From: Fasciola hepatica
Taxonomy: Eukaryota; Platyhelminthes; Trematoda; Plagiorchiida; Fasciolidae
Assembly (NCBI GenBank): GCA_948099385.1
Contig: CANUEZ040000180.1
Location: forward strand, 4,003,501 to 4,067,500
Direction: 5' to 3'
Length of the DNA: 64,000 bases
Below are positions 1 to 64,000 of the stretch, one piece after another (position 1 is the first letter of the stretch; every line of letters begins with the position of its first letter). The notes beneath the pieces were generated by a model. It searched no databases. It was not told the origin of the DNA and saw only the letters and a list, made by a program, of their open reading frames with translations. A program made the position numbers and the translations under genes.

Positions 1-1830
1 ACTCGTGATTTGAAAGTCGCTATCTTTGATCTGACTCATTCTTTACATTGTTCATGCCAGCGTGATATCATTGGCCAGAAAGCTAACATTGTGAACCCAT
101 TGTAGCCCATCATTTGTTGTGGGCTTTCACTGCAACCAGCTCCCTTGCAAATATTGTGGTAAAAACCGAACAGAAATCCACATGCCCTCGACTTCAGTGT
201 TACTTCTGACACTGTGTTAAACTCAGTTCCGATACTGCACTGTGTTAAGTCATTTCATGCAATAATCACAACATTCATCAGTAATCCAACACACATAGTC
301 CGGGACTATGGACTTCAAGGAGCGGGCCCTTGTATCGGAATGCTGAGTGAAACAAAACTTCGCAGCAGTTTCCCTTGCTACGGTCTCTCTTGTCAAAATT
401 ATGTAATGTTTGACAAGCGACTACAAACCTTTAGACGGACCAGGACTTGATCACATTTGAGCTAGCAATAAAAGACAATTTCTCGGTGCGAAAAATTGTC
501 GTAAGTAGTAAGGTGACCCATGTAAGTGGTCGAGAAAACACCAATAAACGATCCACCAAGGGATAACTGTGGTTTTTTGCACAGAATAGCCCACAGTGCA
601 TACTTCGCTATGCATCCTACGGTTAGATGTGGTATTGTCTCGACCTGAACCGATTTATGTTCTCTAATAGTTTGAAGATGACACGGTAACACGTGGAAGA
701 ATGACTTTATACCCCCACTCCCTAACTGCTAATGTACAGGGTTGTTGTCCAGTAATTGTGTGACTTGCAGATAAACAAACCCCGAGTCCCAAGGCAGAAA
801 ACGCTAGCGGGCTTTACTACTTCTGTTCAAATGGTGGGCAAACGGACCACAGAAGCAAGAGAGTTAACAATGGCTTCAAAACACCCATGCGACAAGGTAC
901 AGGCAAAGGCAAAGATGGCGAAACAGGAGCAAGTCCAGTGGGTCACAAAGAAAGTCCTCACGAATGGGAAGCCTGTTGACCAATCAATAGTTGAAAAAAA
1001 AGTAACTGCAGTTGGGAACAAACAGAAGAGTGGTGAAAAACAAACAGAATAACACAGCTATAACAAAACTGCCTTGTTCTAACAGGATGGCCAATGTTCC
1101 GTTGTTTAGGCAGACAAGGCTCAAAGAGAGAGATAAGGAGAAAGCCAATTACGTCGAGTAACTCAGGCAATCATAAGGTTATAACCGAATGGGTAATGGA
1201 TAACAGTGGGTCTGTGCATGTGGGTGAAGAAGGGAGGATAAAGGTTATGTAAAAGAAAAAAATATGTAAGTATTCGTAGTCTGATACGAACAGATAGGGG
1301 CGACAAATGGACCCCAGAAAGATACCGGTTAAGGTCAATCACCACGTCTTAGAAACAAAGCTAAACTTATGGATTGAACAAAGTTATCGCGCGTGTGTGA
1401 AGGCCAAGGGTGGTGGTCTGCGTGGAAACTATTGGTCTAAAAGCACTGGGAACGAACAAACCGTTTGGTAAATACAAGATCAAAAATGATAGTGAACAGG
1501 GTGAAATCAGCACTAGAACGAGTTCTTTGATATGGCGAGCTGAATTTTCTTGTCTAATTAGAATAAATTAGTGGAACCAAATGAAATGACTGATTTTTTA
1601 AAAATATACCCAAATAAGTTGGGTATTGTAATACGTAAAACCACAATTTATATTGCAGTTAACGATTTTGAATGGCAAACATATATAATCAACAAACACG
1701 TTTTCAAATGGTTTATTTTCCCATTTGTCTAAAGCAGCTCCATCGCGTCGTAAGTTTTGCTTTTTGACACTACTATAGTACGCAAATTTAAAGGCCACTC
1801 AGCAGTGAGTTCAATCCGACTTATAGATGC
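1..1830. other. left flank, no gene seen
   Basis: I find no supported exon here. A lysine-rich open frame lies at 756-1052 (+), but it has no ATG start, no signal or domain, and no flanking splice sites, so I treat it as chance. Several GTAAG strings (for example near 501 and 1746) have no acceptor at a micro-exon distance. Confidence 0.5.
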
Positions 1831-2067
1831 ATGCTCTATTTCGTCATCTATTTGTTGTCATGTTTGGGCGTGCATTGTCTTGAACAGAAACAAGGGCCAT
1901 ATATGCAAAAGCCTCCTTCCCTGACGTTATGCTCCACCTTGCTTGATCTGGTGTATTCATCTCAGTTTAACTTGAGCTTGAAAGTCCAGTCAACTGATTT
2001 CCTTCTGGGGTTGCAATCAAGATCGGAGTATTGCATAAGAGATATAGGCGACCATCGAGATTATTAG
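1831..2067 (+). CDS. signal-peptide-like ORF, possible first exon of micro-exon gene A
   Basis: The frame starts with an ATG and encodes MLYFVIYLLSCLGVHC followed by polar residues. This is a textbook short signal peptide (h-region about residues 2-13), as found in the first exon of secreted micro-exon proteins. It lies 255 bases after its end from the first micro-exon at 2322. The weak point is the donor: no good GTAAG/GTGAG occurs in the frame. The only phase-1 GT sites (after the 10th and 15th codons) are poor, and the GTGTAT near 1950 is phase 0. It could therefore be the first exon with a weak donor, a separate short secreted peptide of 78 codons, or chance hydrophobicity. Confidence 0.3.
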   Translation: MLYFVIYLLSCLGVHCLEQKQGPYMQKPPSLTLCSTLLDLVYSSQFNLSLKVQSTDFLLGLQSRSEYCIRDIGDHRDY

Positions 2068-2321
2068 TAGCGCTGTTAGCATTTATCTTCCCATTCCCCG
2101 ATACCAATTTCTTCAAGTAGATTTTTTATACGAAGAGCATCTATGTGCCTTGAGTTTCCTTGGTGTTTCTCTTGACCAACTGGATACTACGGTCTGTATT
2201 TTATGAACATTCGTCTTCCATTTATTTTGTTAGACATACCTATTATTCATAAAAACAAACCATTTTCGCGACCGGTGTGAGTTTTTATTTCCCTCACTCA
2301 CTTGCATTTTCTTTCGTAAAG

Positions 2322-2336
2322 CCGTGGACTGGTGCT
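2322..2336 (+). CDS. 15-nt micro-exon (VDWC), gene A
   Basis: A pyrimidine-rich tract ending in TTTCGTAAAG precedes CC GTG GAC TGG TGC T, which is followed directly by the strong donor GTAAGTC. Read in phase 1 it adds Val-Asp-Trp-Cys and keeps frame (15 nt). Ending in a Cys codon plus one base matches the rule seen in gene B. The acceptor is AAG rather than CAG/TAG, which is acceptable but not ideal. Confidence 0.5.
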
Positions 2337-2776
2337 GTAAGTCTCGTTGTACTCATGGCAATGTAACCTGCTTCAATCTTGAATTCCATATCTTCAATCA
2401 GAGGTTTACACCACAAAGCCGTAGATTTATTGACAAAATGAACCAAACGTTGTGTCGTTGGCTCAAGCGGGATTTAAACCTAGTCAGGTTTGCCACTAGA
2501 GCTTTTGTGTCACGTGCTCTCGAACAGACTAATTTGGAGACCAAGCAGAACGGCTTCGGAACTTACTCGGCCCTACAATGGATTAAATAGAAACGACCAC
2601 AAAAGGCTATTTTCGAATCCTATACATCCAAAGTGATAAACTCTTACAACAGTCGACTTATCCTGGCCGAATAGACTTTCTACTGTAATTTTATAGATCG
2701 ACCGATTCGAACCAATTTAAAGAACCAAAAAGAAAGCATCTATCTTATTTTTTATCCTCTCACCAAAAATTATCAG

Positions 2777-2788
2777 CAACTGGATGTG
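2777..2788 (+). CDS. 12-nt micro-exon (TGC), gene A
   Basis: The upstream stretch (TTTTTTATCCTCTCACC) is a strong polypyrimidine tract and ends in TTATCAG. The exon CA ACT GGA TGT G is followed by the donor GTAAGA. It is symmetric and phase 1, contributes Thr-Gly-Cys, and again ends in a Cys codon plus one base. The T left by the 2322 exon joins CA to give Ser, so the pair splices without a stop. Confidence 0.5.
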
Positions 2789-2964
2789 GTAAGAGCTACT
2801 TGCTTACGATGATATTGGCGTAAGATATTTAGAGTTGTTTACCGATTGATGATATTAGTTTTACACATGTAACTGTAATAAGAAAACTGTTTTCATCAAT
2901 GCAGAGACAGTTCGGTGTTACATATATTCCGGAGAAATACAAAGCAAATTGGGTAAAATCCTGG

Positions 2965-2967
<3 letters not shown>

Positions 2968-3004
<37 letters not shown>
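2968..3004. repeat. (AT)n microsatellite
   Basis: A run of about 37 bases of alternating T and A. It lies in the putative intron between the micro-exons at 2777 and 3196. Confidence 0.95.
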
Positions 3005-3006
<2 letters not shown>

Positions 3007-3195
3007 TTGTTTGCTGGTCTACGCTTGTCTGTTCACAAACTTATAATTGGTATTTGTCAAATTTACGACGTGGGAGAGTTGTCTCGATGAAAAGATCATA
3101 CATCGTGTTGTAAAAACCACAAATGACGAAAGCAGGCCTACGGATTTATCGTGCTCCCTCTGGTATTTTCTAATCTACCACGCTGTCAAAAACAG

Positions 3196-3204
3196 GTTGC
3201 TCCC
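3196..3204 (+). CDS. 9-nt micro-exon (CS), gene A
   Basis: After a pyrimidine-rich stretch (TGGTATTTTCTAATCTACC) and AAAAACAG comes GT TGC TCC C, followed by a consensus GTAAGT donor. It is symmetric and phase 1, contributing Cys-Ser. Joined to the preceding exon (G + GT) it gives Gly-Cys-Ser. It is the smallest of the well-flanked candidates, so chance is harder to exclude. Confidence 0.42.
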
Positions 3205-4781
3205 GTAAGTTCATGTTTAACAATCTCGTTCCCTAATGCAATTTATGGACTGTTTCTTTATGACATAAATCCCTTTACGATAGTTGCTGAGTTGTACACC
3301 TCAAAAATTTCGACCTGCTTTCAGTCTGAGAATTCCTGTATGAAGGTGGTAAATTGCCAGATTTGTGTTGTGGTTCTGTGTGTGTGTGGCTTAAGATTGC
3401 TTGTTATTGGTGCCCGCCTGGATATCAGAATGACGCACTAGAATAAAGAACCAGCTGAATTCCATCACATATATTCCCACGAAGATAAATCACTGAAAAA
3501 CATTCTCCTTCTTCTCTTTTCGTTTGCAGAGAAGTAAAGTCCTGGCTGTCGGGTAGGTTTTGTTTCAAGACCTTTAGTAAATGTACAAAACGAGACCATT
3601 TTAGATCAAATTTTTACACGGATGTGAATCAAACTAGTGTGTTGTAATTTTAGTTGATTGGTCTTTCTTTCGATTGATTTTTTGTTCCTCAATTCCCCCT
3701 CCCCTTTTTAATTTCAGTGGGAAAAGAGGAATAGAACTTCGGATTAATCCTGATTTTTTTCTTGTTTGCATTTGTTTTGCTCCCCGAAAATATAACATCT
3801 TGTTTGTCCGTTCAACTCATTTGTGTTCTCTTTGTTGCAAACAAGTTCGTCCAGTTATGGGTGTTATGTCCGGTGAATCAGTGACAACAGTAACCCCTTG
3901 TTGACTATGCAGCACTGCAAGTTGAGGAAACAGATATTTTTATAAATTACAAGACTGAGTTGGTGGTGTCTTTGAGATAATCCATCGGTTACACATAGTC
4001 TATCGTACTCAAGTCTTCAAACTTTTTCAAGGAAACAGAAGGGAGCAAAAGCAGTTATACACAGTTATTAGACATTCAAAACACACATAAAATACCGAGA
4101 GTTAGAGTAAAGTGTGCCAAAGCGGAAACCGTATGACTTTCTGCAAAATATGACGGCACACATATTAATCACGTTGAAGTACATGACAAAAAAGTTACCG
4201 TGCTTCCTAATATCCCGTCATATATCATCACTTTTTGGTAAGGTGAAGTTCATTGCCTGATTGTTATTGTTTCGATAAAATACAATCTGAGTATGCAAAT
4301 TGGACTTCTTCACAAGGACAATCACACAGGTTTTCTATCAGGACTGATTGTGGTTGTGTTTTCATTCTGAATCGCTGTTTTCCGAGAATGTATAAATGTT
4401 CATTCAAAGCAAATCCCGAAACTGCAGCATGGAAGAATTTCCAATGTATAACTGGAGCACATTGTTTCAATAGCGTTTTAAGTGAGAATGCAGCGAGACA
4501 CCGTTAGTATCACAAAACACAATCCAGTACCGGATTGGAAACTATTTGTGCCATATTGGACGATATAATGTCGATAAGCGAGGAACGTTGTGATGCACTG
4601 GAGTTGAGGGAACCACGGAAATGTAAGAATTCGTTTGCCATTGGCTTGAAAATCTATTTTCACCGGTCTGATCAAGGTTAAACTGAACTGATGTGAAAAT
4701 TCGGGAACCACCTAAGCCTGGTGTTTAGCACTAAGAAAAAAGTCGAATTTCTGGGATTTACAACAAATATTTACCATCGAG

Positions 4782-4799
4782 CATTCCCCCTTTGTTACT
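4782..4799 (+). CDS. 18-nt micro-exon candidate (FPLCY), gene A
   Basis: CA TTC CCC CTT TGT TAC T is followed by GTGAGTG. It is symmetric and phase 1, ends in a Tyr codon plus one base, and is rich in aromatic and Cys residues like the other modules. The acceptor is weak (ATCGAG with only a modest pyrimidine tract), so this is a candidate only. Confidence 0.28.
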
Positions 4800-7700
4800 G
4801 TGAGTGTAATTCCCACTGCTATGAAACAGAGAACTCATATTTGGTCGATATGTGCCCTTTTCTCTGGAGAAATGGAAAAGCAATGAGTCACTTTAATTCC
4901 TACAGAATCGGTACCCACGGCAGACTGGAAAAATCTTATACAATGTTCACAAATCCGATTATGTCTGCTTAGCTTTAAGGTTGTAAGATTATCCTATGTG
5001 ATAGGTTCGTTAGAGCGCTGTAATAATTGATCCGATACTAAGAAATTAGACGTTTTCAGCAGCCAAGCCCAATTGAGGTTTATTTGAAAATGGCTGAATT
5101 TTATTTGGGTTTTTCGCCGATCAGCTCATAATCTGTTCATTTGAAACTGCGTTTGCCGTTGGAATCATTTGAAAAGATGTTACCTGCTTCGTACACGCAA
5201 ATAAACTGGTGAACCAATTGTTTCATCGCATATACTGAGAGTAGGAGTACCTTTGAGGTGGTAGACCGTTGTTTCCCTTGGAGCATTCCCCATCTCTTTG
5301 GTCTCCATGATTTATCCAGGTTTCACCTGGGGCTCCACTAAACTGAAGCATGCTCTAGCGGCCACACTCGGACAAACTAATCAACAGATGGCCTAAACCA
5401 GGTTGAGGGCAACCAAGGTCTGAAAACCACAACCAGACTGGGTTCGGCACGCGAAGGGAGATCCTCCTGAATGGCTGGCCGAGATCTACTGATCCAACGG
5501 CTGAAAAGACAAATCATCCAACCTACCCGGAGCAGAATTCCGGACGATATGAATGAACTACACAACAGCTTATTGGTTCATCTGGAACAACGGTGCTTTA
5601 TTACAGGCTGCTTTTCGTTGTGCACAGGTTAGAGGTACATCCTCCATAGAAGGCCAAATGAGGTACCGTCAACTTGCGTCCTACTCCAGACTGGGTAACC
5701 GAGTGGGGCAACGGTCCCGAAGGGTGCCGGGGACACCGCCTTATACTATACACCCGAAAATGTCCAAGAATAATTCACGTGGTGTACATGGAGCGGACGT
5801 TTCCTGTAGTACGAGGTGGTCCTGTAAAAAAGAAAAGATATTCCCCTCGCTTTTGGTTTGGTTGCTAATCAAAAATGGCATGATTTTCAATAGCATAGTA
5901 AAATACGAAAAAACCTATTTTACTTTTTTCATATTCACTGTACAGCCAATTGCGACAATTCAGGAATCGGGCCGCAGCTACCGAAAGGCAGCCAAATGGA
6001 GAGTTGTCCGGCGGTGTTGAGAATCAAACCTGATTTGTTATTGGACAAAGTCCAGGAAGATATTCCTTTCCTCAAAGCCGAATTTTTTTGTCTGAAAAAC
6101 ACAGATCTCAAAACTTTCGGAGTGTGCTTCGAGTGAAAGTTCCGCTCAACGGTGACAGTTTGTCTGTACGCATTCCTCATTTATCTCTGTCTAATTGTAG
6201 CCAAAATCTCAGTGGCTTGGATAACACAGGAAGTGAGATCGTGTGTTGATAAGCCCACCCCCAAATGTGAGAGACAAATAAAGTATGGGTGATCCGAAGC
6301 ATGGTGTGAAGAAACCAAATTGAAAGTTAATATGAGGCATGATTAAATACAACCTTTTTATCAACTAGTACTGAAATCAGTGCTGCTGACTTAGTAAATT
6401 TTTCCAGCCGTTTTACTGTGTAATAAATAGATGTACGCAGACCTGAATCTTTGATTGAGGTGATGCTCACGTTTGAGAGCACATTGCTTTAAAATATTTC
6501 ATTCACTGTCTACTACTGTGTATAAAATAACTACGTCAGATTCTGTAAGATGATATATTTCAGACGGGTATATTGTATGATTATTGCAGCTTCATTTACC
6601 ACATTGTGCAATGCTCGAAGAATGATAGCTAAATTATGTCGTCGAAAGCGAAACTTCTCAAAAACAAGTTTGGAATAACCTACTCAGTTATTTTATCTTT
6701 CTATTTATTATATTATGATGGTGCAATATTTCAGGAGGAAAGTCACTATCTATTAGCGGTTTTAAACTGTGAAAGTACCCGGTTGTGGTAGAATTTGACG
6801 TCATGAGAGAACTATCTACGGTTTTAGCTTTTCACATCAAACCAATGGCAATCATATGCGAAATCATCAACGTTTAATCAACAGTATGGAAGGCGAAATG
6901 GAGAGAGAAACTACGGACCGTCATTGTACCTGAAAACACGTTATTCACTAAATCGAGAATTCTATACGATTTGTGCACCCTCTGTTTGATAATAGACCAA
7001 GTTTGCCGTTAATTGTAATTGCCTCGGACGCAGAAATGCATTAATAACTGCCTCCTGAGGGAGAATTTTAGGGTGCTTAGTAAATAACAGAAAGAAACAT
7101 CCCACATAGCTCGTAAAGCGTGATGACATTATCACCAGTCGCCCAGCCGGTCAGTCTTGTTAGTCCTTTGGAATATTAGATCAAACCGTTAGTAATCAAA
7201 TTAATTCGGAAGGGTCGAGACAAAAATCACCGGCAAAATCAACTCTCGTTCTTTGAAAACGTGTCATATTTAGAGTGATATGCGCGATCCGCTTTGATGT
7301 ACTGGACACCCAAAACTCGCTGAAATGCGCGTAATATATCCTCAAATTAATAAACTACTCCTTTAAAAGGTCATAACTGCATTCCTAAACTGTTCAGGAT
7401 AGTTTAAATTTCATTATTAGTTAGTGATTGGAGATAGATTGCATTTAAAAAACGATTACGCTCAACCTCATATCTCTTGCTCGAAGTCAGTCACGAACCC
7501 AGCTAACTTGACTGCGTTATCCGTTTGTATTTGGAGATCAGTTTTGCAGTTTAATGACAAATCAGTGCACTCTCTGCTTGTAATTCCTCTTACACCAGCC
7601 AGCTGTAGGCGGAAGAACATAGTCCACGTGACAGTTTTTCCACAAGTGAGAAGCACGATATTCATTACAAAAATAGAGCAATTCTAAACTTTCAGCAGGA

Positions 7701-9476
7701 AATTTGTGAAAATTATATCCATGAATTTTCCAGTGGTTTTGCAACTGGAAAGTTTTATAACAAATGGATAGATTTGTCCACGTCTACAGGGTTTACACCT
7801 CAGTACGAGAAATAATCTGGTGCGTCAATCCCGAATAAGAATCTTTTTCTAGGATAAATTCTGGCTTAACAGACAGAAAACTTTCATCTTTTGAATAGGG
7901 TGCTTTTTAAGATGCCCAGGATATATTTAGCCATGCCACATCAACAAGATAGATTGCGATATTCGCAACATAGTAGTGAGTTTTGTGACCTTGAACTCAC
8001 TAAAATGAAGCTTTTCTGAAATTTCTTCCTATGACGGGCGTATTCCTGAGTCCCCTTATTCTTATCACTTTTTGCCTGGAGGAAATCGATGGCTAAAACA
8101 ACTTACAATGAAATTCGGATAATTTTGGGTTTCCATATTTAGCCATTTTTTCCCAGAATAAGTATTACTGGTCTCCGGCTGTCGTGTTATTCCAATGCAT
8201 CCAACATCATTATCTATGTTGGATGTGTCCGTTTTTTCGCTAGACTTCATACGATAACTGAACTTTTTATATGAATTGCGAGAAAAGCATGCTGTAATTG
8301 ATAATAAGAATGGGAAATAATTTTGTCACAGGAAAGACTTCATGATATGTCCGCGCAATACATCCCTCTTATCTCTAATAAACTGGTTTAAGGTAAATCT
8401 TTATTCAAAGTAGTGAGAAAAAACGTAAATATTAAATGGATATCACTCATAGGGTCCTGAAATGTGGGTCACACATTCGGCACTCGAAAAAGTACTCCTC
8501 TGGTGATAATATCAGTCATCATGAGTTGGCTGTCAAAAGGTTAGCCATCGCTATATCCTTTTGGGCAGGAACATGGCAGATATTTTATAAAAAAAAAACG
8601 TTTTTGGCAGGATCTGCAATGGTTTTGCAATGAAAAAAATCCCCCTTTGGTAATTTTACCTTCGTTAGTTTAACAATAACTCAACGGCTACACCAGAAAG
8701 GACTGGCGATCCGCAGACCTCCTTACTAACAGACGGTAATTTCCATATGAAGAGACCATTGCAAGTTCTCTTGTAAAGGTACATAGAGGTGGCTTACCTG
8801 GTTTACATTTCCAAGAGCAGCATAATCATTGGTAATGCATTATTTTATAAATGGTAATGGCAGGGTGGAAAAAATACAGTCTTGAAATTCGGTATTTTTT
8901 ACCAGAAGACCAGACCACTGAGAAAAGCTTTAGACCGTTAGGAAACAGACCGAGCCAAAAAGACAACGTGGGCATACTCGACTAGAAGAACTGAGTGGTT
9001 TGCGGTTATGTCGCTGATGTTAGTAGTCAATAAGTTTGGAGAAAGAACAGATTTTTGAATAAAACCAGCACTGTTTAAAAGATTTCTGGAAACTTTTTTT
9101 CCAACTCTGGTGAATTGTGTTATTCCCTAGAAGTAGTCATGCAGCCTGCTGAATAAGTGTGTGGGGCAACTAAAGGATTGCAGATGTTTGAGAAGAAAGG
9201 ACCGTGGTATGCTGACAAAACCCTGAAGTATACAGAGGGAATACCTAACTTTTGGCACGAATCACCGAGAGATATGATTGTGCAATGGGCTATGCATTTT
9301 ACTGCATCACCTTTAGGAAGTAGAGGTTTATACGCGAACAGTTATTCGTCAGTGAGACTTCTGACTGTGTTCTAAAGACACTGGACCACAGGTCTTTCAA
9401 CTAGACCCAAAGTCGACGAAGAAAGTGCAATTGGATGGGATTTCTTAGTCCCCCTTTGACTACCCGACCGCTTTAG
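4800..9476. other. intronic or intergenic DNA, no supported exon
   Basis: Both strands carry only short open frames without domains. The 155-codon + frame at 5553-6020 is in a locally GC-richer patch but shows no signal peptide, domain or exon-like splice borders. I see no convincing micro-exon here. Confidence 0.4.
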
Positions 9477-9645
9477 TATGGGATTGATTCTGCAGCAGGA
9501 CGTAAGCAGTTAACAATGGAGAAAGATTCATATGAACTATTGACAACAGTAGTCACTAGCTGAAAGAGAGGTCCAGCCCCGTGTTTGAGTACTTCCGAAG
9601 GTAAGCCGTCGGACTCAAAAGCTTGGTTGACTTGTGAAGCTTAAA
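9477..9645 (-). pseudogene. LINE reverse-transcriptase fragment
   Basis: Read on the - strand, this encodes DGLPSEVLKHGAGPLFQ and following residues. It corresponds to the RT palm entry (the PGPDGLP..LLK segment) of non-LTR retrotransposons. Only this part is readable and the flanks are broken, so it is a decayed insertion, not a host gene. The same motif recurs at 13.9 kb. Confidence 0.6.
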
Positions 9646-10676
9646 AAATTCCCTACTCTAGAATTTTTCAAGTTTTTGATCGTCAGCTTGATGGAAAATT
9701 GGAAGAGGGTAATGCGGATATCGAATGAACTGAGAATGCTGATGGTTAACATCCATTTCATCAGAGGGGGAACTTTTCTTATGACCGCGGGGTAGGTTAA
9801 TCCCTTGCCATCTATTATCGATATTTCTAGAGTGCAGAAGCAGCTAAGAATACAAAGTCCAGATGCTTGTTTTCTTTTTGATCAAGCTTGATTGTCTGCT
9901 GACATCAGGTGGGTTGCAAGTACGATAAGCTTACTTCTTCCTCCTGCCTCACCTTTTTAGATAGAGTGTGGACCCTTTTCTTATATGGAAGAAAACCGTT
10001 CCAATAGTACAGCAAAATCTGAAGATGAGGTTTAAAACTTTGGTCAAAATTTACCAACATGGAATGGCTGAGGCTTTGTTGTATTCAATGGGAGGTTGAA
10101 CAGTGAAGGGTTTTCTTCAGGTAGGTTCCAGTGATAAATCGGATATGTTTAGTTTAGGATAAGTGACCGTTTCGCGGTTATTGGCGTTCATCAAACATGC
10201 TTAACCGGTACTCTTCTACCCAGTCATCCTTACAATTGATTACTCCACAACTGCTGTACAGGTGTAACCTCATTTGTCTTGTCCAGATGCAGCACCATAC
10301 TACTCTTATCTGTGGGACACCACGGATCGGGGTGAGATAAATGTCATTGAAGATAAAATTTGATAGTGGATAGGTAAATCCATTTTTAAAGTCTTCCACA
10401 TTGATACGATGATCATCATCAATCAACGATACAATAGTATACTGAGATCATAGATGAACCCCTTTCATGACAATGAACTGGTGTCCTTTCAAAAATGGTC
10501 TCGAGCACAGACTTAGCTATGCCTATTGAAACAAAAATATTAGTGCCATTATTAGTGAGAAATAATAACACTCAGGAAGAAAAGACAGTTTATTCTGATT
10601 TTATTTCTTGACTTACTGATGGTGATGTCAACAACGAAGTTAGATAATCGGGCTGTCTGTCCTTTTCCCTCGATAG

Positions 10677-10688
10677 CTTTGATCCTCT
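10677..10688 (+). CDS. 12-nt micro-exon candidate (LIL)
   Basis: A strong pyrimidine tract (CTGTCTGTCCTTTTCCCTCG) and ATAG precede CT TTG ATC CTC T, followed by GTAAGA. Size, phase and splice sites fit the micro-exon pattern, but Leu-Ile-Leu is unlike the Tyr/Cys modules. It could be a gene A exon or chance. Confidence 0.25.
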
Positions 10689-13600
10689 GTAAGAAAATAG
10701 CCGCAAGGCAAGCTGAACAGCTACTTCCTCTGGAACTTTCCATAACAGGGTTGTGTCACATTGACTGTGGAATTCCATTTTTTTTATTGAATTGCTCAAG
10801 GCTCTTTGCGGTACGAATGAAGTGACAAGACATTATGATTCCGAACGTTTAATGACAAACGCGCCAATAGGTGATGCCGTTTTTGAAGAACGTTCAATCA
10901 TCACTAGTGAGTTAACATATTTTTAAGAGTAACATCAAAAAATTGGATTCACCTAGGTCACGACTGTTTACGTATGCTGGAGTCAAGTAAAAACTAGATG
11001 CACTGCCCATGGAAACACGACATATACTCTTTGCAGAAGGTAAATAATGTCTACTTAAGCCCTATATGCATCACTAGTTTTATGATGTACTTGTTGAGTT
11101 TCCGGGCTTAAAACTCTGTGTCTGACTCAGAAAAGTTTCAAATGATTTTACATGCCGGACATGACAATGTCATTATTAGCGTCCGTTTTATCAACTTCCT
11201 TTCACACATTAACCCGAATGTGAGCTGCTGATTCATAAGTGAACTGACTCCAGACTACCACGGGGAATCATGTGGTTTTACGTAGGAGAGGCGTGACTTG
11301 CTTAGCAGTAATCGGTTCTTACAAACATCAAAGATTGGGTGGTTTATGATATGTCTGATCAAATTATCAGTCAAATGGGAAATCTCCTGTATCACTACGT
11401 ACTTTGGCCGCGTTAGCAGGCGCTTAGCTGAAAGTGTCCGTGAGCACCAACCGGCTTGACTAACTAATAGAAAAACAAAGCCCACACAAAGGCTGTATGT
11501 CCGCATCTATCGAATCTAACTACTTAGTGAATGTGACCGAAGCATCACCGTTAATTTATAAAGTTTGTGAAAGACTCTCAAGATTGGTGAACTGCTACAT
11601 CCTGCCACAGCAGAAACGACATGTATTCGCCTATACAAACCGCAGTTATGTACTGAGAAGCGGTTGGTATAGGCGCTGAAGCTTCATTGGCCCGCCCTTA
11701 TCCCTAAACAAAGTACAAATATGTTGATCAGACTAATGATTCCAAGGACAGACTCACGGTTTAGAGATGGACCTGGGTCACGCGTGGGAAATAGTCTTCT
11801 CTTTTTTATTTTGGACCGGTCTCCGTATTATTAGTATTGTCTTATTCACTTAACGTCATCCATATAAAATGTAATGCAATAGAGCGATCATGAATCAGTA
11901 AAAAAGAGCATATTCGTCACCTTGCCTTGTTCCCCAAATAGTAACTATCACCGTGTGTTGTTTTATCACAGCTATATTAGTAATTGAGTTCTTACTGCTG
12001 ATAATTAGTAAGTAGCCCTAAAGTAAATAACAATTACAAAAAAAGGCCACTCTGACGCCATTATCGTTATATGCCGACCACTGTACGCCGGAGCATTTTA
12101 CCAACAGTAGTTGGTGGGTCATCACGAGTAAAATATATGCGCCCGATATAATCTTGAGGCGCACAGCTTATTTCACTTTTTCCTGGATGAAGAACGCGAT
12201 TACCGGTTAATTTAGGCGTCTCGTATTCTTCTATTGAATGCGACATCTAGGTTGCGTAATGCCTAAAATTTTGGCCAATAATTTAACTACAACATCGTTC
12301 GTTTTTTTAAGCATTGATGGGCATCTTTACTCGGTTGCTATCGTCAAGTGAGGAAATTAAATTGGAAAGAATACTGTGTCCTTCATCAGCGTGTACGAAT
12401 GTTGCTATGAGTCAGTTGATAAATTTCATCTGCGCTCGATTTGCTGCTCGTATACGTTACCGGCGGTGAGAATTTCATGAGGTCCTCAGTGAGTACGGTG
12501 CCGAACAGTGGCTTAGTAATGACTGCCGGCTGTGGCAGAAAACACGACGTAGATCAGAAACATAAAATTATATACTGATTAGCTTGAGTACCGAGAATGA
12601 TTACTAGGTACTCCTGAAGACCTATAAAGCAAGGTTGCTCTTTCTCCTATATACAGTGTTGCGTTTCTACCAGTGATCATTATCTCGTATCAGTGATGTC
12701 AAAGATTTACCCACAGTCTACTTAATAAACGCACGCACAGCCAAAACAGAATGAGTTCACAGCCAAGACTAAGCAACGGTTTGGTAGGTCTCACACAACG
12801 GTAGTTCAATGTACCTCTTTCTTCTATTAGTCATTCAGTAGCTGTGCTGGTGGCTATATCAGCACCCTGGAGGCTACCTCTTACCCCTGTCTCTTTATGA
12901 AAATTAGCATTGTGTCCAACAACAGATTAGATTCATCCCACCGGAAGTCCACTTTTAGACCGCAGGATTACACCACAAGTCCCATGGCCAAGCTAGCGTA
13001 AACCAATTATTAGGTTCGTGGAGCACATCCTATATTTCATCCCGCTCCTTTTGGGCATGATGAGGAAAGCCTCGCGGCGAAAGACTAGAACGGCTAGCAC
13101 AGTGTGCAAATACTTCAACTATGTTAGTTTAATATTGGCTATTGCATCGAAATGATGGAAGTACGTAGATTGGCCAATAAGTTATTCATTGAAGCATAAA
13201 AGTGGACTATTTCCAAATAATAGTTAAAGTATGCTTACGTGCACCGGAAACATAATGGTGGAACGGTACCTTGAATAACGTGCATAGTTGAAAGTAATTA
13301 ATATATTGTGACCAAGACCACATGTTGACTAGGCGTAACTGGTAAGGGGTTCGGAGGAATGACTCCCGGTAGAAGGTGGGCAACCAACTGCCCCTAATAT
13401 GTGGCCACTTTCCACTTGCTAAACAATCTGATGCATAATCGTTGCATCGGGTACAAGTACTGAAGGCTTTACATTTCGTATAGAACGTAACAATAAGTAA
13501 ATCGTGTATGGCATATACTAGCATTCAGTGGGATGCTTAGCTGACGACGGTCAAGCTGACCAAGCCATTAGTTATCTGCAATACGTTTTCTTTATCATAG

Positions 13601-13818
13601 GAGTTATGAGCGTCAAGTTACACGATGTATTCCATAGCATTTCGCTGCATATGTAGTAGTAAGTACTGCAGTCAAGGTGGTAGGTTTCAAGGTGATTCAA
13701 ATATCTCCCAGGCAGTTACCATGCGCCATGTGCACTGTGACTTGCATATTCCCTTAATTGGCATCATGGTTCCAACCTGGGCACAATCCTGAAGCACGTT
13801 TTACAGAAAAAAAGTTGA
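10689..13818. other. intronic or intergenic DNA, no supported exon
   Basis: Only short unrelated open frames. The 105-codon - strand frame at 13207-13524 has no recognisable domain or signal. No micro-exon with both a good acceptor and a good donor was seen. Confidence 0.4.
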
Positions 13819-14010
13819 TCAAAAAAACGAAATAATGCAGAGGATGAAATGAAATTTTGTTACCAACTTTGATGGCAGACCGTCCGGACCACTGCTCTTC
13901 TCCCATTTAACCTTCATTAGCTCCCCAAATAATTCAACAAAAAAAGCACAGTCTTCGACAGACGGGGACGTTAAATACAAATACCTTAATCTCTGGTAAA
14001 GATCGGCCAA
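13819..14010 (-). pseudogene. LINE reverse-transcriptase fragment
   Basis: On the - strand the frame contains WEKSSGPDGLPSKLVTKF, the conserved GPDGLP segment at the start of the LINE RT domain. About 60 residues are readable before the frame is lost. It is similar in motif to the 9.5 kb fragment, so both are likely from one family. Confidence 0.6.
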
Positions 14011-14159
14011 GGCCGCTAATTCGTATCATTATCGTTCAGTTTTCACGACCAACTCCATCTGAATTTATCGATCACTTTGGGGTATTTTGCTTCTTTGACT
14101 GTTCCTTGAACTCCACCTTCTATTCACAAACTGCAGGTCATACGATCAACCATTCACTC

Positions 14160-14440
14160 GGAAGCACCAGTCTAGAGTTCCGCTCTCGGTAAAGCACATA
14201 CGCGGTGCAATTACTCCGCCGCACTCCGGGGTTTGAACTCAGGCCTTTTCGCCTCGAAAGCGGATCAACCCAGACGGGAGGCGGGTGGCGTATTGGTCGT
14301 TCACGCACTCTCAATGCACAAAGGCCTGAGTTCAAACTTCGGGTGTGGGAGAGAATATATACCTTTGAGTCTCACTCTAACGAGAGTGAAACTCGAGTCT
14401 TGTGCCTCTGGAAGCAGGGTTGATTGGTTGACCTGAGATT
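14160..14440. repeat. inverted pair of tRNA-like (SINE-type) segments
   Basis: Near 14317-14345 the + strand reads AAAGGCCTGAGTTCAAACTT, with a Pol III B-box-like GAGTTCAAAC preceded about 45 bases upstream by an A-box-like GGCGTATTGG. Near 14219-14252 the - strand carries AAAGGCCTGAGTTCAAAC again. The two copies face each other about 70 bases apart and could fold into a long hairpin. I infer two tRNA-derived SINE heads in opposite orientation. No intact tRNA cloverleaf is evident. Confidence 0.5.
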
Positions 14441-16249
14441 TGTGCGTGAAAAGTGGAGCACCATCGATCCCACGAACTACTCCCAAGTAACTGAGATGTG
14501 CACTTTGCGGTATATTCATCAGTTTACTTACTAGCAAACTCTTAAGTAGTAGGTTGAGAAACTCAACATCCCAGGGTGTCCAAGGTAAGTCTGATCACAT
14601 TGCACAGACTAGCTAGCTGACACTGGATGTTCGTAGTTTCGTGACCAAAATAATTATGACTCCAGAAATGTGTGAAACACTACAGTCGATTTTAATTAGT
14701 AGATACTTGCATAATCCACATGAAACCAGAACATTTCACAGTGGCCAAACCAAGCTGTCGTACGACGATTCCGTAGTAAACGGGCGGTATTTTGCTTCAT
14801 AAGCCAGGCAACATTTATGAAGCAAGAGTTGGTATTTTGTATTATTCCTTCTCGGGTGTTTTACATTTTCACTAGTAGTTTGTCATGAAAACTATAGTGA
14901 GCACTTATGGGCCTACTGGTTAACTCCAAATAAATGAAATAACCCGCAAACTGAATATCCGGCGCAGTCCATTTTACGTCATTCGCGATAGATGAAATTG
15001 CCTTCCAGAAAAATAAAACTCATTCATTCCTCATAAATGTACGCTTGTCGTGGCCTGATAATAGTGAAAATGCCGAGGTGTTCCTTCCAATGACAAGGTA
15101 TAAGGCCGTATACTCCTATGATGCTTCAAAAGTATGTGATTATGAGCATCCGATTTCATTCAATTGGTCCTCAGACCTAGTCAACTATGGATCTCAGTTC
15201 GGGTCAGAAGATTGTAAGTTTGGGTTTCGCCAGGATAGTTAGACACTTAAGCAGTGCTCAAGAGGTCATTATTACGGGTATGATGCGTTTACCTCTCGGG
15301 TGTAAGTTCTCCGCTTCCCGAACACTGCCCCTTTGGAAAATTTTCATCAACTGCGTCCCTCTTTCAAAAATGTGGTACTTTATCGTAAAATAAACTGAGG
15401 ATGTAAGGTTATCAGTAAGCGGTACTAATGGATCCATTTGCGCAATAATACATTGAACTCCGTCTGTATAAAACAACAGAAGTTCTCTCAGATTTATCAA
15501 TACCGATTCATAGACGATGTCACAGTTTATTGGGTTCAAACCTGCACCCGCCTGAGTGGTAAGAACCCAAATGTGGAAGATACTGTGGCTCTACTACTAC
15601 GTCCACTCTTCCGCGTGTGCCATGAGGACTCAGTGGTGAATCCAAAGAATCCACTAGATCGTGATGTTGTCTGATTTCCTAATGCGGCTTTACTAATACC
15701 AGGGCATGTGTATATTCAGCACTATGCTTATCGGTATATGGTTCACTGGGAAAACTAGATGTATATTCAAATAATTTGAAGGAACAAAATAAATGCACGA
15801 TTCAACTAGCGATAACTTGAAATGGCACCCGGTTTAGTTGGGACGAAGGGTTTTTGAGTTCACCGAACATCAGCGAGGGGTAACTGACGCATGTTGCAAG
15901 ATGGGGAAGCACAGATAAGTGACGGGAGGTTATCCCGGAGTAGTAAGTGTTGTTTTTGCTTACGGTGGATATGAATGCGTGTGCAGTGGATGGTTCAAGG
16001 CCGATAAAATAATACTGCAGTTTTTCGCACAATGAAAAACTGTTTTCCTGTAGTGAAACTGGTTACATCAAGACGGGAGACACCACTGCATGGTTACATG
16101 GCTTTGATAGACCTGCGCGACAAAAATACTGCTATGACGACGAGCAAAGATGACAGGGGAAAAGTGAATGAGGTGTGGTACCACAGACGAACATATCAAG
16201 TGTTTACCAAGGTTCCGTGTAAAGTGTAAGGATCTGAGACGTAGAAAAT
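14441..16249. other. intronic or intergenic DNA, no supported exon
   Basis: Short open frames only, without domains. GTAAG strings near 15203, 15412 and 15943 lack good acceptors at symmetric distances. Confidence 0.4.
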
Positions 16250-17323
16250 AAAACGATAACCGTCGCATGTTTCTTGAATGTGCCGTCCTGAGAAATGGTT
16301 GAGCCAAGATATTTCAGTGAACGAAGTTTGCGTATTACCTTATAGTCAATAAGTAAAAAAACAACTACTTTTGATTCAAATAGACTTCCTCGGTAAGCAG
16401 TTTAACCTTTGGATACATTAGAAGATAAATGTGACGACTTGGACCACTAAGCAGTAGAAGATAAGAAACCATCAAGTTCCGAAAGTTAGAAGTTATTGTC
16501 AGATTTTGTCTTAGTTGTAACGACACCAGCGTACCTAATCAGAAGACCATCAGAAGATTGGAAAAAGTTACGAATTAGAAAAAGAAAAAGAAGAAATATG
16601 GAATGACACCCTAAGGTAATCGTGTACAGGAAGACAATGGATCTGAGACGTCACAATTAGGTTTTCTAGACTGAGTTCTGTCGATGAACTAGTCGAGAGT
16701 CAGTAACAAAAAAGGTGGAGGTACGCCTGCGGTCATCCACAATGATTACAGTCGAGGCCTGTTTGCACTACTGAATGCTTATTGTTATCAAGAAAACACA
16801 TGCGAAAAGGCTTTCCAGTGCGATGGATGGAGAACGAAATGGAGTTGAATGAATATGCTAGGGCCTCTTTGTGCAATGTTTGTCCCGGCAGGCAAACCGA
16901 CAATCATCCTCAGTATTGATGCACGTCTCAAAGCGTGTGAGAAGTTTTTCGAATGCAACAGGGAAAACAGAAGTGCAAACAATGGGGCGATAGTTACCGT
17001 TTTCTTTTTTTAGGTAAAGGGCTGGTACGCATTGGTCTCCATCAGTGAACGACGGTATTTTTTTCGACTCGTTTGTTTAAAGGTACCGCGAGAAGTTCGG
17101 CCAAAAATGAATCGCACTCCTTAGGGGCGGTTAATTGGAGTTTATCAAGTCCCGTAACCTTCCTCGGTTTAGACCCTTTCAGCACTGCTGGTACTTGGCT
17201 TGGGTTGATAAAAATGGTATCCGGATTTGTGCTAGACTCAAAATTGAATTTTAGTAGAGTTATATTGAGTGGTGTTGGTGTATAAAACTTGGTGACTGAT
17301 ACATGGATTTTTTTCGATTTCAC
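16250..17323 (-). pseudogene. decayed LINE reverse-transcriptase copy
   Basis: The - strand frame at 17323-17042 has VLKGSKPRKVTGLDKLQLTA followed by KECDSFLAELLAVPLNK, the N-terminal RT segment (ALKGLxPxKAxGPDxxxPxLLKE). Near 16250-16315, in another frame, is KYLGSTISQDGT, the hallmark just after the RT palm in RTE/CR1-like elements. The order is correct for one element read right to left, with the middle unreadable. It is an old, frame-broken insertion antisense to genes A and B. Confidence 0.6.
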
Positions 17324-17858
17324 TGTCTACAGCATAAATTACATTATACAAGGAAGAGGTTGAACGCATCAAACGAGGAGTGGAACATTAGTTCGCTGTT
17401 GGCTACGTAAAACTGAACATTGATGAACAGATTGAGGGACATCAATTTGTTTCATGACGCAGCGAGAAGCCACTTCAGAACGGGGCTTCGGCAAGAGGTT
17501 AGAAAATCGAATTTGGCTTACACAATCACCAAGAACTAGAGTCAAATTAAAGGATCATTTTATCTGTGGATATCAAGTGATAGCCATGCAACGCACATTG
17601 TGTTTGTTGATTTGATTATGAGTGATTTGTTTTTAGGCATATCTGTTTCAGTATCTCTTCTCCCAAAGCCTCAGTAATACTCCATTCTTAGTCGCTCGTC
17701 CTCAAACAAAGGTACGAATAATACTTGCCGCAATCAGGGGATTCGGTTTTAAGAACACGTTATTCTTGCGTGAATAACTAGCTGATCTTTCGCACCATCC
17801 AGTAGACGCAGTTTTCGAATATCCTGAAATACCAACTCTGTAGCTTTTCTTATTTCAA

Positions 17859-17887
17859 CCCCCCCCCCCTCTCTCTCCCCCCCCCCC
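17859..17887. repeat. C/CT low-complexity tract
   Basis: An 11-base C run, a short CT stretch and another C run of about 11 bases. Confidence 0.9.
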
Positions 17888-18006
17888 GTACTTGGCTCTC
17901 CTGCCTCTCTTTTGAAATATATCATAGAATGCAGCAGTGTGTAGCCTCAGTCGAGTTATGACAATTGGCTTCAACGGAATTGCTTTCAGCCTTCACACTG
18001 TAATGA

Positions 18007-18090
18007 ATGAATTTCTCTCCAGGCATATATCGCAAGCATGTCATCGTTCTGGATCTTTACTTAGCAACTCCTAAATTGCCGAAAGAAACG
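18007..18090 (+). CDS. 68-nt exon (18023-18090), phase 1 to 0, or first exon from ATG 18007
   Basis: TTTCTCTCCAG at 18012-18022 is a strong acceptor and GTAAGTAAC follows 18090. Read from 18023 in phase 1 the exon stays open (IYRKHVIVLDLYLATPKLP and on to KET) and ends on a codon boundary; the other two entry phases hit stops. The next candidate exon is phase 0, so the join is in frame. Two readings are possible: an internal exon that switches gene A from phase 1 to phase 0, or a first exon starting at ATG 18007 (prefix MNFSPG), giving a 49-residue protein with the two exons downstream. No family recognised. Confidence 0.5.
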
Positions 18091-18185
18091 GTAAGTAACG
18101 ATAAATATACAAATGAAAAAAGACAGCCTCAAGCCAATTTAAATTTACCACTAATAGCTTCTAACTCCCTCGTTTCCACTTCCAG

Positions 18186-18218
18186 TATGATGTGCCCATA
18201 TACAAGCCCGTCTCATCC
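18186..18218 (+). CDS. 33-nt phase-0 exon (YDVPIYKPVSS)
   Basis: The acceptor is excellent (CTCGTTTCCACTTCCAG) and the donor is GTAATC. Length is 33 nt, starting and ending on codon boundaries, and encodes YDVPIYKPVSS. It follows the 68-nt exon after a 95-base intron, matching its phase-0 end. No known domain. Confidence 0.5.
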
Positions 18219-19126
18219 GTAATCGCTTTGTCGGATACCTTATAGTAAAAATACTGACCGAAGTGACGCCGTAGCTAATAATCTGAGAGGACTTTATAAA
18301 ATAAAGATGCTGAGATAAATAATACCTCTTGCACTCGTACCTTTGAGCAACTGATTTCCAAGGACGAAAGAAGGACCAGAGAGTTAGTATCTTTGGATTG
18401 ATGAGATCAAGGTTATCAAGTGTGGACGCCTTCTTTTGCCGTTATTCAGTCTTGCAGTGGTAATGTGCGGTCACATACGAACTTAGAAAGTCTTCTGTGC
18501 TCAAACAGCGTTGTTTTTTGAACGTATTTATGACCATTTATAAACACGAAAGTTGCTTCCCACGATGTGTCTTACAGAACCGAGTGGACATCACTCAAAA
18601 AAGAAATGGGTTCAAGTGATGAGTAGAAAAATCAAAATTTTCAGCCATAAAGCAGATAAAACTCACGGTGGTCCCCTACCCTGGAGATACACTGATTTTG
18701 TAACACGTCTTTATACAAGCGACGGTAACTGAGTGAGCACTACCCTTAACGGACTGGTCAGCGCCAGCTCATAGTAGATAAAGCAATTTGCAAAGAGGCC
18801 ATCGACGGTCTCCTCAGAATAAAAGTGGCTTTGACATTACGACCTGCACGGAAATTTATTACGAGTGTTGCGATGCACCGTACCGAGTTCCGCGTCCACG
18901 TGTATCGCGCTATTTCGTTCGGCTGGGTAGCCGAAGTTCACAATGGCCATCCACGAGAGTCATTGACTTCCGAACGATTTTTGGATTGATTTTGCTAGAA
19001 AAATTGCATCTCACTTTCGGCTTTTTTCTACGAATTCAACTTCGGTATTTATTGAGTTTGCCAGCCCACCGTAGTCTTTCTAACTAGAAATTTTAGATGC
19101 TGTTTGAGTTTTGTCTCTGCCTGTAG

Positions 19127-19159
19127 GTCCAAGAAGCACCCATCCTAGCGCTGTCTTGA
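19127..19159 (+). CDS. short terminal coding exon (VQEAPILALS, stop)
   Basis: TTTTGTCTCTGCCTGTAG is a near-ideal acceptor. In phase 0, as the preceding exon requires, the frame reads VQEAPILALS and stops at TGA 19157-19159. No AATAAA was seen in the next 250 bases, so the 3' end may use a variant signal. A very short last coding piece is common in micro-exon genes. It closes gene A, or a small stand-alone gene, about 2 kb before the gene B signal exon. Confidence 0.45.
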   Translation, partial: VQEAPILALS

Positions 19160-19706
19160 TTGAACACAGTTATGTTTCAATCTGATTACAATCAAGTTTC
19201 TTACTGTGAAAGTTCTATGTGGAAAAATCTATCAAATATAACTTATTCATAACACAAAAAGTGGATTACGTGAGCGTCGTGTAACCTTTACAGCTGACAT
19301 GAAAGCGCATTCTTACTTTAGTTCCCGTTGACAATCAAAGCCGAATCTGATTTCCTAATCTCGCGACTAACTGTCAATCCATATTGTGGTACTACACCTT
19401 TCTGTTTGTTTCGACTGAACAAGATAATCTTTCTTCAAATTCTTAGTATGCTTTTTGAGCAGCGTTAGAATGTAAAATTTTTTTACACAACATTTTATCC
19501 TCGTTTACAAATTTTTCGTAAGTAGAGTTCTTCCCCCCCGTTATCATCATATGCATGTGTTTAGATAACAGAATCATTACTGGGTGAACAACAAGAAGAG
19601 AATTTTGAAAGTTTTTTATTATTTCCTCACGGCCCTTTACATGCTGTACGACAATAAAAACATCGGCTGTGTTGAAATACCTACTCACAGTAACTCGTAT
19701 AGTATC

Positions 19707-19925
19707 TAACCTCTGCAAGTTATTTATGATGGAATACCGTCGTTGTACTTAGGCTCTGACAGAGAAGTCATCCAACACAGAAGTTAATGGTTGAGCGGAA
19801 GTCAGTTGTCACGGATTAAAGCTAATTATAGGGTGCAATATCATGTAGTGTATAAGTCCAACACACCTTACAGTGTCATCTCCGGGGTTCCACTCAGCCT
19901 TGCGCTAGTCTAGGCACCAGACTTA
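19707..19925 (+). repeat. SINE-like repeat copy 1 (degenerate)
   Basis: Aligns by eye to the repeat at 22573: shared strings include the TTGTACTTAGGCTC..ACAGAGA segment, CATCCAACA, and TATCATGTAGTGTATAAG. The tRNA-like part is the most eroded. It lies between genes A and B. Confidence 0.6.
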
Positions 19926-21238
19926 CTCGACATTTAGAATGCTGAAGTTTATCAGTTATTTGACTTAGTAAGGCCAAAACTTACATCTGTAGTCTTCTTT
20001 TGATTCGGCATTACCTATTCTAGGCACGTTATCTTGCACGCAAAGCAAGGGTAAGATAATGGGAACATGGCCAGTTAGGCGGATTGTAAACAAAATTATT
20101 TTCTGTCAATATTTATGTCTTTTAATATTGGCTACTGCAGAAAAAGACCGAATGAACGACTAATTCAGTGAGTACAATCACTTTCATATGTTATCACACC
20201 GAATTTATAACAAATCACTGAAATAAACAGACTAGTTACTCTCGAACTACCTCGCCTTCTCTGGTCCACCAATCCACGGTGTTTGATGCTTCAATTGTTT
20301 CCATCAAACTTGTTTTTTAAGCAAATCCACCAACATTTAACAGTTCCTAAACTAGCCAGAAATTGTAGGGTAGGTGTGATGCTCCATACAGTCTTGAATG
20401 AGTTTCAACACAGCCTTGATTATTTTCTCGCACTCATGGAAGCAAATCGGACTTGGATTAAAATACTTAAATCTCTAATGGAATTTCAATAAAACGAAAC
20501 TCAAGCCGATTGCTCCCAGCCGGTCAATTTGATGCTATTGCAGATACACATAGCGTGATTTCCTAACTAAACGAAGTTGCTTCAAGTTTACTTAACGGAG
20601 ACATCTGACACAATGTCCTGATCAGATTCCCTGAGCTTCAGCAGCAATGATGAATGTTTTGAGACTTGCCTTTGTGCTGTATCTTTTTGGTTAGTGATTA
20701 AATTCGGTGCTCTCGAGATAACGATCGATTTGCAGTGCAGAGTAGGTTACAAGACTGCTAAATTTTATCCATCTACCAATCGATTTTCTTTGGTCCTCTG
20801 CACTGAATGTCAAGTTAAATTTTAGTGGTTACCGTGTCTCAAGGTTTAGTTCGCTGACCGATCCAAGACGAAATTGATCTTTCAAAAGATTCCAAAGAAC
20901 CATTCTTTTGTGTAACTCTCTTGAAAAACCAGCATACATTAGGTGTACGCTATACTTTTTTTCTAACTGGCTACCAGGACAATCAGTACGGTTGTACAAT
21001 GTACTGACCTTTAGTTGGAAAGATAGAAAATAGGTACAAGATCGATAAGTCAATATTATTGGTGGTCTTAGGCACACACACCCCTGCTACACAGAAGCCC
21101 TTTCGTAGTCAACCGGACGATTGCTTTTTATTGGTTCGTTTGATTTGCTTTGAACTTTTTAGGTCTCGGCTACCAACACAATCGATATAGTCTGCACGTT
21201 TCCTGTGAAAAGCAAAGGTCCGGTGCAAAAAAGCAAAC

Positions 21239-21350
21239 ATGTTGACGGGAAAAAGTTCAACGAGAAAAGAGATGCAGATCGTAATCGCCCTCGCGTTGTG
21301 TTTACTTCCCGTGATATTCCAGGAGGTGAAAAGTCGCTCTCTGTTATACG
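21239..21350 (+). CDS. signal-peptide exon 1 of micro-exon gene B
   Basis: An ATG at 21272, in frame with one at 21239, encodes MQIVIALALCLLPVIFQEVK and a short tail RSLLY plus the first base of a Gly codon, ending exactly at the donor GTAAGA (21351). The hydrophobic core (residues 3-16) is a clear secretory signal, with cleavage likely shortly after it. Starting at 21239 would add 11 polar residues; I prefer 21272 because the signal then begins at once. The exon ends in phase 1, the phase shared by the downstream micro-exons. This is the typical MEG first exon: signal peptide, then micro-exons. Function unknown; a secreted protein is predicted. Confidence 0.65.
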
Positions 21351-21531
21351 GTAAGACTGAATTGAAGGCTTTTTCAACAATTTCAACGACCTTCAAGTAA
21401 AACCCAATATCGTTTTGTTACAATTCAATCAACTGTCACCTGGGAAGCTGTTGAGGTTTAGGAACAACCCTACCTTGTCAATATTACTGAACTTTTTTGA
21501 TGACCTAATCCTAAATGGTTTTTGTTACAAG

Positions 21532-21546
21532 ATGAATATGCATGTC
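21532..21546 (+). CDS. 15-nt micro-exon candidate (EYAC), gene B
   Basis: GGTTTTTGTTACAAG precedes AT GAA TAT GCA TGT C, followed by GTATTT. It is symmetric and phase 1, ends in a Cys codon plus one base, and is the first candidate after the signal exon. The G left by exon 1 plus AT gives Asp. The donor is only moderate. Confidence 0.35.
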
Positions 21547-22572
21547 GTATTTAGGCTGTACTGATTTACGCATAGCACGTCAGATCGCAAACGTTTACAG
21601 CAACGTTCATATAAACCGACGGAGTATACAGAACAGTCATTAGAAATAAGAAAGGCGAGACTGAGTGAAAGAGATGATGTAAAACAGTGAGACCAGAATA
21701 AGAAAGTAGGACAAACACGATGTGCCACTTTTTCAAAGCAAAACTTGAACTCTCAAGCATAGTTTATTTTAAATCCCCCTGTGGCTACTAAGTTATTGTT
21801 TCTGGTTTTTTTCGAATATGCAAAACATTGCAGATGTACATGAAGTTACTAACCCTTGGACATTAAGCTCCCGAATATAGTCGTGTGACGGACCTAAATA
21901 GGCCCGAACTGCATCACATTGAATCCCCCACCCCTCCCTGCGGTGAGGCCCCCAAAACCTAACATAAGGACAAAAAGATCTTTTGTAAATCTGAGAAATT
22001 TCATGTGACAAAAGTCAAGGAAAATCGGTTTTAAGTGTATTCCCTCAAGTGCCTTGTTGTACTTTCCCAACTGAGAACGATTTTATTACTTGTGCGATGA
22101 TCATTGCCAAACATTCTGTTTTTGTTGCTGGTGTCTCTAAGACTGAGAGTTTTACTAAACTTACCCATGAACGTCATTAACGCAACTGCATATGGCTCCC
22201 GGATGCTCCTCAGGCCTACTGAAATAACCTGATGAATCACCTGCGGCGGCCAAATCCTCCAGAAATATGTGGAATTCGCAGTAGTACGGGAGTGGATTTT
22301 TTTGATAAATAATTCATTATACAGTACTAATGCTCAACTCAGCTCAGTGGTGGAAGAACTTTGGAAACACTGTGAAGGTACATACTCTGTCTCTTTAAAA
22401 ATCCTAAACAGAGTACACCAAACGAAACTTCACATGGACTACAATACAAGACGAACAGTTTCGAATAGAGCATCAAATTTCTAGGATATCCGGGCTGACC
22501 TTCAATAGTTTATGAACACGGATACTATATTATTCAGCCCTTAAAATGACTCATGGTCACTTCCATAGTGAC

Positions 22573-22880
22573 CAGTCTCTGCAGACTAGTAATAATGGAA
22601 TGCGTTCCTTGTACTTAAGCTCCTACAGAGACCTCATCCAACAAAGGAGTCGATCGCTGTTTGGGAAACGGGTTGTTACTCTTCAAACCCAGTGAGGAAA
22701 CGGTGCTATATCATGTAGTATATATTTTCAACGGATCTTTGAGAGTTATCTCGGATAGCCTTGTGGTTAGATGTTCGACCTAAATTCGTTCCTCACACGT
22801 TCGAGTCCAAATAGACCTTTAGCGGACGCATACTGCTGATGATTCCTAAGGAAGCAGATGAAACATCTGTTTCCTTCAGT
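22573..22880 (+). repeat. SINE-like repeat copy 2 with tRNA-like promoter
   Basis: Shares its 5' half with the copies at 19707 and 50660. The segment at about 22758-22812 has an A-box-like TAGCCTTGTGGTTAGA and a B-box-like ACGTTCGAGTCC, as in a tRNA-derived SINE. The downstream part (CTGATGATT..AAGGAAGCAGATGAAAC) matches the 50.9 kb copy. It lies in the intron after the gene B signal exon. Confidence 0.65.
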
Positions 22881-23249
22881 GTTGATTTGGGCACTAATAC
22901 TGCAAGATGACTCATATTCCGCCAAACTGCATGGGATTTTAAAAAATTCAAATTTACCTAGTGCAAAATTTACTTTGGAAAAAGTCGTGTGCCAGCTAGT
23001 GCAGTGGTGATTTCTAAAGCGACGAAGCAACAGCATTAGAATTGTTTCCAAACACAATCAGTTATTCAAGCTCTATGTTAGGAAACGAGCGGTAAATAAA
23101 AGTAGTCGCTATACTTGGAAAATTCCCACACATTTGAGTGACAGAAGCTCAAGGAAGCTCTCACCAGTGATGGACGTGAATAAACTCAACCGGAACTTCG
23201 TCAGAGACGGAGACACTACATAAGTCTCTAATTTTGAAGCTAACAGCCG

Positions 23250-24760
23250 TTTGGCACTTACCAGTAATTTCTTTTATCCCTTGGTATCCCCATTTCCACC
23301 TAACGAACCATGTAACGCTAATGGCTACCGCGTTCACGGAATGCGCTGCTATGTTATCGGCTATCATTTCGAACTCTTCAGTTGCCGCTTAGCCCATAAG
23401 ATTATCTCTGGTGGATGGAAAGTAGCCTCCGTTACATCCGTGTACAGAGAGGGCAAAACATTTTCGTCCAGCAGAGTGCACTTTCGTTACCCTAAAGGTA
23501 TTCGGACGATTATTACTATGGTGAATATCTCCCCGCTTGATGTGTCTGACCCCAGTCAATTCGCCCACCGTCGTTCATGTAAACCCTCGATACTCTCCCT
23601 TCCTCCACACATCCTGTCTTGTCATCACCAGATCAAATATTTACGGCGGTTATATTCTGCTTCTATGATTACAGCATTGCTTTCAGTTACGTGGACAGAT
23701 CCAAGCTACTAGCGATAATGATGTAGAGCAGAATACAACCATATGATGTACACTTGCTCTTCAACTACTTTTCTGGTCGGCAGTAGTTTACACAATTTCG
23801 CGGTAAAACCTCCCCCAATGTTTCATCCGCACTCAGTGTCTTACAAGGAGCAATCTTGTCTCCTGTCGCGGAGGGCTGTATGCTTATAAGATGTGCCAGT
23901 GATGTGGTTCTTGGTATGACGTACCTTAATCATTCTACAAAACCACTTCTACAGGAGAGGATAACTATGCTTGTTCAGTGGTTCTCTAAACACAAACTCC
24001 AAAGCTCCGTCTAAGTCTCATGATACATTGTTTTTCTCCCATAAATAGGGGTTGAGTATTCTAATCTTTCGGAATCCACTCCCTTCCTGGTCATAAAAGA
24101 AGGTGTATCGGGAACAGTTCATTAGTGAAATACCTCGGTATTGTCACCTGCGGTGACCTTTCATGGTCTGAACTAGTCGCTACTTTCTTTCTAAGGGGAA
24201 CAAGGCTTTCGTTTTGTGTTTAAAGACTCAAACTCACTGGTACTCCACTTCATCTCATTCACAAATTCGTTCGCCTCCACCATCTACCCCACCGGCTGCC
24301 TGTATTTCCTAATATATTCCCTGAATGGCTTTCCAAAGAATTTAAACCAACTATACATTTCCTAAAGCATCTATCTAGAGATACTGGTATACCTCTAAAT
24401 CGGTTAACCCATTTTTTAACGACTAATCACATAAATTCATGTAAGGCGTTGTCCAACAGGATACTGGTTGACGAATCACACAGTTTCTACCTCGACCTCA
24501 GTAAACATACGTCTACATTATCTACACGATTCCGCTATAGCTATCTTCCTACTAGTGCCAAGACCTACAACTCACCCATAACGACAAAATCTTTCCGGCA
24601 TTTTTTGCGGGCCTTGATGCTATTATTGTAGAACTGAACTCAATACTGATTTGACATGATATTTCATTTTCCGTATCATTCTTAATGGGATGTGTTCACG
24701 CAGCTGCTAAATACCCACCTTCGCTTGTACAAGGCATGCACTTGACTTGATTTGACTTGA
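23250..24760 (+). pseudogene. decayed LINE (RT and 3' end), + strand
   Basis: Recognisable pieces run left to right. SGGWKVASVTSVYREGKTFS (about 23410-23466) is the GWKxAxVTPIYKGGK segment before the RT palm. SALSVLQGAILSPV (about 23826-23868) is the GVPQGxxLSP motif. CASDVVLG (near 23900) occupies the place of the YADD box with the catalytic motif degraded. SAKTYNSPITTKSFRHFLR near the end resembles the SAKLWNSLP tail. The element ends in a TTGACTTGA-type repeat at about 24735-24760. Frames are broken throughout and the RT is dead. The family looks CR1/Jockey-like, unlike the 57.8 kb element. Confidence 0.65.
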
Positions 24761-25833
24761 ATCATTTTATTCTCCGCGAGGTTTCAACGGAAATGATTCT
24801 CTTACTTATTCTGGTCCAAATAAGTTATAATTCTTCAAAACCGAACACGATTCTGTGTGAATCGGAAAGTGATGCACCTTTTGGTGTTATAAGTGAAAAT
24901 GTGATTTCAAAAACAGGGTGCAGCCGGTTAAAAACCCTCAGTTCGCCGAAGTTTCGGCTATCCTGTGTAGCCCTTCACAAGGGAGTTATACTTCGACCTT
25001 TGAGCGTCAAACCGTCCGTTACCCCGGTTTATAATATCTGTATTTCCTCCTGAGCAGATCCTAGTGCACCGATGATTTTATTATACCATTCACGCTTTTC
25101 TGAAACGTAGGTGATTTACAACTAGGGTCCGTTATCGAAGCTTTTCTGAAAGTCCATTCAATTTTCAGTTGTTTCGTCTGATGACGGTTTATTGGCTTAG
25201 TGTTCTATTTATCATAATCAGATTAGTCTTGTTATAGCCAAGTAATAAATACCGATTTATTAAACTCAAAGTTAGCATATCTTCAGCTTTCAGCGCAAAG
25301 TTACGGAACTTGAGTTTTAGCGAACATTATAGAGAAATATAAGATTCATATCCGGCTTGGACTTCATGGGTTCGGGGATACAAGCCATCAGTGGACTTCA
25401 TCTGCTTTATCCAGAGTGTGGATTGTTATAGGTAACAATATTTGAAGATGAGTTTCCGTTCAGTGTCACAAAAAATACCGGGGGTTAGTGAATGTCTCAT
25501 GCTGCACTGCTCGAACCTTCAACAGCCAAAATTACCCAATACGTTACCTGACATCAGACCAGATGCACATTAGCCACTCATAAGAAAAAGAAAGCTCGAA
25601 ATATCTGAGCTTGGGTTAAGTGTTCAGGGTCGGCTTCAATGAAAATAACTTCAAGGCATCGGAGACAATGCTAGTTGTCCAACTGTGGACTCCACAGTCC
25701 ACTATTGGAAAAAACAGGCACACTTCTGTATCTTATGCAATAACAACTGTACCCAAAAACAATAAAAACATCGTTTCACCAAATCCGTTATATTTTATTT
25801 ATCAATATAATGCCATCTCTATTTTATTAAAAG

Positions 25834-25845
25834 GATCATACTACC
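25834..25845 (+). CDS. 12-nt micro-exon (SYY), gene B
   Basis: CATCTCTATTTTATTAAAAG precedes GA TCA TAC TAC C and a consensus GTAAGT. It is symmetric and phase 1, encodes Ser-Tyr-Tyr, and ends in a Tyr codon plus one base. G from the signal exon plus GA gives Gly, so the join is open. Confidence 0.6.
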
Positions 25846-28588
25846 GTAAGTCGTCGTTTCATGTTGTACACTATCTTGATGATGTAAAAGTCGGTTCCCA
25901 GGTTTTTAATAAGCTTTTCGTCCATTTTGACATCGACAGATATAGCTAAGATACTGAAGTTTACAACAGATGGACGATTTCAGCTAACGATGATAAAAAT
26001 GTCCAAATGATAGTGCACTCACCTGGATTGTAGGTGGAAAACAATAAGCATATTCAAGCTGCATATACACTGTAATACGGGTCTGTTAGAACAGGAAATT
26101 TGTTAAGATAACGAAATTATCAGTAAGCGGTCGGTAGAAATTGAGTGCTGAAAGATATGTTCAAAGCCAAAGAAATGTTAGCCAGCGGTTCATTCAATCA
26201 GCTTTGTGACCTTGGTCATGAATCGTGGTGTTATACTTAACTATTGTTGTACCGTTCTAAGCAGTTACACTGACTTTACTTTCTCTTATAATTCTTCTGT
26301 CAGGGAACCAAAACAAATTCAGAAATGTCAGGAATTAAATGTTCTGTTACGTACTAACAATAAATGCTTTCCGCACCAGATGTTGATTAGAACATTTATT
26401 GTTCAGGGGATGGACATGTCAAATTAGGACGGATACTTTCGCTAATTCACTCTACTTCCCCTGACTCACTGGAGAGCATAAACCGGTTTCAAGAATGACT
26501 CTGATCGCGGCTGCACATACTAGGCGGCTGTAACCTACCTAGAAAGCACAGGGCACGTAGCATCCCGGAGGTGTCGCAGCATGAATAACAGAGCACGTAG
26601 ACCACATGATCGTGAATTTTCATGTTTGGTACAACAGAGGTCCACAGCGTCACTCGATCTTTGTCGAGTTTGCACCTCCAGACTTTGCCCAACCAAGTGC
26701 GGGGATCAAGACATTAAAGTTATGATGCATGGTTGTCAGCCACCTAGCAGGAGTTGTTCGTCATTCAATTGAATCGAATTCAGCCCAGAGATCCATGTAG
26801 CTGTTAGTTCGACAAGTTTCCTTTACATCCGTAAAACTATACAGTAATTCATATTCTCCCATACAGGGGTAACTGACGTCACGCTTCGAAAACCGTCTCA
26901 TCAAAGATTTTGGACTTTGGTTATCTTCGAACCATTTTAGTCCGCCTGCAGAGCGGTTTGCCGCAATGTGGCCGGTTATGCATACTTCAGCTTAGTGGAG
27001 CAACATGTGAGATCTAAATAACTGATGGAGACCAAACAGATGGAAGATACCCCGTGGGAAAGACAGTCTACCAACTCAGAGGCGCTAGTCCCAACAAATA
27101 CTCCATACATCCCAGGAGGCATGAGGGAAAAGGAACTAGAAAACAGGTTAACGACCGTGTCTTCGGAGATCACCTCGAAAATCATTTCGATAATTCAGGT
27201 GAATCACCAAATAGAGACTTTCCTTTGAGTTTTACCAATCTCTACAACACACTGAATAAAGGAATGAAAGGTTAGCCAGTAAATTTTAATTCTTCTCAGA
27301 CTGATAGCATTAAAAAGCCTAAATGTCTAATGAAATTTACCGTGGTACACCGAGTACCATGAGAAACAGTAACCTAGGTACATCACTACTGTTGATCAAC
27401 TGAAAACCGTTTCGACCAGTTGTCTTTTCTTTGGTCTATTCAAAGCTTTTTCAGTCCGATCAGATCTTACCATAGGAAGTCTAACTTCATCGAATCAATA
27501 AAACCGCCAGTTACATTAATTTTAGTCAAGTTCCAAGGCCATTTAATTTTGTTCCCATCCATGACAGAAAGGCTTCTGCATGAAAACCGTTTCTTTCAAC
27601 GGGTCGTACCGCTTTTTTTATTACTACAGATCAGTTTACCTTGTCTCTCCACCCAATTTACTTTAGTTTCTTTTAATTATGCCACACCCGTCTGAAACTG
27701 ATCACATAATGATTTAATTAAATAGAAAGGCAGTAAATGAGCAATAAACATGAACAGTCGCTTAATTTTGACTGGATCTTGACTGGATTTCCCCTCTAGT
27801 ACCAGCGAAATGAGATGACTCTTTCTTCACTATTGATTTAGGTTTGGTGACGATCTGTGGTCTCTGTTTACGGCTTTTTTGCACGCAGTGAACTCTTTAT
27901 CTTGGTTTCTCTGTCTGAGGTCAAAATGTCACTCCGTCTGACTGGTTAAAAGTTCTCTCGTGTAAAACAATAAGCCTACGCTTGGAAACTCGTACACTTT
28001 CGTTAACAATACAGCTACTAGAGACATAGAGGTTGCTACTTATTGATCTCAGGTTTTGCCAAGATTTTTTTTCCCAGCTAGGGGTCTTGCAGAAATGGTC
28101 GATCATATAGATTTGAAACTCGTTGTATCTGCGGAAAAGCCGATATGACGCACGGATTCTTGAATCCTGAATTGCCCTCTACATAGAAAATTATATAGTG
28201 GTTCACGTTTCTACCAGAAACAAATCATTTCTCACCGTATTTATCGCTCCGAAACAAAACAATTTATGAGGTTGGATTTGATAAACTTGGGAATTTTTGC
28301 CGTTTTCAAAAAGCATACGTTGTTTTCTTCGATGTGATTCTTACGGAAGCATCGTCGAATACACACGTTTTTGTAACGCGAAGAATTATCAAAGGAATCG
28401 GACCACACTGGAAACATTGGGAATGTTGTCATTGTACGAAGTTACGAATTTTTGTCTCGTTTTTGAACGAATATTACAAAGTAGACCTGTAACTTGTGAT
28501 ACACAAGGCGAAATAATGAACCGGTGAACATTGCCCGGGCAGGTGAACCGTTAGGGCCGAACTACGACAAGGACAATCAGTCCTGCAG
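25846..28588. other. intron of gene B, no other exon supported
   Basis: A GTAAGC at 26116 has an AG 15 bases upstream, but no pyrimidine tract. No transposon domain was recognised in the stretch. Confidence 0.4.
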
Positions 28589-28621
28589 ATTGGGTGAAAA
28601 CGGCTTCAACCAGGTCAAGAG
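28589..28621 (+). CDS. 33-nt exon candidate (basic module), gene B
   Basis: CAATCAGTCCTGCAG precedes a 33-nt phase-1 frame encoding WVKTASTRSR, and the donor GAG/GTAAGT is a perfect consensus. It lies only 166 bases before the next micro-exon. The acceptor tract is moderate and the composition (basic, no Tyr or Cys) differs from the neighbours. An alternative CAG closer to the donor would give 8 nt and break frame. Confidence 0.38.
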
Positions 28622-28787
28622 GTAAGTTGATCTTGGTGGAGTTACTGACTTCATTCCAATAAAAATGCAATGATGTTTCTCAAAAACATAACAATTTTTG
28701 TGGTTTGTTATGTAAATAACGAGATATCCCGAAAATGATCCTATATGCGATTAGATAAGTTAAATATGCTGTCTCTTGTTGTGTCAG

Positions 28788-28802
28788 GCTATCCACCCTA
28801 TG
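28788..28802 (+). CDS. 15-nt micro-exon (YPPY), gene B
   Basis: GCTGTCTCTTGTTGTGTCAG is a strong acceptor. The exon GC TAT CCA CCC TAT G is followed by GTGAGTAC. It is symmetric and phase 1, encoding Tyr-Pro-Pro-Tyr, and is one of the best-formed members. It belongs with the YSPY (32544) and PGPY (44305) exons. Confidence 0.68.
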
Positions 28803-28928
28803 GTGAGTACTTTAGCAAGATGTATAAAGTTTTCATTTTGGAGTGTGTGTATCTTTGTCTTCAATGAACTGGCACCGGTTACGAAAAACGTTCTTGCTCA
28901 TTAATACACATGTATCGTTTCTCAACAG

Positions 28929-28943
28929 GTCTTATAATTTACA
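28929..28943 (+). CDS. 15-nt micro-exon candidate (LIIY), gene B
   Basis: GTATCGTTTCTCAACAG precedes GT CTT ATA ATT TAC A and then GTGTGT. Size, phase and the Tyr codon plus one base fit the rule. The donor is non-consensus, and the preceding intron would be only 126 bases. A similar ATT ATT TAC A/GTGT string at about 49418-49434 lacks a good acceptor, so part of the match may be chance. Confidence 0.33.
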
Positions 28944-29654
28944 GTGTGTTACCATATCTTCACCCACACGCATCACTGGAAAGATGATACAAATGAAAAT
29001 GATCCAAAGGAGAAAACCGTAATATCTGTAGTGCAGTGTTATTGTCGTAAAATAGTAACTTGTTGATATTCTGATTACCGTGGGTAATCTATTTCTCATA
29101 TTCTAAAGGTTTCACCATCAAATGACTCTGATGGCATATTAGATGAGTTTGTTCAACACGTACACGTAAAATTTAGGAACACATTTTCCCGAAGACGGTT
29201 CTGTTTCCAGGATTATCTTTTTGGTATCGGCTAGTCAGATAACATAATGAGAAAACCAAGGCACTACTAGAACACTGCCTTATGGCTCGGTCGTGTCAGT
29301 GAAGACAATCAAAGCATAGCAGATTAAAAGGTTGTGTACAGTGGCAAGTGCCACGCGTGCTATCGGGATCTAACTCAATCGTTTATGGGAAAATCTGTAA
29401 GGCGGAAAAACCCTTGCCTTGTATGCGGCTACAAAATATATTTGCTGGATCTACACTCTCCTGATTCCTAGTGTGAGAACAATATGTTTATTGCAAATAT
29501 ACATCAACGCGTTTTTGGATAAATTTAGGCTGTGTGTTGTTCGTCCCATTAGGAAATGACCATGTAGGTTCGTACAGTGACTGAAACAGGAGCAAATAAT
29601 TTGTATCACTGGAGTAGTACTTTGCGTTGTATTGGACAGTCATTCATTATCCGC

Positions 29655-29760
29655 ATTTGACTTTCCGTGCCGAAATATACAAGCTGGAATAGCTTAGTCC
29701 AAAATACTGGAAGGTCGCCCGTTCGATTCCGGCTTGCAGTGTCGAATATTCGGACAGGGG
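29655..29760 (+). repeat. tRNA-like segment (probable SINE head or tRNA relic)
   Basis: GGAATAGCTTAGTCCAA resembles a Pol III A box and CCGTTCGATTCCGG a B box, about 30 bases apart. That spacing is too short for a full cloverleaf with an anticodon arm, so it is a tRNA relic or SINE head rather than a functional tRNA. Confidence 0.4.
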
Positions 29761-30013
29761 AAAAAAGCAACTCGAATTTCCATCGTCTATCTGCAGAACA
29801 TGTTTAACCCATGTCACACAGTATTCAACACGGAGACTGCAAAACCTTGCACCATTATTCTCACTCGTCTGTTTTCAATATTGGTGTTGCTTGCACGTAT
29901 CCGATATGAATCCACTCCGAATTTCCTAATATATACCTGAAAGACATGGATTCCTTGAGTAAATTTGAAACTATTGGTTCCTGTTGGAAAAATATCCGAT
30001 TCCTTTGTTTCAG

Positions 30014-30025
30014 GTGGTTGCTACT
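30014..30025 (+). CDS. 12-nt micro-exon (GCY), gene B
   Basis: TCCGATTCCTTTGTTTCAG, an excellent acceptor, precedes GT GGT TGC TAC T and GTAAGT. It is symmetric and phase 1, encoding Gly-Cys-Tyr. It is closely related in sequence to the exons at 33274 (GT TCA AGC TAC T) and 40919 (GT TGC TAT TAC T), as expected from exon duplication. Confidence 0.68.
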
Positions 30026-30785
30026 GTAAGTTATTCACTACCACTGTTAACGCGTACAGTTGTGCTTACTGTGCAACACATATTGTGCTGAACTTGGTTT
30101 CGCTAAGCAGCAATGGGTTGAGTTACATTTTGCCCTCGTGGCACCTCCAGGACACAAGGATGATTTGTCATACAGTGGAAAGGCCGCATTCATCAGGGGA
30201 GATTTATAAAAACCAGCCAAAACAGTTTTGTTCTTGTCATTATTCACAGCTCGTTTATATCTACGAGAAAGTAACGGTTATAAGGAGTTTCAATACACTT
30301 TTTTGCTACAATCCTACCCCTTTGTCAAGCCGATAGGATTCTCCTACTATATAGGCTAGGCTTCAAACCTACCTAGTGCCCTTCGAAGCAAGTAACACAG
30401 TGTTATGTCCGCATGGCGGGACAAAATTTTCCAGGGAGCCAATGATCGGTTCCGTGGCTGTTACCGCTGATCATTTTCGCGTACTCGGTACTCTATTATT
30501 TGCTCTTGCAGAATCCCTGTGGTTCGAATGAGAATAAAGTGACTACCAATGGGTTCATCAATGAAATGAAATGAAAAAGGAGAAATAAGACGAATTTCTT
30601 AGATTAAATGAATAACGTTCACTAAATAGCAATGCTATTCAGTTTTATGAGTTTAATTTCACCTTCGATGAACTTCAAATGTGATTATTTGGATTTATAT
30701 CAAAAGCTACCATCACACAATGAATTTCTAACCACCCGACTCTACTATCACCTTTCTCAACTCCTATCAAACGATTCCGCTTTAG

Positions 30786-30800
30786 ACCGACCATGTTGCC
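30786..30800 (+). CDS. 15-nt micro-exon (RPCC), gene B
   Basis: TCAAACGATTCCGCTTTAG precedes AC CGA CCA TGT TGC C and GTAAGTAC. It is symmetric and phase 1, encoding Arg-Pro-Cys-Cys. T from the 30014 exon plus AC gives Tyr. Skipping this exon would join T to GA of the next exon and create a TGA stop, so it may be obligatory when the 30014 exon is used. Confidence 0.62.
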
Positions 30801-31370
30801 GTAAGTACTCCTCTTTTTGGTTCCCAACAACATGTATATTTCTGAATATTATGAGAAGAAATTTCTAAAAAATAATCTCTTTATTATTGGCCTGTATTTC
30901 TAAAGAGTATGGCTGACTCAGCCTTTTTAAAGACACTTCCGCACACTTAACGACCTGTGCTTCGTTAACTGTAAACAAGACAGTGAGTCGTCTTGATAAA
31001 TGAGTTGCAAAACCATTGTATTTCTCAACATAGAGTTATATCAGAAGTTAACCTACGATTCTGATGATCAAACGAATCTGTGATGGTAGTCTCAAAGTGT
31101 GTTCATCTTTCTAAACAGGCAAATCTATAGTTGGCACAGACTTTCTTTGTCAAGGTGATAAATTATGCACAGAATCATGCGCTATTAAGGGAATAGTGAG
31201 AATTCAATAAGCCACGCAGAAGTTTCTTAACCAGAGCGTGTTTAAGTTCTCGTCGTCTTGGAACCACCTTATTATATGGCACATTTGCTTATCAAACCTA
31301 AATAAGTCGGTTCAATAATGTTAGTGGACCACCCCCACCCCAGTCACTCAGCTCCGAACCATGTGACCGT

Positions 31371-31404
31371 CACGACCTAGTCGTGCAGATCGACACGTCG
31401 ATCT
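31371..31404. repeat. two adjacent short perfect hairpins
   Basis: CACGAC-CTA-GTCGTG is followed one base later by AGATCGAC-AC-GTCGATCT. The arms are 6 and 8 bp. They lie in a locally C-rich patch within an intron and could be part of an unrecognised transposon end. Confidence 0.5.
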
Positions 31405-32543
31405 AACCCCAACCCGTCTCCCCCACAAACTACGTCCAATCCGAATGACCCTTGACCATTTCAGCACAACCATCTCCTATATGATTTGTAAAGACTTGAG
31501 AATGAATCATTGAAAACAATTGTTTTTCTCTGAAAACGTGTTCTGATGTCACAATGTGCATATTCCGGAATCTAAAGCATAACAAAGAACAATGATTCAC
31601 AGGGCGAGTACTAAACTCATACTACTGAATACGTCTCAGTTTTCAGTAGTGGGAAACTCACCAGTACAATAGTAAGGAAATGATTGAGTCGCGGGCGTCA
31701 ACCGCATAAAAACTCCACTACTGTGTCTCCCTGTCTTGGAGTCAGCGTGTCATTCTGATGCGGAGCTAGCAGTTTAGAACCAGCCAGGATGGAGTAATGT
31801 TAAGGGGTGTGTAGCTCACAACAACCTAAAGCCGATTCCCCTTCCAGACTTAGGACTTGGAAAAGTAGTCTGCAGAAGAGAATTCCATAAGTAGATGAAA
31901 ACCCCATTCCACGTTTTTTATTTGGATTTCAGATTCAATACACCCGAGTAAACCAGTTCATAACCAATTCAACTATTATGTTACTCAGATCATATCAGTT
32001 ACATAATAGTATCTAGTCGTATGACGGAAAAGCTCACACACGGTCAGCTTTCCAGCTTTCATGGGCTACCCTTCTCAGGGCGGATTTTCGTGTTATAAAC
32101 ATCTCGAGATAAAACTCGCATAGCAGTATCTTTTTTGTAAGGTTTATCGATCAAACTAAACCTACTTTTTGAATCTTGCGATGCGGGTATTTAGGTGAAA
32201 AAAAATTATTTCGCGTCTAAATCCATGAAGTTTTGTCTGATAATCGGAATTCTCGTTCAGAAGTGTTCCAGGAGGTTTGGCTTTTGTTGCTGACAGAAAT
32301 CACTGTGGAAGAATGTCGACAAGAATGACAACCGAATTGGAGTAGTTGTTACTTCTTGGAAGTTTCGTTTCATAAATTTAGGTGCCTTAACAGCATCATC
32401 AGTGTAACCGGGATTGTTCCTTTTTTCATATGTTGATAAATCCACAGAAATTTTTTTGACTTGAGTGAGGACTAAAAATCTTATCGACGAATTACACAAA
32501 CCAAATGAAAATCAAACGCACACCAAATATTTTTCAAATTCAG

Positions 32544-32558
32544 GATATTCACCTTATC
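32544..32558 (+). CDS. 15-nt micro-exon (YSPY), gene B
   Basis: ATATTTTTCAAATTCAG precedes GA TAT TCA CCT TAT C and GTGAGTGC. It is symmetric and phase 1, encoding Tyr-Ser-Pro-Tyr. It is nearly the same module as YPPY at 28788. Confidence 0.68.
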
Positions 32559-33273
32559 GTGAGTGCTTTCTTACTCAAGTTCAAAGCGTTCTAAACAAAA
32601 GTGTTGGCTTTACTTAATAAAACACTCATTGCACGCTAAACATCCCCGCATAACAGCCATGTCCATCATAATTCAGGGACTGACCATATCCTTTTTACTA
32701 GATACAGTATGTTGTCAGATATTATCAAAAGCCTGCTTACCACGGGTTGACTCAACAAGAAGTCGCATTCATAATAGGTCATTTGTTTCACAAGGCAACA
32801 ACAGAATAAAGCTGATAAAAAAGTTCTGTTTCTCAGAAACAGTTTCTGAGTGGTCCATTGGGGGACGTATATGCAAAAGATATGCAAATAAGAATCAAAG
32901 TATTCCTCGGTCACGTGGGTGACGGAAGCCAATGTATAAGAGGTAAAACGTGAGTAATGGGCAGGTAAAACTGTCCCATAAGATACAACATGGTCACTTG
33001 TCCGAAAAGTCGACACTTATTTCAGGATATACGAGCGGCGCAGTACTGACTTTCACTTTTCATAACGGGTATAAGTTTCGTTCAGAATATGTATACCATG
33101 TCATGTGCAAGATTTATCGCAGAGCCTTGAAAGTCCTTAGGCATAAATTTCACACTTGCTTCTTTCATAATAAACTGTTGTTTGGATGCATTTCTGAAGC
33201 AAGTAGAATGTGAAGGTGGACAATGTGGAAGTAGTTTGGTTGGTAAAAAATCAACTCTGCACCTTCGATTCAG

Positions 33274-33285
33274 GTTCAAGCTACT
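33274..33285 (+). CDS. 12-nt micro-exon (SSY), gene B
   Basis: CTGCACCTTCGATTCAG precedes GT TCA AGC TAC T and GTGAGTTG. It is symmetric and phase 1, encoding Ser-Ser-Tyr, with the same start dinucleotide and end (TAC T) as the exons at 30014 and 40919. Confidence 0.65.
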
Positions 33286-34404
33286 GTGAGTTGACACTGA
33301 TTATTTAAATACCGAAATTTCATTCTCAATGGTTTGCTATCATATATAATGGAGCATGCTACTTCTGATTCAGCAATCCCAGAATGAATGAATGATCCCT
33401 TTTCCGCTTCATAGTCCCATTATATTTGGATTAGAAAAAGTACAGCCTAAAAAGGATACCACGCTTAGTTCACCACTGTGTATCTCAGGCAGCATTGGGC
33501 TGCTTCTGCATTCGACTGAAGTATTATCGATTGTGGCGCCTTTCGCACGGAAATCTGTCGTGAGTTATCGAAAATAGGTGGCACATAGATGAGTGAACTC
33601 TACCATACGGAAGCACACTACAGGCTCCATGGTAATTTCAACTCGTCAGGTAGGTAGGTGATGTTCCGCCCACTCTCAACCAATATATCGTGCCAAAGTT
33701 CTGATTTATTGCTTCCGGAGTGTAAATGTGCGCCTTTCTTTGGAGAATCCGGACTGACATCACAATGTTCAGCGATCGCCGGGAGCCGGAATATCCAGAA
33801 AATCAGTGGATTATAACAGTAATGCTTGTTTGCATAATAGCCGTCCTGTTTACATAAAGACAGTCGATATCCAAGCGGAGAAGGTAATCGTATGATTAGT
33901 AAACCTACGTCCGTCGTATGTCACTTGGCAGTCTGGCCTAATCGTGTTCTTTGTAAATCCACAATTGTGTGTTGAGCGATCAACCACTTACTTATTCGGT
34001 AAGTAGTACGTACGCTTCATCACAAAAGTAATTTGTGACTTATTCAAGGATAATGCATAAAACGATGATGTTTTAAGGGGTACATCATCAGATTCCGACT
34101 GATCAACTTAGCTACGACATTTTATGGCAGTCTGAAAATCCTGCTACTTATATTAAAATGCAAGTTCTTCAAAAATTGCTGGTGAATTAAACTGTTTCAG
34201 AATCATCACACAGGCTGATATGAATAAACTTTGTCCCAACCGTGGAACTTGTTGACACTGAGAGAAATACTGTTTTTTGATTCTGCAAATATAACTCACG
34301 ATTGCTTCGTCGAGCTCGCGATAGGAAACAAAGATCATCTAATGAAACTTCAGTCGTTCAGTTCTACTGTCACTTTGTTCATTTCCCATCACACGATCTC
34401 TCAG

Positions 34405-34422
34405 CAGATCGGCCATCGTTGT
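34405..34422 (+). CDS. 18/15-nt micro-exon with tandem acceptor (RPSL), gene B
   Basis: A long pyrimidine tract (CTTTGTTCATTTCCCATC and on to CTCTCAGCAG) offers two acceptors 3 bases apart. Exon CA GAT CGG CCA TCG TTG T (18 nt, from 34405) or AT CGG CCA TCG TTG T (15 nt, from 34408) ends at a consensus GTAAGTG. Both keep phase 1 and differ by one residue. It is one of two core modules not ending in Tyr or Cys. Confidence 0.58.
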
Positions 34423-35409
34423 GTAAGTGTTGTTTCTGCTTTTCGGTAGCCCATCTGTATCAGAGTTTTGACTAAAGTTCACGTGGTAGAAATGTTTCCT
34501 CATTCAATTCGATATTCAAGAAAAAGATAAACTCAGTATTTCTATACTTTTTCACACTATCCAGGATTTTTTTCCAAAACATCTGTATGGAGCGCTGTTC
34601 GAACTGAATTCTTATTCCCATTCATACAAGCCAAGATTGTTCTGTTAGGGTTACCTACGGACTGACCGCATTTGCCAATTACGTCATCAAAAGAGTTTAA
34701 GTTTATTCCTAAAATGTCATCGCACTGTCTCTTCCATAGTGAATTACAATAAACATTCGGTCTATCCAAATGATACCAGAAGCAAAACTGAGATTTTGTG
34801 GACCCGTCGAGACTGCTTTTGATAGTCTACAGTCAAACCATGGAATTTACTAAAATCTTCAGCCACAGTAAAACCTTACGCATATAATCCAGTAAAAAAG
34901 AATCAAATATGACCCAATAAACCATAAGCCAAGGAGGGCCATCTATTCGTTCAATCTGTTTGCAAAATTGCTCTTCTGATCTGAATAATTTATTCAAATG
35001 ACTGAAGAGGATGTACGCGAATAGCATCACTACAAGAATTGCCGTGGTGAAGCCAAAAATATTTTGAAACTTGACTTTGTGAACATTGCATCTGCGAAGT
35101 AGTTTGTTATATCACAGAGAGATAATCCAAAGCAAAATCACAACCACCCTCTTTTCAAGGGGAAATCTACTCAAAGTTCTATCTAATTTCTTTCAGTAGT
35201 TTTTGTCACCAGCCCGATAGTTTGTGCGCCATTCCACCGGACGTCTTTCTGCACTTGAGACTGTTTTCAATAGAATGGGACCTTTTATCTTATTCCAACA
35301 CCTACTACTTTTGCTTGTCATCATGTACTTACTTCTACCCTGATGCGGCTAGCTTCAGCGACAGGATAAGCAGGCTTTATAGATGGCCCGGAAGGCACCT
35401 GCCCCTGAG

Positions 35410-36900
35410 AGACTACCAGAGGCATAACCCGACCACAGGGAAACTCAGTTTTGCTTTCGGTTGCGAAAGCCTAGGGCAGACTGGGGTCCTGATAGCTAAG
35501 TGTCCGATCAAAACGTACTGGTTCATGTTTTGAGGTGTCAAGGCGACTGCGGCATCCTGAACACGAAAAAGGATAGAAGATTTGGACGTTGTAGGACATA
35601 TCCAAACCTCTGCAATCCTCACTGTTGAAGAAAAACCGGCAGCTTTGATGTCGGAGCAACATTGTCTCATAGTGTCGTATGAAAGCTTTTCGTGCCAAAG
35701 CACTTTCAGAACAGACACAGGCACCGTTGATCGGAGACCTTCGACTTCCAGGTATTCTCTACACACACCAGCCACTTTCGCGGATAGCTGCCCGGAAGAT
35801 GCGGATCTTGGTTAGAAGACTGATTTTGTTGCGCGCCTATAGTGCACTTCGAAGCTGGGGGAACTCAGTCCCGGGATTTTCACTGCGTCTTTTGGCTTTC
35901 TTCTCGGCCTGACCTCTTGGAAATACCGCGGAGCCCAGATGTTCGAAAGCGTGCACATGCTTGATTTGTCCGCCATTGAAGAAGATCGATTGTCTGCTCA
36001 GTCAAGAGCAGGTCGATAAGATCTTCGTATTCAACGTATTTACCTCTAGTGTCATAGCTTTTGTAAACTATCCCACTCTATTCAGATTTAGCTCTAAAGA
36101 GGCAGGGCTGTCTCCAAGGTTGACGATACTGTTTTTAAGTTCCAAATCGCCGAGATAGTCATCGGTACCCAGCTTAACGCCAAGGTGAGCACTTGTCGCA
36201 TTATCCAGTCGATTTTGTAGTTGAACAGCAATCATGGCATGAAACAGCCTTGTTAACACCTGGACTGTAGGAGAAACTGGAGATTCTTGTCCGTGTATGC
36301 GCGTTCAGCATGTTAACTTGAGTGGCATGATCTTATGACACTGGCAAGGTTCTGGGACCTTCCGTGAGTTGGTAGCGTAGTCCACAGCAGTTCTCTGTCG
36401 ACTGAGTCAAAGGCGGTCTGAATATCGACAAAAAGGTTGGAGCTGGTTTCCAAAACGTGTACCGATGTTATTTTGCTATGCCAAGGTTGAATATTTGATT
36501 GAAGCATCCTCCACGACGAGGTAAGCTTCTTCAATCAGGGTGTGAACGCGCGTCGAGCACTGCTGAAAAGCAGTTCAACAAATGCACGGAGAATAATTTG
36601 GCGGTTGTGCCGATCTGACTGATGCCACGAAAATGTGCGCACATAGTCCTGTCGTCTTTTTTTGCAAGAGGGAGCAATATTGAAGCCCTCCAGTCAGTAG
36701 GAGATTGTTCTTTTTTCCAGATTGAGCGAACTGGATTGGGAAATGATTGAAACAGTGTCAAAAAACGTGATTTGTGTATCCTCTCTGAGGTGCTATCTTC
36801 TCCAGAGAGGTTTTCGGTTCTTCAGCTTGTGTAATGCATCAGTTATCTCCACTTGGCCTTGTAGGTTAGTAGTAACGTCTTAGCGTTTGCCCTGAATTGC
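35410..36900 (-). pseudogene. decayed APE/RT-type LINE (RT to 3' end)
   Basis: On the - strand, right to left: SIWKKEQSPTDWRASILLPL with HFRGISQIGTTAKLF (36531-36761), then FVDIQTAFDSVDRELLW, RT motif A with its catalytic Asp present (36313-36534). After degraded sequence comes the C-terminal WxxRVEDxRxLExxDxRCL block in broken frames (about 35750). Stops and frameshifts make it non-functional. It resembles the 57.8-61.0 kb element and is antisense within an intron of gene B. Confidence 0.7.
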
Positions 36901-38397
36901 TGCAATTCGGTCCGCAGAGCTTGCCGCAGGATGGTTCAGTAGGAAACTCAAACAGTTCAGTCTATACCATCAGATGAACATCAGGTAATCATTCATGGTC
37001 TATTACAAAAATAGTATGATGCAGATTTGTCACTCCATACATAGTAGGTTTTTGCATCTGCACGCATTCTGTCCACATTGTACTCAGCTTTACTGCTAGT
37101 AACTTTAGTAACAGGTACATACGATGCACACAAGAACCGCAAAATTATCACATGCGGGTCAGACATCTGTAAAGCTTGTGGCTAAGCACCGCCAGCCAAT
37201 ACTAATAACTGGTAATTGCCAATCGCTCCTAACAGAGTAGTCCTCGAAACTTATTGGGTATCAGTTTTGCAATTCACATACTGAATTAATTTCCCAACTT
37301 CCTCTGCAGCCCACCAGAATGCATAAACTAAGGCTTATACTTCTTCCCAACGAGTGCTTTTACTGTATAAACTACTTTTCATCTCAGTACTCAAATAGCT
37401 CACTGGGTCAGTGGGATTAAAGCAAAGTGACACACGAACTGACACACTTCGACTGAATACGAATAATTTTCAAAGGTTACTAGACATGGTGTTGGTGACC
37501 CGCACACTGGAACGCATACGATGCCCCAGGCAAAAATCTAGTCAGACGTTTTACGGGAACAAGAAACAGCAACATTACAGCCTAGATCCAATTGAACCTT
37601 TTCACCTTCTCTTTTCATTGTATGCAAACATTCTTGTGTATATTGTTACAGAATAACTGACAGTTCTGTAGGTGGCAAAACACACATGAATAGGTAAAAT
37701 TGATAAGAAAGGGTCACCAAACATACTTGGATTTGGTGCTTTTTAACTTGCGTACTAATTTCCGTAGCACTGTCGTTCTTTCGGGATGAACCTTTGCATG
37801 ATCAAATAGTTAAACTAGATTCCGAAACTACAATCCGCCTATGAATGTTTTCAACAAGTCTTTGTCCATCCAATATTTCCATGACTTCGACAGTTAGTGA
37901 GATTTTTTCCCAGGTTTATGTTATCCCCAAGCTCCTAAAGACTGAGCTTTGTTTTTGGGGATACAGATATTTATTCATCAAGTGGAAGAAATCATCAGTG
38001 TTTGGTTAGATACCAATATATTTTCTTTCCCTCATTCATCTTCCACATTTACTAATGAGAACGAGTTAAATGCTCAAGTTGATGGATCAAACAGTGCTTC
38101 AAGATGAACTTTTACATCATACCTTTCTGTAACAAACTATATTTAAGTGAGTATCCCCACTTTTACAACCACAGCCCATCAATTGGAATTATCTTAATTC
38201 CTTAGTCGAACTCTTGATGTTTATTTTGAGATTCTTTATAAACACATCATCTAGTAACTAACTTATTTATGCACCCAGTAGCTGGTTACTCATTTATTGG
38301 TATTTAGAAAAATATTGGGCAATAGCTGAAGAATAACGTTTTTATGCAAAAATACAATTTTTGCTTATTCATTATATGTTGTTCTATCATTCCGTAG

Positions 38398-38412
38398 ATC
38401 GATCAGCCTACG
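38398..38412 (+). CDS. 15-nt micro-exon (RSAY), gene B
   Basis: TTGTTCTATCATTCCGTAG precedes AT CGA TCA GCC TAC G and GTAAGCC. It is symmetric and phase 1, encoding Arg-Ser-Ala-Tyr, with the Tyr codon plus one base rule obeyed. Confidence 0.62.
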
Positions 38413-38477
38413 GTAAGCCTCATTCCTAAAATACTGCTTCATTATAACGGTTACATTCTTATTCCGACGTCTTTTAG

Positions 38478-38779
38478 ATTTAGACGAATCGGAAATATGG
38501 GGTAGTGATAATTCAGTGTTCAATCTACTAGCTACGTGTGCAAAGTTACATCATCACGAATCGCGGGCGAGCATTTTATTGGTTATTCTATTATCAATCA
38601 ACAGCAGTGACGTATGTGTAATAATCAATTGTTCCGCAGAGGCAAAAGTGTCTTTAACAGTTCTGTGGAAGAAGAAGGATTACACTTGCTTAAATGACCG
38701 GATCGCCATCAAGTTCTTCACCATCAAGTTAATGTGGGACACAGTCAAATTTTGGGCAAGGAAATTGAAAAGCCTTTAA
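38478..38779 (+). CDS. possible long alternative exon, acidic start, open to a stop
   Basis: TTCTTATTCCGACGTCTTTTAG is an excellent acceptor, only 65 bases after the 38398 exon. Entered in phase 1 the frame reads LDESEIWG and stays open for about 100 codons to TAA at 38777-38779. A GTAGTG at 38502 would end a 24-nt symmetric acidic exon, but that donor is weak. It may be an alternative last exon giving a truncated isoform with a new C-terminus, a 24-nt micro-exon, or a chance open frame. No domain recognised. Confidence 0.3.
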
Positions 38780-40918
38780 CCAAATGGTACTACAAGCCTA
38801 ACTCTCACTTCAAAAAGCGAATGCTCATTCTTTGGTAGTTGCCGCACCCTTAAGCCTAATTGTTCTTGATATATACTGGGAAATCTGACACTGAACTCTG
38901 ATGACCAATTGGACGTCATTTGAATGGAAAGTATTTGGAATGGAAAGTTTCCATTCGAGATGAATCTTCATGCATAATCAACGATCAACACACCATTTAA
39001 AACCGTGTATACAGCAAAAGACTTCGATTTTATCAGTGCTTATCCACCAAGTCCCGACTAGGACCTGAACATTGAGTGCAAGATTGTAAAAAATGGAACA
39101 ACTTAGCTCAAGGTAAACCTGGCTGACACTCAGTCATTTATTTAGCTTTAAAATAGAAAGTTAATGTACCTTTCGATGATGGCTTCAAAAACTGACAGTC
39201 AGCTATAAGCGATCGGCCCAGGTGAAAGGATTTCACTGATCTAATGGTTGGGATATTGTATGAGAAACAACCACACTTTTTGGATAGCATTTCGATTGAG
39301 GAAAAGTGAGCTGACCCCAATCTCCTCAATGACAGCGACGACACAACAGCTGCACTGCTACCTTTCCGTATTTGTCATGATCCATAACGGCGAGTTGACA
39401 GTAGTCAAAATTAGAATGGCGGGTCCCCATCGTCGCAACCGAAAGTTTTTGTGCCAACATAACTGAGTCACGTGACCCATGTCATCAATCAGCCACTAGT
39501 GCAGAAGACTCTGATAACGACACCTTTATTTGTAGTTGTATTTAAATCTGTCTCAGTTCCATTTAAGCTCCTACCGTGAAAGTAAGCTTTAAAGAATTCA
39601 GTTATTGTGCGGGTAGAAATGTATTGCCTTTTAAAGCCAGTGACGGAAGTGCACTACTTAATACAGTGTTGACGTAAGAAAACCGGGCGGGGACAGCCAG
39701 AGTACTCTGCTGGTAATGAGTGCAACTCGAATTCACACAATCCGGACCTGATTTCCATTCAAAGCTCGACAGATACAAAAAAACGATGATTCCTAATGGT
39801 CGGGATGGAACACTTGCACAGGACTTCCATAGTTTATAATAAACAGTTGATAATGAAGCATTACAAGGTGTTTCGCGATCGATTAGGCCGATTTCTAGTG
39901 GTCGTTCGCTTCCTGGACGGGTGATGACTCATTCGTCATCAGATTGATCTTAGTCAAGCTTTCCGAATGACCGGACGAAACCGGAACCCAAGACTCTGAG
40001 CTTTTTGTGAGGCCGTATTGAAAACTAGACGGAGAACCCATTCTGGGCGCCGAAACTGTTGACCCAAAAAGTTATATGCGCTTCGGTGTTAACCAACCAG
40101 TTATATCGAACCATTTATTTGTTTGTTCGAAACTGTCTGGTACAGTTGTATTATTCTGTGCCCTACTGGAACACCAATTATTGTTTTGCGTAGGTGACTG
40201 AGAATATTAAAAGAAATACTTGCATCTCGCAAGTTATATTGGCTATCTCCTCTGAGAAGTCATAGAACGGAGCAACCAAAGGCCATTGAAAGCTAGTGGT
40301 AAGGACGAGGTTCTAATCTACGTCGTTCGTCCTTTTTCGAGATACTATAATACTCAAGCTGTATTTAAACTTAAATATATCCTCATTCAAGGTTTTCAGT
40401 AAATATTTCGACAGATGTATTTTGTGTTGGCATTTTTTTTACTCCATCATAAACATCATGCTGAGTTTACCCAAGTTAAAAATCATTGACCCTGGGTAGG
40501 ACTTATTACAAATTTTTCACGTCACGTAATCTAAAAGACGCAAATCTGGCTCGCCTCTTTCCTTTCTTTTCGCGCACAAATTAGCACAATAAAGCAAAAA
40601 CTATCTACTTAGATGTTAGTTCTGCTGACAAAATAATGGGGTTTAAAGTCCCAGAACAATTTAAAATGATCCAACATTTTATGACTAAAAAGGTTCTTGG
40701 TAGCGAGCATCCTAAAGTTCATGATCAGACGAGGATACCTATTAGGTTGAAATAAAACAATATTTGGGTTCCAAACTCTGATTCTCGTAGCAATAAGTGC
40801 CGACTCCTGATTTATAAGCTTCTTGAAATCCTTGAATGACGTTACCAATACATGTTGAAAAATCAAAGGTAACTACAATACTATTTTATCCTGTGTATTC
40901 CATTTGTTTTGGAATCAG

Positions 40919-40930
40919 GTTGCTATTACT
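40919..40930 (+). CDS. 12-nt micro-exon (CYY), gene B
   Basis: A long pyrimidine-rich run (ATCCTGTGTATTCCATTTG) and GGAATCAG precede GT TGC TAT TAC T and GTGAGTTT. It is symmetric and phase 1, encoding Cys-Tyr-Tyr. Sister of the 30014 and 33274 exons. Confidence 0.66.
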
Positions 40931-43900
40931 GTGAGTTTCCCTTTTACGAGGTTCAGCAGTTGACAAACGAAGCTCGGAAAACTGTCAGAACTATTTGTCG
41001 GTATGAAACGGTTCACTTAGATTTTGAAGCAACTATTCAGCATCAGTCTTACGAGAGATTTCAGAGATCAATTTCTGGTAACAAATCTACTCCCGGCTGA
41101 CACCATTAGGCTGAAAAAAGAAGTGACTTAAACCAAACCCAGAGTGCTACGACCGAGATAAGATGCCGGAGTTTTGTTACCTTGTCTTACATTCAATAAA
41201 CTGTCACAGCAACTAACGGCGACATTTTGTGAGATGGAGTTTGACAGTCTGTTTTCAGATTCCAGCGCTATTTGCTGGTTTCCTGATAAAGCAGACCCTT
41301 TGAACATATATCTTGAGAACATGACCAGTTTTTCGGTCATTTTTCTAAACACAAAGCAACAGAAAATTTCCTCAAAACCAGAATATAATTATTAGTGAGT
41401 GTGTCTTGCCAAAGTTATAAAGCTCCCTCGGTAACTTCATTTTCAATGAAACACTTCTAAGTATAACGTAACTTTCTTTTTTCTGGGCAGTTCATCCAGC
41501 TTTGTTTATGGACAAAGCCCAGCAGTGAATTCGTGGATTTGTTTTCACTGTCGTTTCCACTTCTAGTTGTTTGAATTGCAATCCAGACTACTTGAAGCAA
41601 TGACAGTAGACCACTACCGAATAAGACGGATAACGGCATGAGGAAAAATAATCCGTCCGTTTATTGCATTCAGGGGTCTACGACGATAGAGTTTGCGAAA
41701 TATACCTCCGGAAACAACATGCTGAATTACCGATGTTCTGCTACCCCTGCTATCTTTGTATCAAAAATCACCAGCTCACCTTTTACAAATGAATTGTTCA
41801 TATTATACACCTGGCTCTTTTTTAAGAGCGGTACCCAAGTCAAATCACTGTGTATAGCTCAACTTCTTAGTCTTTATCATACTTAAAGAAATTGCTGATA
41901 AGTATTATCTGCGCAAACGTGGCCGAAAATTTTCTTGCTGTCTGATTTTATATATGGTCGTTGATATCCGGAATGCCTATCTTTATTGGATATGCCGTGA
42001 GCCAATCATGACACTTTTGCCAACGTTTTTGTATGATTTTTCTGGGCATCCCCAGATCCAAGTCAACCAGAACGCTTTTGAAAGTCATCAGATGACTAGG
42101 TGGCACTGCTGACACTTGGATATGTATTCAACGATCTCGCTCAAAGTATAAAACATAATTTGAACCGACCATCCACTGATCCAATGAATTTGAATATTGG
42201 TGTTGTTTGTAGCTCAGGTTGATGGTTTCTACCCGTTGGTGATCGCTGAGCTCGTCGTCTAGGTAGCAAACGTTTCATAATCCGTGGAGATGAATTGCGC
42301 ACGATGAGGTCACCTCAACCGGTAATGAAATGTTTGCCACCTAAACACCAAGCTTACCGATCACAAACGGATACATCCACTTACTGTATCACAAGAAACT
42401 GACTAGTTTTTGAGACCAACACAGTCAACAGACAATATGTGAGATGGTAGAACTATCCGATTTCGGACAGATAAGTCTATTTTAAAAACACCACTCTCGC
42501 CAACACTGGTCCCTGTTTGAAGCAGCACCATTTAAACAACGATATAGCTCAAAACCAGTAGAACAGTCTAAAACTAACCTAGTGGTGGCATTTTCGTGAG
42601 CCTCACTGGTTAGAACGAGCATAACAGAGGAGTATTTCATAGAGGATCGTGTGAGGACTTATTGTTACCCTGATTCTACCTCTGTCTGAACTTAATTGTC
42701 TTCCCATACTTTCAATGTCATCAATCGGCTGGTTAGGGAGCGAACTGAAGCTGGGAAGGCATCAGACACAAATCAGTACTGCTGTCCATATCCATGAGCG
42801 ATCTCAACTATCTCGGTGTTTCGCTAAGATTCGAAGGCACCAGTTTGGGAGAAAAAGACTCCAACTCACGATCAACACTTCTGAAACACTTCATTGCATC
42901 AAATCCTTCCCGCATTTACTGCTTTACTGGTCTCAATTTCATTGCTGCTGCTAACTAGTTAAAGAACTGACCATGTCAGTTCTTGTCAGGACCAGTTATC
43001 ACTTGGAACAACAAACTTCAGTCGTCGTTTACCCCACGTAATAAAGTCCAGTAGTGTTTGCTCCGGCGCTATTCCGCTTAAATCCATGTTGACTTGGAAC
43101 AAAATGTCAAGATCTTAACTCGCAGTTTGATATTTATTTTTGCTTTTCGAGTCCCTGTCAAGGAATCAATGAATTTGTTTAAAGTAAAGTACAATTCTGA
43201 ACAACATTTGTCCAGACTAGTCTTGAACATTTTATTCGTTCTCAGAACAACCTGTTTTTCTCTCATTCCGACAACACGGCGTAAACTTTGGCTAATAGCA
43301 TCCCATGTTAAGCAGCCTAAAAATTCCCTTGACTTTATGTTACGGCAAAAATATAGGCAAGGGTGGAGGCCAGGTTTCTCGTAAATACAGCTTTAGTTAG
43401 GCTTTCAGGTGAATGTAGTGTATTCCGGATTATCGAGAAACTTCGCAGCACGAAATACGACGGAGTTTTTGTACGCTTCTGTAAAAGAGATGATCTTTCG
43501 TAAGTGGCAAATAAAAAAGGTAACAAAGCATTTGTTTGGGTCATATTGGATTGGATTTTTTCATAACATTCATGAAGCTGGTGGCATTTTTCGAGGTGTT
43601 GAAGTACAAGTGCTGAGTTGAGATTTTCACCTGGTCCTAAAATACTTCCGTGAATTACATTTTGTGCCAATCAGGAAACGAGACTACATGAAAATGAACT
43701 ATGAGCTAATGATGAATGACGACCGTACAACGGAATGATATGTAACTTGTAAAACACCTCCTTTAATGTGACGGGTAGAATGAGGATATATAATTCCTTC
43801 ATGGAAGGGAATATTCCTATTGTTCTACAACCCTAACTGTCATCCAAAGTGACATAATTGGTCCGTTCACAAGCGGTGGGTGCACACTTATGTAAAAACC

Positions 43901-44304
43901 ATCTTTTGTGGTAGACAGAATATATCGACATTTAATGTTTGACTGTGGGGGTTTATTTTGCATTGATGAAGCCATTGTCTATGCACACTGACGTTTTTGA
44001 ACATCCTCCAACGGAGACCTCCAGGAGTATATTTGGTCCACCTTTTGACATTCTTAGCAAGTAGAAACAAGATTGCAAAGTTCCTGGATAAAATTAGAAA
44101 CAATGGACACATTTTACAACAGCCTAATCGTTTTTAGAGAGAAAAGTCTTTCCAAACGGGTTCAGATGAATTTTGGAATGTTTTCCATTACAATATTTGC
44201 TGCGATTTTGTTTTGATCTAATAATCATTGCACCTTATAAGTGAAACCACGTTACATTTCCTACTTTCTTTGTTAATCAACTAACGCTGAAATCTTTTGC
44301 GCAG
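40931..44304. other. intron of gene B
   Basis: No strong exon. A 9-nt candidate at 43409-43417 (Glu-Cys) has a good acceptor but a GTGTAT donor. GTGAGT at 41396 has an AG 13 bases upstream, which would break frame. Confidence 0.4.
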
Positions 44305-44319
44305 ACCCAGGACCTTACA
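44305..44319 (+). CDS. 15-nt micro-exon (PGPY), gene B
   Basis: GAAATCTTTTGCGCAG precedes AC CCA GGA CCT TAC A and GTGAGTG. It is symmetric and phase 1, encoding Pro-Gly-Pro-Tyr. An internal CCAG six bases in could act as a second acceptor, giving a 9-nt symmetric exon (Pro-Tyr after the split codon). Confidence 0.66.
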
Positions 44320-45084
44320 GTGAGTGACATTGCAAATGATCTTTAGTTTACGATCATGACATTTTTCCTATAATTTATGAAGGTTGTTCCGCTTGTGTAA
44401 TTAGGAATTTCAGAGCAGTCGTCGGCGTTTACCAACTTATTTAAGATCTGCTTTACTGTATTGCATTAGTAAAGTCATTCAAACTTGCCGTATTACGCTA
44501 AACAATGATTAAAGGCAACGTGTAAGAGTTCAATACAGCGGCTGATACATCCATATTCATCTACTGCCTGAATTCTGAGCAAAATATGACCATCCCTAAA
44601 ATCTCCGTTCAATTTTAGACCCACTAGAATAACAATACTTCATGGAGCTGGATTTTATTGGGATTTCATACCTACAGTACCGAACAACGTAAAACCAAGA
44701 ACGACAATGCTTCAATTCAGTCTGTTCAGTTCTCTCTGTACTTACATAGACTATCCACTGGGTGCAGCGGTTTTAGCTGCTATCTCTCGGCCTGCGTCTC
44801 AATCGCAAATGATAAAAAGGTGCGGGAAAAGAGTCAGAAGAGAACCACAAATGACACCACCTTTTATTTCATGCTCGGAAACAGTGTTTGTGCAAGAAAC
44901 AAGAGGAGTTCTTACTTGATTAGGTTGTTTGGTCTTATCTTTGCTAATCCACAAAATTTAGAACATAGATACTTCATTCTCAAGCCTTTCACCTCGGTTT
45001 ATCCTGATCTAAAAGCGATCTTCGACTCCTAGGCGCTGCCTCTTATTCAAGGATATATGGGAGAAATTCATTTCCATCACAAAG

Positions 45085-45093
45085 TCCACCTAC
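45085..45093 (+). CDS. 9-nt micro-exon candidate (HL)
   Basis: ATTCATTTCCATCACAAAG precedes TC CAC CTA C and GTGAGTAG. The donor is good and the pyrimidine tract fair, but the acceptor is AAG and the codons do not follow the Tyr/Cys rule. Weak. Confidence 0.22.
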
Positions 45094-48014
45094 GTGAGTA
45101 GCTGAAGTGGAGTTTGTGCCTGCAGTGATTTTCTGTCCAAGCTTACCATGAGAAGTTGTGTACGCTAGGTTTGCAAAGATCTCCTCTTTAATTTCACTTT
45201 GTCATGATCCTAGAGGCTGCCACTCTTCCATGTGGATATATTTGTGTTGGACTTTTTCCTGGTGGAAGTGTGTCGAAGCCTATCTATGCAGGTAGCTCCT
45301 CTTTTGAGTGAAGATTCATGTAAGTTTTAGGCTTTTCTGGACAGGATGAACAGATGCATAACAGTGTGTGGTATGCGTTTAACACCTCCAATTTGCAAGA
45401 TGCTGTTAAATGTCGGGGTTGGTCTAACACCAAAACGTTTGGTGTCTAAGGAGACCTTGAGGATAAATTATGTTATCCAAAGAGCTGAATATCGGATGAA
45501 GTGCCTTTAAACACAAATTGACAATTAGGGCTGTACTCCTTTTCTGGAAGATCAGTCCAATTAAATGCTCAGACTTTAGTCTGTTGTAAATAACAGTTAT
45601 AAAGAGAATGACCTAATAAGTGCATAGGCTGGCCGTAGGTAGTTTTTGGCCAACTAATTCTCATTGTTACCACTAGGTGCTAACTTATAGCAAGCCATTC
45701 AAAAAACGACACCGCTCAAGGGTTGACAAATTTGAGGGAGCTCACTTTTATCATACATTTGGCAACAACACTGAAATGAATAAGAACGCAATTTGCTAGC
45801 AAGTTATCAATGTAACACGTGCTAAATTGTGTTATAATATATGCAGCGTAAATAATACTAATACTTGTGGCCCATGAGTCAGCAACCAAAGCAAGGGAAG
45901 AAAGACATTTCCCAATATTTTCTTTCGTCCTGAGATAATTGATTCATTGATCTAATCAATACCGTTTTGCCACATGATAATGTCCAATAAAATCCTGGCG
46001 GGTTAAGCATGTTTTGAACTATCGAGTTAAGTCAAACCGACAATAAGTTCAGACAAATTGTCTTGCAGTAAACAATGTCACATTTTTTGTCAGAAATGTT
46101 TTGCGCACACTTGGACTGAGTCCATGAATAAAACAGTATTCGATAAATATTCGGCCTCTCTTCCGAGCAAATAGTTCGCTGATTCACTTACGAACTTATC
46201 ATCATAACGACATTCCAAATTATTCAGTCAGTTGTTAAGGCAACCAGTAATTTAACTTAGAATTTTGTTGACAGAGAATATCAGCGAATTTCCGACTACT
46301 TTTGATAAGGTAAAAAAAACCATCGAATTAGAGGGTGTGCCCGGCACAATATTCATCATTGTTATCTGATTAGTCCTAGAAATGTTTGCGTGCCTTGTGA
46401 AAAAACTATTCAAATAAGACAGCTTTTGTCTACAAGATTTTGGAGTAAAATCTGAACACTTCAGACAGCGGTCGCTTGTATTTGTTCGTTTCCATGGAAT
46501 TCTTAGTTGCTCGACTTTAGATCCAAATCGATATTATGTGGCACATTGTGAGGTAGTCATCTTTGTAAACCGGAAAAATCATTTCAACACGCAGTTTGCA
46601 CTGCCAAACTTAGTCATGCCATCTGTCATTTTTTTATTTCGTTATCTGAAGTCACACTATAGCGGCCCACAAAAAACTGTCTGTTGTTGGTGCAAAGTAA
46701 AGACGTGAAAAGCAACTGATTGTTTACCGAAGAGGTGGACACTTTCTGACCAAACACCAATGATTATAAACTACATTGCGAAAATACTGCGTTATTTCAT
46801 AACTTGTCAAAAATTATTATTTTTTACTTCCCAGCTGTCTCTGTTTCTCTTTAGTTTCGAAACCTTTCTTCGATACTGTTATAAAACAGTTTTTTTACAA
46901 GCTCACCTGATCCAGCAACTGTCCTTAGTCATTACCTGTTCAATTTCGTTATAGGTTGATCACCACGTTTAACTAACGGCCTCTTTAAAAAAATAGCAAC
47001 TTAAAAACAACTTCCAGCTTGTGCTTACGGCTAAACTTTCTTTAACTTTGCTACAGACAGTTCTGAAGCTCCGGTAACTAATACGAACAACAAGAAAGTG
47101 GAACAGGATTATTTTATTCTGCTTTTAATGGGTCAACGACAGATTGAATTTTAGACCCAGGTGGCACATGAAGTGCACTTTTGAAGTAGCCGCGAAAACC
47201 TGCTAAGGTCGATTCCGTCAACTTACTTTTCAAGGTCAGAACGCAAACAGCATTGTTCATCAGCTTTGTTGACAAATTTATTGGTAGTAAAGCTTGAATC
47301 TGGTCAAACACAAACCAAATTAGCAATCAGATCCCAGATGATAGACCTGTCCTGCTAATTACGGAAAGTTTATCCCGTAAGACGAATCATTTCACTCACC
47401 GTAGAATTCTTTTGAAAAACCTATCAAAGCACATTTGATAAATGTAAACGGTTGTTATCAGCCGATTCTACTAAGTCTTATAAGAACAACAATTAATAAC
47501 ATTCAGCTGTATTCCTCAGAAACTATAATTCAGTAATCCCCATCGTCATTTTCCCACGAAAAAGTGGTCTTCACTATTTCGTTTGGTAATAGCATCACTA
47601 TTGGCAAGGTCAACATCAATACTGCCACCGTGTGTCAATCACCATTTAACAGCATTGGTGGTAACTACCAGCTTTTCAACTTCCATGGAAACAGTGCTAA
47701 CAGCCGCCTGGTTCTCTTCAAAGTGACTCAGAATCATAGACACTCTCGTGCTTTCAGCCTCTTCAGTTTCCTCTGAACTTTTTTTATGAGAAATTTCTTA
47801 CAAATAGAAAAACAGATTGGGTTAGTTTGTTGGTTTCATCGTAAATGGCATTTATTCCTGAGAGTTTGGCTTGAAAAGATCTGTGGTTTTATCATGGCGA
47901 AAAACGGTGAAATTAGTCACTGGGTTATGAAACTCGTATAGCTTAAGACCTTTTTTCCATCTTTGAACGTCTCCCGAGATCTGATTTTACTGACTTCCAA
48001 ATCTTTCGGTACAG
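45094..48014. other. intron of gene B
   Basis: Short open frames only and no transposon domain recognised. A 6-nt GTAAGT-flanked string at 45314-45319 is too short to support. Confidence 0.4.
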
Positions 48015-48026
48015 GTCATTATCGTC
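48015..48026 (+). CDS. 12-nt micro-exon (HYR), gene B
   Basis: ACTTCCAAATCTTTCGGTACAG precedes GT CAT TAT CGT C and GTAAGTAA. It is symmetric and phase 1, encoding His-Tyr-Arg. Tyr is present but one codon earlier than in most modules. Confidence 0.55.
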
Positions 48027-49071
48027 GTAAGTAATGATGAGCTCCATTCACGGAAACAAATATTTTTTAGGTGAAATATAGATTTGAATTTCATATAAAT
48101 TGTATACTTATAATGTGTTCTGCAGACAGTTTCTTTGCTACTGAAAGGTGCTGCCATGTGCTGTCACTGAGTGTTTTATTCAGTTACTTATCGTGTTAAA
48201 TAACAACCCTTAAGCAATTCACTGTTCTATTGTATCCCACAGTCTGTCTCATTGTCTTGCTCAAAACCGTTTTCATTCGGAATATTGTTAAGTATGTGTT
48301 CTGTTATAAAACTGAAAGAAGATGAACCAACCACCCTACTAGCCGCTCTGTTCTGCTTTGATTGCCACGCACCAAATTAGTGCCTTAGTTATACCTCTCT
48401 TCCTACGGAAGGTACTCCGTCAATCTGGTCAAGATACTTAAACAAGGGTGGAGGTGACCATCAGATTTTGATGAAATGTTACTTATTCACAGCCGAGTAT
48501 CAAACAGAGTTTCAGTTTTAGTAGCTCATGACAAAAGGCTATAAGTAAGCCCTTCTGAAAGATTAGTAGAAGCAGGTATCAATTTTACTTTGCCCAAGTG
48601 AACAATCCGGCCACTTTCTAGAACTACAGACTGAAGCATCCAGCCTGTGCTGTGATGACGTGCTACTGCAAAAAAATGCCACTTCATAAATGGGATTGAA
48701 TCATTTCTCTACCATGGCTTATCCGGGCGAAGACTATAGTTCCATAGTTGGAAAATTTGAACAAAGTTTATACACATGGTTCAATCATATGATTTTGTTT
48801 TATGTGTAGACGGGACCCATTGAAATCTACGGTGTGCGTGTGGCAAAGTTCAAACCAGTAGACGAGTGATCCGTGGCTAATGGAGTTTTAGAGCTCCGGA
48901 CTAAGCCGATGGGTAAAAAGACGAAGTGTTTTGTGTGCACTGTTTGTTCAGCAATATCCAAAAGATCGGCTCACTGACGAGTTATGGGGACATTGTAAAT
49001 TGAGAATCTTGGTGGTGTTACCACTGCGTCAGTACAGAATATGCATTTCATCTCTTTAAATATCAGCATAT

Positions 49072-49075
<4 letters not shown>

Positions 49076-49118
<43 letters not shown>
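49076..49118. repeat. (TA)n microsatellite
   Basis: About 43 bases of alternating A and T, intronic to gene B. Confidence 0.95.
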
Positions 49119-49121
<3 letters not shown>

Positions 49122-50304
49122 AATTTTTATTATACCAGATAACGAATGCCAACCGATGTAAACCATTATTGTGGAAATCAAGTTTGAATTCCATTCTTTA
49201 ATCATCATGATGATTGGTTTCATTCACATTTGTTTCAAAATGAAAAGCAAGGCAAATGTGTAAGCTATTAAACTAACAGATTTAGGGCTTCCGATGACTT
49301 TGTTCAGCTAACAGTTTCATATATACCTTCTAAATGGAACTATTCATTTTATCTAATTACGTCAGCTAGTTATAAAAGTATCAACAATTCGTTGCGTGAA
49401 ATACAATATCTGTAATTAAGCCATTATTTACAGTGTCACATATATTCCTCCGACCGAATCTTATATGGTAGTTTGACTTCATCACTTGGTGGATGCATTT
49501 AGAGAATAGCTCTTTTAAACTTTGTTCGATAAATCCTGATTGCGATATAAGCAGCTAGGTTCACGCACACGACAACATAGATAGTACCTTCCTTGTGAGA
49601 AGAAACTCACAGAATTATGCACGAAGAGCTGATCCAGACTGAGTCAAGTTAGCCAGGGTGAAAGTAACCAGCAATAAGTTTAACTGCCCAAAACTTCAAC
49701 ACAACAACAGAATACAGAACAATTTGATTATTCTTGGCTGAGGTGGAGATTGAACAAAACAGCAACCAGTACGAGCCTACCAAAAGCATGGCGGGATTGA
49801 GGGTAATCTTTAGGCTGATCCTACCTGGTTTGGTATTCGGTTAATCGCCTCACTGTCAACGATGATGGGAAAACACTTAGGCTTGTAAAGTGACAACCTT
49901 CGGTTTTGACCTTACAAGCCGAATCATTGGTGCCGAGTGGTGCTAGTGTTCGTTGTCGGTCCGCGTTAATGCAGCATCTTTGTCAGTTAACATGGAATGT
50001 GTGTTTTTGACTCTTGAGGCCCTAAAGTTTGCACGCACATTACCCCTGACTAAATTTGCTCCGGATTCAATTTGGTGAAACGATAGTAGTTGTTTAAAAT
50101 ATAAATAAATAAAGTAATGTATACAGTACGATGAGTAGTCGACTGCATATTTCAAAATGAGGTTAACCTTTGGTTACATCCTTTCAACTAGCAACAGAAA
50201 TCGCAAACTGGAACCGCAGCATTTTGCTGATTCATTTATGTTTAAAACGAATTCCGTAAACGAATTCGGTGAGAATGAATAGCCTAATAAATTTCTAACA
50301 AAAC

Positions 50305-50505
50305 TATTACTACGCATGATTTGTGGTGGAGTGCGAGCGTTTAATCTATTGAAGACCATGGAAACATTGTACAGCTGTTCCATCTTTTCTAGCAATCATC
50401 AGCAGTGCACATCAGCTGAGCCCCGGCAGGAACTTGAACCTAAGGTGAAAGATTGTGGCCCGAACACCTTAACCATGAGTCCATCCGGCTGGCTTTCAAC
50501 GGTTT
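50305..50505 (-). repeat. SINE-like repeat copy 3, - strand
   Basis: On the - strand it reads TGTGCACTGCTGATGATTGC, then GATGGAACAGCTGTACAATG, TTTCCATGG and TCTTCAATAG, preceded by a tRNA-like part (GGTTAAGGTG, GTTCAAGTTCC). This matches the + strand copy beginning at about 50660 (TGTGCACTGCTAATGATTGC, AAACAGTTGTGCTATGCTTC). The two copies are inverted about 155 bases apart. Confidence 0.65.
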
Positions 50506-50659
50506 ATTGAACTTTTACACTACATGATTTGACCCTCTTCCGACATAGTTGTACACTGCTTCCATGGTTTTCAGTGGTCTGCAAGTCCACTCTGCCTGAT
50601 GAATCATATTTTGCAAAGAACAATCTCCTTCTACTCATGCGCACATAGTAACCGAGCTT

Positions 50660-51000
50660 TATGGATTGTTTAACGGAACACTTCTGTAGTATATAGGCCC
50701 CTGCACAGAAGCCTTCTAGCGTAGGAGTAGTTTGCTGTGGGGGAAATGCTCTGCTAACGATCGAAGCTGGTTTTTGAAGGGTGCTATTTCATGTAGCTTA
50801 TAAGTTCAATAAACCGCTGAGAGCTAGCCAGGAAACCCTTGTGGTTAGAGCGCTTGACATGTAATCGTTCACCCCGAGCTCAAGCACTTGTTGGGGGCTC
50901 GATGGATGTGCACTGCTAATGATTGCTGAGAAGGATGAAACAGTTGTGCTATGCTTCCACGGTTTTCAGTGGTTTAGATGTTCAAACTTTGGCGTGGATC
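50660..51000 (+). repeat. SINE-like repeat copy 4, + strand
   Basis: Shares TATTTCATGTAGCTTATAAG and ACCCTTGTGGTTAGAGCGC with the 22573 copy, then the TGTGCACTGCTAATGATTGC tail shared with the inverted 50305 copy. This is a composite of an older left part, a tRNA-like head and a tail ending in GGTTTTCAGTGGTTTAGATG. Confidence 0.65.
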
Positions 51001-51490
51001 ATTTTATGTGGTAGTCTAATCTCCGCTTACTCATACACAAGTCTATTTTTAGAACACAAGTTCAGACAAACACCTCTTTTCAAGAATTCATATTCTTGCC
51101 GTAATAATTTTTATGACGTCAACACCCAATGGATAAACAAACTGTTGAAATTATATCTAATCGGAGTGTACTTGGTTGATGTGATGAGGAGGGAAGTGGA
51201 CAAGTTCAAGATGCTGTCCCACTGAGAGTTGCGGCAAAATAATGATGACGTGAATGTTGGTTGGCCTCCACTCTAACGATGAATTCCTGTATATGTTTGC
51301 GTCTTTGCGTGTGTTGGTGACATCGTAGGTGGGAGGCATACATTATTCGCTTCTGTACACAAAGGTCCAATGTGAGTTGCCTTATTCCTTCAGAGCAACC
51401 TGAAACAGGTTTTCACTGTTAAATCTAGTAGCCCATCAGTATTGATGATGGCGACCTGTTAAACCCAGAGTCCTCCATTATTTTGCATAG

Positions 51491-51505
51491 ATGAGGAAGA
51501 TTACC
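51491..51505 (+). CDS. 15-nt micro-exon (EEDY), gene B
   Basis: AGAGTCCTCCATTATTTTGCATAG, a strong acceptor, precedes AT GAG GAA GAT TAC C and GTAAGCGC. It is symmetric and phase 1, encoding Glu-Glu-Asp-Tyr. It keeps the Tyr rule while starting the acidic section of gene B. An AAG inside could give a 6-nt version, also in frame. Confidence 0.6.
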
Positions 51506-52151
51506 GTAAGCGCAAAGATAATTCCGTATATATGTGATCTTGCTTGAGTGCAATACTACTTTCATGTGATATTTACCTGAAATCCGATAATGATCAAATA
51601 TCCAACATGTTCACACCACGTGTAGATCATTTCGCTGACTTATCAAAGCGCGGCCTAAAGATCGTCACGTGCGCTTTGTTCAATAACTCCGTCGACTTTA
51701 AATTTCTAAGGAATTACTGTTATGGTGTTCTTCCATGGTCTTGATTGAACATAATTACCGAGTGCAGACAGTTCGACTCGCGATCGTGGTTGCGCACCCC
51801 CACATTCGCGAAGAGTAGTTAACCATTGATTGAAATATCATTATGTTTATTCGCCACGTACCAGCGCACAGGCAATCTTGAATAACGATATGTGTATGAG
51901 TATGCGCAGAAGCAGACCCACGTGATTTGCCTGCTCACTGGTGCTTCGGTGGTTTTTCACATTAAATTGCCTACTAATGAGTAATTAGGTAATATTGCAA
52001 ATTTCAACTTACATCGGGTGTGCCGAACACCCAAGTGCACGCTTGCAGTGATGAGTCACTAATCCATAAGCTCTGGTTGATTCATGTGGAACCGCCTCGG
52101 GCATCGCCTGCCACTTGATACGGGCAAATAGAATTATTCAACTAACGCGTT

Positions 52152-52165
52152 CCCCCCCCCCCCCC
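52152..52165. repeat. C homopolymer
   Basis: A run of 14 C, intronic. Confidence 0.9.
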
Positions 52166-52482
52166 ACACTATGTCACACAGCGACGAAGAATACTGGGGA
52201 CATAATTGATCGCTTACGTCAGCTCTGATTTGAGAGTCCAAAACGGTTCATGTTTACCCTGTACCTACCACTCCCCTGAAATTATTTTACGACCACACAC
52301 CAACATTCAAACAATCATACAACGAGAACTATCTTATTATCGAGTAATCCAAACTCACGGCATTATCTATTGCTAAGTTCGCAATCGGTGACGAAAAGTC
52401 TTGGGAGAAAAGGTTGTCTCTCACAGTGTTTAACTTCCAAGTTTTCCATCTAAGTTAATTACGGAGGGCCTTCGTCCGGCAG

Positions 52483-52491
52483 CTGTTGAAC
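52483..52491 (+). CDS. 9-nt micro-exon candidate (VE)
   Basis: GGGCCTTCGTCCGGCAG precedes CT GTT GAA C and GTGAGTCG. It is symmetric and phase 1, with a Glu in line with the acidic section. Nine bases are too few for more confidence. Confidence 0.28.
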
Positions 52492-53303
52492 GTGAGTCGT
52501 GATGAACTTTAACCCATTGTGTTACCAGCCTTACCCGCAGGTCATTCACCAACTGGCTGCCTATATTTGGCCGCAACCCACTTCCTATAGCTAAGGAATA
52601 GATTGAAAAGATTTGACATGGATTTCAGTAATTTATTTATCAGTCACTGGTGATATACAAGTACTCTTTGGCGTTTTATCTCATAGTTTCTACCATAATC
52701 TCAGTGAATAGTCCCCAACACATTTCGTTCCGTCTCGTGCCGGGTATCTATAGTGTTAGCACATTCTACTCACCTTGTTCATCTGGTTTCATAAGAATAT
52801 TTGGAAGTTTTACTCTCATTGTATTTACTGTATCGAAAGTGGATTTATGATAGTTCTCACAGGTAAAACCCAAATTGTATGTTCATTTCCTTATGGAAAG
52901 TGTTTTCTCGAAATAAACTTGGAAATACCTGGAGAGGGCGTGAATCTTCCACTGGAGACTGTTCACTTAGAAAGGCAATTTTTTGGGTAGGTAGTTCTTT
53001 GCTCTTCTGGATGTGCTGTTTCAGAAAACAAAAGCTGGTTCAATTACCAGTAAAATATATCCTTGACCAGTAAATTTGATAGCGCACAACACACAGAAAA
53101 CAGGTCTGATAGTGTTTGTGTGCTTGGATGAACTCTTTGCCTACCGGTCTGAGGTTAAATTTAGGCTCAGATAATTTAGAAAGAAATCAATCTCACTTCT
53201 CTTCAGTTATTTTCATCATTACATGGTTACCTTGCGAAAGAAACTCAGAAGGCAACTTGGTAAAAACGCTTCAATAGACCTCTATTTATTGATTAGCTTC
53301 CAG

Positions 53304-53326
53304 ATATGAAGAGGAGGATGAAGATG
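53304..53326 (+). CDS. acidic exon candidate with ambiguous acceptor, gene B
   Basis: TTATTGATTAGCTTCCAG precedes 23 bases rich in GAA/GAG/GAT, then a consensus GTAAGTG. Using the CAG at 53303 the length is 23 nt, so phase is not preserved: phase-2 entry reads YEEEDED and leaves in phase 1, while phase-1 entry reads MKRRMKM and leaves in phase 0. Using the AAG at 53311 gives a symmetric 15-nt phase-1 exon AG GAG GAT GAA GAT G (EDED). The acidic readings fit the neighbouring EEDY and EEYEPE exons; I favour EDED. Confidence 0.42.
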
Positions 53327-56300
53327 GTAAGTGACAGTGTCCAAAAAAGCTGAAATTCGGCAAACGTTTAAAGAGGACAGTTCATATTCACTGAACCATT
53401 TCTTGACAAATGTGCTCATGAACAGTGGTTATTCTCAAAGGACTCTGCATAATGGTTTGTTCGAAAAAGAAATTTGCAGTTTCCACGGTTTCCTGACTGC
53501 TGAAATTGAGGACGTCGGTCTCAAACGTCACGTCATCAGCAAAGGTGATATCCTCGTCTACACAGAGCCGGAGTTTACTTGACTGGTTACGCAATGTCTG
53601 AGACCTAAACGTCAAACGTGGTCATCATGAGACACATGAAACGTCTTTATTCCTGCATGCTTCTTCACACAACGACACACAAAAGACACAAACTAGATGC
53701 ACGCTCATGTATATCCATCGAATATAAATGCTTCAGGAGACACCATATGCTTCGCCCTAATAGCCAGAAAAACAGAAGAGATCAACTTCATGGGTATTAG
53801 CAGAAAATACAAAACATAAACCAAACCCTCAGTTTTATTTTGCCATGGGTGCGCTTAACTGCACATGAAATCTCATAGCCCACATGACCCGACAGACTTA
53901 CTGCAGTATCAAGAAAACCCGATACTAGCTAGTCAGATTGGAAGTGATGAGTAACATACGTTGCTCATAAATCAGTCATGATGACAAGCTAGGCAACAAC
54001 GAATTCCTGTGCATCGTTTGTTCCGGCCACCGTTTGCTGCGATCAAGTCCTCTACGTAATGGAAACTGCTTTCACCCGACCATTGCTGACAAACATCGCA
54101 CAGTCGTGTTGGTTCGTGCGGCTCAGAAACATTGATAGTATATGGAATATTAAGTGGTACATGAAACAGACACGTAATAATCACCTCAAGATGAAAACGG
54201 CATTCCTGGTTATCTTGATGGTGTTGCAGCAAGCAGACGGCATACAATTCTGAAGTGCTTCCTATTAGATTGAGCACAATTCAACCGACCTGTTGGGAAA
54301 GTTTCATTTTGAGAAAGTATGGCATAAAATACCCCAACAACATCCTTCTTACTTGGAAACCACCGTTTGTAAACAATAGCACTCCTCTGAAGCAGAGCAG
54401 AACCAGAGTTAATCCGAAGTAATAATTACAACTTGGTAACATACATTAGTAGTGATGCATTTTGTTAAGTTAGGTTTGACTTTCTCACCTGCTAACCTCC
54501 TGCATAACTGCCATGGTTTCTAATCCTAACCCGCGACATTTCCTGCCCGGCCAAAGCCACCAGTGATAGCCTGCATATTACTACGCGATTATATGGACTG
54601 CTCATCTGGACCGAGATTATAATCCTCACTGGTCTCATTGTGCAGTGTAGAATGGGGAACTGTATTTAGAGACATGAAAAACCACAATTTACCCAGTTCA
54701 GCCCGCTAGAAAAAGGTGCTTTATTGAAAGACTGGTCTAAACCAGAAGACCTTGTTCGAATTTAAGGCAAACCCATGGTAATATAGTGTCATTCAGACAA
54801 CCCAACTACAGATTGCTGTTGCTGAAACGTCTGGAATTATGGATGAGTCCAACTAACAACGTCGGTGGTTGTTCGTAGCCAGTAGTATACCGACCATTCT
54901 AATTCATTTGCTGAGTAGAAAGTTGATCCTAATGACTGAATAGCAACTGTGTGTTCAAAAAATTACCATGACGGTGAGGTTTTGATGAATGCTCCCATAT
55001 CTACTAAAGCTACTTAGACATGTGGTGTGAATGCACACTAACCTTGATGACGCGTCGCAGTGGATAACATCCCTTAGGAGTGGCTTGGTCTTATTCTACG
55101 GTGATCAGCTCACTTGTTTCGTGCTCCCAACAGCGACACATTTTTGACCCTTTTCCGAAACATTCACTAATCTAAATCTCTCCCAATCAGGTATTTTAGA
55201 AAGTGCTTTCTCATCAATCCCTACATTACTGATAACGAAAGTGCTCACCATTGTTCGTTTTCGACGTTAAAACAATGTTCTACCAGGAAGCTCCGTTTGC
55301 GCATCTGTTTATGCGTACCCATCAAAACGTGTATGAAACAGTTATGGTTTGTGATGATTTCACTCCTTAAATCAGATCAGATTCTTGAATGAATGACACA
55401 TTAATTACTAGGTGAAACCCAACCGATATCAGTATGATGCCAGTCAAACCCGATAAAACAATATCCAATTAGTTTCCTCAACCGCAAACATGATCACACG
55501 GTTGCCTGTCTTTCACGACATATAATTAGTGATATTTTCATTCAACATTTCGTAAGTATAGTTATTAAAACGGTTGCATGAAACTTGTGCTACTGACGCT
55601 AACCTTCTGTTTCATAGAATCATCCACGGCTAAATATTGTGCAAAAAATGCTATTATACCCACCCTGTATTTTACGATCAACGAACCAATCAGGGTGATC
55701 AAGTTTGGCCCGTTGATATGTCAACCTACTACTTTACACGTATATGCATGAGAAGTTTAGGAGTGAAGGATTTGAAGTGATTTGTCTCCGCACAAATTGC
55801 CCGCGAGGCTGTAAAACGCTTTTAAACCCTGGTCCAAAAGTATGGCGAAAATATTAAACTGGTTTACTAAGGAAATGACCTTAGTCCCTGGTTATTCATT
55901 TTGGTAATCATGAATGGTGTTCGCATCACATGGGATTCGTAATAGAATAATACACGTCATACATTCTGATAAGAAGTAGACACCTCTAACTTATCAGAAA
56001 GCAGGGAACGCGAGACGTCTAATGCTCCCTGAGCTAGAACAAAGATTTATACTCGCACGCGAAGATTCGAAGCTAAGCATACGCCGCATTTTCAAAAGCA
56101 CTTCCGGATTGATTACAGTTAGTCACTATTTTTGAGGGACTATAGTTGCTCTCTCATTACCGAAACACATCATAATTGGGGGAAAATCTCAAACAAGCCC
56201 CAATAAGATTCTTCCACAGTTCTTTAAATCAGCCTACGGGGGCTTCGAACCTACAGAGGTCCTTGCAAATGAATGAAAGCATTCTGCTTGTATAGTAACT

Positions 56301-57400
56301 CTTTCAGCCAGCACCACATCAAAAGTGCCAAAATAAGAGATTGGTATCTTGAATAACTGATCGTCATTTGCAAAATCGAAGGGAAAGGACCATAAATCAC
56401 ATGACTTTTATACTGAGTGAAATAACGGGGCAGTCATTTATAGAATAAGTTTAATTAAGACCACCCTGATTTATTCACATACTACTGAATCTTAGTCCTC
56501 CTGCCCTCGGAGCGTCTCTATGAAGGACTGTGGTGCGGCTTTTTGTAGAAACGGGCTGCCCTGTACATCCAAAAATGAATGAATCTTTGATCCTGATGAT
56601 TCCGAAAACTTAAACTACTATCATGATATCTCAGTACAACGACGTGACCATTCACATGGTCAACCTCATCAGAAAACGTTTTTTGCGCCAAAAAATCGAG
56701 TCCATGGAGTGGTCCGCTCACAGTTCAGACGAAAACAGCTGTGAATGTTCAGGATCTGAGAGCGAGGCTAGTTTATGAGGATTTTAGGAGTCCTTGGTAC
56801 TTTGCATGAGTTGGCTATCTCCATCTTCGATGAATGGAGCTGCACTGAAATTGAGACCATCCAGAATACAATCGGATGCACAACTGGACTTCATTCATCA
56901 GTCAGTAACAATAAAGGTCACTGTCACTGGCTGCTTATTTCTGACATATATTCTGGGGTGGATTCAATAGCATTTTCGCTCTCTTAGGCACGTTTCTGAG
57001 GATAAATCAGTGTACCTCTTTTAATCCTAAAATCCTGGTGCGTAGTTTAAGCAATAGCCATCTCACATATCAACTGCCAAATCTGGTCAACTTGGGTAGT
57101 TTGATTCAATGTTAATCACAGAAAATCAGAGCTAGAGCACCTTACAAATGAATTTGACTGAGGAGTACTGTTCTCTTCATGATCGTTGGGCAAAAGGATC
57201 TACAGTAAATAACTTGCTGCTACCTAATTTTCCACTAGTTGGTAGATTATGGTTCTCCTACAGATTTTGATGACAATCATTCATGAAACCGAAACAAAAG
57301 TGAATCCAATAAAATCACACAGAACTTCGACTTCAAAGCTAACATGGGTAGCTGACGAAACCAAAGCAATATAATTGGTAGAAACTGACCTTTAACCGGA
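53327..57400. other. last large intron of gene B or intergenic DNA
   Basis: No splice-flanked exon was found. A short signal-peptide-like ORF at 54191 is listed separately. Other open frames are short and lack domains. Confidence 0.4.
54191..54253 (+). CDS. signal-peptide-like mini-ORF (MKTAFLVILMVLQQADG)
   Basis: An ATG opens 20 codons beginning MKTAFLVILMVLQQADG and stops at TGA 54251-54253. The n-region and hydrophobic core look like a secretory leader. No good donor lies inside it (the GTs are phase 0 and non-consensus; a GTGCTT lies just after the stop), so its use as a first exon is doubtful. It could be a relic of another MEG first exon, or chance. Confidence 0.22.
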   Translation: MKTAFLVILMVLQQADGIQF

Positions 57401-57553
57401 GTGACTGACCAGTCGACGAACCGACTGGCTGACTGATTGACTGATTGATTGACTGGCCAACTGACGGACTGCCTGACTTACTGACTTATAGAAGTGGATG
57501 ACCGACTCGTCGACTGACTGACTGAATGAATGAATGACCGAATGAATGAATGC
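57401..57553. repeat. tetranucleotide-type simple repeat (GACT/GATT, GAAT)
   Basis: Degenerate TGAC/TGAT units pass into GAATGAATGAAT. It lies just beyond the 3' end of the - strand LINE at 57.8 kb. RTE-type elements end in short tandem repeats, so it may be the element's tail. Its - strand translation (Ser/Gln-rich) is meaningless. Confidence 0.75.
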
Positions 57554-57822
57554 ATATATGTCCAACTGACTGAGCAAATCACACTTCCGTTTACTCACCC
57601 ATGCACTCATTGATTTTGTTAGCCCATCATACTCATCGTACAGCGTTAAACAGTAGAGCAAGCCCTACTAACCACTGCCTTTTTCACCATCTTGCACGTT
57701 GAATTAGAAAGTACGAATATACAATATGGACAGGGAGTGGACCTACACGGGCTGGAAAAGGAAAGAATGACCTAGTAGCCAACACACGGTATACACAGTC
57801 TAACTGTACAAACGCACATCGA

Positions 57823-58515
57823 TCAATCATTCTGGTTCCATAGAAAGTGACAACACGATCGCCACTGTTCACGGTTCGCTGCCATATCCTTCACTGTCTC
57901 CAGCCAACTGGTTGACGGACCTTTTGGACCCCAACCACGAAAACGTGAAGCGTTTACTTTTCCCAAGTCTGCTGTACATTTTCTCATTCCTCGCTGCCAC
58001 GTCATCTGTTGACCTCCACGTGGTCTCTTCCACCCCTTAGGAGGAACGGAGAATAGGACACGGTACGGTAGACATGTGTTTGCCATACGTAACACACGCT
58101 CCAACCAACGAAGTCTACTAAGTTGGATACGCTGTGAAAAAATGTTCTCCGAATTAGTACACAATACTCGCTTTCTGACCTCATCATTACTTACTCGGCT
58201 ATTCCACCCGATCTTAGCGATACTACACAAACATCGGTGGTCGAGAGCCTCAAGATGACGAATATCTTCAGCACACAAACTCCAAGTCTCGCAACCATAC
58301 AACAAAACTGAACGCACTGCAGCACAGTATACACGGCCTTTCAACTTCAGTGAAATATCAGATTGACGCCACAAGTGCTTCAGTTCAGTGTACGCTCCTT
58401 GAGCCTTGGATATCCACGTGCTCACCTCTACTACTGTGCTCCCATCCGTCGTCACGTTGCTACCGAGGTAGGTGAAGTGGTCGACAACTGACAGCACCTC
58501 CCCATAGAGCATCAA
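57823..58515 (-). pseudogene. LINE C-terminal region
   Basis: A 230-codon open block reads DHFTYLGSNVTTDGS, LLYGCETWSLCAEDIRHLEA and HRCLCSIAKIGW, then SRLRWLERVLRM and a W/G/R-rich tail ending HFLWNQND. This is the conserved post-RT region of trematode RTE-like elements. It is the longest intact frame in the window and ends at a stop near 57823. Confidence 0.85.
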
Positions 58516-58533
58516 GCTTGGAACCGTTGACGT

Positions 58534-59777
58534 TCAGTCTTGTAACATCACTTTACACTTTGAAGGTGCAAAGCGCATGCCGAATGGAGCTACAGCTCTC
58601 CCAAGTCTACCTAGTGCATGTTGAGCATGTTCCGTGGATTCGAACAAGCAGACAACGTCGTCTGCGTAATCTAGGTCACATAGCTTTCCACTATTTCCTG
58701 GTTCGACGCCTACATCCTGAAGATTTAGCAACGCACTCTCCATTATTTCGTCCATGATGAAATCGAACAGGAATGGAGACATAGAACATCCCTGTCGAAC
58801 ACCGCTGGTCGTTTCGAACTGACCGGATAGTTCATCGTAAACTCTAACGCGGCCAGAAGCATGAGAATACAATGATCTCAGTAGGTTCACAAACTGCTGG
58901 GGCACACCTTTTCGATGAAGAACACTGAAAGGGCGCTGTTCGACCAACTGAATCGAAGGCGCCTTTCAGGTCTAAAAAAAACCCTATTGTCGGTCGGTGG
59001 TGCGTGTGACGCGTTTCAAGTAGTCAGCGAAGAGTAAAAATCTTGTCGATGCATTCTCGACCTGGGCGGAATCCAGCCTGCTGTTCGCGGACATTCCTCT
59101 CGCGAGCCGGTGTAAGACGGTGCGGCAGAATCGAGGCTAATACTTTGATGACTATCGGAATTAGGCTAATCCCACGATGATTACTACAGTCTTTGCGTTT
59201 TCCCTTCTTCAAGATGGGAACAACCAACGACTCGCTCCTTGTTAACGGAATGTGCTCCTCGTTCCAAATGTCACGGTGCAACACGGTAAGTGATTTTATC
59301 AACGCCTCACCACCCAGTTTTGAAAAGAACTGGGGGAAGTTCGTCGGGACCTGCCGCTCTCCCCCGCCTTAGTAATCGAATACATGACTCTACTTCTACC
59401 TCCGATGGAGGCTCAAGTGATACCACCCAAAGAGTCTCAGTTGTTGACACGGGAGTAACTACACTAGTGTGCGGCCAGCTAAACTGTTCTTTGAAGTATT
59501 CGGCCCACCGGTCAAGCCTTTGCTGTTTGCTATTGATGGGTTCTCCATTTCTATCGCAAATCGTTTCAATGACCTGAATGCGCCTTCCGCCGGTGTCACG
59601 AATAAGTTTGAACAGTCTCTGACTATTATTTGAAGTAGCTGCTATTTCCATTTCTTCGGCTACCTTGACCCACCAATCTTCGCTTTCATTCTGAGGGCTT
59701 TGTGAAACTTGCCTTTGCAGCTTTCTCCGCATCTTATTCATCTCCTTACGGTTCGAGAGCTGAGGCTTTTGTTCCAT
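58534..59777 (-). pseudogene. LINE reverse-transcriptase region (broken frame)
   Basis: The block at 59777-59307 carries the linker and RCAAGPDELPPVLFKTGW-like RT entry. The block at 59302-59024 has SNHRGISLIPIVIKVLASIL and EQQAGFRPGRECIDKIFTLR. RT motif A (DLKGAFDSV) lies at about 58960-58990 in a different frame after a T-rich run. The block at 58947-58534 has GVRQGCSMSPFLF and an intact YADD box at 58657-58668. Catalytic residues are visible but frames change at least twice, so no active RT is expected. Confidence 0.85.
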
Positions 59778-60104
59778 TATACTCAGCGACTCTTGCGAGA
59801 TCCAGTGTCATTGATGGTCATCAGATCTAGGACCACAGGCAAAACCTGCTGCAAAGTGCATCGCCTGTTTGATATGAGATCAATGCTCATCTACATTATT
59901 GTTCATCGTAGATCCTAGCACATGTGCTAACTTCTGCTCGTAAATGGTGCGTACTCCTGGATCACACAAACGTTGCACGGCTAATCCGGTTTGCGGTTTG
60001 CGACGATGACCATAAAGCTGGAGAGATAATCGCAATAAAACTAATGCATGATCCGTTTCTACGTACGTGGACCAGTAAGATCTGCAGTTCTGAACAGAAC
60101 TCCG

Positions 60105-60974
60105 TCACCGGTAGCTTACAGCGATATGATCAATCTGGATTAGAGTAACTGAAGAGTTAGAGCGCCATGTTGCTGTGCGATGCGAGCTGTGTCGGAAGTT
60201 GGTGCTAGACAAGAACAATCGATTGTCTGCACAAAAATGGAGAAGTCTATCCCCGTTATCTGTACTCTCAGTGGGTAGAGCATAACGACCACCTAAACAG
60301 GCTTCTGGCACACTGAGTTTGCCAACTTGTGCATTGAAGTCACCAACTAGCGCTACAATGTCAGAACCTTTACTGCTGCCAACGAGGGTGGCGAGTGCAT
60401 CATAGAACTCATCTTTCTGCAAGTCTGAGCTGAAGTCTGTTGGGGCGTACGCCGAGCTCACAAACAAATTGCGCTTAACACAACTATCCTTTCGAATGCC
60501 AACTGGCCCTTGGAGTCTCACAGCACATAAACGACTGTTAACAGGGATTCAGTCTAAAAGGGCAGCCTCAGCCTTGTCAGTCAAGACTATTTCTACACAT
60601 AGTTGACCCGTTGCTCGAGCTATTTCGTCTCCTGAGGTGCGCAGAAAATATCTCGACGAGATACCAGGAGCAGTTAGTTGAATTACACTGCCCAAATCCT
60701 GTATACGCGTTTCACTGAGGCAGCAGACATCAATCTTCAGAGAATCTAGTGTGAGGGCTACGCACGCTTGCTGACCGGCCTACGTGAGTGTACGCACGTT
60801 GATGGAGCCGAGATTCAGAGGCCGACGAGGTCTGAGAAAGCGTGAGTTATCAGACAGAGGATTATTCCCGACACTATTTGACAAAGGATCGTTGCGAGTA
60901 TCGACCGTGTTATCAGTGGGAACATTATGGGTGGATAGATGGGGCAAAGAGGGATGGTTAGGGACAGAAGACAA
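60105..60974 (-). pseudogene. LINE endonuclease region (broken frame)
   Basis: The N-terminal block ends with LNLGSINVRTLT, the usual start of the AP-endonuclease fold. The block at 60521-60105 has SSAYAPTDFSSDLQKDEFYD, then ALVGDFNAQVG (the conserved GDFN box with catalytic Asp and Asn) and finally QIDHIAVSYR (the DH active-site pair). The stretch between, 60522-60779, is readable only with a frame change. It would nick target DNA in an active element; this copy is interrupted. Confidence 0.8.
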
Positions 60975-61279
60975 AGGTTGAATAAAAGAGAGGGAACTCT
61001 GAGCAGTAGCCTACTTATCACTACCCACCCCGCTCGATGCAATGGGCAGCGCGGTCCTGATTATCCTGCGCGACGACCGATGCAGTATGGAATTCGTTCT
61101 ATTCGTACAGTTCTCGGGCCACAAAGTTTAAAATGTTCAGAAACGCAACCTACGTACCCGAGGCTTTTATAAATATTTACTTATGGTATGAAAATCTGGC
61201 TCGGGTCCTCGAAAAAGAGTGTCAGATACACTAGTTTGAGAACACCTAAAATCTAACTTCTATTTTTGTCACTCTTCAG

Positions 61280-61300
61280 AAGAGGAATACGAACCAGAAG
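61280..61300 (+). CDS. 21-nt micro-exon (EEYEPE), gene B
   Basis: CTTCTATTTTTGTCACTCTTCAG, a very strong acceptor, precedes AA GAG GAA TAC GAA CCA GAA G and GTAATC. It is symmetric and phase 1, encoding Glu-Glu-Tyr-Glu-Pro-Glu. It continues the acidic section and lies just upstream (on +) of the LINE's 5' end. The donor lacks the +5 G, but GAAG/GTAAT is acceptable. A phase-0 reading (KRNTNQK) is open but less in keeping with the neighbours. Confidence 0.55.
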
Positions 61301-63040
61301 GTAATCATGCATTATCCTTTTGCTAACGCCCTTGTTGTTTTGGTTCTTCACTAGAGAAAATGGATGTATTCAGATTTCTGTTTTTTCCAATTTCACTACT
61401 TGGTTACTGTATGCGAAAGGTTTACAGAAAGACGGAATTACGTCTACTGTATCACACGCTTGATTGATTTTTCAAAAGATCAAGAGAGGACCGAATTTGT
61501 CCATCCAAAATTCTATCAGACATAAAGACACACAGGCTACATGCACCCAGTTATCTTCACTCACGTGTGCGATCAAAAGCGTTGTCTTGAACATTCTTAC
61601 AATCACTTATCTCCAAATACTTGCTGTGGCGCTGGCTATTTAGCAGCAGTAAGCAGTTGGGGAAAGAACTAGCTGAAATATAAATCACAGAGCCATAGTT
61701 AAACAAAAAGCAGATGTAGAAATTGAGGCCTCCACACAACGGCTTTGAGAAATATTTATCAGTCAAGATTACAGATTGTTATCTATCAAAAATAGATCGG
61801 TCAGAATGACCAACACTTCTATCACGATCAAATGCAGATTTTAAGTTCTCGTTCACCGGCCTACTTCCTATGTATTTTGTTAATCGAAAAATGATTGTCA
61901 TGGACACGTGCGATACTTAGCAATATGAGTCAGTTTTTTGGAGATTTGATCGAACAATTTGCAACCCTTTGCGAGCTACACTTGTTCACGTCCAGCCCGA
62001 ACAGAAATCCATCTCGGTTGTTCAGCAATCATTTCTTTCTTCGTTCATCAACCCCGGATTCTGGAGCACAAGGTTTGACCCTCGTGGCAGTGGGTTAGAC
62101 TCGACGTCTAGGGGAAACTTGTTATTGCCTCGTTCCTTTCCAGTGCCCCGCTGGTCAGAGCTTCATTTTATCCGTCGCTCTGCTTCGCAAGATAGGGCAT
62201 TTTGTTTATCTTACAATTACATTCAAACCGTGCGGATATGGAATAGACCAACACCATTGCACCAGTGCGCAAGCGTGAAGTAGATAAGCTTGCACTCACC
62301 GCAATACCAAAGTCATTCCTAAGGGTAGGATTAGCATCAAGTCAGAAAATCAAATATCCAGTTAAGTGGATTATCATTGCATACAATGTTTTAAGGAGAT
62401 GAAATCTGAAAAAATGACTCCACCGATAAACCTCTCATCTGCAGCAGTCATCTCAATAACCCACTAAAAACCCTCTATTTAAAAGTTTCTCGAATCCTCT
62501 TTCCTTTCTCTAATGCAAAGTTCGCATGATCAAAAACCTTTTATGAAAAATAAAAAGCACTACTTTATCAATTATCTCGAATACACACTAAAATAGCTTA
62601 ACTTTGAGAATAATTATTTTTCACTCCTAAACATTCCTTTTTTTACGGAAAACACTAAAGACGTTGGTAAGCTTCAGTGACGGAATAACTGTTCATGTGG
62701 TTTCGTTTTGAGGTTTTGTCGACAATGGGTAATACCGAAGATGATTCTGAGAAAAGTATTGTCGCAGTCTATTGGGGTCAACTATTTCAAAACAAAGTGG
62801 TAGATACTGACCACAGACCATGAGACAAAAACCACCCGGGTCACGAAGATAAATGGAGTAAAGAAGCCAAACTGCTTTGTTTTTTCAAGAGCAACTTTTT
62901 AGTTGATCAGTAGGGGAGACACCAACGGTGTTCAATGGTAACGGTTTCAAATAAACCACATGGGACAACCGGAAAGTGTTCGCCTTTCGTTTCAATTAGG
63001 TAAACGTGGTTCAACAACCGGAATCAAAAATTTCCTTTAG
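61301..63040. other. probable last intron of gene B
   Basis: Only a 6-nt GTAAGC-flanked string (62661-62666) and short open frames. No domain recognised. Confidence 0.35.
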
Positions 63041-63262
63041 GAAGTGGAACGTTTGCGTGAGACGTCATTCACCATAAAAAGTAATCGGTACAACAACGAA
63101 CACATTTTTGTTCAATTTAAATTGAAGTCTGAACAGGCTCAAGTGGGAAGGAATTTACGTAGAGATCATCAGCCCAAGTATACAGCTTCGAAACTGCATG
63201 GAGCGGAGTCTTCTTCAGTCGGAGTGAACTCTCTGGGCGCTGAAAGCTCAAAACATAACTGA
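63041..63262 (+). CDS. candidate terminal exon of gene B (first option)
   Basis: AAAAATTTCCTTTAG is a good acceptor. Entered in phase 1 the exon reads SGTFA and stops at TGA 63058-63060, a very short end with about 330 bases of 3' UTR to the AATAAA at 63388. Entered in phase 0 it is open for 73 codons (starting EVERLRETSF, Arg/Lys/Ser-rich) to TGA 63260-63262. Phase 1 matches the micro-exon train; phase 0 would need the 53.3 kb exon to be used as a 23-nt phase switch. Confidence 0.4.
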   Translation, partial: EVERLRETSFTIKSNRYNNEHIFVQFKLKSEQAQVGRNLRRDHQPKYTASKLHGAESSSVGVNSLGAESSKHN

Positions 63263-63387
63263 ATTAACCGATCATGGTTGTCACTTCGCCGGGGTTACTT
63301 GTAGTTTCAAAGCTCACAACTCAAAGATGAAAAATTGCCACTTTTTGTTTTACCTTCATCCAGAAAAATTGCGTGACCTATTTGATC

Positions 63388-63393
63388 AATAAA
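63388..63393 (+). terminator. AATAAA polyadenylation signal
   Basis: A canonical hexamer (in GATCAATAAACTCC) about 130 bases after the longer stop and 330 after the shorter one. It supports a transcript ending here and hence the 63041 terminal exon. AATAAA is common in AT-rich DNA, so this is supportive only. Confidence 0.4.
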
Positions 63394-63559
63394 CTCCCCG
63401 GGAATGTTTACCATCTAGTTTTGCACGGCTTTTTTCAGCAACTGATAATAAACCTTCCACTTCGAAAATGTGACGGAAGCGTCAGCCAGTTAAACCAATT
63501 AGACTGTTGTCGAAATGAAGCTGCGCAATTTTAGGTTAGTAATTTTCTCTTCAATTTAG

Positions 63560-63576
63560 AGGATTATTCAGCGTGA
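63560..63576 (+). CDS. candidate terminal exon of gene B (second option, EDYSA stop)
   Basis: AATTTTCTCTTCAATTTAG, a very strong acceptor, precedes AG GAT TAT TCA GCG TGA. After the G of the 61280 exon it reads Glu-Asp-Tyr-Ser-Ala-stop in phase 1, in keeping with the acidic, Tyr-containing end. No AATAAA follows closely. It competes with the 63041 exon; both could be used alternatively. Confidence 0.35.
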
Positions 63577-63896
63577 TATGTTTGCATAATACCTAAAGCC
63601 ATCAGAAGGTATGATAATTCAGTGGCAGGCCACTTCAGTACTCTGCAAAACCGCTATCACTAACCGCAGTCCCCTCTGAAATTCTACGCGCACAATGAGA
63701 CGACACATTGCTTTTCAAAACCTGAAGTGTTTGCTACTGATTTGTTTTCCCGCTTTGCGTTCATGCACAACTATTCATTCTCACGTGATCAAACATTTAC
63801 CCACAGATACTGAGTATCAAGGTACGTCAAATATGAAGCCAGATTAGGCTTTGTGGTCAGTCGTGTGTATGGTCCTGCAAATGAAATGGTTTTCAC

Positions 63897-63991
63897 TCGA
63901 CCGTTGTTAGTTGTATCATACAAATGGAAAACAAAATGAAGTTGTTCTAATGATGACCACTCTTTGCCTTCGGTTTGACATCGATAATTCA
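63897..63991 (-). CDS. EF-hand-like exon, possibly a Naked cuticle homologue (partial gene)
   Basis: The - strand reads YRCQTEGKEWSSLEQ then LHFVFHLYDTTNNGRV. The FxLYDxxxxGxV core with a partial EF-hand loop (D..NNG.V) resembles the single EF-hand of Naked cuticle proteins (EWxFTLYDFDxxGKVT), Wnt-pathway regulators that bind Dishevelled. The acceptor CTGTAG lies at 63992-63997 and a plausible GTGAAA donor starts at 63896; the open frame beyond it (to 63789) is probably intron. The rest of the gene would lie past 64000 (5') and to the left (3'). The assignment is by remembered family pattern only. Confidence 0.38.
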
Positions 63992-64000
63992 CTACAGTAA

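What the first reader, a model, noticed from the sequence alone, without database searches (positions are those of the whole stretch)
21239..63576. A large micro-exon gene encoding a secreted, modular Tyr/Cys-rich protein
A signal-peptide exon ending in phase 1 is followed by at least twelve 12-18 nt segments. Each has an AG acceptor (mostly pyrimidine-rich) immediately upstream and GTAAGT/GTGAGT-type donor immediately downstream, with length a multiple of three and the same phase. All lie on one strand over about 30 kb. Every adjacent join of the core set is free of stops. MEGs are established in schistosomes as secreted, alternatively spliced gene families, but I do not recognise this one. 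By size and number of modules it would be a notable member.
Basis: partly seen in the sequence, partly recalled or inferred. Interest (0 to 1): 0.93.

Follow-up and report, generated by a model that had tools for sequence, protein, structure and literature searches.

The report
Fluke micro-exon gene in tandem cluster
A liver-fluke-like parasite carries a gene chopped into about fourteen tiny coding pieces of 12 to 30 letters, sitting in a row of at least three such genes, which probably make small secreted proteins of unknown role.

Summary
A signal-peptide exon (21239-21350, phase 1) is followed on the + strand by 14 candidate internal micro-exons of 12-30 nt, all multiples of three and phase 1; none of 15 adjacent junctions makes a stop. 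Segments of 12 or 15 nt bracketed by splice sites number 11 on + and 2 on -; 400 shuffles give mean 2.1, maximum 6. Nine of the 11 carry Tyr in phase 1, none in other phases. A splice model trained only on neighbouring genes ranks gene exons 1-6 of 1186 segments. Three exons are weak (25834, 38398, 61280) and the 3' end is ambiguous (61326 or 63576). New here: this is the middle gene of a cluster of at least three same-strand, same-phase micro-exon genes over about 104 kb; the third carries a 2.6-kb, 96%-identical duplication with three micro-exons. COX1 places the worm in Fasciolidae (95% to Fasciola gigantica), not the schistosomes. By gene structure it is a micro-exon gene (MEG). The one homologue search found nothing, and no transcript evidence was available. 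Function (secreted, disordered, Tyr-rich, acidic and possibly sulfated tail) is inferred.

The parts
21239..21350 (+). Exon 1: start codon, signal peptide (an in-frame second ATG lies at 21272), ends phase 1 at GTAAGA
   Evidence: one match only in the 1.5-Gb genome by DNA and by peptide
25834..25845 (+). 12-nt micro-exon, phase 1, SYY; weak acceptor (aaaag)
   Evidence: rank 21 of 1186
28788..28802 (+). 15-nt micro-exon, YPPY
   Evidence: rank 10
30014..30025 (+). 12-nt micro-exon, GCY
   Evidence: rank 1; genome pattern
30786..30800 (+). 15-nt micro-exon, RPCC; near twin of gene C exons QPCC/KPCC
   Evidence: rank 6
32544..32558 (+). 15-nt micro-exon, YSPY
   Evidence: rank 2
33274..33285 (+). 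12-nt micro-exon, SSY
   Evidence: rank 9
34408..34422 (+). 15-nt micro-exon, RPSL; tandem acceptor CAGCAG, so 34405 (18 nt, DRPSL) is possible
   Evidence: ranks 4 and 14
38398..38412 (+). 15-nt micro-exon, RSAY; weak donor GTAAGCC
   Evidence: (rank 24)
40919..40930 (+). 12-nt micro-exon, CYY
   Evidence: rank 16
44305..44319 (+). 15-nt micro-exon, PGPY (inner acceptor at 44311 would give 9 nt)
   Evidence: ranks 8 and 7
48015..48026 (+). 12-nt micro-exon, HYR
   Evidence: rank 3
51491..51505 (+). 15-nt acidic micro-exon, EEDY
   Evidence: rank 13
53297..53326 (+). 30-nt acidic micro-exon, SRYEEEDED
   Evidence: rank 5
61280..61300 (+). 21-nt acidic exon, EEYEPE; donor GTAATC poor. Alternatively the terminal exon, read through to a stop at 61324-61326
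   Evidence: (rank 43)
63560..63576 (+). Possible terminal exon: phase-1 acceptor, DYSA then stop TGA
   Evidence: acceptor score rank 7 of 156 AGs in 61300-64000, next AATAAA only at 64784, beyond gene C exon 1; none between 63576 and 64000
46521..46547 (+). Doubtful extra 27-nt exon, PNRYYVAH
   Evidence: rank 59 of 1186, so not supported by splice score
63695..63821 (+). Exon 1 of the next gene (gene C): signal peptide, ends phase 1 at GTACGT; its micro-exons lie beyond the window (69563 to 93002 in window numbering)
1735..2788 (+). Tail micro-exons of the upstream gene A (1735/1738-1749 APSR/PSR; 2777-2788 TGC), whose exon 1 is at -10717 to -10639 in window numbering
57826..60548 (-). Decayed RTE-type LINE inside the intron between 53326 and 61280
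   Evidence: ORFs; RVT_1 over its Pfam cut-off in one ORF; homologues; the clade name RTE is recalled

Best explanation
21239 to 61326 or 63576 is a protein-coding micro-exon gene of a fasciolid fluke, the middle one of a tandem cluster of at least three. Exon 1 supplies a start and signal peptide. Fourteen phase-1 modules of 12-30 nt, spread over introns of 0.7-8 kb, are spliced in. As every module is a multiple of three in one phase, modules can mostly be skipped without shifting the frame, giving a family of slightly different short secreted proteins. The central modules are rich in Tyr, Pro, Ser, Cys and Arg with no in-exon acidic residue; the last modules are acidic with one Tyr each. Shown: exon borders by sequence logic, phase, no stop at adjacent junctions, cluster, recent cassette duplication. 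Inferred: splicing, exon skipping, secretion. More speculative: the acidic tyrosines fit the general surroundings of sulfated tyrosines (recalled) and could bind basic host proteins, while the Tyr/Cys part may stick or cross-link.
For: 12/15-nt bracketed segments 11 on + v 2 on -, shuffle max 6 of 400; phase-1 Tyr in 9 of 11, none in other phases. Splice model trained on 23 exons of genes A and C ranks B exons 1-6 of 1186; 9 of 14 outscore all 1309 minus-strand segments. 0 of 15 junction stops. Only 7 matches in 1.5 Gb for the xxPCC micro-exon with its splice sites, 5 of them in this cluster (1 in gene B, 4 in gene C, two of those being duplicate copies), control 0. For the 12-nt class, 6 matches, 3 in this gene, control 3. 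Neighbouring genes of the same build and a 2614-bp duplication at 96.25%.
Against: No RNA evidence at all. Exons 25834, 38398 and 61280 score poorly. The end of the gene is ambiguous. The 23 training exons were themselves picked by a like splice rule. Patterns were written from the exons, so their own hits are by construction; only the scarcity elsewhere is informative. No protein homologue of the signal exon. 9 of 120 ordered joins make a stop. Under the loosest rule the - strand also shows a surplus of lengths divisible by three. The function has no direct support.
Confidence: 0.87

Rival explanations
1. A variant of the best explanation, not exclusive of it: the signal exon and most micro-exons are real, but the gene ends at the 61280 exon (stop 61324-61326). 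63560 is then a chance acceptor or an alternative last exon.
For: Donor at 61300 scores -3.5 against 4.6 or more for the core set; read-through stops after 8 more codons; AATAAA at 62549 follows.
Against: 63560 has a fair acceptor (rank 7 of 156), is in phase and its short peptide keeps the acidic-Tyr character.
Confidence: 0.45
2. Genes A, B and C are one very large transcription unit with several alternative first exons, not three genes.
For: Same strand and phase throughout; only 118 bases lie between the putative stop of gene B (63576) and gene C exon 1 (63695), with no AATAAA or ATTAAA from there to 64000; the next AATAAA is at 64784.
Against: Three separate signal-peptide exons; gene B has two candidate stop-containing ends; tandem clusters of MEGs are known in schistosomes and a tapeworm.
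Confidence: 0.12
3. A decayed or silent micro-exon gene: the modules are relics and not all are spliced today.
For: Three weak splice sites; a LINE has landed in the 7953-nt intron.
Against: 0 of 15 junction stops and no stop inside an internal exon; strong sites at most exons; insertions in introns are common (general knowledge).
Confidence: 0.08
4. Chance alignment of splice-like motifs.
For: Single segments of this kind occur by chance about twice in 42 kb. The left part of the window shows 4 on +: 1738 and 2777, which I give to gene A, and 10677 and 11428, which I take for chance.
Against: Counts, phase-specific Tyr, cross-trained ranks and genome-wide scarcity of the classes.
Confidence: 0.02

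Closest known systems
Schistosoma micro-exon genes (MEG-1 to MEG-32 families; e.g. MEG-8.2)
   Same: Signal-peptide 5' exon, run of mostly symmetric micro-exons under 36 nt, small protein, tandem clusters, retrotransposons nearby.
   Different: No sequence match found by the only homologue search made (signal exon). Worm is a fasciolid. All exons one phase, while the last exon of MEG-8/9 is phase 2 at its 5' end. First intron is long (4.5 kb), whereas S. mansoni introns are said to be shorter towards both ends.
Tapeworm MEGs (52 in Hymenolepis microstoma, including a tandem family of ten)
   Same: Structural definition and tandem duplication.
   Different: Their shared start motif does not resemble the three signal exons here by eye; no alignment was run.
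Aphid bicycle genes
   Same: Many micro-exons, almost all internal exons starting at codon position 2 as here, signal sequence, Cys/Tyr motif, fast evolution.
   Different: Insect family; saposin-like folds are reported for bicycle proteins (title and abstract start in the listing). I take the likeness as convergent; homology was not tested.

Membership tests
Micro-exon gene (MEG), structural class | At least seven exons, micro-exons (<70 nt, divisible by three) at least half of them, a run of at least four (PMC7653826) | tested here: met
   16 predicted exons, 14 internal all 12-30 nt and divisible by three, in one run; prediction only
Micro-exon gene (MEG), structural class | 5' exon encodes the signal peptide | tested here: met
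   Hydrophobic core MQIVIALALCL in exon 1, by a hydropathy rule, not a trained predictor
Micro-exon gene (MEG), structural class | Two long flanking exons | tested here: inconclusive
   Coding part of exon 1 is 112 nt; UTRs and last exon not determined
Micro-exon gene (MEG), structural class | Alternative splicing by skipping of micro-exons | not testable with these tools
   No RNA data. Frame allows it: 13 of 14 single skips make no stop
Schistosome MEG sequence families | Sequence similarity to a known MEG protein | tested here: not met
   Signal exon padded with X: no candidate shares three 5-residue words. The micro-exons are too short to search and the joined protein was not searched, so the test is partial
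Aphid bicycle genes | Insect origin | tested here: not met
   COX1 places the genome in Fasciolidae
Aphid bicycle genes | CYC motif | tested here: inconclusive
   The letters CYC are absent from the exon peptides by eye; junction residues and the spacing allowed in the real motif were not checked

The most novel reading that the evidence does not exclude
A fasciolid-specific family of one-phase micro-exon genes that grows by duplicating cassettes of three micro-exons, arose apart from the schistosome MEGs, and encodes splice-variable secreted proteins whose acidic tail is tyrosine-sulfated and docks on basic host proteins.
Probability: 0.15. Interest if true: 0.85.

Novelty: new member of a known kind. 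Interest (0 to 1): 0.55.

Why it matters
MEGs are described in schistosomes and tapeworms. In the paper searches made here no listed title reported them in a liver fluke; most lists were capped and few papers were opened. A cluster in Fasciolidae would show that this odd gene architecture is wider in flukes, where ordinary gene finders are likely to miss it. The near-identical duplicated cassette in gene C catches micro-exon gain soon after it happened, which makes the question of how such genes grow directly testable by comparing Fasciola strains.

Tried and rejected
Rejected: intron-wide duplication inside gene B (self-comparison shows none around its exons). Exon 46521-46547 fits by composition but ranks 59. 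Window ORFs as host genes: of ten ORFs scanned, only one match passed its Pfam cut-off (RVT_1, the LINE); four others had sub-threshold matches. Flank ORFs over 110 aa looked like transposons or noise by eye and were not searched. Rfam: 0 matches. One pattern search found nothing because I wrote the pattern one base too long; it is void. Two loci outside the cluster that matched xxPCC showed no micro-exon run in the 3 kb held. PMC2909574 (DeMarco 2010) is not held. No structure prediction was made: the protein would be short and probably disordered, and the joined sequence was not built.

Not obtained: genome search for gene C exon 1 and for the YxPY exon class (tool busy each time, last).
Full report
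What was checked. The signal exon is as described: 21239-21350, a hydrophobic core, phase 1, donor GTAAGA. On the + strand between it and 63576 I count 14 internal candidate micro-exons of 12-30 nt, all multiples of three, all phase 1.

Is it more than chance? Under one fixed rule ([CT]AG, pyrimidine tract, 12 or 15 nt, GTRAG) the + strand of 21351-63559 has 11 segments, the - strand 2; 400 second-order shuffles average 2.1, maximum 6. Nine of the 11 carry a Tyr codon in phase 1, none in phase 0 or 2; shuffles average 0.25, maximum 3 (an earlier 300 shuffles agree on the counts). Looser rules are less telling. With all lengths of 9-30 nt, the + strand has 17 segments divisible by three (shuffle mean 7.8, maximum 16), the - strand 7, and the left part of the window 12 on + and 4 on -. 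With 6-36 nt and no pyrimidine rule over the whole window, both strands show a surplus of lengths divisible by three: 24 of 42 on +, 19 of 38 on -. For a test not tuned on this gene, a splice-site matrix was built from 23 micro-exons of the neighbouring genes only (themselves picked by a like rule). It ranks gene B exons 1-6 of 1186 candidate segments, and 9 of 14 beat all 1309 on the other strand. Five do not: 51491 (rank 13), 40919 (16), 25834 (21), 38398 (24) and 61280 (43).

Neighbourhood. The genome is held (1,499,821,164 bases in 656 contigs; the window is C180:4003501-4067500). I fetched about 70 kb on each side. Gene A, upstream: signal exon -10717 to -10639 (window numbering), then phase-1 exons, several with Pro-Cys, down to at least 2788. 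Gene C, downstream: signal exon 63695-63821, then exons from 69563 to at least 93002, including QPCC, EPSC and KPCC. The exons of A and C were chosen by hand from these scans and their 3' ends are not determined. All are on the + strand in the same phase. Outside about -11 to 93 kb the same rule finds two 12/15-nt segments on +, one of them open in phase 1. In gene C, 73210-75823 and 79231-81842 are 96.25% identical over 2614 bp and each carries the same three micro-exons, one of them with one changed base.

Kinship inside the cluster. Exon 30786 of gene B agrees with exon 73910 of gene C in 11 of its last 12 bases; random 12-mers reach 10 or more against the seven gene C exons in about 3 of 10,000 trials. 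The other 11 gene B exons compared have best matches of 4-7, no better than chance. A pattern for xxPCC micro-exons with both splice sites has 7 matches in the genome, 5 of them predicted exons of this cluster (1 in gene B, 4 in gene C, two of these being the duplicate copies), control 0. A pattern for the 12-nt exons has 6 matches, 3 of them in gene B (30014, 33274, 40919) and 3 elsewhere, control 3. Both patterns were written from these exons, so only their scarcity elsewhere counts. The signal exon of gene B has one match in the genome, itself.

Organism. A LINE in the 53326-61280 intron has 111 protein matches; nearly all of those that carry a species name are flukes (Schistosoma, Fasciola, Heterobilharzia, Trichobilharzia), while the best-scoring ones are unnamed. 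COX1 of the same assembly is 95% identical to Fasciola gigantica, 85% to Fasciolopsis buski, and 68-69% to the Schistosoma entries among the 120 listed. So this is a fasciolid, most likely Fasciola or Fascioloides (the genus is my inference).

Anatomy of the product. In-exon residues of 25834-48015 (39) include 13 Tyr, 7 Pro, 6 Ser, 4 Cys and 4 Arg with no Asp or Glu; those of 51491-63576 (23) include 10 Glu, 4 Asp and 4 Tyr. The central exons fall in three types by eye: 12 nt (four of five ending in Tyr, the fifth HYR), 15 nt of RPxx type, 15 nt of YxPY type; twice they stand in the order 12-RPxx-YxPY or RSAY (30014-32558 and 33274-38412). I read this as old cassette duplication, the kind seen fresh in gene C; no intron likeness remains, so it is an inference.

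Working and limits. Exon skipping is mostly safe in frame: 13 of 14 single skips make no stop; 9 of all 120 ordered joins do. Tandem acceptors (34405/34408, 44305/44311) could add one- or two-residue variants. The 3' end is open: 61280 has a poor donor and reads into a stop at 61324-61326 with AATAAA at 62549, while 63560-63576 has a fair acceptor but no AATAAA or ATTAAA in the rest of the window; the next AATAAA is at 64784, beyond gene C exon 1. The sulfated-tail idea rests on recalled sequence rules and on the composition; one paper search on it listed 15 of 3,973 papers, none about fluke tyrosine sulfation by title, and none was opened.

Comparison. By the structural definition used for tapeworm MEGs (passages of PMC7653826) and the description of schistosome MEGs (passages of PMC4671649; PMC10526429 abstract, section 3 and first part of section 5), this is a MEG. 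Sequence membership in a known MEG family is not met by the single search made. Aphid bicycle genes share the same-phase micro-exon habit (passages of PMC9168663). Other papers: passages only of PMC4413821, PMC4350168, PMC12998952, PMC11727788, PMC7263636, PMC3534613; abstract and section 17 of PMC5825161. Of 23 papers holding both 'micro-exon' and 'Fasciola', no title concerns Fasciola MEGs; I opened passages of three of them (PMC7263636, PMC4671649, PMC3534613).

Verdict. Ordinary for the MEG class in size; unusual in its host lineage, its single phase, its charge-split Tyr-rich make-up and the fresh cassette duplication beside it. Expression is untested.

Noticed in passing
1735-2788 and upstream to -10717 (window numbering): The start of the window holds the tail of another micro-exon gene (gene A) on the same strand, with several Pro-Cys modules.
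   Followed up: partly
63695-63821: Signal-peptide exon of a third micro-exon gene (gene C), 118 bases after the possible stop of the gene in the finding.
   Followed up: partly
73210-75823 and 79231-81842 (window numbering; L002, L003): 2614-bp duplication at 96.25% identity carrying three micro-exons of gene C.
   Followed up: yes
57826-60548: Decayed RTE-type LINE on the minus strand inside the longest intron.
   Followed up: partly
14111-14458, 42230-42373, 50330-50988: Imperfect palindromes; the last is related to 22549-22870 and 19683-19882. Perhaps small inverted-repeat transposons.
   Followed up: no
G000 contigs C429, C468, C471 and others: COX1 occurs many times at about 14-15 kb steps on small contigs, as if long reads or assembly gave mitochondrial concatemers.
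   Followed up: no
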